A stretch of DNA of 32,464 nucleotides from a virus: positions 1-32,464 of the IMG/VR virus record IMGVR_UViG_3300013306_000043; one strand, given 5' to 3'. Below are positions 1-32,464 of this stretch, piece by piece. The notes below the pieces were generated by a model. The model saw only the letters and a program-made list of their open reading frames with translations, was not told the DNA's origin and ran no database searches. The position numbers and the translations under genes were made by a program. Positions within the stretch are counted from its first letter, which is position 1. Each line of letters opens with the position of its first letter.

Positions 1-1
1 A

Positions 2-607
2 GGCGTGCCCTCCGGGACGTTGACGGCGAAGGAACTGAACCTCAACTACCCGGCGATCGCGTTGGCGAAGATCACCCTGCCCGCCTCCACCGGCACCGTG
101 ACGTCCGCGATGATCACGGATTTGCGGAAGGTCGCCCAGCCGCGGCGTGACCGGTCCATGCTGGTCATCTTCCCCACGGGCGACTGGCACGCCGGCACCG
201 CCCAGCAGATGCCAACCTCCGGGTACAACACGTGGCCCATCGCCCTCGCGCAACGCCCCTACGTGACCGTCCCCGACTGGGCGACGCGGGTTGATATTGT
301 CGCGCACCTCTCCGGCGTCCTCTACGTCAAGACCGCAGACGGCAACGACACGATTGCAGGGACGCAGACCCGGCTGGGCTACACCCTGCCCCCGTCCCAG
401 AACAGCATCCTGATCCAGAACGGGCCCGACGCCGGCGGACGCTTCACGTACACGATCAGCGGCACCCACGCCATCGACGCCGCCACCCGGGGCACCACCC
501 AGGCCATCGACATCCAGGCCGTCCGCTCCGCCGGCACCGGCACATGGTACGGCGACTACCAGTCCACCATCGTCCTCGATTGGGAGTTCTCCGAGGGCGC
601 CGTATGA
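2..607 (+). CDS. Minor tail protein, C-terminal part (5' end outside window)
   Basis: The open frame runs in from the left edge. A GTG at position 5 is available but has no visible ribosome site and is probably internal. The visible 200 residues begin with a segment of the form NYPAIALAKITLPAS..., followed by SAMITDLRKVAQPRR. That arrangement is common in minor tail or baseplate-like proteins of actinobacterial siphoviruses, where a core domain ends with this I-T-D-L-R motif. The rest is beta-rich with no catalytic motif. The TGA stop overlaps the next ATG (ATGA, 604-607), so the two genes are translationally coupled. Assignment to tail rests on this motif and on the two tail genes that follow; the exact role is unknown. 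Confidence 0.7.
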   Translation, partial: GVPSGTLTAKELNLNYPAIALAKITLPASTGTVTSAMITDLRKVAQPRRDRSMLVIFPTGDWHAGTAQQMPTSGYNTWPIALAQRPYVTVPDWATRVDIVAHLSGVLYVKTADGNDTIAGTQTRLGYTLPPSQNSILIQNGPDAGGRFTYTISGTHAIDAATRGTTQAIDIQAVRSAGTGTWYGDYQSTIVLDWEFSEGAV

Positions 608-2049
608 GTTGGCGGTTCCACCTCCAGTCCCTCCCTGACCGGACGTGGATCGACCGGGATGTTCCGTTGCTGGGGGCGCAGGTCATCCAGGCTGTTAGCG
701 GGCCGGGGTCCATCAGCGGGTACTTGCCGCGCAGTTACCAGAACCTCGCCGCCGTCAAAGAGTGGGGCGCGCTGCTCGTCGCGGAACAGGACACCGGCAA
801 CCCGGTCGCCGCGATCGTGGACATGGTCACCACCGAACCGTCCACCGGACGGCTGAAAGTTGAGGCCGGCGGGTTCTCCATGTACCCGACCGGGATGCCA
901 TGGGTGGACGCAGACTACTCCGGCATCCAGGTGGACCCGCTCGACATCACCCGCATGATCTGGACCAGCTTGCAGAACAAGGCGTCCGGGGACCTCGGCG
1001 TCGTACTGGACACCACCACCTCCACGGTGCGCCTCGGCATCCCGGAAGACCCGAAGTTGACAGCGGCGAAAGCCGGGGTCACCACGGCAGCATCGGCGGA
1101 AGCCAGCGCTAAGGCCGCGTACAACTCCGCCGCAGCGGCGAAGAACGCCACCCGCGTGAACTTGCTGGCGGCGGGCGGGCTGGGCGGGACCGGGCTTGTG
1201 ATTTGGCAGGACTCCGCACCAGCCGGGACGCGCCGATCCACCAAGAACCTGTGGATCGACAAGAACGACGCGAACAAAGCGTATGTGTGGACGGGTAAGA
1301 AATGGGACCTGCAAACGGTGTCAACGCAGGCGACCATCAACACCCTGCTCGCCAATTACAACAACGCGACGGCAGCACCGCAACAGGCGACATGGGCCAC
1401 GGCGAAGAAGGCCCTCGCCGCGGCACGGAAGACGAAGTCCGCGATCAACGGCGGGGACGCTCAACCCTTCACGCTCACCTGGTGGGAGAACCACGACCTC
1501 GGCCAGATCGTCAACGACCTGGCGAAGAACACCCCGTTCGACTACCGGGAATCCTCGGCATGGAACGGGGAAGACATCACCCACCGCCTCGAACTCGGCA
1601 CCCCCACACTGGGCGGTCGGCGCGATGACCTGCGCTTCGAGGTCGGCGTCAACGTGTCCGTACCCCCGCCGTTGTTGGAACGGGACTACGCATCCGAGGT
1701 GATCGTTCTCGGCTCAGGCACGGGCCGGGCAATGATCTCCGCCACAGCTACGGGCAACCCGGGCAGGGTACGCCGCGCAACTGTGGTGCAGCGCAAAGAC
1801 ATCGGCAAAAGGGACAAGGCCGACGTCGCGGCCCGGGCTGAGGTCGCCAAACGTTCCGCGGAATGGGTGTTCACCACCCTCGACATCTTCGACCACCCTT
1901 ACGCCCCTTACGGGTCCTTCCGTCCCGGGGACTACATCTACGTGACCGGCGACACCGGATGGCGGGTACTAGACGACTGGGTCCGGGTGTTGGAGATCCA
2001 ATCCGACTGTGTCACCGGCGGGATCAACTTGAAAGTGGAGGCAGCATGA
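604..2049 (+). CDS. Minor tail protein, Gp37-like
   Basis: 481 residues. The N-terminus (DRDVPLLGAQVIQAVSGPGS) matches the opening of the siphovirus Gp37-like tail protein family: an early segment ending in a GPGS turn, followed by a Y-Q-N-L/W-G-A-L-L stretch describing a tail-tip beta domain. A middle section (about residues 155-190) is Ala/Lys-rich and probably helical. The C-terminal third (residues 420-481) again looks beta-rich. I chose ATG 604 over the upstream GTG at 544, which would lie entirely inside the previous gene; ATG 604 has a GAGGG-type site in the end of that gene and an ATGA overlap. The gene ends in Glu-Ala-Ala-stop, formed by the Shine-Dalgarno sequence of the next gene. 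Family assignment is by memory of sequence pattern. Confidence 0.7.
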   Translation: MSWRFHLQSLPDRTWIDRDVPLLGAQVIQAVSGPGSISGYLPRSYQNLAAVKEWGALLVAEQDTGNPVAAIVDMVTTEPSTGRLKVEAGGFSMYPTGMPWVDADYSGIQVDPLDITRMIWTSLQNKASGDLGVVLDTTTSTVRLGIPEDPKLTAAKAGVTTAASAEASAKAAYNSAAAAKNATRVNLLAAGGLGGTGLVIWQDSAPAGTRRSTKNLWIDKNDANKAYVWTGKKWDLQTVSTQATINTLLANYNNATAAPQQATWATAKKALAAARKTKSAINGGDAQPFTLTWWENHDLGQIVNDLAKNTPFDYRESSAWNGEDITHRLELGTPTLGGRRDDLRFEVGVNVSVPPPLLERDYASEVIVLGSGTGRAMISATATGNPGRVRRATVVQRKDIGKRDKADVAARAEVAKRSAEWVFTTLDIFDHPYAPYGSFRPGDYIYVTGDTGWRVLDDWVRVLEIQSDCVTGGINLKVEAA

Positions 2050-3737
2050 GCGAGCTACGCGACACGGCCCGTTGGCTGTCGAAACAGTTGACCGCCAACC
2101 AGGCGTCGATCAGTGCGTTGTCGGCCCCGCAGTTGGCTACCTCGTCCATTGAGGCGGGCGCGGTCGTGGAGTACGACGCCGACGGCACACTGGTGTCGGC
2201 GATCGGCTCACAGTTCGACGGCACCCACGCCGCGGTCACGTTGGGCGGACCCGTCCCGCCGGAGCCCGTCCCCCCGACCGTTACCCCGGGCATCAACACC
2301 GCCGAGGTCCGCTGGAACGGTCTGTTCGTAGATGATGGGCTCTCCCCAATGGACTTCTCCCACGTGACGGTGCACGCCTCACAGTTGGAGTCCTTCACCC
2401 CGGACAACACCACCCAGCAGGCCACGATCACCGGCGAGTCCGGGGACATTGCAACGTTGGCGCTGGACGCCGGGCAATGGTACTTCCTGCTCGTGGCAGT
2501 GTCGAAGGCGGGCAAGTGGTCCTACCCGTCCGACACTGTCCTCGCCGAGGTGACGGACGCCGTCCAGGACATCACCACGAACGACTCCCTCAACGTGTTG
2601 AACTCCTCGGGCACGACTGTCGCGACGATCAGCGCCGCCGGGGACATGGCCGCGAACAGCATCAACGTCGCAACGGACATCACCATCGCCGGTACGACCC
2701 TGTCCAGCAGCCTCAACAGCAACGGCAAGGGGTTGATGGCGTGGGCGTCTAGGTTCACGAACGGCACCTACTATGCGGCACTAACCGAACAGCCATACCT
2801 GCACCTCCAAGTCGACGGGCTCAAAGCGGGGCGGGCCTACATGGTCCAGACGACGCCCATCCACATGCAAAGCGACACGACCAACTCGGACACCCTAGTC
2901 AAACTGCACCTCGGGCCCAGCGGCAGGCCTGCCACGACCAGCGACCCGGTCATTGATCAAGGGTACTCAATCCCCAACTCGGGGAACACCAGCCAGCGGT
3001 CTCCCGTAACGTTCAACCGGCTACTCACCCCGAACACGGACGGCAGCATCTCTTTGCTCATCGGCTACCAGGTAGCCACCACCGGGCGGGGAAAGATCCA
3101 GGCGGACGGCTTCCGGCCCGTCATGATGACCGTGACCGACATCGGCCTTGGGATGCCGATGACCGGTGAGGAACGCAACGGGTCCGCCGACGCCGCATCA
3201 GGCGCAACGGGCGGCGGAGAAATCACGCCCCCGTCAGTGGTGAAGAACTACGACCAGACGTGGAGCGCACTCGCCTCCCCGAACGGTTGGCAGTCGTTCA
3301 ATGGTGACGGGACGGTCTACCCCGGGAACAACGCGTACATGTATCAGGGCCCATCGACCCTGATAGGCAGCAACGGCGACGTGTCCTCGATGGCGGTCTT
3401 CCCCGACCTGACCGGCACCCTAGCCGGGGCGACCGTCACGGGCGTGTGGGCGTACGTGTACTTCGACTATTGGGCTAACAGTGCCGGTGGTGACGCGTAC
3501 TTCGCCCTGCACGGGATGAGCGCGGTGACGGCGACCAAGCCGGCGCTGTCGTACTCCACCTATGCGGTGTCTACGGCATGGCCGCAGGCGTCGGGGCGGT
3601 GGATCAAGATCGACTCCTCCACTTACGCGGGCTGGGCTGCCGGCACGCATAAGGGCTTCACTCTTGGCGGGTCCGGTTCGACCGAAGCCTATGGTTCCGC
3701 GCACAACCCGCAGCTTCGCATCACCTGGACCAAGTAA
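2046..3737 (+). CDS. Minor tail protein with C-terminal beta-sandwich-like domain
   Basis: 563 residues starting at an ATG that overlaps the previous stop and is preceded by GGAGG. Residues 1-70 are partly helical and probably attach to the tail. Residues 75-190 resemble a fibronectin-like beta module (PPEPVPPTVTPGINTAEVRW... to TVLAEVTDAVQ). The middle contains a jelly-roll-like region (about residues 240-370). The last 165 residues carry a beta domain with a FPDLTGTLAGATVTGVWAYV segment and a late YGSAHNPQLRITW strand, a pattern seen in actinophage tail proteins and sometimes described as carbohydrate-binding-like. A structural role at the tail tip, possibly contacting host cell wall, is inferred. 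It is the last gene of the tail block before a hairpin. Confidence 0.65.
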   Translation: MSELRDTARWLSKQLTANQASISALSAPQLATSSIEAGAVVEYDADGTLVSAIGSQFDGTHAAVTLGGPVPPEPVPPTVTPGINTAEVRWNGLFVDDGLSPMDFSHVTVHASQLESFTPDNTTQQATITGESGDIATLALDAGQWYFLLVAVSKAGKWSYPSDTVLAEVTDAVQDITTNDSLNVLNSSGTTVATISAAGDMAANSINVATDITIAGTTLSSSLNSNGKGLMAWASRFTNGTYYAALTEQPYLHLQVDGLKAGRAYMVQTTPIHMQSDTTNSDTLVKLHLGPSGRPATTSDPVIDQGYSIPNSGNTSQRSPVTFNRLLTPNTDGSISLLIGYQVATTGRGKIQADGFRPVMMTVTDIGLGMPMTGEERNGSADAASGATGGGEITPPSVVKNYDQTWSALASPNGWQSFNGDGTVYPGNNAYMYQGPSTLIGSNGDVSSMAVFPDLTGTLAGATVTGVWAYVYFDYWANSAGGDAYFALHGMSAVTATKPALSYSTYAVSTAWPQASGRWIKIDSSTYAGWAAGTHKGFTLGGSGSTEAYGSAHNPQLRITWTK

Positions 3738-3742
3738 CAAAC

Positions 3743-3775
3743 GTGCGGCCCCGGAGTAGAAGTCCGGGGCCACAC
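3743..3775 (+). terminator. Hairpin after the tail operon
   Basis: A 9-bp G/C-rich stem (3747-3755 with 3763-3771, loop 7 nt) can be extended by GTG/CAC across one mismatch. It begins 9 bp after the stop of the last tail gene. There is no U-run, which is common for hairpin terminators in high-GC actinophages, so it may be only a partial terminator or a 3' end stabiliser. Confidence 0.55.
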
Positions 3776-3814
3776 ACCCCCACACAGTCACGCCTATTTA
3801 GGAGGCCCGCCCGC

Positions 3815-3856
3815 ATGGGTGAACGCAACACTACGCCCGCAACCGGGCGGACCTGA
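3815..3856 (+). CDS. 13-residue leader ORF in front of the lysis cassette
   Basis: A perfect AGGAGG (3800-3805) lies 9 nt before ATG 3815, which opens a 13-codon frame (MGERNTTPATGRT). Its TGA shares bases with the ATG of the next gene (TGATG, 3854-3858). The next gene has no good ribosome site of its own, so its translation probably depends on ribosomes finishing this leader and restarting. Such a short leader could set the level or timing of the lysis proteins. Whether the peptide itself does anything is unknown. The alternative is that the AGGAGG serves the downstream start directly, but the distance of about 50 nt is too large. Confidence 0.5.
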   Translation: MGERNTTPATGRT

Positions 3857-4380
3857 TGAGCGACATGCCAATGTTCAAACCACCGTCAGACCCTTCCGAG
3901 CTGACCACAGCCCAGATCCTCCGGGAAACGGCGATACTGCGGGAACTGTTGGAAACCAATGTCGGCGGGGTCAGCGCCGTGGTGGAGCAGAAGTTCATGG
4001 CCGTGGACCGGCAGTTTGATCTGGTCGAACGGATGCGCGTCGAACAGAAGAAGGACACCAAGGACGCCGTCGACGCCGCCCTCACCGCCCAGAAAGAGGC
4101 CGTGAAGGAACAGACCACCGCGTTCGGGTTGGCGACCGCTAAGAGCGAGGCGGCGATGACTGAGCAGTTGAAGCAGCTCAACGCCACCTTCACCGCCGCG
4201 ATCAAGGGCGTCACCGACCTGTTGAACGACACGAAAGACCGCATTAGCAAGGTCGAAGCGATGCGTGTTGGCGGGGCTGACGTCCGTGAGAACCGGCGCG
4301 CTGACACGGCAATCATGATCGCCGCCGTCGGTGGCATCATCGCGGCGGGGTCAACCATTTACACCATCGTCCACGGATAG
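3856..4380 (+). CDS. Coiled-coil protein with C-terminal membrane anchor, lysis cassette
   Basis: 174 residues. Residues 15-145 are predicted from composition to be a long amphipathic, charged helix (RVEQKKDTKDAVDAALTAQK and following) ending in a hydrophobic segment at about 150-171 (IMIAAVGGIIAAGSTIYTIV). Proteins of this shape occur next to the endolysin in many actinophages and are annotated as holin-like or lysis-associated membrane proteins. The single C-terminal anchor with a cytoplasmic coiled coil does not resemble a classical two-helix holin, which is present at 5195. A helper role (holin partner, or envelope protein analogous to a spanin) is therefore inference. Translation is likely coupled to the leader ORF through TGATG. 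Confidence 0.6.
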   Translation: MSDMPMFKPPSDPSELTTAQILRETAILRELLETNVGGVSAVVEQKFMAVDRQFDLVERMRVEQKKDTKDAVDAALTAQKEAVKEQTTAFGLATAKSEAAMTEQLKQLNATFTAAIKGVTDLLNDTKDRISKVEAMRVGGADVRENRRADTAIMIAAVGGIIAAGSTIYTIVHG

Positions 4381-4388
4381 GGGCGCAC

Positions 4389-5186
4389 ATGACAACCATC
4401 AATGAGTCGTATACGGCGAAGGGCTACACCCCCGCCTCTCAGGTCTCCCAAGTGTTCGGGCAGCCCCGGACCATCAAGGGCATTGTCATTCACCACTGGG
4501 GCGCGCTCGGGCAGCGGCACCAAGACGTTGTGGACTTCTTCGTCAACGGGCCCGGCACGACCTCGGCGCACTTCGTAGTGTCCGCAGGCCGGATCGACTG
4601 CCTTGTGTCCCCGCTAGATGCTGCCTGGCACTCGGGTAACGCGGTCGGGAACGCCACGACAATCGGCATTGAATGCCACCCGGAAGCGACCGACGCGGAC
4701 TACGCCACCGTAGCCGAACTCGTCAACTTCCTCCGCAGCACCTACGGTTCCCTGCCACTGAGCCCGCACCGGCAATGGAACCAGACCGCATGTCCCGGTG
4801 TGTGGGATCTTCCCCGGATCGACCGGATCGCCGCCGGCTCCGCAGCCATCGCCCCGCAAAGCACCCCAACCAAACAGGAGGCCGACATGCCAACCCTTGA
4901 CGAAATCTTCAACCACCCGATCCCGCGGGCTGGCGGTCAGCCTGGCGTCACCACTCTGGGCGCGTTCGTCGCCTACTGGGATGCGAACAACGCCAACACC
5001 CGCAAGATGATCAACGCCATCCCTCCCGCCGTGCTGAACCAGACGTTCAAGCTCGCCGACGGGACCGTCACGAACCTCTCCGGCATCCTTACCGCGATCC
5101 ACGCGACCCCCACCGCGACTGGCGCCGTTGCCCCTGCGGACCCGCTCGCCGTGGTCCACGCCCTCCGCGACCAGCTCAACAAGTAG
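4389..5186 (+). CDS. Endolysin, N-acetylmuramoyl-L-alanine amidase (Amidase_2/PGRP fold)
   Basis: 265 residues. The N-terminal 150 residues form an Amidase_2/T7-lysozyme-like zinc amidase, which cuts the bond between muramic acid and the stem peptide of peptidoglycan. Expected zinc ligands are visible: His35 (in GIVIHHWG), His127 (LSPHRQW) and Cys135 (TACPG). The conserved IGIE segment has Glu95, and AWHSG has His81. Residues 150-166 are a linker, and residues 167-265 a separate C-terminal domain of unknown fold, probably for cell-wall binding. An AGGAGG followed by an in-frame ATG sits exactly at the start of that domain (see separate entry). No signal peptide is seen, so export depends on the holin. 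It starts 8 bp after the preceding gene with AGGGG as ribosome site. Confidence 0.9.
   Translation: MTTINESYTAKGYTPASQVSQVFGQPRTIKGIVIHHWGALGQRHQDVVDFFVNGPGTTSAHFVVSAGRIDCLVSPLDAAWHSGNAVGNATTIGIECHPEATDADYATVAELVNFLRSTYGSLPLSPHRQWNQTACPGVWDLPRIDRIAAGSAAIAPQSTPTKQEADMPTLDEIFNHPIPRAGGQPGVTTLGAFVAYWDANNANTRKMINAIPPAVLNQTFKLADGTVTNLSGILTAIHATPTATGAVAPADPLAVVHALRDQLNK
4887..5186 (+). CDS. Internal in-frame start: free C-terminal (cell-wall-binding?) domain of the endolysin
   Basis: Inside the endolysin gene, AGGAGG at 4876-4881 is followed after 5 nt by ATG 4887, in frame with the amidase (Met167). This is a better ribosome site than that of the full-length protein. The product would be 99 residues beginning MPTLDEIFNHPIPRAGG. 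It starts precisely after the catalytic domain and linker. Known precedents exist for Gram-positive phage endolysins whose binding domain is also made separately from an internal start and assembles with the full-length enzyme. That this happens here is inferred only from the site and its position. Confidence 0.55.
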   Translation: MPTLDEIFNHPIPRAGGQPGVTTLGAFVAYWDANNANTRKMINAIPPAVLNQTFKLADGTVTNLSGILTAIHATPTATGAVAPADPLAVVHALRDQLNK

Positions 5187-5194
5187 GAGACACC

Positions 5195-5518
5195 ATGACT
5201 AACACCCCCGTATCCCCGAAGGTCAAGGCCGGCGCGAACTGGGCCGCTTATGCGACCCTCGCCCTGACCCTGCTGTCCACCCTGACCCCGGGTTCTTTGG
5301 ACTTCCTCGGCAAGTTCGCCCCACTCGCTTACGGCGTTGTGGTCGGTGCCACCTACGCGCTCGGCGCCTACCTGAAGGCTGACCCGCTACGGGCGGCACC
5401 CGCGGATACGGCTACCGTAGACGCCCCCGCAGCCCCGCCCAGCGTCTACCCTGCCACCGCTGTCGCTGAGGCCGAAGCCGTACCGGTCGAAGTCACGCCC
5501 ATCGTCCCCAGCCTCTAA
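5195..5518 (+). CDS. Holin
   Basis: 107 residues with AGGAGA in front of ATG 5195. After a short polar N-terminus there are two hydrophobic stretches, about residues 14-32 (WAAYATLALTLLSTLTPG) and 40-60 (FAPLAYGVVVGATYALGAYL), joined by a short turn containing SLDFLG. The last 45 residues are Ala/Pro/Val/Glu-rich and soluble. This matches the two-membrane-segment holins of actinophages, and its place directly after the endolysin supports the role. It would form membrane lesions that release the amidase at the programmed time. The acidic rather than basic tail is slightly unusual. Confidence 0.75.
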   Translation: MTNTPVSPKVKAGANWAAYATLALTLLSTLTPGSLDFLGKFAPLAYGVVVGATYALGAYLKADPLRAAPADTATVDAPAAPPSVYPATAVAEAEAVPVEVTPIVPSL

Positions 5519-5546
5519 CCCTCCGCCCGCCTGACAAGGAGCCCCC

Positions 5547-7382
5547 ATGACCTACCCGGCAGGAGTGCAGCTCAACACGCTGACATTCAATAGCCCCGCC
5601 ACCTACCTCGGCAACCCCGTGACCAGGACCGAGATCACGGTGCAGGTAAGCGCCGGCGTCGTGTGGGCTGCGACGGGCGAGACCATCAAAGACATCACCT
5701 CCGCGGTCGCCCTCGGGCCCGGGATGCCGGGGGCGGTGACGTTCCCCGCCGTAGACCAGTCCGGTTACACGAACCAGTCGGGGACCACGATCACGATGTG
5801 GTCCTACTCGGTGACGCGCAAAATGTTCTTCGGGTCCTCGTCCGTCGTGGTGCAGAAGAACTGGCAGCCGCTGACAGGTCAGGCCACCACCGACTTCGAC
5901 GCCCTGCCCGCAGGCACCCCTGCAACGCCGGCCCCTGTCTTCCCGGTGACATCCGTTGCCGGGAAGTCCGGGACCGTGGCAGCCTCAGACTTGGCGACAG
6001 CTATTGCCCCGCTCCTGCCACTCCCTGACCTGCCCGGGAAACTCAACACCACCGCAGTCGGGGCCGCGTTAGGTGTCGCGCCGCTCGACTCGGGCTCCAA
6101 GGTCCCCGACGCGAACCTGCCCGCTGCGTCGAACGCCGCCGCAGTCGCCGCGAAGGTTGATAAGTCGGCCCTGGCGGCAACCTCAGACGCGACCGCGTAC
6201 CTCAACAACGTGGCGCTCCTGTGTCAGTTCCCCGTCCGTGAGAACGGCGAAGTGTCGTGGCCGCAAGGGTTTAGCATCAACAAAGCCGCTGACGAGATCT
6301 ACGTGTCCAACCAGAACGGCACAGAGCTACGCATCGACGTGCGGACGCTGTCAACCGGTGTGCGGAAATCATCCAAGATCATCACCACCCAGGCCTCGAC
6401 ATGGTCCCAGGGGCTCCCGTGGTTCTACAATGGCAGCAGTCAGCTGTGCTTCATTGTCCGGATAACCACAAGCGCGCAGGCGAACCCGTCAACCTATGCG
6501 ATCTACAACTACACGACCGGCGTTCTTGGCGCGAACATCAACATCAACGGGTCAACGAACGCGGACGTGTGCGGCAACTTCTTCGTCACCTCGGATGCGT
6601 GGGTGAAGAACGCCAACTTCTTCTACATCTACGACTGGGCAAGCATCCAGGCGGGTACGCCTAACCTGCTGGTAACCATACCGTTGGAGAACGCCGGGAC
6701 GCCCACGCTCGGCAAGGTGCAGGGCATCGCCATTGTCGGCTCGCACCTGTACTTCATTCATGGTGAGCAGGGCGCAAACCCCGCCATCACGGTCTTCTCA
6801 ATGTCGGGGCGTCTGGTTACGACCCGGAACTACTCGCTTGCGGACTTCCAGACGACAGTGAACACGCTGCTTCCTGGTTCCCTGACGAACAACGGCTATC
6901 TCTACGAGAACGAGAGCGGCACGAACCTGGACGGCAAGCTCGTCACGATGCAGATCGTCAACAACAACCCCGCCGTGACCGCGCAGGGTGTTTGCTTGGT
7001 TCTTCAACACAACCGGGTTGACGGCGTACCGATAAAGGGAACTCCGGCCCCTACCTACGTGTATGACACGGGCTGGCAGCCGCTCACCCTGGAGGGTACG
7101 TGGACTGTCGCGAACAGCACCCCGCCCATGTACCGGCGTATCGGTAACGAGGTCAGGTTCAAGGGCGCTGTCACGAACACGACAGCGTCAACGACGCTCT
7201 CACCCTTCACAACACTGCCTGTTGGATTCCGCCCGCTGGAACAGTGCGGGTATGCGATCTCATCCAACGCCAACACGGTAATGAACTTGCAGATCCTCAC
7301 CAGCGGATCCATGCAGCTCTACTCCGCCGCGGTAACAACGGCGTGGCGTCAGCTCAACGGCGTCCGGTTCCTGCTCGACTAG
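5547..7382 (+). CDS. Tail fibre / receptor-binding-like protein
   Basis: 611 residues, with AAGGAG before ATG 5547. Residues 1-135 form a beta-rich attachment-type domain that is clearly related to the N-terminus of the protein at 23361: shared features are TFN-P, VWAATG/IWAATN, VDQ-G and a PVTSV-G-G-V motif near residue 131. Residues 165-205 are Ala-rich (LDSGSKVPDANLPAASNAAA), as in trimeric phage tail-repeat stalks. Residues 220-500 contain repeated beta strands with a SWPQGFSINKAADEIYVSN motif resembling a beta-propeller blade. The C-terminal 90 residues (from WQPLTLEGTWTVANSTPPMY) look like a receptor-binding tip. Binding to the host surface is inferred from this layout and its place between lysis and integration genes. 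Confidence 0.65.
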   Translation: MTYPAGVQLNTLTFNSPATYLGNPVTRTEITVQVSAGVVWAATGETIKDITSAVALGPGMPGAVTFPAVDQSGYTNQSGTTITMWSYSVTRKMFFGSSSVVVQKNWQPLTGQATTDFDALPAGTPATPAPVFPVTSVAGKSGTVAASDLATAIAPLLPLPDLPGKLNTTAVGAALGVAPLDSGSKVPDANLPAASNAAAVAAKVDKSALAATSDATAYLNNVALLCQFPVRENGEVSWPQGFSINKAADEIYVSNQNGTELRIDVRTLSTGVRKSSKIITTQASTWSQGLPWFYNGSSQLCFIVRITTSAQANPSTYAIYNYTTGVLGANININGSTNADVCGNFFVTSDAWVKNANFFYIYDWASIQAGTPNLLVTIPLENAGTPTLGKVQGIAIVGSHLYFIHGEQGANPAITVFSMSGRLVTTRNYSLADFQTTVNTLLPGSLTNNGYLYENESGTNLDGKLVTMQIVNNNPAVTAQGVCLVLQHNRVDGVPIKGTPAPTYVYDTGWQPLTLEGTWTVANSTPPMYRRIGNEVRFKGAVTNTTASTTLSPFTTLPVGFRPLEQCGYAISSNANTVMNLQILTSGSMQLYSAAVTTAWRQLNGVRFLLD

Positions 7383-7531
7383 GCGAGGAGCTCGCGGATC
7401 GCGTCTTCGTAGTCCTTGGCGATCTCCGCAACAGGCCGCCCGGGCGCCGGGTCCCATTCGTCCGCGTATTTCCCGCTGGTCACGTCCTGGTACTCCACTG
7501 TCAGGCTTAGAAGCCTCTCCCCAATAGTCAT
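7379..7531 (-). CDS. Small acidic protein, convergent with the tail fibre gene
   Basis: 50 residues if started at ATG 7531 (MTIGERLLSLTVEYQDVTSG...). The frame is open up to 7606 but the upstream part overlaps a terminator stem, so the shorter start is preferred. No good ribosome site precedes either start. Codons in the second half strongly prefer G/C in the third position on this strand, which supports a real gene. The stop overlaps the end of the tail fibre gene by 4 bp. I do not recognise the family; the protein is charged and helical at its C-terminus (EIAKDYEDAIRELL). It may be expressed leftward with integration or lysogeny functions. Confidence 0.45.
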   Translation of the reverse strand: MTIGERLLSLTVEYQDVTSGKYADEWDPAPGRPVAEIAKDYEDAIRELLA

Positions 7532-7546
7532 GCACGAAAGCTTACA

Positions 7547-7585
7547 GGCCCCCGCCATCTTCGGATGCGCGGGGGCCTTTTCTTC
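7547..7585 (+). terminator. Strong intrinsic terminator with UUCG loop
   Basis: GGCCCCCGC (7547-7555) pairs with GCGGGGGCC (7569-7577). Inside it, CATC-TTCG-GATG (7556-7567) makes a UUCG-capped inner stem with one bulged C. A T-rich tail (TTTTCTTC) follows at 7578. It ends rightward transcription from the lysis and tail fibre genes before the attachment site. Confidence 0.85.
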
Positions 7586-7587
7586 GT

Positions 7588-7602
7588 TACACCTAGTTTC
7601 GT
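7588..7602 (+). promoter_or_regulatory. Operator-like motif, copy 1 (TACACCTAGTTTCGT)
   Basis: This 15-bp motif lies within a 21-bp stretch (7586-7606) that is repeated exactly at 17682-17702. It is one of a family of copies found outside or at the edge of genes. It sits between the terminator and the candidate attP arm repeats. Confidence 0.5.
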
Positions 7603-7608
7603 TCAATG

Positions 7609-7630
7609 CGTCGAGTAACCGTCGAGTAAC
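7609..7630 (+). repeat. Candidate attP left arm sites: two tandem 11-bp repeats
   Basis: CGTCGAGTAAC occurs twice head to tail with no spacing (7609-7619 and 7620-7630). The same unit recurs as a second tandem pair at 7833-7854, in the same orientation, on the other side of the candidate core. Paired directly repeated arm-type sites on both sides of a core are the known layout of phage tyrosine-integrase attachment sites such as that of mycobacteriophage L5. Confidence 0.6.
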
Positions 7631-7681
7631 CCGCTACTAGGGGTGCGACTTCCGCGCCAATAAAGGGATGTAGGGCTTATG

Positions 7682-7706
7682 TGGTGATTCTGACAGGGAA
7701 TCACCA
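7682..7706. other. Candidate attP core: 9-bp inverted arms around a 7-bp spacer
   Basis: TGGTGATTC (7682-7690) and GAATCACCA (7698-7706) are perfect inverted repeats separated by TGACAGG (7691-7697). Core-binding arms of about this length around a 7-bp strand-exchange region are the expected structure for a tyrosine recombinase. It lies next to the integrase gene and between the tandem arm repeats. No tRNA 3' end resembles it, so the bacterial target cannot be named. A simple hairpin terminator is unlikely because neither side has a T-run. Confidence 0.55.
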
Positions 7707-7707
7707 G

Positions 7708-7722
7708 ACGAAACTAGGTGTG
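7708..7722 (-). promoter_or_regulatory. Operator-like motif, copy 2 (reverse orientation)
   Basis: ACGAAACTAGGTGTG is the reverse complement of copy 1 with one difference at the last base. It abuts the right arm of the candidate attP core, so copies 1 and 2 bracket the left arm repeats and core in opposite orientation. Confidence 0.5.
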
Positions 7723-7734
7723 GTTCTATTCCCT

Positions 7735-7769
7735 ACAGTTACACGAGTTTTCGTTCCCAACGAAACGAG
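7735..7769. promoter_or_regulatory. Operator-like dyad, copies 3 and 4
   Basis: ACAGTTACAC followed by a GTTTTCGT half and, after 5 bp, ACGAAACGAG in reverse. The ACAGTTACAC start and the facing TTTCGT/ACGAAA halves are shared with the dyads at 15291-15328 and 17681-17720. Confidence 0.45.
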
Positions 7770-7791
7770 AGCCCGCACGGTTTCGTAAGAC

Positions 7792-7806
7792 TTCACCCCG
7801 TTTCGT
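7792..7806 (+). promoter_or_regulatory. Operator-like motif, copy 5
   Basis: TTCACCCCGTTTCGT matches 12 of 15 positions of copy 1 and lies across the stop codon end of the integrase gene. Confidence 0.35.
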
Positions 7807-9031
7807 CCAGTGTCGGCGCGGAATCCTCAAACCGTCGAGTACCCGTCGAGTAAGCGAGTTCCAGAACCTCCCCAACATCCAACGGGGTCCTATTCGGTGC
7901 GATGTAATGGGCGAGGGTGACAGCGTCCGACGCGTGCCCCAACTGCCTGGACGCCATCACAGACCCGTGCTCAGCAGCCACCAACGTGGCGACCGTCTTG
8001 CGTAGCGTCTTCTGCGTCACCCACCGCCACGGGTACTGCTCATCCAGTTCCTTATCCGTGAGCCTGGTCTTCGCATCCCTGTCCGGGGCGAACATGTTCC
8101 GCCACGACGCCCCAAAACTCTGCGGATACAACAACCCACCCGTCGAAGACGGAAACACCATCGGCCCCACAACCTCGCCCCGACGACGCAGCAACATCTC
8201 CACCGCGAACCGGGGAAGACGCAACCTCCGAATGTCATGCTCTTTCGTCGCCGTCAGCAGAAGACCCTTACCCGGGGCGAACACAACCTGTTGCCGGATC
8301 TCAACCCACGGCACCAAATCATCCAAATGGACGTCTTCCCATGCCAACCCAATGGACTCCCCCGCCCTGCACCCCGTAGCCAACAGCAGGTCCATGACGT
8401 CCAGCGGGGTTTTCCGGCGCGACGGCCCCCTCGGATTACGCACCGACAAGACCTTGACCGCATGCTGACGCATCATCCACAGCTCCGTCACGGTCAACGC
8501 CCGAATCGGCTTAGTGTCAAGCTTCGGGACGGACGTGAACGCGACCGGGTTAGCCGGCGCCGCACCCCACCGAGCCGCGAGGGAGAACATCCCAGACAAG
8601 GCCGACCGGACCACATGCGCGGTACCGGGCCCGTTCTCCTTAGTAATGTCCCGGATGACGACATCCAGGCGCTGCGGGGTCGATTCCCGGAGGCGCAGCT
8701 TCCCGAGCCGCGGAATGATGTGGTTATCGAGTGCCCGGCGCATGTTGTACAGGGTGTTCGGGGCCAGCCCGTCCTCTTGCTTAGCGGCCCAGTACCGTTC
8801 CGCGAGTTCGGTTACGCGGGACTCTGCGTTCAGCTCAGCCGCCGAGGAGCGTTCCTTGAACTTGACCCTCAACGCGGCTTCAGCGGCGGAACGGGACGGG
8901 CCCTGCGCACTCACCCGCCGCGTTTCGCCATCCATGTCCCGAAACCGTGCCATCGACGTCCAAAGCTTGTCCCGCACTTTGGTGGAATTGATGTTGCCGT
9001 AGTCACCTATGGCTAGCTGTGGACGTGGCAC
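7793..9031 (-). CDS. int: Tyrosine integrase
   Basis: 412 residues, starting at GTG 9031 with GGGGG 5 nt upstream. Residues 1-65 are an arm-binding-type N-terminal domain, 72-165 the SAM-like core-binding domain (ELAERYWAAKQEDGLAPNTL...), and 175-395 the catalytic domain. Catalytic residues are Arg222 (TGCRAGE), Lys263 (ATKEH), Arg344 in KTLRKT, His366 (QLGHAS) and the nucleophile Tyr376 (LAHYI). The position usually held by His in HxxR is Lys341, a tolerated variation in this family. It integrates and, with an excision factor, removes the phage genome at attP, which lies directly downstream. The gene runs opposite to the structural and early genes, and its last codons overlap the candidate right arm sites. 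Confidence 0.93.
   Translation of the reverse strand: MPRPQLAIGDYGNINSTKVRDKLWTSMARFRDMDGETRRVSAQGPSRSAAEAALRVKFKERSSAAELNAESRVTELAERYWAAKQEDGLAPNTLYNMRRALDNHIIPRLGKLRLRESTPQRLDVVIRDITKENGPGTAHVVRSALSGMFSLAARWGAAPANPVAFTSVPKLDTKPIRALTVTELWMMRQHAVKVLSVRNPRGPSRRKTPLDVMDLLLATGCRAGESIGLAWEDVHLDDLVPWVEIRQQVVFAPGKGLLLTATKEHDIRRLRLPRFAVEMLLRRRGEVVGPMVFPSSTGGLLYPQSFGASWRNMFAPDRDAKTRLTDKELDEQYPWRWVTQKTLRKTVATLVAAEHGSVMASRQLGHASDAVTLAHYIAPNRTPLDVGEVLELAYSTGTRRFEDSAPTLDETG
7833..7854 (+). repeat. Candidate attP right arm sites, inside the integrase 3' end
   Basis: CGTCGAGTACC (7833-7843) and CGTCGAGTAAG (7844-7854) form a second tandem pair of the 11-bp unit found at 7609-7630. They lie within the last codons of the integrase gene, where they encode the Y-S-T-G-T-R segment (residues 394-399). 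Confidence 0.6.
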
Positions 9032-9057
9032 CCGTTACCCCCGATTATAGTGAAGTG

Positions 9058-9087
9058 CTTATACTCCATTTTCCCATGAAATGTCAA
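9058..9087 (-). promoter_or_regulatory. Promoter for the integrase
   Basis: On the minus strand TTGACA (9087-9082) is followed after 18 bp by TATAAG (9063-9058). Transcription would start near 9051, about 20 nt before the integrase GTG at 9031. A second TATAAT (9049-9044) lies just downstream. The -35 box is a perfect consensus, so integrase can be made independently of the repressor operon upstream. Confidence 0.6.
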
Positions 9088-9092
9088 GTAAG

Positions 9093-9632
9093 TCACGCGG
9101 GGACCATCATTGCGGCGCGCATTTGGATGGCGGGGCATTTTTGGCACTCCCAACAGCCGGCGTCACTGGCTTGGGAGTCGGTGAGGGTCGCGGCCCGATC
9201 CATCAACACCTGCCTGGTGACGCTCAGATCCCTCGCGATCGACCCCAGCGACTTCCCGTCCTTACACACCCCGACAATACGGTCTAGGGGCAACAGGCGC
9301 CGCGCCGTCTCATACCTGACAGACATCTCCACCGCCTCCGACTGATGCCCAACATGGCCCCGCTCCAAATGGATCGACTCATGAAGGACGGTGCACAACA
9401 TCTGCTCCGAACTGAGCCGGTCATCTAGGAAGATGTTCACCCCGTCCGTGTACCCGGCGTAACCATCTGACAATCGCTTCGTAACCACCTGAACCACAAC
9501 GAGCCCCGCAAACTGTCGTAACCCCAGCCCCCCAGTGGTGCTGATTGGGTAGAGCCTAAGGGCACTACCTGACAGTTTTGTTCGAAAGTATGTTCTAGAA
9601 CGGTCACGATTTTCGCATAAATCAGATAACAA
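9093..9632 (-). CDS. ImmA/IrrE-type zinc metallopeptidase
   Basis: Up to 179 residues. The HExxH zinc-protease motif is at residues 84-88 in TVLHESIHLERGH, followed by an acidic stretch (SEAVE) that supplies the third ligand, as in ImmA/IrrE peptidases. These enzymes cleave or inactivate phage repressors and switch on lytic or excision genes. The C-terminal end carries CWECQKC, a possible second metal site. The start is uncertain: the open frame begins at TTG 9632, but its first 25-30 codons are A/T-rich and unlike the rest, and no ribosome site is seen. GTG 9497, preceded by GCGGGG, is an alternative that would leave about 134 residues. It follows the repressor on the same strand. Confidence 0.8.
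   Translation of the reverse strand: MLSDLCENRDRSRTYFRTKLSGSALRLYPISTTGGLGLRQFAGLVVVQVVTKRLSDGYAGYTDGVNIFLDDRLSSEQMLCTVLHESIHLERGHVGHQSEAVEMSVRYETARRLLPLDRIVGVCKDGKSLGSIARDLSVTRQVLMDRAATLTDSQASDAGCWECQKCPAIQMRAAMMVPA
9592..9601. promoter_or_regulatory. 10-bp palindrome in the repressor-ImmA spacer
   Basis: GTTCTAGAAC is a perfect palindrome within an A/T-rich stretch (about 9570-9655) that also holds GTTCGAA. It may be an operator or part of a promoter for the peptidase gene if that gene starts at 9497 rather than 9632. Confidence 0.3.
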
Positions 9633-9665
9633 ACAGTTATAAGCAGCATCACCGCAGGTCAGACG

Positions 9666-10355
9666 CTAGTCTTCATCCTCAGCTTCAAGGTGCTCCATGT
9701 TTCGGCCCGCAGACGTCCCATGCGCCGCCACGTCATACATGTCCTGATCGTCACCCAACGGCACCACGCTGCCGCCACGCAAACGCTCATTCTCTGCCCG
9801 CAACCGCTCGTTATCCTTCTCCAGCCCATCAAGACGCCGGATAACCTCCATGCCCAAATCAGCGTTAGACAAATCCCGGGCCTTCACAAGGCCAGGCTCA
9901 GGCATCGCGGCCCAATCCCGCACCTCGGACAGTGTGAACGTCTTCGTGATCGGCGCCTCCAGAATCTCCGTCACCACACCCCGACGCCAACCAAGCGCAT
10001 CCTCCAACATCGGGCGCGACTTCTTCAACGGCGTCACGTCACCATCACGCCAGAAATAGAACGACCGCAAAGCCGACGACGTCCACCCCTTAGCAACGTC
10101 ATAAGGACCACGCCGCGACTCATCCATCTCCTCCTTGATCAGACGTGACAGCTCGGCCCGGTTGTCGTCTGGCGTCTCCATGTGCAGGACTTCCCGGATT
10201 GCGCCCATCCTCGAACGCGGCACGGATTCTCCCCGTTCCCAACTACCAACAGTTCGCAGCGAGACGCCCAGCTCATCTGCTAACTCCTGCTGGGTGAGGT
10301 GCCGGCGCTCACGCTGTTCCTTGATCTGCTCACCCGTAATGTTCATGCCTGCCAC
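9666..10355 (-). CDS. Immunity repressor, HTH N-terminus with coiled-coil C-terminus
   Basis: 229 residues. Residues 7-60 are a Cro/CI-type helix-turn-helix (IKEQRERRHLTQQELADELG, then SLRTVGSWERGESVPRS). A middle region (75-150) is of unknown fold. Residues 165-195 form a heptad-like coiled coil (IRRLDGLEKDNERLRAENER) suited to dimerisation. There is no S24 peptidase domain, so it is not a self-cleaving LexA/CI protein; the neighbouring ImmA-type peptidase is the likely inactivator. GTG 10355 has AGGAAG at a spacing of about 9; ATG 10346, three codons on, is possible. It points away from the Cro-like gene, the usual genetic-switch arrangement. It probably maintains lysogeny by binding operators in the immunity region and perhaps the dispersed motifs. 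Confidence 0.8.
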   Translation of the reverse strand: MAGMNITGEQIKEQRERRHLTQQELADELGVSLRTVGSWERGESVPRSRMGAIREVLHMETPDDNRAELSRLIKEEMDESRRGPYDVAKGWTSSALRSFYFWRDGDVTPLKKSRPMLEDALGWRRGVVTEILEAPITKTFTLSEVRDWAAMPEPGLVKARDLSNADLGMEVIRRLDGLEKDNERLRAENERLRGGSVVPLGDDQDMYDVAAHGTSAGRNMEHLEAEDED

Positions 10356-10391
10356 GATTCACCACTTCCTGCCTTCCGGCAATCAAACGGG

Positions 10392-10411
10392 GTACTGGTC
10401 TTTTCCAGTAC
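10392..10411. promoter_or_regulatory. Inverted repeat upstream of the repressor
   Basis: GTACTGG and CCAGTAC face each other across TCTTTT. It begins 37 bp upstream of the repressor GTG, so it may be an operator for autoregulation or a leader hairpin. Confidence 0.4.
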
Positions 10412-10571
10412 GTGCCCGTAGTCACTACCCGAACCACAACCGTGCAACTAGGTGCTGCCCGGTCCTGCTCATGGCTTCACATTGGCACGGGCCGGGTGAG
10501 AAACACAAAGAATCATTGCCGGAAACATCGGGGCGAAACGCGCGAAATACAAAGGTGTGGTTATCCGAACA

Positions 10572-10586
10572 TACATCCAGTTTCGT
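10572..10586 (+). promoter_or_regulatory. Operator-like motif, copy 6
   Basis: TACATCCAGTTTCGT matches 13 of 15 positions of copy 1 (TACACCTAGTTTCGT). It lies about 100 bp upstream of the Cro-like gene, which links the motif family to the immunity region. Confidence 0.45.
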
Positions 10587-10619
10587 GCCCGAAATCCGCG
10601 CCGTTTCGCGGAACTACCG

Positions 10620-10661
10620 ATTGTTTCCTACTTCTTCCCTTTTGGACTTCCTATTGTTTCC
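10620..10661 (+). repeat. Two direct repeats ATTGTTTCC, 33 bp apart
   Basis: Identical 9-mers at 10620-10628 and 10653-10661, immediately upstream of the extended -10 element of the Cro-like gene. The spacing puts them on the same face of the helix. They are plausible binding sites for one of the two HTH regulators. Confidence 0.4.
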
Positions 10662-10667
10662 ACTACC

Positions 10668-10676
10668 TGCTACTGT
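10668..10676 (+). promoter_or_regulatory. Extended -10 promoter element for the early operon
   Basis: TGCTACTGT has the TGn extension followed by a -10-like TACTGT. The expected start is 6-7 nt downstream, at about 10682-10684, which coincides with ATG 10683. No good -35 box is seen at normal spacing, as expected for an extended -10 or activated promoter. Confidence 0.4.
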
Positions 10677-10682
10677 CATCAC

Positions 10683-10943
10683 ATGAGAACAACAGGAACG
10701 GGGGTAGCCCCCAAGAACCCAGAGAACGAAAGAGTCGGCGAAACCATCCAGGCCTTCCGCGAACGCTACGGATACACGCAAGACGAACTGGCCCGCGAAG
10801 TCGACATCAGCCGTTCGCACCTCGCCAACATCGAAGCCGGACGCAAACCACTCAGCAACCGGCACCTCTCCAAGATCGCCGACCTACTCGGCGTCAAACC
10901 CCTCGCAATCAAGCGATACGACTCCGAGCAGGTGGCAGCATGA
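10683..10943 (+). CDS. Cro-like HTH regulator
   Basis: 86 residues. Residues 20-72 form a Cro/CI-type helix-turn-helix (ETIQAFRERYGYTQDELARE, then DISRSHLANIEAGRKPLSNR). It is small, with no extra domain, and is divergent from the repressor, so it is the likely Cro analogue that shuts off the repressor. ATG 10683 has no ribosome site upstream, and the only promoter-like element places the transcript start at the ATG, suggesting a leaderless message. The longer open frame upstream (from 10557) runs through the A/T-rich control region and is rejected. It ends in Val-Ala-Ala with an ATGA overlap to the next gene. Confidence 0.75.
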   Translation: MRTTGTGVAPKNPENERVGETIQAFRERYGYTQDELAREVDISRSHLANIEAGRKPLSNRHLSKIADLLGVKPLAIKRYDSEQVAA

Positions 10944-11401
10944 GGGCCGCCGAAGAACGCTTCTGGGCCAAGGTCAACAAGACCGAAGGATGCTGGCTCT
11001 GGACGGCAGCGTGCACGCGGACGGGCTACGGGCATTTTTGGAACGGCGAAAAAATGCAGCAGGCGCACCGCTTCTCCATCGAATTGGTAACTGGAGTGGC
11101 AACCGCCGAGCACGTCGACCACACCTGCCACACCCCGGCCTGCGTCAACCCAAGCCATCTTCGCCGGGTGAGCCGGAAGCAAAACATGGAGAACCGCCGA
11201 GGCGCCAACGCGACAAACAAGTCAGGCTTCCGCGGTGTCTCCAAGACCAATACGCCGGGCTTGTGGCAGGCGACCGTGTGTCATAACGGGAAGCAAATCC
11301 ACCTTGGCTACTTCACTGACGCGGAAGCCGCGGGCGAAGCAGCGAAGTCTAAACGCCTGGAACTCTTCACCCACAACGACGCAGACAAGAACGCCGCGTG
11401 A
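10940..11401 (+). CDS. HNH homing endonuclease with AP2 domain
   Basis: 153 residues. Residues 7-85 hold an HNH nuclease: the first histidines are in HVDHTCHTPAC (58-68), followed by VNPSHLRRVSRKQNMENR with Asn70 and His73; CysxxxCys (63, 67) may bind zinc. Residues 95-137 are an AP2/ERF-like DNA-binding domain (SGFRGVSKTN...LWQATVCHNGK...HLGYFTDAEAAGEAA). This HNH-AP2 combination is typical of free-standing homing endonucleases in phages, which make a site-specific double-strand cut and promote their own copying. It is inserted as the second gene of the early operon and is coupled by ATGA to the Cro-like gene, so it is expressed early. Confidence 0.85.
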   Translation: MRAAEERFWAKVNKTEGCWLWTAACTRTGYGHFWNGEKMQQAHRFSIELVTGVATAEHVDHTCHTPACVNPSHLRRVSRKQNMENRRGANATNKSGFRGVSKTNTPGLWQATVCHNGKQIHLGYFTDAEAAGEAAKSKRLELFTHNDADKNAA

Positions 11402-11580
11402 TGGCGGTGACGACGATCTGGTCCACAACGCACACGGCGCCAATCACCTTCGATCGGATCAGCCCGACCATCGTGCAAATCACCCTCGCCGATGGATCAA
11501 CCCAGATCTACTACGCAGCCGACCTCGAAGCCGTCTGCAAAAACGAATCAGCACAAAACCACCAAGGAGACACCAAATGA
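11401..11580 (+). CDS. Small protein of unknown function
   Basis: 59 residues from ATG 11401, sharing bases with the endonuclease stop (TGATG); the GTG just before it (11398) is also possible. Sequence is mostly beta strands with a TLADGSTQIYYAADLEAV segment. I do not recognise the family. No ribosome site of its own is clear, so it is probably translated by coupling. Part of the early operon. Confidence 0.55.
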   Translation: MAVTTIWSTTHTAPITFDRISPTIVQITLADGSTQIYYAADLEAVCKNESAQNHQGDTK

Positions 11581-11753
11581 ACGCCCCCAAGCACCGCGCA
11601 GAACCGAACGAAGCAACCCTCGAATTCTGGCGCTTCGAAGCAAACATGGAACGCCTCCACGGCGTGAAGCCCGTCATCCTCCCCGGCTTCGGCAAGCACC
11701 GCGCACCGTCCATCATGGCCGTCACCGAGACGGAAGCTGAGGTAGCAGCATGA
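11577..11753 (+). CDS. Small protein of unknown function
   Basis: 58 residues (MNAPKHRAEPNEATLEFWRF...), with AAGGAGA 6 nt before ATG 11577 and an ATGA overlap with the previous stop. No recognisable domain. It ends Glu-Val-Ala-Ala, produced by the GAGGTAGCAGC ribosome site of the next gene. Confidence 0.6.
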   Translation: MNAPKHRAEPNEATLEFWRFEANMERLHGVKPVILPGFGKHRAPSIMAVTETEAEVAA

Positions 11754-11950
11754 GCGCCCGGGATGAACTGGCCGAATTGATTGCCAGCGAGTTGCCCGGC
11801 GACGTCTACGCCTGCACCCGCGTCTGGGAAGCATGGAGCTACGGCACCATGAGCCAGGACGACTTCACCCCCGCCAACGAGGAGGCGGACCTGATCGCAG
11901 AGATCGCCGACGCGATCCTCGCCGCTGGGTACCAAAAGGTAGTTGCGTGA
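11750..11950 (+). CDS. Small acidic helical protein, unknown function
   Basis: 66 residues (MSARDELAELIASELPG...). Strongly acidic and helical with two amphipathic segments (1-14 and 44-62: EEADLIAEIADAILAAGYQK). Preceded by GAGGTAGCAGC-ATGA. Such short acidic proteins are frequent in actinophage early regions and function is not known. Its stop overlaps the next ATG. Confidence 0.6.
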   Translation: MSARDELAELIASELPGDVYACTRVWEAWSYGTMSQDDFTPANEEADLIAEIADAILAAGYQKVVA

Positions 11951-12315
11951 TGGGCCGCGTTACGGAACCCCAGGCCCGGCAGATCATCCGGGAAATGTGC
12001 TCCCAGTTCATCGAAGACGAACCAGCCCGCAGTGAGAGCGTGATGGCGGAGTTGGACCGGATCGAACAGCTCGAAGACGACATCACCGCCCTGATCGGTG
12101 CGGACATCAGGCACGGGTCACTGGCTGACACGCTCACCACGCTCGACGGCATTCAGTCCGTCGAATGCGGCACCCACCCCGACCTTGACCGGAACCGGGC
12201 GCTCACAGTCAACAACGCCCCCGACATCCTCGACACCCTCGAATCACAACTCCGCGAAGACCTCTACTTCGTCCTCCAGGCGGCCGGCTTCACAGCACGG
12301 AGGTACGCAGCATGA
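11950..12315 (+). CDS. Small acidic protein of unknown function
   Basis: 121 residues from ATG 11950, overlapping the previous TGA. It has a helical N-terminus (TEPQARQIIREMCSQFIEDE), a Leu/Glu-rich centre (ELDRIEQLEDDITALIG) and a helical C-terminus ending Tyr-Ala-Ala. No catalytic motif or zinc site is visible. Early operon gene with coupled translation. Confidence 0.6.
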   Translation: MGRVTEPQARQIIREMCSQFIEDEPARSESVMAELDRIEQLEDDITALIGADIRHGSLADTLTTLDGIQSVECGTHPDLDRNRALTVNNAPDILDTLESQLREDLYFVLQAAGFTARRYAA

Positions 12316-12437
12316 ACGACGCCGAAGCCCTCGCGGAAATCAGCAAGCTCATCGACCAAGGCGACGACGAGATTAGCGACTTCGCCATTCTCCTTCGAAT
12401 CGCAAAGATCCTCGGGCAGAACGAAGGTTCCAAGTGA
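12312..12437 (+). CDS. Very small helical protein (41 residues)
   Basis: ATG 12312 follows GGTACGCAGC and overlaps the previous stop (ATGA). The 41-residue product (MNDAEALAEISKLIDQGDDE...) is acidic and helical. Its stop overlaps the GTG of the next gene. Coding is supported by coupling on both sides and G/C-rich third positions. Confidence 0.5.
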   Translation: MNDAEALAEISKLIDQGDDEISDFAILLRIAKILGQNEGSK

Positions 12438-12547
12438 ACGCCCTGATCCTGGTCCTTCTGCTCGTCACCGCGGGCCTCATGATCGGCCCCGCGTTCCGAT
12501 ACGACGCAGACCTACCCATCAGCACCACAGGAAAGGCACGCAAATGA
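12434..12547 (+). CDS. Very small single-pass membrane protein (37 residues)
   Basis: GTG 12434 overlaps the previous stop (GTGA). Residues 2-19 are a clear membrane segment (NALILVLLLVTAGLMIGP), followed by a short polar tail. The stop overlaps the next ATG. Small membrane proteins of this kind occur in phage early regions; some affect superinfection or membrane function, but there is no specific evidence here. Confidence 0.5.
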   Translation: MNALILVLLLVTAGLMIGPAFRYDADLPISTTGKARK

Positions 12548-12690
12548 GCAGCGCACGCATCTCATTCACGAAGGAAGAACTAATCAAACTGAGCCACTAC
12601 TACGGACCCGCGTGGGGCTATGACACCAAAGGCGCTAAGAAGATCGCCAAAGCGCTCGAACAGATCGAAGAAGCGGAGGCCTCGAAGTGA
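12544..12690 (+). CDS. Small helical protein of unknown function (48 residues)
   Basis: ATG 12544 lies in AGGAAAGGCACGCAAATGA, giving AGGAAAGG as ribosome site and ATGA coupling. Product MSSARISFTKEELIKLSHYY... is basic in the middle and acidic at the end. The stop overlaps the next GTG. No family recognised. Confidence 0.55.
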   Translation: MSSARISFTKEELIKLSHYYGPAWGYDTKGAKKIAKALEQIEEAEASK

Positions 12691-12833
12691 TCGAGCTTAC
12701 CGGGAACCTCGAAGTGCACCGCCCCGAACGCCGCGACTGGGAAACCGAAGGATGGGCCGATATCGAAGCCCACGCCCGGGCCACCATCAACCGGCTCATG
12801 ACCGACTCCAACAACCCGGACGGTGACCTGTGA
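12687..12833 (+). CDS. Small protein of unknown function (48 residues)
   Basis: GTG 12687 overlaps the previous stop; GGAGGCC at 12676-12682 is its ribosome site. Product MIELTGNLEVHRPERRDWET... has a helical second half (GWADIEAHARATINRLMTD). Unrecognised. Its stop overlaps the GTG of the following gene. Confidence 0.5.
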   Translation: MIELTGNLEVHRPERRDWETEGWADIEAHARATINRLMTDSNNPDGDL

Positions 12834-12961
12834 ACGACTGGCGGGATGAAGACCCGCCCAAACCGCCAACCCGCACCAGCGCAGGAATGTGCAAACCAGA
12901 CTGCGCCTGCCAACAAGACGACGCCTACACCACACCACTAGACCTAGAGGAGTTCAACTAA
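12830..12961 (+). CDS. Small Cys-containing protein (43 residues)
   Basis: GTG 12830 overlaps the previous stop, with GGTGACC just upstream. The product contains CKPDCAC (residues 21-27), a possible metal site, and a Pro/Lys-rich N-terminus. The stop TAA shares a base with the ATG of the exonuclease gene, and the GAGGAG (12948-12953) inside its end is that gene's ribosome site. Function unknown. Confidence 0.5.
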   Translation: MNDWRDEDPPKPPTRTSAGMCKPDCACQQDDAYTTPLDLEEFN

Positions 12962-13812
12962 TGAGCGTAACGATCACGAAGCCGGGCATTTACTCCGGCA
13001 TCCCGAACGACGTTTACCACTCGGACCCGACCCCGGACGGTTCGCTCAGCAGCACGGGGGCGCGGAAGATCCTGGACAAGACGCCGGCGCACTTCCGCTA
13101 CGACCAGACCCACCCGCACCACTCGGACGCGTTCGACCTCGGCACCGCCGCGCACTCCGTGATCCTCGAAGGGGACCACGCCGGGATTGTGGTGGTCGAC
13201 GCCCCGAACTGGATGTCCAAGGCCGCGAAAGAGGCCCGCGACGAAGCCCACGCCAAAGGGTTGACGCCGCTCCTGACGAAGGACTACGCCCAGGTGTTGG
13301 CGATGGCTGAGCAGATCAAAACCCACAAGGAAGCCATGTTCCTCCTGTCGGACGGGCTCCCTGAGCAGTCGGCGTTCTGGCAGCACGAAACGGGCGTGTG
13401 GTTGCGGGCGCGGTTCGACTGGCTCCCGAACCACCGCGGCCCGGGGCTGTTGCTCACGGATTACAAGACGTCCGTCAGCGCTGACCGGTTCAAGTTCGCC
13501 AAGAGTGCGGCGGACTACGGCTACCACCAGCAGGCCGCGTTCTACATCGACGCCGCCAAAGCGTTGGGCCTGTCCAAAGACCCAGGCATGGCGTTCGTCG
13601 TCCAGGAAAAGACAGCCCCCTACCTGGTGAACGTCATCGAACTCGATGAGGAAGCCATCGCCACCGGACGCGCCCTCAACGAAAAGGCGATCCGCCTCTA
13701 CCAACAATGCCGACTGACGGACACGTGGCCCGGATACCGCATGGGCGACCCCGTACCACTCCCCAAATACGCCATCTACGACGCCGACAACAAACTAGGA
13801 GCAGCAGCATGA
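12961..13812 (+). CDS. RecE-like exonuclease (PD-(D/E)XK fold)
   Basis: 283 residues, starting at ATG 12961 after GAGGAG. The N-terminus (GIYSGIPNDVYHSDP...LSSTGARKILDKTPAHF) and the following DLGTAAHSVILEG are typical of the phage Cas4/RecE-like PD-(D/E)XK nuclease family (DUF3799-type). Catalytic features are His65, Asp153 in RARFDWL, Asp167 and Lys169 in LLTDYKTS, and a Y-x-x-Q-type motif in YGYHQQAAFY (188-195). It would degrade double-stranded ends to leave single-stranded DNA for RecT, encoded directly downstream with an ATGA overlap. The neighbouring ssb and resolvase genes complete the set. Confidence 0.85.
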   Translation: MSVTITKPGIYSGIPNDVYHSDPTPDGSLSSTGARKILDKTPAHFRYDQTHPHHSDAFDLGTAAHSVILEGDHAGIVVVDAPNWMSKAAKEARDEAHAKGLTPLLTKDYAQVLAMAEQIKTHKEAMFLLSDGLPEQSAFWQHETGVWLRARFDWLPNHRGPGLLLTDYKTSVSADRFKFAKSAADYGYHQQAAFYIDAAKALGLSKDPGMAFVVQEKTAPYLVNVIELDEEAIATGRALNEKAIRLYQQCRLTDTWPGYRMGDPVPLPKYAIYDADNKLGAAA

Positions 13813-14588
13813 ACGAGATCGTGAAGGCTGAGGGCAACACCCTCGCCACGAAGATGCAGTACGCACAGGCCATGGCGGGGTCTTCCCTGCTCCCCCGCGA
13901 CTACCAGGGGAAGCCGGCGAACCTGCTGTTCGCTCTGGAGTACGCCGACGCGCTGGGCATCGCCCCCATCCACGCGATCACGTCTATCCACGTGATCAGC
14001 GGGAAGCCGTCCGCGTCCGCTGACCTGATCGCCGCATCCGTGCGCCGGGCCGGGCACAAGCTGCGGGTCACGGGTGACGACACCTACGCCGAAGCCGTCC
14101 TCATCCGTTCCGACGACCCCGAGTTCGAGTACGTCGCACGGTGGGACATGGCGAAAGCGCGGCAGGCGAACCTCAACACCGCCACATGGAAGGCGTACCC
14201 CGCCGCGATGCTCCGCTCCCGCGCCATCACCGAGGTGGCACGCATGGGCGCATCAGACGCCCTCTACGGCGTGATCTACACCCCGGAGGAGTTGGGCGCC
14301 GAGGTCGACAAGGACGGGGCGCCCGTACCCGCCCCCACGTTCGCCAAGCCCGCGTCGCGGGTTCAGCAGGCCATGAACGCCGACCCCGAACCCGAACCGG
14401 CCCCGATGGAGGACTTGGGGGAACGCGTCGAACGCGACTGGCTCGAGGAAGCAGGGGAACTCACCGACGTCGACGCGCTCCGGGCACTCTGGTCCGAAGC
14501 CCAAGCAGCCGGCGCCGAACCCGGCATCCTCGACAGCATCCAGCTCCTCGCCAAGCCAACCCCCGCCGATGCACCCGCCTTGCCATAA
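13809..14588 (+). CDS. recT: RecT-family single-strand annealing protein
   Basis: 259 residues. The core (about residues 15-165) shows the phage RecT pattern: MQYAQAMAGSSLLPRDYQGK, ANLLFALEYADALGI and HAITSIHVISGKPSASADL, then RRAGHKLRV and AAMLRSRAITEVARMGASDA. The C-terminal 90 residues are acidic and Pro/Ala-rich. It binds the 3' single strands made by the exonuclease and anneals them to complementary DNA. ATG 13809 overlaps the exonuclease stop in AGCAGCATGA. The 3' end overlaps the next small gene by 20 bp. Confidence 0.88.
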   Translation: MNEIVKAEGNTLATKMQYAQAMAGSSLLPRDYQGKPANLLFALEYADALGIAPIHAITSIHVISGKPSASADLIAASVRRAGHKLRVTGDDTYAEAVLIRSDDPEFEYVARWDMAKARQANLNTATWKAYPAAMLRSRAITEVARMGASDALYGVIYTPEELGAEVDKDGAPVPAPTFAKPASRVQQAMNADPEPEPAPMEDLGERVERDWLEEAGELTDVDALRALWSEAQAAGAEPGILDSIQLLAKPTPADAPALP

Positions 14589-14760
14589 GGACGCGCACAC
14601 CTACGACGGCGCCCGAAACCTCATCAAGAGAATGACGTGGAAGGCCCGAAAGGAAGGGCGCACCATCCGCCGACAAGTCATCTACAAATGCCCGCGGGGA
14701 AACCACTTCCACACCACAAGCCACCCTCACGAAATACCAAACCACAAGAAAGCAGCATGA
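14569..14760 (+). CDS. Small basic Cys/His protein, possible zinc finger
   Basis: 63 residues, very basic. Two Cys/His clusters, CHKDAH (5-10) and YKCPRGNHFH (39-48), resemble the paired C/H ligands of short zinc-finger proteins often found in actinophages (Y-x-C-P-x-x-x-x-H pattern). ATG 14569 lies within the end of recT (20-bp overlap, different frame). A nucleic-acid-binding role is suggested by charge and the neighbours recT and ssb. Ends Lys-Ala-Ala, with ATGA coupling to ssb. Confidence 0.6.
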   Translation: MHPPCHKDAHTYDGARNLIKRMTWKARKEGRTIRRQVIYKCPRGNHFHTTSHPHEIPNHKKAA

Positions 14761-15272
14761 GAATGTCGAACGAAACCTTTATCACTGTCATTGGCCGACT
14801 CGTCGGAGATCCGGAACTCAGGTACACGCAGGGCGGGGCCGGGGTAGCTAACTTCACAGTCGCATCCAACGCCCGCACGTTCGACAAGAACACCAACGAG
14901 TGGAAGAACAAGACGGCCACATTCTGGCGTTGCGCGGCATGGAACCAGGGCGAGAAGCAGCGCCTCGGTGAGAACGTCGCGGACGCCCTGAAGAAAGGCG
15001 ACTCGGTCATTGTCCGGGGCGAGGTCGAAACCCGCGAGTGGGAAGACAAGGAGGGCAACAAGCGCTCCGTGATCGAACTCCGTGTGGACACCATCGGCAA
15101 GGATCTCCGCTGGCACCAGCCCGCAGCGGGCGCTGGTTTCAGCAACACTGCACAGCCTGCCGGTTTCAGTCCCAGTACCGCCCAAACCGATCCGTGGGCC
15201 ACCTCCACGGCGTCAACCGGCAACAACTCGCCGGGCTGGGGTAACGGGCCCGACTCCGAGCCCCCGTTCTAG
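14757..15272 (+). CDS. ssb: Single-stranded DNA-binding protein
   Basis: 171 residues. An OB fold occupies residues 1-115 (TFITVIGRLVGDPELRYTQG...VANFTVASN...WKNKTATFWRCAAW...ENVADALKKGDSVIVRGEVE). A Gly/Ser/Thr/Asn-rich linker follows, with the acidic tip DSEPPF at the C-terminus that contacts partner proteins. ATG 14757 overlaps the previous stop; the in-frame ATG two codons on (14763) is an alternative. It protects single-stranded DNA in replication and RecE/RecT recombination. A dyad element and a hairpin follow it. Confidence 0.95.
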   Translation: MRMSNETFITVIGRLVGDPELRYTQGGAGVANFTVASNARTFDKNTNEWKNKTATFWRCAAWNQGEKQRLGENVADALKKGDSVIVRGEVETREWEDKEGNKRSVIELRVDTIGKDLRWHQPAAGAGFSNTAQPAGFSPSTAQTDPWATSTASTGNNSPGWGNGPDSEPPF

Positions 15273-15275
15273 GCC

Positions 15276-15328
15276 ACATTTTTGCCCGCTAACAGTTACA
15301 CCCCGTTTCACTAACCCACGAAAAGGTG
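15276..15328. promoter_or_regulatory. Intergenic dyad element A (operator copy 7), duplicated at 17665
   Basis: Directly after the ssb stop: ACATTTTTGCCCG, ACAGTTACACC, GTTTCAC, then after 6 bp ACGAAAAGGTG in reverse. The same order of blocks occurs at 17665-17720, also directly after a stop codon. The facing halves match the 15-bp operator-like motif. Confidence 0.5.
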
Positions 15329-15353
15329 CCCCGTCCACCACGGTCGGGGCACC
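15325..15353 (+). terminator. Hairpin downstream of ssb
   Basis: GGTGCCCCG (15325-15333) pairs with CGGGGCACC (15345-15353), loop 11 nt. No T-run follows, and the ribosome site of the next gene begins 3 nt later, so it may act as a partial terminator, RNA processing site or translational hairpin. Confidence 0.45.
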
Positions 15354-15369
15354 ACAGGAAGGAACCACA

Positions 15370-15681
15370 ATGAGCAACTACCTCCCCGGTCAGTCCAACG
15401 TCAAAGACCTCAACAAGAAGCTGAAGGAGTACCGCGAAGTCGAACAGCAGATCGAAGACGCGATCATCGAGAAACGCCGCGAACTGGCCCGCATCGAAGC
15501 CGCCAAACACAAACTCAAGATGAGGGCGACCTACGAACCCACCCAAGAATCGTGGGACTACTGGGAAGCGCACGCCCTCGAACTCGCTAAGCAGCCCCGC
15601 CCCATCCACGGCGGACCCGCAGGACTCCGCAAAGCCGCCGCTGAGGCCGCGGCACACGACGCAGCAAGGAAGGCAGCATGA
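15370..15681 (+). CDS. Coiled-coil protein of unknown function
   Basis: 103 residues with AGGAAGGAA before ATG 15370. Residues 10-55 are a strongly charged coiled coil (VKDLNKKLKEYREVEQQIED...EKRRELARIEAAKHKLK). The end is Ala-rich (AAAEAAAHDAARKAA). It is the first gene after the ssb intergenic element. No family recognised; it might be an adaptor for the replication proteins downstream. Confidence 0.6.
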   Translation: MSNYLPGQSNVKDLNKKLKEYREVEQQIEDAIIEKRRELARIEAAKHKLKMRATYEPTQESWDYWEAHALELAKQPRPIHGGPAGLRKAAAEAAAHDAARKAA

Positions 15682-16001
15682 AGAACCCCACCGTCTACAG
15701 AGAAACCTGCGGCACAGCAGCCGGCTACCGCGCACACACTCACCGCGGCGAAGAACGCTGCGAACCGTGCAAGAAGGCATGGACCAAGAACTGTGACAAA
15801 TACCGGCGCCCGACTACGCCTAACAGCCAGGTCCTCATCGAAGAAATCGAGTGGCTCCTCAAAGCGCACCAAGGAAGCCACTACATCCTCAAAGCTGTCG
15901 GCTACACCGGACGCGAAGGAACGCTCAGGTCGCGGCTCGAAAAGCACAACCGGGCCGACCTCGCACGCAGACTGCTCCGCATGGAAGACCAGGCAGCATG
16001 A
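15678..16001 (+). CDS. Small zinc-binding-like, basic protein
   Basis: 107 residues. The N-terminus carries CGTAAGYRAHTHRGEERCEP followed by CKKAW, a Cys-x(n)-His-x(n)-CxxC arrangement (Cys11, His20/22, Cys28, Cys31) widespread in actinobacteria and their phages. The second half is helical (VLIEEIEWLLKAHQGSHYIL) and could be a helix-turn-helix: LKAVGYTGREGTLRSRLEKH. DNA binding is therefore plausible. ATGA coupling on both sides, ending Gln-Ala-Ala. Confidence 0.6.
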   Translation: MKNPTVYRETCGTAAGYRAHTHRGEERCEPCKKAWTKNCDKYRRPTTPNSQVLIEEIEWLLKAHQGSHYILKAVGYTGREGTLRSRLEKHNRADLARRLLRMEDQAA

Positions 16002-16393
16002 CCAAGGACACGCGCCCGTACTTCACGTTGACGAACGAGTACCCGAGGCACCGGAAGATCCGCACACTCAGCGACAAAGCGTTCCGGCTCCACGTCGAAC
16101 TCATCGCCGACTGCAACGACGCCCAAAGCGACGGCAAATTCAGCAAACACGAACTCAACATGCGCGGCACCAGGGCAGGAAAGGAACTCATCGAAGCAGG
16201 GCTAGTCGAAGAACACGAAGGCGGATACCAGCTCCACGACTACCTCATACACCAGCACTCAAAGCAACAAATCGCGGAGTACAAAGCCAACAAAGCAGGG
16301 GCCGGCGGGGTTGGGGCGCACACCAGGCACCACATCAAAAAGGGAGTCTTCGAGATCGGGTGCAAGCACTGTCAAGAGGCCCGGGCAGGCTAG
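15998..16393 (+). CDS. Replication initiator-like winged-helix protein
   Basis: 131 residues from ATG 15998 (overlaps the previous stop). The N-terminal 85 residues follow the pattern of phage replisome organiser / helix-turn-helix replication proteins: YFTLTNEYPRHRKIRTLSDK, AFRLHVELIADCNDAQSDG, then GKELIEAGLVEEHEGGYQLH and DYLIHQHS. The last 30 residues have HTRHH and CKHC, a possible zinc site. Proteins of this type recruit helicase or load replication factors at the phage origin. Directly after its stop lie TAGCA-type iterons and an A/T-rich stretch, so it probably binds there. It is shorter than typical organisers, with a truncated or absent DnaD-like C-terminal part. Confidence 0.65.
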   Translation: MTKDTRPYFTLTNEYPRHRKIRTLSDKAFRLHVELIADCNDAQSDGKFSKHELNMRGTRAGKELIEAGLVEEHEGGYQLHDYLIHQHSKQQIAEYKANKAGAGGVGAHTRHHIKKGVFEIGCKHCQEARAG

Positions 16394-16450
16394 CAAACGC
16401 TTAGCACGTGCTAACGGTCTGCTTTAGCAAACGGCTAGCAAAACTTAGCA
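16391..16450. repeat. Iteron-like TAGCA repeats, candidate replication origin
   Basis: Five forward TAGCA (16391, 16402, 16425, 16436, 16446) and one reverse TGCTA (16409) occur in 60 bp. Extended forms are TAGCAAACG and TTAGCAC. The segment TTAGCACGTGCTAA (16401-16414) is a perfect palindrome. The first copy overlaps the stop codon of the replication protein gene. Confidence 0.55.
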
Positions 16451-16563
16451 CCATAAACATAACCATAAACAACTACTCTCACCTCACGCTGTTGGCAGCT
16501 TCTAAAGAAGTTGGGGTACTTTCCGCCGCCGACGTCACCTACTTAACGCGAAGGTCTCACACC
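16451..16563. other. A/T-rich stretch next to the iterons (candidate unwinding element)
   Basis: CATAAAC, CATAACC and CATAAAC follow one another at 16452-16470, directly right of the iterons, in the most A/T-rich sequence of the early region. The rest of the gap to ATG 16564 holds no convincing gene. An A/T-rich tract next to iterons is the expected place for initial strand opening. Confidence 0.4.
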
Positions 16564-16923
16564 ATGACAGAAAAATTCGATGAAGAAGACGCCAAAAACC
16601 TCTACTGGATCATCCAACGACGACGCCCCGGCTGGCACTGGAAAGGCATCATGCACTCACTACAGCAAGCAGCATCACGGGGCGCTTCACTGACCCAGGT
16701 GATGGCGGCGGCGGAGAAGACCTGGAACAACAAAAAAGCCACAACCCCCGCAGCGATCCTCTGGGATGAGCACTGGGAAGCTGCCAAGACACAAGCAGCC
16801 GGGAACATCATGGCCCCCCGCCTCTGCGTCGAATGCACACCAGCCCGCAAACACCCCGTCACCGAAATGACCAAACAGGGTCACGGCTGGGTCTGCAACA
16901 ACCACACGGAGGACGGCAAATGA
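16564..16923 (+). CDS. Unknown protein with C-terminal Cys/His motif, next to the origin
   Basis: 119 residues from ATG 16564 (GAAGG upstream). The frame is open further left, but that part covers the iterons and A/T-rich sequence and is rejected. The N-terminal 75 residues are helical and basic (EEDAKNLYWIIQRRRPGWHW, then LQQAASRGASLTQVMAAAEK). The C-terminus has CVEC and a later GWVCNNH, which together could bind zinc. Its position after the initiator gene and candidate origin suggests a helicase-loader or primase-accessory role, but no family was recognised. Confidence 0.6.
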   Translation: MTEKFDEEDAKNLYWIIQRRRPGWHWKGIMHSLQQAASRGASLTQVMAAAEKTWNNKKATTPAAILWDEHWEAAKTQAAGNIMAPRLCVECTPARKHPVTEMTKQGHGWVCNNHTEDGK

Positions 16924-17255
16924 GGCTCGAGAGGCGACCGCTGTCCGTTGAAGAGTTTGAACTGCTCGTGACTCAGGTGATCATTCCGAACCACTGGAAA
17001 GGCTCTGAGCCACTCACGGAACGGCAGGTCAGGCGGGTAGGCAATAACGCTCACTGGGAACACGTGCTCGAGGAAGTCTCGCAGGTCACTCGGGACAACT
17101 ACTTGGGACACATCAGAACATGGTGGGCAATCCGCGACGCGAACAACGCCGAACGCTTGACCAGATGCCCTGAAGACAACCGCTACTGCATGCCAGGTCT
17201 CGACGGAAGCCCGTGCGACGCACACCAAGAGATCGCAGATGAGGTAGCAGCATGA
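16920..17255 (+). CDS. Unknown protein with C-terminal Cys cluster
   Basis: 111 residues, ATGA overlap with the previous gene and GGAGG upstream. A helical N-terminal part (LSVEEFELLVTQVIIPNHW...LTERQVRRVG) and a Trp/His-rich middle are followed by CPEDNRYCMPGLDGSPCDAH (residues 85-104), a possible metal-binding loop. It ends Glu-Val-Ala-Ala, from the GAGGTAGCAGC ribosome site of the resolvase gene. Function unknown. Confidence 0.6.
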   Translation: MRLERRPLSVEEFELLVTQVIIPNHWKGSEPLTERQVRRVGNNAHWEHVLEEVSQVTRDNYLGHIRTWWAIRDANNAERLTRCPEDNRYCMPGLDGSPCDAHQEIADEVAA

Positions 17256-17665
17256 CCACTATTGAGAATGGTTCGCAAGAAGCAAGCGCGACCCGTTCGC
17301 GGGCGCGGAGTAGGCGTTCGGCGAAGGCCGCGGGGAGTGGGCATGAGCGGTCTGTCGCGGATTACCTGAAGCTGCACGTGTCCCGGTTCATCGACAAGAT
17401 GCCGAAGTATGGGGCGCGTGATCGTGGGGACATCCTGAATGTGGAGACGTTCAACAGCTTGCCCGTGGCGATTGAGTGCAAAGAATATGGGGGCCGGCTG
17501 ATGGTCGGTCCTTGGCTGGCTGAGGCTGAGACGGAGCGTGGTCACCTGGGGGCCGTGGCGGGGGTTGTGATCGCCAAACGCCGCGGGACGACAGACCCGG
17601 GCGACCAGATTGTTCTCATGACCACACGCGACCTCGTAGCCCTCCTGACGGGTTCCAGGCCCTAA
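17252..17665 (+). CDS. Holliday-junction resolvase-like nuclease (PD-(D/E)XK)
   Basis: 137 residues. After a basic, Ser/Arg-rich N-terminus the sequence SGHERSVADYLKLHV (Glu32), GARDRGDI (Asp60), VAIECKEYGG (Glu75, Lys77) and VVIAKRRG follows the order of an Hjc-like endonuclease active site: E...D...ExK. Small actinophage resolvases of this kind have about the same length. It would cut branched recombination and replication intermediates before packaging. It completes the RecE/RecT/SSB set and is coupled to the previous gene. Dyad element B follows its stop directly. Confidence 0.78.
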   Translation: MTTIENGSQEASATRSRARSRRSAKAAGSGHERSVADYLKLHVSRFIDKMPKYGARDRGDILNVETFNSLPVAIECKEYGGRLMVGPWLAEAETERGHLGAVAGVVIAKRRGTTDPGDQIVLMTTRDLVALLTGSRP

Positions 17666-17720
17666 CATTTGCCCGAAAACAGTTACACCTAGTTTCGTTC
17701 AAACCACGAAACGAGGTGTA
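17665..17720. promoter_or_regulatory. Intergenic dyad element B (operator copies 8 and 9)
   Basis: TACACCTAGTTTCGT (17684-17698) and ACGAAACGAGGTGTA (17706-17720) are inverted repeats with one mismatch around a 7-bp spacer. The left half lies in a 21-bp stretch identical to 7586-7606. The preceding blocks ACATTT-GCCCG and ACAGTTACACC are shared with the element at 15276. It may be an operator or an RNA hairpin; no T-run follows. Confidence 0.6.
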
Positions 17721-17724
17721 GAAT
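17698..17724 (+). promoter_or_regulatory. Possible promoter overlapping dyad element B
   Basis: TAGAAT (17719-17724) is a good -10 box preceded by TG, with a weak -35 (TTCAAA or GTTCAA) 15-16 bp upstream, within the dyad. If used, it would drive the gene at 17774 and be blocked by a protein bound to the dyad. Confidence 0.3.
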
Positions 17725-17773
17725 TGAACCATAGGTCCGAAGCAGCGGGCCCGGAAAAGTGGAGATGAGCGCC

Positions 17774-18190
17774 ATGACTGAAGCAATAACATTCCCCGAA
17801 TGGGCAACGCCAGGAAGTGGCGTCCTTGTCGTCAAGACCAAATACAACGTCAAGAGCATCCAGGCTGGCAAGGTGTCCCGCCTAACCAAGACCCGGATCA
17901 TTGTCACGGTAGACACAGGATCGCGGCAGTATGATCTTCAGTTCGTCCCGAGCAAGTACGCCGAGGGCCAATGGTCGGAATATGGGCGCGGTAGTTCGTG
18001 GGACATCCCGGCCAAGTTGGAGCCAATCGACTCCGCGGAAGCCGAAGCACTGATTTCGGAGAAGCGAGTCGAGCACCTACAGGTCAAGGCTTCAATGGCG
18101 TGTGAAGAGTTCAGGTCCAAGCGAACCGTCCCCGAAGCTGAGGCTGCGATTGCCGCCCTGAACGCCTACATCGAAGCGGCGATGTCATGA
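17774..18190 (+). CDS. Unknown protein, beta-rich N-terminus and helical C-terminus
   Basis: 138 residues from ATG 17774, with GGAGAT (17761-17766) at a suitable distance; ATG 17765 and GTG 17759 are too close to that site. Residues 5-85 look like a small beta barrel (SGVLVVKTKYNVKSIQAGKV...RIIVTVDTGSRQYDLQFVP). Residues 90-138 are helical. First gene after dyad element B, so possibly under separate control. No family recognised. Confidence 0.6.
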   Translation: MTEAITFPEWATPGSGVLVVKTKYNVKSIQAGKVSRLTKTRIIVTVDTGSRQYDLQFVPSKYAEGQWSEYGRGSSWDIPAKLEPIDSAEAEALISEKRVEHLQVKASMACEEFRSKRTVPEAEAAIAALNAYIEAAMS

Positions 18191-18324
18191 CCATCATTGA
18201 TGAACTGATCACCCTCGTGGACAACCTGAATGAGGACGGCCACGACTACCGCGACGTGCGGGCGATCAAACGGATCACGCACAACCTCGCCAAGATCAAC
18301 GAAAACCTGAAAGCCCACAAATGA
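18187..18324 (+). CDS. Very small protein (45 residues)
   Basis: ATG 18187 overlaps the previous stop (ATGA). Product MTIIDELITLVDNLNEDGHD... is helical and ends in a basic segment (KRITHNLAKINENLKAHK). The stop overlaps the next ATG. No family recognised. Confidence 0.5.
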   Translation: MTIIDELITLVDNLNEDGHDYRDVRAIKRITHNLAKINENLKAHK

Positions 18325-18521
18325 GCTTCGAGGCGAAGTATTCCGGGTGGTGTGCTGAATGCGACGATCGCATCCACATCGGCGACGACATCACCTACAC
18401 GGACAACACTGGCACGCTCGTGCACATGGACTGCGAGGGCTCGGCCCAGCCTGAACGCAAAGCCGAAGTATGCGGCACGTGCTGGCTGACAAAGCCTTGC
18501 GACTGCGAGCCCTCAGCGTGA
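18321..18521 (+). CDS. Small zinc-ribbon protein
   Basis: 66 residues. CAEC (11-14), His35 and Cys38 in LVHMDC match a treble-clef-like zinc finger of the type C-x2-C...G-D-x-I-x-Y...H-x2-C common in actinophage small proteins. A second cluster, CGTCWLTKPCDC (51-62), may bind another zinc. ATGA-coupled to the preceding gene. Likely binds nucleic acid or a protein partner; target unknown. Confidence 0.6.
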   Translation: MSFEAKYSGWCAECDDRIHIGDDITYTDNTGTLVHMDCEGSAQPERKAEVCGTCWLTKPCDCEPSA

Positions 18522-18745
18522 CGGCGCCCACGTTGGACGGCCCGGAGCTTGTCGCCCGGATACTGGCCCGGAAGTTGGAGTCGGACCTTATCCGGCAGGA
18601 AGCGAACCACGCCCGCCTCGCGTCCGAGGCCGCAGCGTTGGGCACACGACCCGAAGCCAGGTCAGCGTGGGAGTTAGTCCACGAAGCAGCCGGCATCAAA
18701 GCACGCACCCAATCACGACTCACACAACACAGGTGGACAGCATGA
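18518..18745 (+). CDS. Small helical protein (75 residues)
   Basis: Start chosen at GTG 18518, which overlaps the previous stop, rather than the upstream ATG 18470 that lies wholly inside the zinc-ribbon gene. Mostly helical and basic (ELVARILARKLESDLIRQEA...). Ends Trp-Thr-Ala with ATGA coupling. Unrecognised. Confidence 0.55.
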   Translation: MTAPTLDGPELVARILARKLESDLIRQEANHARLASEAAALGTRPEARSAWELVHEAAGIKARTQSRLTQHRWTA

Positions 18746-18903
18746 GCAAGTGGAGAGTTTGGAAGTCAAGGCCCGTCGACTTGTGGTGGGCAATGGAGAG
18801 GGCATGCGAAGACGCCGACAGCGTGTATTGCGTTTGCCGCAGCTTCAACACGTGGCACGACGCTATGAGCTACGTCAAGGGGTACTTGGCGGTGACAGCA
18901 TGA
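18742..18903 (+). CDS. Small protein (53 residues), Trp- and Cys-containing
   Basis: ATG 18742 in GGACAGCATGA. Product MSKWRVWKSRPVDLWWAMER... has CVC near residue 30. The pattern W-R-V-x(8)-W at the start followed by a short helix recurs in small actinophage proteins of unknown function. Coupled by ATGA to both neighbours. Confidence 0.55.
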   Translation: MSKWRVWKSRPVDLWWAMERACEDADSVYCVCRSFNTWHDAMSYVKGYLAVTA

Positions 18904-19061
18904 CCGAGGACACCCTTGAGGCTCAGGCCCGCGACCAGGAACCCGCGACGGACCCGTGGGAGCGTCGTTGCCGTCAAGCCGCGTACCTCCTCCGCAACGG
19001 TTTAGGCAACGGAACCCTCGAACTCACCCGAATCCTCGACATCCTCGAAAAGGCGGCATGA
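18900..19061 (+). CDS. Small protein (53 residues)
   Basis: ATG 18900 in GACAGCATGA. Acidic N-terminus and helical C-terminus (RQAAYLLRNGLGNGTLELTR), ending Lys-Ala-Ala. ATGA coupling to the next gene. Unrecognised. Confidence 0.5.
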   Translation: MTEDTLEAQARDQEPATDPWERRCRQAAYLLRNGLGNGTLELTRILDILEKAA

Positions 19062-19528
19062 ACGTGAAGCACGACAACACGACCGGGCTACCCGAGGTAC
19101 CCGAAGGCCACTGGTGGGAAGTGCGGAAGTTCTCGCGGATCGATTACTTCCCATATGGCTACGGCTCCGTTGAGGTGGACGACGGCTACAAGGTTTGCCT
19201 CATGAAGAAGGTGACGGTCCCGGCGCGCGTGACGCGTGGACATCGCTGGTGGGAGCTGTCAAAGTACACTCCCGAGCATGTCAAGGATGAGGTCCTGTTT
19301 CAGAAGCAGATCACCGACCCGAAGCGTTACCGGGATTGGTCTAGCAGCTCGCTCTCCGCACCGTACAGCAAGGTTGGCAAAGTCTTCATCGAACCGGCAG
19401 ACGTCCTCAAGACGGCGAAGGACATTGTCGACATGGTCTTTGAGGCAGCGGATCATGCATCGCGCAAGGAAATCTCGGACGGGCTCGTTGGGGTTTACCC
19501 GCCCAAGGCTCTGGAGGCCAGCGAATGA
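19058..19528 (+). CDS. Unknown protein (156 residues)
   Basis: Starts at ATG 19058 (ATGA overlap). Aromatic-rich N-terminus with VPEGHWWEVRKFSRIDYFPY and a related VTRGHRWWELSKY at residues 58-70, suggesting an internal duplication of a G-H-x-W-W-E motif. The C-terminus is helical. No catalytic motif is seen. Early operon gene; function unknown. Confidence 0.6.
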   Translation: MNVKHDNTTGLPEVPEGHWWEVRKFSRIDYFPYGYGSVEVDDGYKVCLMKKVTVPARVTRGHRWWELSKYTPEHVKDEVLFQKQITDPKRYRDWSSSSLSAPYSKVGKVFIEPADVLKTAKDIVDMVFEAADHASRKEISDGLVGVYPPKALEASE

Positions 19529-20313
19529 CCTGCACGTGCGAGTCCACCCCGGACGGCATATACCTGTGCAACACGTGTTGTGAGGGTTTGGAGTGGTTGC
19601 TGGGGGAGCTGGATAGTGTGGTGGGGGATCTGGTGCGGGCTGTTCCGCGCGCGAGTCTGACGGCCAGCTACGGTGAGCGGGTCAGCAGTTCGGGTAGTTT
19701 GCACGCGCCGTTGCCGGTGAACGAGGCCGCACTCGACGCGCACATCGCGTTGGACAAGTACCTCATGGTCACCGCGCTCGAACTCGCGAAGGTCACGGGT
19801 GCCAGGCTCACAGGCCGGGACTCCTCCGCACTCTCCAGTTACGTCCTGTCGCACATCGGCACGCTTAGGACCCAGTCGTGGGCGTGCGACGTTGAACCCA
19901 CACTCCGGGCGTTGGTGCGCGACTGTGAGAAGGCCACACGCACCGCGACGCAGGCCGAGTTCGCCGGCACCTGCCCCACGGACAACACGGAACTGTTCAC
20001 CCACGCAGGCGGGAACACAGCGACCTGCCGGACCTGCTCCGTCGTGTACGAGGATGTGCAGGGTTGGCGGTCCACCGCGAAAGCCTACGCCCGCGCTACC
20101 GACGACGACATTGTTGGCTACCCCAAAGCCCTCTCCGAACGCCTCGCCAAAGTCCACGGCGAAACGGTCGGTGCCGACTACATCCGGGTACTCGCAGCAC
20201 GCGGCCTACTCGTCAGGGTCAACCCCGAACGCTCAGAGGACGGGAAAGTGTTGCGGCCCATGTACCGGCTCGGCGATGTCAAAGCACTGATTACGAAAGA
20301 GGAAGCGGCATGA
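19525..20313 (+). CDS. Zinc-binding protein with winged-helix-like C-terminus
   Basis: 262 residues. N-terminal Cys3, Cys5, Cys15, Cys18, Cys19 (CTC...LCNTCCEGLEWLLGELD) look like a metal site followed by a helical domain. A central zinc ribbon is GTCPTDNTELFTHAGGNTAT followed by CRTC. The C-terminal 80 residues (DIVGYPKALSERLAKVHGET and following, YIRVLAARGLLVRVNPE) resemble a helix-turn-helix or winged helix. Actinophage proteins with this layout are common and unassigned; they may be DNA-binding regulators acting late in the early operon. ATGA-coupled on both sides and ends Glu-Ala-Ala. Confidence 0.6.
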   Translation: MTCTCESTPDGIYLCNTCCEGLEWLLGELDSVVGDLVRAVPRASLTASYGERVSSSGSLHAPLPVNEAALDAHIALDKYLMVTALELAKVTGARLTGRDSSALSSYVLSHIGTLRTQSWACDVEPTLRALVRDCEKATRTATQAEFAGTCPTDNTELFTHAGGNTATCRTCSVVYEDVQGWRSTAKAYARATDDDIVGYPKALSERLAKVHGETVGADYIRVLAARGLLVRVNPERSEDGKVLRPMYRLGDVKALITKEEAA

Positions 20314-20480
20314 GCGATTCCACCGGCCCCGTACTTGTCCTTGAAAGCTCGTTCGCGGGTGGTTTCATGGCGGGGCGAATGAACGCCGAGTACACGCACT
20401 ACGACATCATCGCCACCGGCACCGAAGAGGCCATGATGAGGGTCGCTAAGGCAGCCAACTACGGTGACGACGCAGCATGA
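20310..20480 (+). CDS. Small protein (56 residues)
   Basis: ATG 20310 in GGAAGCGGCATGA. Product MSDSTGPVLVLESSFAGGFM... is compact and alternates strands and a C-terminal helix ending Asp-Ala-Ala. ATGA overlap with the next gene. Unrecognised. Confidence 0.5.
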   Translation: MSDSTGPVLVLESSFAGGFMAGRMNAEYTHYDIIATGTEEAMMRVAKAANYGDDAA

Positions 20481-20662
20481 TCGGCTGGACGATAGCTGCG
20501 GTGCTCTATGTAATATTCACGGCAGTCCTCACGGTTACCGTGAACATCCTGCGCGGCTGCTGGTGGAAGGCGCTCGGTATTGTGCTCGGGGTGCAGGCGG
20601 GGGCCTTCGTCTTCTACGTCTTGATTGCTGTGGCATTTGTAGCCATCAAGCGCGGCGTTTGA
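20477..20662 (+). CDS. Small membrane protein, two membrane segments
   Basis: 61 residues. Hydrophobic segments at 2-22 (IGWTIAAVLYVIFTAVLTVT) and 33-56 (ALGIVLGVQAGAFVFYVLIA and following), short loop with Arg-Gly-Cys-Trp-Trp-Lys between. Last gene of the early operon before the regulatory stretch. It resembles holin-sized or superinfection-exclusion-type membrane proteins, but no specific family is recognised. Confidence 0.6.
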   Translation: MIGWTIAAVLYVIFTAVLTVTVNILRGCWWKALGIVLGVQAGAFVFYVLIAVAFVAIKRGV

Positions 20663-20694
20663 AACGAAGTGTAACTCTTACGAATTTAGGTGTT
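20661..20694 (-). promoter_or_regulatory. Operator-like motif, copies 10 and 11, overlapping a promoter
   Basis: GAAACGAAGTGTAAC (20661-20675) and ACGAATTTAGGTGTT (20680-20694, 12 of 15 matches) are two imperfect copies in the same reverse orientation. The second covers the -35 box at 20693, so binding would block that promoter. Confidence 0.5.
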
Positions 20695-20722
20695 GACTTT
20701 GATACGCGGTTGAACTTACAAT
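20693..20722 (+). promoter_or_regulatory. Promoter (TTGACT - 18 bp - TACAAT)
   Basis: The -35 box TTGACT is at 20693-20698 and the -10 box TACAAT at 20717-20722. Expected start is near 20729. It follows the end of the early operon and is overlapped by operator-like copy 11. Confidence 0.6.
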
Positions 20723-20728
20723 TGAGTT

Positions 20729-20918
20729 GTAGCGAAAGAGCCTCCAGGAATGGGGGCTCTTCGTGAATCGGCGCGTACTCGCGTCAAGCCCCGGCGATTG
20801 CCTCCGTATGGTGGACGGCCGGCTGTGCATCGCCGAGAGGTGACGCGGGGTCCACACGCAGCAATCCCCACAAAAGTGCCGCCTTGCCATTAGGCCCGGA
20901 CTAAACCCCGGGCCTTTT
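20729..20918 (+). ncRNA. Possible short structured transcript (about 190 nt)
   Basis: The region from the predicted start near 20729 to the terminator at 20918 has a 10-bp hairpin at its 5' end (20736-20745 with 20752-20761, loop AGGAAT) and an intrinsic terminator at its 3' end. It may be a small RNA or a leader that is terminated early. A 26-codon frame (GTG 20763 to TGA 20843, beginning MNRRVLASSPGDC) lies inside; the hairpin would cover its ribosome site. RNA existence is inferred from the promoter and terminator only. Confidence 0.4.
20892..20918 (+). terminator. Intrinsic terminator
   Basis: GGCCCGG (20893-20899) pairs with CCGGGCC (20908-20914), loop 8 nt, followed by TTTT (20915-20918); A20892 can also pair with T20915. 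It closes the short transcript from the promoter at 20693 and separates early from later genes. Confidence 0.75.
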
Positions 20919-20946
20919 GTGCGTCCACCTAACGATCGGGGTTGCC

Positions 20947-21189
20947 GTGAGCCTTGCTGTGGTGTCGCCGGCCCCGATCCTGAACCACGCCGACCGTTGC
21001 GACCGTTGCGGTTCACGCGCGTACGTGTGGACAATCCTCACGTTCCCGTCCAGTGCGACGGGTGAGCTGCTGTTCTGTAGGCACCACTGGCTGAAGCACC
21101 GCGACAAGGTCCAGCCGTTCGTGTCCGTCATCGTTGATGAATCACGCCAACTGTTCAAGCATGTCGAAGACGATAGGGGTGTCCGGTGA
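20947..21189 (+). CDS. DUF7455-like zinc-binding protein
   Basis: 80 residues from GTG 20947, with CGGGG 6 nt upstream; the TTG at 20917 lies in the terminator tail and is rejected. The core ADRCDRCGSRAYVWTILTFP, SSATGELLFCRHHWLKH and IVDESRQL match the small DUF7455-type proteins encoded by many actinobacteria and their phages (C-x2-C plus C-x-H-H zinc site). Function is unknown. Its presence supports an actinobacterial host. It overlaps the next gene through GTGA. Confidence 0.7.
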   Translation: MSLAVVSPAPILNHADRCDRCGSRAYVWTILTFPSSATGELLFCRHHWLKHRDKVQPFVSVIVDESRQLFKHVEDDRGVR

Positions 21190-21374
21190 AGCGCTACACT
21201 CACACGCCGGCTCACCCGGATGTGGTCGCTGGCCTGAATGACGCCGCGGTCCTCTCCCAGCTCGCGGAACGGGTTGACGTGCTGATCCCCGAACCAAGGA
21301 CGCACACCGCACAGCAAGCCCTCATCGAAGCCCACGCCGTGCTGGTCGCGGCTGTGAAGGCGCTGACCCCGTGA
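21186..21374 (+). CDS. Small protein (62 residues)
   Basis: GTG 21186 overlaps the previous stop (GTGA). Product MKRYTHTPAHPDVVAGLNDA... has an Ala/Leu-rich helical end (TAQQALIEAHAVLVAAVKAL). No family recognised. Its stop overlaps the next GTG. Confidence 0.5.
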   Translation: MKRYTHTPAHPDVVAGLNDAAVLSQLAERVDVLIPEPRTHTAQQALIEAHAVLVAAVKALTP

Positions 21375-21577
21375 GGGCCAAGCATGCCCGGCAGATCCGA
21401 GGCGGGCTCTACTACGGGCACAACATAGCCTCGCAGATGCACGAGTTCCCGGCACTAAAGAACTTCCTGTGGGAGTGCTTCCGTGATTGGGATAGCCGTG
21501 CCAGTGACCTCCAGATTCGGGCCGCGTTCCACGCGATCCGACGAGAACGTATCCGCAGAGGCGAACTCACCCCCTAG
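21371..21577 (+). CDS. Small basic protein (68 residues)
   Basis: GTG 21371 overlaps the previous stop (GTGA). Basic product (MRAKHARQIRGGLYYGHNIA...) with a helical, Arg-rich end (RAAFHAIRRERIRRGE) suggesting nucleic-acid binding. Unrecognised. A 439-bp stretch without a convincing gene follows. Confidence 0.5.
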   Translation: MRAKHARQIRGGLYYGHNIASQMHEFPALKNFLWECFRDWDSRASDLQIRAAFHAIRRERIRRGELTP

Positions 21578-21579
21578 AT

Positions 21580-21683
21580 TTGGTGCGCTGGTCAACACGA
21601 TATGAGCCGCGATGCGACCGTACGGGTATTCCGCGCTTTCGTGAAGCACACTCCGCTGCTTCGGAACGCTGCCAGCGCACCAA
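21580..21683. repeat. 12-bp inverted repeat enclosing 80 nt
   Basis: TTGGTGCGCTGG (21580-21591) and CCAGCGCACCAA (21672-21683) are perfect complements. Inside, GAAGCA-N8-TGCTTC can form a further stem. As RNA this would be a closed multi-branch structure of 104 nt starting 2 nt after a stop codon. Confidence 0.5.
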
Positions 21684-21861
21684 CAAACCCCAGTCGCTTC
21701 GGCGTCTGGCCGCAGTGCATGTCACCTGGCCGTGCACTCGCATAGTGGGCAAGCCATTGCCCCCAAGTCGCACCCATGCGGCAAATGGCAACGCCCTCCC
21801 CGGGCTCATAAAACGATCCTGGGGCTCGGGCGAATCGTGGTGGGATTTGCCAATCCCCTAA

Positions 21862-21882
21862 CTGACCGTACGGCACGGTCAG
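21862..21882 (+). terminator. Hairpin, possible terminator
   Basis: CTGACCGT pairs perfectly with ACGGTCAG across ACGGC. No T-run follows (GCCACGCCCC), so termination is uncertain. Confidence 0.35.
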
Positions 21883-22016
21883 CCACGCCCCTTACGTCCT
21901 TGGAACGTCACGCAACCATGCCGCCCAAGAGACCCCAACCGCACCTTATCGCCCCAGTTCAGCGGAACCACAAAGAACGGGCACCCTTTCACCACCGTAA
22001 GCAGACGGGACACATC

Positions 22017-23261
22017 ATGACGCGCTGTAAATATGGGGCTGTTGCCACACCGAACGCCGAGGCGATGACCTCCAGGCAGGCCGCGAAGCACACCGGGATC
22101 AGCAAGTCACAGATCAACGACCACCGTGCCGGGAAATGCGTGTGCGACCGCGTCGCCGTAGTCACCACTGGCGGCGAGTCTGAGACGCATGACGCGAACG
22201 GTGACCACTACACCCGGTTCAGTCACGAGCCGTGGGGCCATGACGACTACCGGGCATTCATCGCCTCCAAGGGGCAGGACCCGGACAAGGTCACGTTCAC
22301 GTGGGGTTGGACGTCGAACCCTGCTGGCGGCTTCTGGAATAAGCTAAATAACGTCCGCCCTGTTGCTGGTTTGGATGACAACCCTGAACAAGTGGACCTC
22401 CCGGCCCTGTACGCTGCGGCACGTCATGCGACACCGAAGTCGACGCCGCCCTATCAGGACCGCGCGACGGTCATTGTGTGGGCTGATCCGCAGATCGGTA
22501 AGACCGGTTCACGCGGCGGCACGGCTGAGCTGATCGAACGCTCCACCATTATCCGTAAGAAACTGGATGAGCTTCTGACAGATCGGAACCCCTCGGCAAT
22601 CCTCCTGGCTGATGCTGGTGACGGGATCGAGGGGTTCGAGTCCGGTGGCAACCCCATGTTCACGAACGACCTCAGCCTGTCGGGCCAGCTCGACACTTAC
22701 GGCACTGAACTGTTCGAGTACATCAACCTCGCTCACAAGCACGCCGAAGTAACCGTCGCAGGCATCCCGTCGAACCACGCTGCGTGGCGGTGCGGCAAAC
22801 AGAACCTCGGGCGCCCCAGCGATGACCTCGGCCTGTTCATGCACAAGCAGGTCCAGAAGGTCACCGACGCCGCCAACATGGACGTCTCATGGGTGCGGCC
22901 TGCCGAGTATGACGAGTCCGTCGCTGTGGATTTCTACGGCACCCGCGTGGGGCTCGTGCATGGTAACCAGTTCGGCCCGGGTCAGGCTGTGACGTGGTGG
23001 CAGAAGCAGGCCTTCGGTGCACAAGCAGCGGCTACGGCTGACGTGCTCGTCCACGGTCACTACCACTCCTTCAGCGCCTCCGTCGCGGGCCGTAACCCCG
23101 TCAGCGGGCGTCAACGGTACTGCCTCGGCGCCCCCACGTTGGATAACGGCTCTGACTGGTTCCGCCAAGTCCAGGGCCGCGACTCCGACCCGGGCCTCAT
23201 GGTCTTCGACGTCACCGAAGCAGGGTTCGACCTGTCCTCGCTGACGATCCTCACCGCGTGA
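22017..23261 (+). CDS. Metallophosphoesterase with N-terminal HTH-like segment
   Basis: 414 residues from ATG 22017; the frame is open further left but that part lies in the structured gap and is not expected to be coding. Residues 18-42 (SRQAAKHTGISKSQINDHRA) resemble a helix-turn-helix. The calcineurin-like phosphoesterase motifs follow: VWADPQIGK (Asp157), LADAGDGI (Gly-Asp at 201-202), GIPSNHAAW (Asn253-His254), LVHGN (His315) and VHGHYH (346-350). It would bind two metal ions and hydrolyse a phosphodiester, perhaps nucleic acid. Many actinophages carry such a gene near the terminase, where a role in DNA processing is suspected but not established. Confidence 0.8.
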   Translation: MTRCKYGAVATPNAEAMTSRQAAKHTGISKSQINDHRAGKCVCDRVAVVTTGGESETHDANGDHYTRFSHEPWGHDDYRAFIASKGQDPDKVTFTWGWTSNPAGGFWNKLNNVRPVAGLDDNPEQVDLPALYAAARHATPKSTPPYQDRATVIVWADPQIGKTGSRGGTAELIERSTIIRKKLDELLTDRNPSAILLADAGDGIEGFESGGNPMFTNDLSLSGQLDTYGTELFEYINLAHKHAEVTVAGIPSNHAAWRCGKQNLGRPSDDLGLFMHKQVQKVTDAANMDVSWVRPAEYDESVAVDFYGTRVGLVHGNQFGPGQAVTWWQKQAFGAQAAATADVLVHGHYHSFSASVAGRNPVSGRQRYCLGAPTLDNGSDWFRQVQGRDSDPGLMVFDVTEAGFDLSSLTILTA

Positions 23262-23323
23262 CGTACCTGCTGCTTGGGTGCTGGGTGCTGTTCTGCATCT
23301 CCTGCATAACCAGTAACGGCTGA
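23258..23323 (+). CDS. Possible 21-residue hydrophobic peptide
   Basis: GTG 23258 overlaps the metallophosphoesterase stop (GTGA), the junction type used by most genes here. The product (MTYLLLGCWVLFCISCITSNG) is one membrane segment with three Cys. No ribosome site is clear. It could be a genuine micro-membrane protein or chance. Confidence 0.3.
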   Translation: MTYLLLGCWVLFCISCITSNG

Positions 23324-23360
23324 CCCAACAGAATCACCCTTCACAGACTAGGAGCATCGC

Positions 23361-24320
23361 ATGGCACTCCCGCCCGGCATCACCACATGCGCTGTCACCT
23401 TCAACCCGCCAGAGAGCTTCGCCGGCACCACCGGCACAGCAACACTCACCATCCGCCCATCCCAGACCATCATCTGGGCTGCGACCAACACACAACTCGG
23501 GACGTTCACCGACACCGCAACCGCCGACACCGGCACCGGCTCGATCAGCCTCCCCCACGTCGATCAGGCCGGGTTCGTGGACACGACCGGGGCGGCAGTC
23601 AAGAACTGGTACTACACCGCGAGCATCCTGTGGCGGGTCGGGCAGGAAATGCGGTCCACGACCGTCACGTTCCAGATCCTCGCCGGGCAAACCAGTGTCG
23701 CGTTGGAGTCCATCCCGACCGGTGTCAAAGCCGCGCCCGTCACCGTCGCGTCAGCGCCCGTCACCTCCGTGAACGGCATGACCGGGGCCGTCGCGATCCC
23801 CAACTACGAGATGCGCGGCACCGGCACCCCCGAGGCCGCCGTCACCGCGAACCCCGGCACGTACTACACGGACACCGCAGGCACCAACGGGGCCGTGCGC
23901 TGGATCAAAACATCCGGCACGGGCAACACGGGTTGGACCGTGCAATACGGCGACACCGGCGTCCGCAACATCGACAACCTAATCACAGGGTCAGGCGTCG
24001 TCTCCAAGAGCGGCCCAGACGTAATGACGTTGCGGCGTGTGGGGCAGCAAGTCGAACTGACCCTTCCCGGCTACAACCTGTCAGCCATCACAGCGGTCTA
24101 CGGCGTCAAAGTGATGGATTGGCCGCAGGGATTCACCCCTCTCGTTGGCCCGCACTACTACCCGTCCATCAATAGCAATGGTGACTACAACGGGTTCATC
24201 AACGTCCACGACACCGGCCTATACATCATGGTGAAAGCCGTAAACCAGGGCGATCGGGCGGTGGCTACGTGGTTCACCGCCGACCCGTGGCCGACCACAC
24301 TGCCCGGCGCAACGGCTTAG
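23361..24320 (+). CDS. Receptor-binding / minor tail-like protein, relative of the 5547 gene
   Basis: 319 residues, with AGGAG before ATG 23361. Residues 1-145 resemble the N-terminus of the 611-residue protein at 5547 (TFNPPESFAGT..., IIWAATN, VDQAGFVDTTG, PVTSVNGMTGAVAIP). Residues 150-205 contain GTGTPEAAVTANPGTYYTDT and RWIKTSGTGNTGW, a stretch found in many phage tail or receptor-binding proteins. The C-terminal 115 residues form a separate beta domain. A surface-binding role is inferred. It is unusual to find it upstream of the terminase, far from the tail operon. Confidence 0.6.
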   Translation: MALPPGITTCAVTFNPPESFAGTTGTATLTIRPSQTIIWAATNTQLGTFTDTATADTGTGSISLPHVDQAGFVDTTGAAVKNWYYTASILWRVGQEMRSTTVTFQILAGQTSVALESIPTGVKAAPVTVASAPVTSVNGMTGAVAIPNYEMRGTGTPEAAVTANPGTYYTDTAGTNGAVRWIKTSGTGNTGWTVQYGDTGVRNIDNLITGSGVVSKSGPDVMTLRRVGQQVELTLPGYNLSAITAVYGVKVMDWPQGFTPLVGPHYYPSINSNGDYNGFINVHDTGLYIMVKAVNQGDRAVATWFTADPWPTTLPGATA

Positions 24321-24328
24321 GAGACGGC

Positions 24329-24796
24329 ATGCTCACTGGTCAGGTTGGGTGCGTTGTTGATAGCCGCGGGTGGATGGGCAAAGCCATTGAACGCGTCACG
24401 GGCAGCAGGGCGCATCACACCATCGTTGCTATCAGTGACCATGAGTGCATCAGCGCCGAGCCTGGTGGATCGCGCCGCCGCCCCATCAGCTACTTCGAGA
24501 ACATCGTCTGGTCACGCTACAACCACAGCGACGACATGGCCCACCACATCGCAGGCCTAGCCGACATGGACACCGGCATCAGATACGACTACCTGTCATT
24601 CATCGCGCTCGGTGTGCACTTCCTCACAGGCTGGCGCATACCCGACAAGGTAGCTGCCTGGCTCGACAACCGCGGCCCCACCACGTGTTCACAGCTAGTC
24701 GAAAACATCTACCGAGACGCCAAGGTAGACCGCCCAACCACGACCGTCGTCTGCCCCGGCGACTGGCTCAACTACATCCAAACCCACCACATGTAA
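24329..24796 (+). CDS. Permuted papain-fold (NlpC/P60-like, YiiX-type) protein
   Basis: 155 residues from ATG 24329 with AGGAG upstream; the longer frame from 24269 lies inside the previous gene. The order of motifs is His first (GKAIERVTGSRAHHTIVAIS, His48/49) and Cys late (GPTTCSQLVENIY, Cys near 122), as in circularly permuted NlpC/P60 or LRAT/YiiX-type proteins. These hydrolyse amide or thioester bonds, sometimes in cell-wall peptides. No signal peptide is present. It is next to a receptor-binding-like protein, so a virion-associated wall-modifying role is possible but unproven. Confidence 0.6.
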   Translation: MLTGQVGCVVDSRGWMGKAIERVTGSRAHHTIVAISDHECISAEPGGSRRRPISYFENIVWSRYNHSDDMAHHIAGLADMDTGIRYDYLSFIALGVHFLTGWRIPDKVAAWLDNRGPTTCSQLVENIYRDAKVDRPTTTVVCPGDWLNYIQTHHM

Positions 24797-24821
24797 GCCC
24801 GTAGCATCCAGGAGGTGCAGG

Positions 24822-25355
24822 GTGGCTCCCAGACTTCCGAAAATGACCGAGGCTGACAAGGACGAGATCCGACAGCTCCACAAACAAGGCAAGACCCAGC
24901 GCCAGATCGCCGAGGCAACAGGTAGACCGCATGGGTCGATCTCGACGTTTTGCGCCCGTGACGGGTTGAAGTTCGACGGGACCACAACCGAGGCGGCGAC
25001 CGCACGCAGGGTCCTCGACGCCAAAGAGCGCGTGTCGCTGTTGCGGCTTGAACTGATCGCCGTGCAGGAACACCGCGTCGCCGAAATCAGGGCCGTGCAG
25101 AACGGCACCAAACGCTGGAAAACGGTGCTCCGCGGGACCGGCGCGTCCGAGGGTGAGGCGGAACTGTCCTTCATCCCCCCGAACGACTACGCCCGCGAAC
25201 AATCCGCCGCGTCCCAGGCGTCCACGGCGATCAAGAACTACGCCCCTCTCCAGACCGAGAACACCGAAGCCGCGAAGTCCATGGCAGACAAGGTCATTGA
25301 AGCCCTCGGCATGACCAAGGACGGGGAAACCAATGACGGAGCCTATCAGCCCTAA
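24822..25355 (+). CDS. terS: Terminase small subunit
   Basis: 177 residues from GTG 24822, with GGAGG 6 nt upstream. Residues 8-50 are a helix-turn-helix (EADKDEIRQLHKQGKTQRQI followed by AEATGRPHGSISTFCARDG), followed by a long helical oligomerisation region (TARRVLDAKERVSLLRLELI and following). The C-terminus is less ordered. Small terminases bind the packaging site on phage DNA as a ring and hand it to the large subunit. The large subunit gene overlaps its end by 23 bp, which supports the call. The packaging site (cos or pac) is expected nearby, but I cannot locate it from sequence. Confidence 0.8.
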   Translation: MAPRLPKMTEADKDEIRQLHKQGKTQRQIAEATGRPHGSISTFCARDGLKFDGTTTEAATARRVLDAKERVSLLRLELIAVQEHRVAEIRAVQNGTKRWKTVLRGTGASEGEAELSFIPPNDYAREQSAASQASTAIKNYAPLQTENTEAAKSMADKVIEALGMTKDGETNDGAYQP

Positions 25356-26610
25356 GCAACGCGCCTACATGGTCGGCTCAACCGCTGAAATCAACGTCTG
25401 CGACGGGGCTATCAGCTCGGGCAAGACCATCATCACGTTGCTCCGGTGGCTGCTGTTCATCCGCAACGCGCCCCGCACGGGTGAGCTGATCATGGTCGGC
25501 AGGACCCGGGATGCGATCTGGCGTAACCTCATCGCCCCGCTCCAGACCGAGGAACTGTACGGCGAAATGGCCCTCGGTGTCATCGGCAACCACGGCGCCC
25601 CCACCGTGTCGATCTTCGGGCAGAAGGTCCACCTAATCGGCGCGTCCGACGTGAAAGCTGAGAAAACCATTCGTGGTATGACGGTGCGCGGCGCCTACGT
25701 GGACGAGATCACCACCATCCCGGAAGAGTTCTTCACCCAGCTCCTGGGCCGTATGCGTGTGCGCGGCGCCAAACTCTTCGGCTCCACTAACCCGGACAAC
25801 CCGGCGCACTGGTTCAAAACGAAGTTCCTGGACCGCATCGGCCCCGGCGAGGACCAGCTCCGCAACTGGCGGCACTGGAAGTTCCTCATGGGCGACAACC
25901 CCTCACTCCCGCCCGGGTATGAGGAGGCGCGCCGGCAGGAGTTCACCGGGCTCTGGTTTAAGCGGTTCATCCTCGGTGAGTGGGTCGCCGCCGAGGGCGC
26001 GGTGTTCCCCATGTGGGACCCCGACAAACACGTCGTCCCGTGGGGCGAACTGCCGCACATGTCCCGCCTGCTCTGTGTGGGGCTCGACTATGGCACGAAC
26101 AACCCCACAGCGGCCCTCATGCTCGGACTCTCCCGGGAACTGGACGGCAAGGGCAACCTCGAACGCCAGCGCCTCTACCTCATTGACGAGTGGGGCACGG
26201 TGAAGGGCCACGGCCTGGACGACGTCGAACTTAGCCGGCGCCTGCGGGGCTGGATGGACGAACGTCACCTCCCGAACCAGACCCTCGACCCGGAATGGAC
26301 GATCGCGGACCCGTCTGCGGCGTCGTTCAAGGTCCGTTTGCACATGGACGGCATCAACAACCTCGTCAACGCCGACAATGACGTCGAATACGGACTCAAA
26401 ACCATGGCGTCCCTCATCGCCAACGGCAACCTCCTCGTCTCCGACCGGTGCAAAGGGTTCATCACCGAAATCGCCGGATACGCGTGGGACGAGAAGAAAG
26501 CCCTCGAAGGCAAAGACCTGCCCGTGAAGGTCGCCGACCACTACATGGACGCCGCCCGCTACTGCGTGACCACCACCGAAAACCAGTGGGCGGACCTGCT
26601 CACCACCTAA
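25333..26610 (+). CDS. terL: Terminase large subunit
   Basis: 425 residues from ATG 25333. The ATPase half has Walker A GAISSGKT (25-32), Walker B AYVDE (121-125) and the coupling motif GSTNP (150-154). The nuclease half has VGLDYGTNN (Asp252), WTIADPSAASF and VADHYMDAARYC, the three acidic positions expected in the RNase H-like nuclease. It powers DNA translocation into the prohead and cuts the concatemer. At 425 residues it is compact but within the family range. The start lies inside the small-subunit gene in another frame. Confidence 0.93.
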   Translation: MTEPISPKQRAYMVGSTAEINVCDGAISSGKTIITLLRWLLFIRNAPRTGELIMVGRTRDAIWRNLIAPLQTEELYGEMALGVIGNHGAPTVSIFGQKVHLIGASDVKAEKTIRGMTVRGAYVDEITTIPEEFFTQLLGRMRVRGAKLFGSTNPDNPAHWFKTKFLDRIGPGEDQLRNWRHWKFLMGDNPSLPPGYEEARRQEFTGLWFKRFILGEWVAAEGAVFPMWDPDKHVVPWGELPHMSRLLCVGLDYGTNNPTAALMLGLSRELDGKGNLERQRLYLIDEWGTVKGHGLDDVELSRRLRGWMDERHLPNQTLDPEWTIADPSAASFKVRLHMDGINNLVNADNDVEYGLKTMASLIANGNLLVSDRCKGFITEIAGYAWDEKKALEGKDLPVKVADHYMDAARYCVTTTENQWADLLTT

Positions 26611-26630
26611 ACGATCTGGAAGGGGCCACC

Positions 26631-28268
26631 TTGGCACTGCCCGACAACGGCTCAGTATGGCCCCCGCTGAACCACAAGACCGCTTACGGCGACTACGAGG
26701 TCTTCGACGCCTGGTACGTGGGCGACATCGAAGCCCTCGAAGCCCTGTACTCCACGACCCGGCTGGTGACGCAGGGCGGGCTGTGGGGGCAGGCGAAACG
26801 GTTCTTCATGGGCACCCCGAACCCGGGGAACCAGTCCCAGCGCCCGGTGAAGACCCATGTGCCGATCCCTGCGGCGATCTCCCGGATGTCCGCGGCGATC
26901 TTGTGGGGCGACATGCCGACCATTGAGGCCGCTGCCGAGGTCCCCGAGGAGACGGCGAAGAAGATCAACGCCCGGATCGCGGACCTGCTGGATGATAACG
27001 CGCACGCCCAGTTCCTCGAATCCGGCGAAATCAGTTCCGCCCTGGGTGGCGGGTTCCTGCGGGTCACATGGGACACCGCGGCGGACCCGACAAAACCGTT
27101 CCTCACCGCCGTCGCACCCGACGCGGCGATCCCGGACTTCCGCTGGGGACGCCTCGTGGGTGTGACGTTCTGGTCTGAGCTGCCCCCGATCGACGGTAAC
27201 CCGTCCGTGTGGCGGCTGCTGGAGCGGCACGAACCGGGCACGGTCGAGTGGGGCCTGTATATGGCGAAGACCAACGGTGAACTCGGGATTCGGGTGCCGT
27301 TGGAAGACCACCCGAACGCTGCCGGGTTGGCGGCTGTGGTAAACGCCGAATCCGGTGTTGAGACCGGGTCCGAACTCCTCACCGCCGTGTACCTGCCGAA
27401 CATCAAGCCGAACCGGTTGCGCCGCAAGGACCCGGTTGCCGGGAACCTTGGACGCTCCGACTTCGCCGGCGTCGACCAGCTCTTCGACGCACTGAATGAA
27501 ACGGTCACGTCGTGGCAGCGGGACATCCGCCTCGGTAAGGCCCGGGTCCTGATCGACCGGGAACTCCTGTCCACCGGTAAGGCCGGTGAGGGTGCGACGT
27601 TCAACGCCGACCAAGAGTTCTTCACCCCCCTCAACGGCGGTGGCGGGCTCCCGTCCGCGAAGGGCTCCACGAACACCGGGACCGGCACGGGCCCGATTGA
27701 ACAGGTGCAGTTCAAGATCCGGGTCCAGGAACACCAGGAGACCGCGGCGTTCCTCATGGAGCAGATCTTCGAGGCGTGCGGGTACTCCCCGCAGACCTTC
27801 GGGTTCCAAGGCTCCCACGCGCCCCGCACCGTCACCGCCACCGAAGTTGACTCGCGGGAGCATATGACGATGCTGACCCGGGCGGCGAAGATCATGTACG
27901 CCCGCCCCCACGTCCAGACGCTGATCGCGGCGTTGCTGGATGTGGACCAGCACGTCTTCTCCGGCCCCGGACGCGCGGACACGATGCCGGTGGTGGAGTT
28001 CCCGGACGCCTCCACCCCGTCCATGGACGCCCTCGCGACGACGTTGCAGATGCTCTCCGCAGCCGGTGCCGCATCGACCGAGGTCATGGTCGAAATGCTC
28101 CACCCGGACTGGGAAGAGGAGCAGATCACCGAGGAGGTCGAGCGGATCAAGGCCGAACACGCCCCGCCCGCCCTGCCCGACCCGATGTTCGCACACGATG
28201 GGAGCCTGACCGATGGCACAGCCCCAACCGCAGCAGACAACGGCGACGGGCCTGCCGACAACAGTTGA
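26631..28268 (+). CDS. Portal protein (SPP1 gp6-like family)
   Basis: 545 residues. I chose TTG 26631, preceded by GGAAGGGG at 5 nt; the frame is open further left but there lies inside the terminase gene. The sequence shows the SPP1-type portal pattern: early YVGDIEALEALYSTTRLVTQ, PIPAAISRMSAAILWGDMP, then YLPNIKPNRLRR, VDQLFDALNETVTSWQRDIR and a wing/stem region near 440-480 (FLMEQIFEACGYSPQTFGFQ). The end is acidic (EEEQITEEVERIKAEHAPPA). Twelve copies form the vertex ring through which DNA passes. It overlaps the next gene by 56 bp. Confidence 0.85.
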   Translation: MALPDNGSVWPPLNHKTAYGDYEVFDAWYVGDIEALEALYSTTRLVTQGGLWGQAKRFFMGTPNPGNQSQRPVKTHVPIPAAISRMSAAILWGDMPTIEAAAEVPEETAKKINARIADLLDDNAHAQFLESGEISSALGGGFLRVTWDTAADPTKPFLTAVAPDAAIPDFRWGRLVGVTFWSELPPIDGNPSVWRLLERHEPGTVEWGLYMAKTNGELGIRVPLEDHPNAAGLAAVVNAESGVETGSELLTAVYLPNIKPNRLRRKDPVAGNLGRSDFAGVDQLFDALNETVTSWQRDIRLGKARVLIDRELLSTGKAGEGATFNADQEFFTPLNGGGGLPSAKGSTNTGTGTGPIEQVQFKIRVQEHQETAAFLMEQIFEACGYSPQTFGFQGSHAPRTVTATEVDSREHMTMLTRAAKIMYARPHVQTLIAALLDVDQHVFSGPGRADTMPVVEFPDASTPSMDALATTLQMLSAAGAASTEVMVEMLHPDWEEEQITEEVERIKAEHAPPALPDPMFAHDGSLTDGTAPTAADNGDGPADNS

Positions 28269-29394
28269 CCAGCTGAGCGCGGCGGTGACGGTCGTGTTCG
28301 TCGCCGCTGAGACCCGGCTCGTGACGGGCTCGGCGACACTGGTGCAGGCCGCGATCGTCAACCCTGCCTTGGCGCCGTCGTTGCGGGGCCGGTTGCAAGC
28401 CCTGTCCCGCGAAGTGTCCGCCGACGTGCTGGTGAGGGTCAACACCCTCGCTAACCGGGTCGCGGACACGGCGGCACGGAACGGCAACGCCTCAGCGGCA
28501 CGGGATGTCCGGGCGCTCGAGCGTCAGGTGTCCGGCTGGGTCGCTAACCCGATGGCGGACATCATGCCGCACGACGTGACCGCGTCCCGGCTGATCGCCG
28601 AAGACCTCGCCTCACGCCTCACCGCGGCAGCCCAGCGCATCACCCGCTACGCGGACGACGCCTACCGGGCCGCGACCACCGGGGGCGCTTTGGCGCAGAT
28701 CAACCCGGCGCTGGATGTGATCCACAATGTGATGACGAAGGCGACCCCGGCGGAGGCTCAGGCGCAGGCGTGGCGGGAACTCACCAGCCGCGGCGTGACC
28801 GGCTTCACCGACGTCAAGGGCCGTGAGTGGAACCTCGCCACCTATGTGGAGATGGCGACACGGACGGCAACCCAAAGGGCCTACAACGCCTCGCACCGGG
28901 AACGGCTCACCCTCGCCGGGATCACCTACTTCACCATCTCCACGACGGGCCGTCCGTGCCCGTTGTGCGCCCCGTGGGAGGGCAAAGTCCTCGCCGACGT
29001 TGGGGCTGGGCATGTGACCGAACCCGACGCCTCCAACGGCGAGCCCGTCACGTTCCATGTTGCGGCGACCATCGAAGACGCCACCGCAGCCGGCCTGTTC
29101 CACCCGAACTGCAAACACACCCTGACCGCGTACCTGCCCGGCGTGACCGTGCTCAAACCCAACGCATGGACCGCGGCGAACGAGCAGGACTACCGGAACA
29201 CCCAGAAGCTCCGGGCCCTCGAACGTGAAGTCCGCAAGCACCGGCAAATCCAGGCCGCAGCCCTCACCGACACCGCACGCGCCAAGGCAGGCAGGGACGT
29301 CCGCGCAGCCCAGGCGAACGTCCGCGCCTTCACCGCCCAGACCGGGCTGATGCGCAGGAACCGGCGCGAACAACTGAACCTCGGCAACAAATAA
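28213..29394 (+). CDS. MuF-like minor capsid protein
   Basis: 393 residues from ATG 28213 (GGGAGC upstream), overlapping the portal gene. After a helical N-terminal half, the segment EMATRTATQRAYNASHRERL followed by PCPLCAPWEGK (Cys-x2-Cys) and GLFHPNCKHTLTAYLPG (His-x-x-Cys-x-H) is typical of the MuF / phage minor capsid family, with a likely zinc site. The C-terminal helices (QDYRNTQKLRALEREVRKHR) are strongly charged. These proteins act in head assembly or are ejected with the DNA. Position between portal and scaffold fits. Confidence 0.8.
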   Translation: MAQPQPQQTTATGLPTTVDQLSAAVTVVFVAAETRLVTGSATLVQAAIVNPALAPSLRGRLQALSREVSADVLVRVNTLANRVADTAARNGNASAARDVRALERQVSGWVANPMADIMPHDVTASRLIAEDLASRLTAAAQRITRYADDAYRAATTGGALAQINPALDVIHNVMTKATPAEAQAQAWRELTSRGVTGFTDVKGREWNLATYVEMATRTATQRAYNASHRERLTLAGITYFTISTTGRPCPLCAPWEGKVLADVGAGHVTEPDASNGEPVTFHVAATIEDATAAGLFHPNCKHTLTAYLPGVTVLKPNAWTAANEQDYRNTQKLRALEREVRKHRQIQAAALTDTARAKAGRDVRAAQANVRAFTAQTGLMRRNRREQLNLGNK

Positions 29395-29430
29395 CCGCCT
29401 AGAAGGCGCAACCGTCCCAGGAGGACAACC

Positions 29431-30081
29431 GTGACTGAACTCGCCCCCGAAGCAGCAACCCCCGCCCCCGTTGAGCAGGCCCCCGCGCCCGCTGAGACGC
29501 CCGCAGAACCGCAGACCGCACCCGCGGTCAAGGACCCGTGGGATGACCCCGCAGCGGCCCGCGCAGAGATCGACAAGCTCCGCAAAGAAAACGCCTCCGC
29601 CCGGGTCACCGCGAAACAGACCGCCGCGGAAGAAGCCAAAAACCAGTACGCCCAGGAAATCGGGAAACTGCTCGGGCTCGTCAAAGACGACGCACCCGCC
29701 ACCCCCGAAAACCTCACAGCCCAACTCACCGAAGCGCAGACCACCGCGGCGAACACCGCCCGCGAACTCGCGATCTTCAAAGCCGCAGCCGACGCGAAAG
29801 CCGACGCCAACGCCCTCCTAGACTCCCGCGCCTTCCTCAACAAGGTCGCGGGCATCGACCCCACCGACACGGCAGCCCTGGCGGCAGCCATCAGTGAGGC
29901 CACCACCAGTAACCCCCGCTTCAAGGTGACCCAGGCGGCACCGGTTGGCGGCGCGGACCTAACCGGAGGTTCCGGCCCGGCACGCACCTATACCCGCGAC
30001 CAGCTCGCGGACCCGGCTTTCTACAAAGCCAACCGATCCGACATCCTCGCAGCCCAGCAACAGGGCCGCATCACCTCCTAA
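29431..30081 (+). CDS. Scaffolding protein
   Basis: 216 residues from GTG 29431 with CAGGAGG upstream. Low-complexity acidic, Pro/Ala-rich N-terminus, then a long charged helix (AEIDKLRKENASARVTAKQT...), then a basic/polar C-terminal tail, as in phage scaffolds that guide coat assembly and leave the head. Its place immediately before the coat gene supports this. Confidence 0.8.
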   Translation: MTELAPEAATPAPVEQAPAPAETPAEPQTAPAVKDPWDDPAAARAEIDKLRKENASARVTAKQTAAEEAKNQYAQEIGKLLGLVKDDAPATPENLTAQLTEAQTTAANTARELAIFKAAADAKADANALLDSRAFLNKVAGIDPTDTAALAAAISEATTSNPRFKVTQAAPVGGADLTGGSGPARTYTRDQLADPAFYKANRSDILAAQQQGRITS

Positions 30082-30095
30082 AGGAGTAAGTCACC

Positions 30096-31001
30096 ATGGC
30101 TAACGTCAACAACGCCTCAGCCGGCGTCGGGTTCATCCCGGAAATCTGGGCTAACGAGGCCCTCGAAATCCTCCGCTCCAACATCGTCCTCGCCCCGCTC
30201 GTCACGAAGGACACCGACGTCGCGTCCTTCCAGGTCGGCTCGAAGCTGCACATCCCCTACCCGGGCACCCTGGTAGCGAATGACAAGGCGACCAACTCCT
30301 CGGTCACCAAGCAGGTCCCCACGTCCACGGACACCACCGTGACGCTGAACAAGCACAAGGAAGCCACCTTCCTGATCGAAGACTTCACCCGGGCGCAGGC
30401 CAACCCTGTCCTGATGCAGTCCTACATCTCGGCGCAGATCGTGGCCCTCGCCGAGCAGGTCGAAACCGACCTGATCAGCACCTACTCCTCGTTCTCCGGC
30501 ACCCTCGGCACGACCGCGACGGACCTGAGTGCGGCTACCCTGCGCGCCGTGAACAAGAAGTTCACCGACAACAAGATCCAGCGCGGCAACCGCCACCTGG
30601 TCATCTCCACCAAGGACACCGCAGCGCTCCTGGCCGACGCGTCCCTGTCGAACTTCTTCGCCTACAACTCCGGCGGACGCGGCGACATCACCAACGGCCT
30701 CGTCGCCTCCGACCTGTACGGCCTGAAGATCCACGAATCCCAGCTCGTGCCGCTGGTGACCACGTCCACGAAGAACCTCGCGTTCGACCCGGGCGCCATC
30801 ATCCTCGCCTCCCGCGCACTGCCCGAAGCCCCCGCCGGCACGGGCGTGCACCAGGCAGTCGTGACCGACCCGACCTCGGGCCTGGTCCTGCGCGTGTCCA
30901 TGTCCTACAACGCCGACAACCTCGGCGTGCAGGTCACCATGGACGTCCTGTACGGCGTGTCGAAGCTCCGCGACGAAAAGGGCTTCGTCGTCCTGTCCTA
31001 A
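30096..31001 (+). CDS. Major capsid protein
   Basis: 301 residues with AAAGGAG before ATG 30096. The sequence (FIPEIWANEALEILRSNIVLAP..., GSKLHIPYPGTL, TFLIEDFTRAQAN, QVETDLISTYS, then GLVASDLYGLKIHESQLVP) follows the P22-type coat protein family, whose core has the HK97 fold. The codons are strongly biased to G/C-ending forms and the ribosome site is strong, as expected of the most abundant virion protein. A hairpin follows the gene. Confidence 0.88.
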   Translation: MANVNNASAGVGFIPEIWANEALEILRSNIVLAPLVTKDTDVASFQVGSKLHIPYPGTLVANDKATNSSVTKQVPTSTDTTVTLNKHKEATFLIEDFTRAQANPVLMQSYISAQIVALAEQVETDLISTYSSFSGTLGTTATDLSAATLRAVNKKFTDNKIQRGNRHLVISTKDTAALLADASLSNFFAYNSGGRGDITNGLVASDLYGLKIHESQLVPLVTTSTKNLAFDPGAIILASRALPEAPAGTGVHQAVVTDPTSGLVLRVSMSYNADNLGVQVTMDVLYGVSKLRDEKGFVVLS

Positions 31002-31013
31002 CCGTCACACCCG

Positions 31014-31034
31014 CCACCCGGCGATCCCGGGTGG
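31014..31034 (+). terminator. Hairpin after the coat protein gene
   Basis: CCACCCGG (31014-31021) pairs with CCGGGTGG (31027-31034), loop CGATC. No T-run follows. It probably gives partial termination or protects the coat message, a common arrangement after capsid genes. Confidence 0.55.
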
Positions 31035-31078
31035 TGTGGTGTGTCAGTTTGGCCCAACCAATCCCCAGGAGGGAAACC

Positions 31079-31345
31079 ATGGCAGACGCCATCTACCTGC
31101 GCAACGAAGAGGGCGGCATCCAGTCCGTCACGCAGGAACACTATGACAAGTACCTGACCCAGACGACCGCGGCGGGGAACACGTTCATCCTGCCCGGCTG
31201 GGAAGTCATCAAGGAAGCGGACGCGAAGAAGGCGAACCCGCAGCTCTTCGGCGAGGCGGACCCGAACGTGTACCTCTCCGATGACGAACTGGTCAAGGCG
31301 TTGGCACGCAAGAAGGCCCTCGCTGAACTCAACGCAACGAACTAG
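31079..31345 (+). CDS. Small head protein of unknown function
   Basis: 88 residues from ATG 31079, preceded by AGGAGGG; the earlier in-frame start at 31031 lies in the hairpin. Sequence MADAIYLRNEEGGIQSVTQE... with GNTFILPGWEVIKEADAKKA. Small proteins in this place between coat and connectors are common in actinophages; a head decoration or connector role is only inferred. Confidence 0.6.
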   Translation: MADAIYLRNEEGGIQSVTQEHYDKYLTQTTAAGNTFILPGWEVIKEADAKKANPQLFGEADPNVYLSDDELVKALARKKALAELNATN

Positions 31346-31359
31346 TCAGGAGCGTCCCC

Positions 31360-31794
31360 GTGGCACTGATCTACGCATCACCGGCTGATTTGTCCGCGTG
31401 GACCGGTGCCACGGCCCCGCCCAACGCCGTCCAGCTGCTTAGGCGGGCGTCGGGTCTGGTGCGGAAGGCCACGGCGACGGCGTTCTACGCGACTGACCCG
31501 ACCGGGCTTCCGACCGATCCTGTGACGTTGGGCGCGTTCAAGGACGCGACCACGGCGCAGGCTGCCATGTGGTCGGCGGCGGGCATCGACCCGCCCGGCG
31601 GCGGCGTGGCCGTCACCGCCCCGCTGCGGGCCAAGAAGATCGGTTCCGCGGCACTGGACTATGACACGTCTGCCAGCTCGTCAGTGACGGCCTACTCGGC
31701 CCGCGCCGCGGCTGCTGTGGAGTTGTGCACCGAAGCCGTGGACATCCTCCAGGCCGCGGGGATCAACCTGCTCAACCCGTGGATTGCCGGGTGA
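31360..31794 (+). CDS. Head-to-tail connector (gp6/gp15-like)
   Basis: 144 residues from GTG 31360 with AGGAG upstream. Helical protein of the size and composition of the first connector ring (ALIYASPADLSAWTGATAPP, VQLLRRASGLVRKATAT, then ELCTEAVDILQAAGINLLNP). Position directly after the capsid genes and before a stopper-like gene supports the call. Its stop overlaps the next GTG. Confidence 0.65.
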   Translation: MALIYASPADLSAWTGATAPPNAVQLLRRASGLVRKATATAFYATDPTGLPTDPVTLGAFKDATTAQAAMWSAAGIDPPGGGVAVTAPLRAKKIGSAALDYDTSASSSVTAYSARAAAAVELCTEAVDILQAAGINLLNPWIAG

Positions 31795-32108
31795 GTGGCG
31801 TAGAGGACTTCTACGTCCACACCGTCACCGTGGAGACATGGTTGGGGACCGGCGCGACCGGGGATGTGTATCAGGTCCCGGCGACGGTGCCCGGGTTCCT
31901 GGAGGGCAAGGTCAAGCTCGTCAGGGACGCTACGGGCCAGCAAGTCACGGCGGCGTCGACGTTCTACTGTGCGACCACGGACGGGGCACGGTTCACGCCC
32001 GACAGCAAGGTCACATCGGGCGGGCGCGTGTCACACGTTATCTCCCAGAATGTCAACGACGCCCCAGGACTTGACCTGCCCGACCACGCCGAAATCTACC
32101 TGAAGTAA
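31791..32108 (+). CDS. Head-tail stopper-like protein
   Basis: 105 residues from GTG 31791 (GTGA overlap). Beta-rich (VETWLGTGATGDVYQVPATV, TAASTFYCATTDGARFTPDS), like the small beta-barrel stopper/adaptor proteins that close the head channel. The gene order supports this; the sequence alone is not decisive. Its TAA shares a base with the next ATG. Confidence 0.6.
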   Translation: MSGVEDFYVHTVTVETWLGTGATGDVYQVPATVPGFLEGKVKLVRDATGQQVTAASTFYCATTDGARFTPDSKVTSGGRVSHVISQNVNDAPGLDLPDHAEIYLK

Positions 32109-32443
32109 TGGGCGAGACGTTCAGCATCCACCTCGACAAGGTCACCGACGCCGTCCTCGCCGCGATCCCCGCAGCGTCCTTCAAGGCGATGGAGCATCTG
32201 CGGCAAGTCGCCGTCGAACGGACGCCCATCGAGACGGGCGACCTCCGCGCCTCAGCATCAACGATCCCGCACGCCAACGGGGCAGACGTGTACTACCCCG
32301 GGCCATATTCTCGCTTCCAACATTACGAACTGCTCCGGCACGAACGCGGCGGCGAACGGCTATACCTCGAAAAGTCCGTCCTATCCGAAACCCCCAAAGT
32401 CCTGGAAATACTCACCCAAGAGTTAAGCAAGGTCATTGAGTAG
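32108..32443 (+). CDS. Tail-completion / minor capsid-like protein (HK97 gp10-like)
   Basis: 111 residues from ATG 32108 (TAATG overlap). The segment LRQVAVERTPIETGDLRASA, then VYYPGPYSRFQHYELLRHER is the classic pattern of the HK97 gp10-type family involved in head-tail joining or tail tube completion. It is followed by the start of another gene at the window edge. Confidence 0.75.
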   Translation: MGETFSIHLDKVTDAVLAAIPAASFKAMEHLRQVAVERTPIETGDLRASASTIPHANGADVYYPGPYSRFQHYELLRHERGGERLYLEKSVLSETPKVLEILTQELSKVIE

Positions 32444-32455
32444 AATGAGGGACAC

Positions 32456-32464
32456 ATGAGCTAC
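32456..32464 (+). CDS. Start of the next gene (truncated by window edge)
   Basis: ATG AGC TAC follows GAGGG (32447-32451) after the previous stop. Gene order suggests a tail terminator protein, but only three codons are visible. Confidence 0.35.

Follow-up and report, generated by a model that had tools for sequence, protein, structure and literature searches.

A candidate dispersed operator set of a temperate phage and its probable reader, the second HTH domain of the immunity repressor

The asymmetric 15-bp motif TACACCTAGTTTCGT and its close variants (motif A) probably constitute the dispersed operator set of a temperate phage, and comparison of related genomes points to the second HTH domain (HTH2) of the immunity repressor as their reader. 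HTH2 is favored over the first HTH domain (HTH1) or the Cro-like protein because motif A persists in a relative without HTH1, and vanishes where HTH2 is replaced but HTH1 and Cro are kept. The relatives appear to amount to a natural domain-swap experiment, and suggest a two-headed repressor, in which one DNA-reading head serves the main switch and the other the scattered sites. The window, the whole stretch of DNA analyzed here, is a 32,464-bp IMG/VR virus record (G000), in which tail genes are followed by a putative attP, the genes for a tyrosine integrase (7793–9031, minus strand), an ImmA/IrrE-like metallopeptidase (9093–9497, minus; phrog_87 metallo-protease), the 229-residue repressor (9666–10355, minus), and a Cro-like small HTH protein (10683–10943, plus), and then early genes (among them ssb, RusA, and a RecE/RecT-like pair), with terminase and portal last. 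Scans of the window against Rfam and for tRNA genes found nothing.

Seven matches to motif A with at most three mismatches were found in the window (7588(+), 7708(-), 7792(+), 10572(+), 17684(+), 17706(-), and 20680(-)), where 0.28 are expected (100 dinucleotide shuffles, maximum 2). A fourth mismatch adds 7740(+), 15297(+), and 20659(-), together with two positions within genes, 13789 and 22209. When intergenic words were ranked by over-representation without supervision, motif A came first in the window, as it did in each of the three relatives that carry it. The motif described in the initial annotation is real. That annotation had also proposed a position-weight search of the genome and its relatives against shuffled genomes; an independent matrix, trained on 25 sites of three other phages with the window sites excluded, recovers ten window sites (the same seven together with 7740, 15297, and 20659), nine of which score at least 12, versus 0.50 expected (100 shuffles, maximum 2). 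The placement of the sites outside genes or at gene edges is borne out as well: with gene calls made by a simple script rather than a trained gene finder, 10 of 11 sites are intergenic in a window with 9.5% intergenic DNA (binomial p 6e-10), and the eleventh extends into the end of the integrase gene. This 11-site list comes from a matrix whose training set included sites of the window itself and which, when iterated with a loose threshold, drifted; the main counts were made without it.

The consensus copy of the putative operator (7588–7602, plus; score 26.5) lies just past the tail-operon terminator and to the left of the left integrase arm-type repeats, and the 21 bp at 7586–7606 recur exactly at 17682–17702, as first reported. 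Putative operators follow at 7708–7722 (minus; 19.7), 7740–7754 (plus; a weak site at 10.6), and 7792–7806 (plus; 16.2), the last of which overlaps the integrase gene at its 3' end; a dyad had been proposed at 7740/7760, of which the first member survives as the weak site, and 7760 keeps only a GTTTCGT half. One putative operator is in the repressor/cro intergenic region (10572–10586, plus; 16.9) and another lies between ssb and the gene at 15370 (15297–15311, plus; 14.8). Further downstream are an inverted pair with 22-bp spacing (17684–17698, plus, 26.5; and 17706–17720, minus, 26.3), whose right member is fused to a -10-like TAGAAT upstream of the gene at 17774, and a direct pair with 21-bp spacing. 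The first of this direct pair (20659–20673, minus; 13.2) is at the end of the gene at 20477–20662 and corresponds, with four mismatches, to the copy initially placed at 20661; the second (20680–20694, minus; 14.8) abuts the best sigma-70-like promoter between 7 and 21 kb, TTGACT-18-TACAAT (20693–20722), and is fused to its -35 box. Sites lie both in the switch region and at a promoter, as had been claimed.

Among 23 neighbor spacings of less than 120 bp, 15 are 21 to 22 bp and five are 31 to 32 bp, for direct and inverted pairs alike, which would put neighboring sites on one helix face, two or three turns apart. Most promoter groups contain a site that runs into a -10 box (GTGTAGAAT and variants) or a -35 box (GTGTTGACT), and the fusion is always at the ACAC end of the motif; no recognizable promoter fusion was seen at the G001 pair 13840/13862, at window site 15297, or at the window sites between the arm repeats. 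Promoter overlap is as expected for an operator that would block polymerase binding, and motif A, being beyond chance, outside genes, and overlapping promoters, has the properties of dispersed phage-repressor operators. Fusion to -10 and -35 boxes might also be found in an early-promoter or activator element serving another phage or host protein, and several group-specific small proteins of unknown function are present; we nonetheless regard this as quite unlikely, as the motif, like operators in general, overlaps the core of the promoter, some arrays have no promoter, and exchange of HTH2 goes with exchange of the dispersed motif.

Three relatives carry motif A: G001 (IMGVR 3300046689_000119), G002 (3300047673_000112), and G014 (3300047319_000419). 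At a score of at least 12 there are 9 sites in the window and 12, 11, and 12 in these relatives, respectively, compared with 0 to 2 in 18 other phages. Most of the relatives' sites match those of the window in position: they surround attP, follow the RusA-like gene region, or precede the DUF7455 region. Counting against the operator reading, G001 and G002 lack a strong motif-A site between repressor and cro. An exact 15-mer search of viral contigs gave 12 matches, one of them in a relative; six other records were checked, with few further matches, and on these six the exact matches outside the relatives are taken as chance. Pair-pattern searches of viral contigs returned known relatives only, and searches with the window repressor gave no relative in 50,697 phage records and none among genome contigs.

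The repressor contains HTH1 (residues 8–56; PF01381, E 9e-11, Pfam), HTH2 (residues 66–133, or about 65–135), a coiled coil (164–194), and an acidic tail. HTH2 is marked by no Pfam or PHROG profile; predicted alone it gives a confident XRE fold, matching ComR (Z 8.1, 71 aligned residues, 2.6 Å) and TP901-1 CI (Z 7.4), the ComR score being a middling value and the XRE assignment resting on fold only. The protein has the features of an XRE/cI-like HTH repressor, with an HTH_3 domain by Pfam for HTH1 and an XRE fold by prediction for HTH2, and the adjoining HExxH metallopeptidase matches a switch of the ImmR-ImmA type. Against this reading, XRE domains that work as symmetric dimers do not usually have a 15-bp target lacking symmetry.

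Across the relatives, motif A co-varies with one DNA-binding domain of the repressor, HTH2. The window and G001 agree in the type of both HTH1 and HTH2, and both bear motif A; in G002, HTH1 is replaced (32% identity to the window), HTH2 is of the same type, and motif A is present; and in G014, the 157-residue repressor has no HTH1, HTH2 is of the same type, and motif A is again present. Two further phages, G003 and G004, present the reciprocal arrangement, with HTH1 (75% identical to the window), Cro (67 to 68%), and the ImmA-like peptidase (67 to 69%) kept and HTH2 different (28 to 29% versus the window), and they have 0 and 1 matrix matches, respectively. Overall, HTH2 identity is 72 to 89% among the four motif-A bearers and 19 to 33% to the G003/G004 type. 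The initial annotation had the 229-residue repressor or the Cro-like protein binding all sites; the repressor is the best explanation, on its co-inheritance with the motif, through HTH2 and not the N-terminal HTH.

G003 and G004 carry a different intergenic dispersed motif, TCACTGnnnnTCACTG (the TCACTG motif), which also occurs in G018, G019, G020, G021, and G029, whose repressors consist of a G003-type HTH2 alone. Within the two main classes, HTH2 type and dispersed motif type therefore agree in all cases tested. A Fisher test of this agreement treats related phages as independent, and its value is not to be taken as significance. The comparison is confounded by overall kinship, since the four motif-A bearers also share other early genes. 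Seven shared early proteins gave no match to a DNA-binding family, although small unknown proteins could still bind DNA; together with the parallel exchange in the TCACTG group, this weakens the confounder of common descent without removing it. Outside the two classes, de novo motif searches in G015 to G017, G023, G024, and G027 gave none that was convincing, and the G026 motif CTACTTGA, from a single genome, is tentative.

The local switch carries sites of another kind, two of them at 10621–10628 and 10654–10661 (both plus; TTGTTTCC), that go with HTH1. Words of the form [AT]TGTTTC[CA] number three in the repressor/cro region of the window, two in G001, and three each in G003 and G004, with 0 to 1 elsewhere in those genomes; they are missing from this region in G002, which has TTATGCGAA three times instead, and in G014, which has TATTGCA and TTGCACT words instead. 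The simplest reading of these patterns is that HTH1, and perhaps also Cro, reads the switch and HTH2 the dispersed set. The switch half of this model is the weaker, because the words were chosen after inspecting the regions and Cro partly co-varies with HTH1. G025 is either a counter-example or a diverged case: its HTH1 is related (60 to 68%) and its HTH2 is 47 to 51% identical, yet it has neither TGTTTCC sites nor motif A. It does have its own tentative candidate motif, CAGTnCTnTnCAG, all six copies of which are intergenic, seen in a single genome and picked out post hoc. As for the Cro-like protein binding all sites, it is a predicted HTH protein within the switch, but its 67 to 68% identical counterparts in G003 and G004 are accompanied by no motif A, and G001, G002, and G014 bear the motif with a diverged or undetected Cro; on this co-variation we reject Cro as the binder and consider that alternative extremely unlikely.

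The probable scheme is that, in the prophage, HTH2 of the repressor would physically bind motif A, placing the protein on phased pairs and arrays that overlap -10 or -35 boxes at several promoters, whose transcription units would be shut. HTH1, probably in competition with Cro, would read the TGTTTCC sites at the repressor/cro switch; cooperativity may come through the repressor coiled coil, and relief through the neighboring ImmA-like peptidase.

The initial annotation compared the sites with L5 stoperators, and the likeness extends to their being asymmetric, dispersed, and intergenic, but not to the phased pairs, the promoter fusion, the mixed orientation, or the L5 13-mer, which is not found. 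In Cluster A mycobacteriophages such as L5 and TipsytheTRex, asymmetric intergenic sites are likewise present in many copies, and both repressor domains contact one 13-bp site (PMC9283540). A mechanism of that type, with the repressor blocking elongation from asymmetric sites inside transcription units and both domains contacting one composite site, would accommodate asymmetric dispersed intergenic sites alongside a repressor that, like the one in the TipsytheTRex structure (PMC9283540), has two domains for DNA binding, and also the sites between the arm repeats and at 15297 that have no obvious promoter. We consider it unlikely. Motif A survives replacement of HTH1 in G002 and its loss in G014, so that the two domains do not jointly make up one site; in most groups a -10 or -35 box is fused to one of the sites, and the sites are paired and of mixed orientation. 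The L5 consensus (GGTGGMTGTCAAG type) has one 2-mismatch match in the window and none better, and was rejected as the identity of motif A. A PDB search gave no sequence match to solved repressors of the L5/TipsytheTRex kind, and the TipsytheTRex repressor was not among the matches listed in the fold searches, which excludes nothing.

Dispersed repressor operators are a known kind, and the difference here is that a single repressor has two heads that apparently each read a separate operator set. In phiC31 (the repressor and its CIR sites, which are inverted repeats) and P1 (the C1 operators), one repressor acts at many scattered operators at early promoters; for neither are we aware of a description of a second head that has an address of its own. 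In the ImmR-ImmA systems of the ICEBs1/phi105 type, an XRE repressor also adjoins an ImmA metallopeptidase, but ImmR has one HTH and its operators are confined to the switch region, unlike the two HTHs and dispersed sites in the window. Our literature search for phage repressors with two DNA-binding domains, with subscription papers largely outside it, found the L5-type case only. The 15-bp SPBRE of SPbeta is repeated in prophage promoter regions and is bound by one master repressor, MrpR (YopR) (PMC10516654), similar to the arrangement presumed here, although MrpR has a tyrosine-recombinase fold and the presumed binder of motif A is a double XRE-HTH protein with an ImmA-like neighbor.

In this naturally swapped repressor set, the address of each DNA-binding domain may be readable from genomes, with the prediction that where HTH2 is swapped the dispersed targets are swapped too. 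If confirmed, this would show how the decision switch of a phage and the rest of its genome can come under separate control, and how the two halves of an immunity type can change independently, one at a time. A fuller form of the two-headed reading, in which HTH1 and HTH2 are exchanged independently and read unrelated operator sets, and the HTH2-bound repressor may also gate integration or excision directly, is more tentative and rather less likely than not. The gating component is raised because motif-A sites lie between the integrase arm-type repeats.

In the window, the putative arm-type repeats are GTCGAGTA twice with an 11-bp period (7610–7628, plus), distinct from motif A, and a second tandem repeat at 7834–7852 (plus), with the sites from 7708 to 7806 between them. 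Comparable tandem GTCnnGTA pairs are present in G001, G002, G014, G013, G016, and G025. In the relatives, attP begins with three tandem sites and an arm-type pair, followed by a putative core; beyond the core lie an inverted pair with 32-bp spacing, another arm pair, and a further two sites. With the densest array around the putative attP beside the integrase gene and interleaved with other repeats, motif A could be taken for integrase arm-type or excision-factor sites whose distant copies are incidental. This is very unlikely: the integrase has its own candidate arm repeats (GTCnnGTA twice at 11 bp), found in G013, G016, and G025 with at most one motif-A match; motif A is not shared by phages with related integrases, since integrases 51 to 53% identical exist without it; and motif-A sites 8 to 13 kb from attP sit on promoters. 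Integrase arm sites were accordingly set aside as the identity of motif A. For the repressor, the attP array could serve in control of outward promoters or in direct interference with integration and excision; in G001, the array contains two outward promoters, each running straight into a start codon.

On each side of the core of the putative attP, the attachment region beside the integrase (Int) gene, the window carries one pair of tandem GTCGAGTA repeats with an 11-bp period (7610-7628 and 7834-7852). These are probably arm-type sites for Int, and across the relatives the repeat takes the form GTCnnGTA, with spelling that differs from one to another. At attP of the related contig G001 (L041), two genes start at 863 (minus strand) and 1245 (plus strand), each ~10 bp or less from a -10 box fused to a putative operator; this proximity suggests that both give leaderless transcripts, diverging from attP.

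The predicted promoter at window position 20693, together with the sequence immediately 3' of it, is shared with G002 and G014, two contigs carrying the same dispersed motif. Downstream lie a GC-rich hairpin (20736-20761) and a long stretch with no called gene, up to 20947.

Tentative candidate motifs, each from a single genome, were also found in two other phages. All nine copies of CTACTTGA in G026 (IMGVR 2643221899_000002) are intergenic and spread over four regions, and it is possibly the dispersed motif of another repressor type. G025 (IMGVR 3300005288_000096), whose repressor HTH2 (the second helix-turn-helix domain) is about half identical to that of the window, has six copies of CAGTnCTnTnCAG, 6/6 intergenic. 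Repressor C-termini keep an acidic tail, YDLAASDEHVxGEDDRD (e.g., G001 and the HTH2-divergent relative G003), despite exchanged DNA-binding domains; the tail may be a target of the ImmA-like peptidase.

Finally, AGATAC 6-bp repeat arrays lie close to both ends of the relative G004 (77-120 and 41431-41480), probably reflecting terminal redundancy of the assembly.
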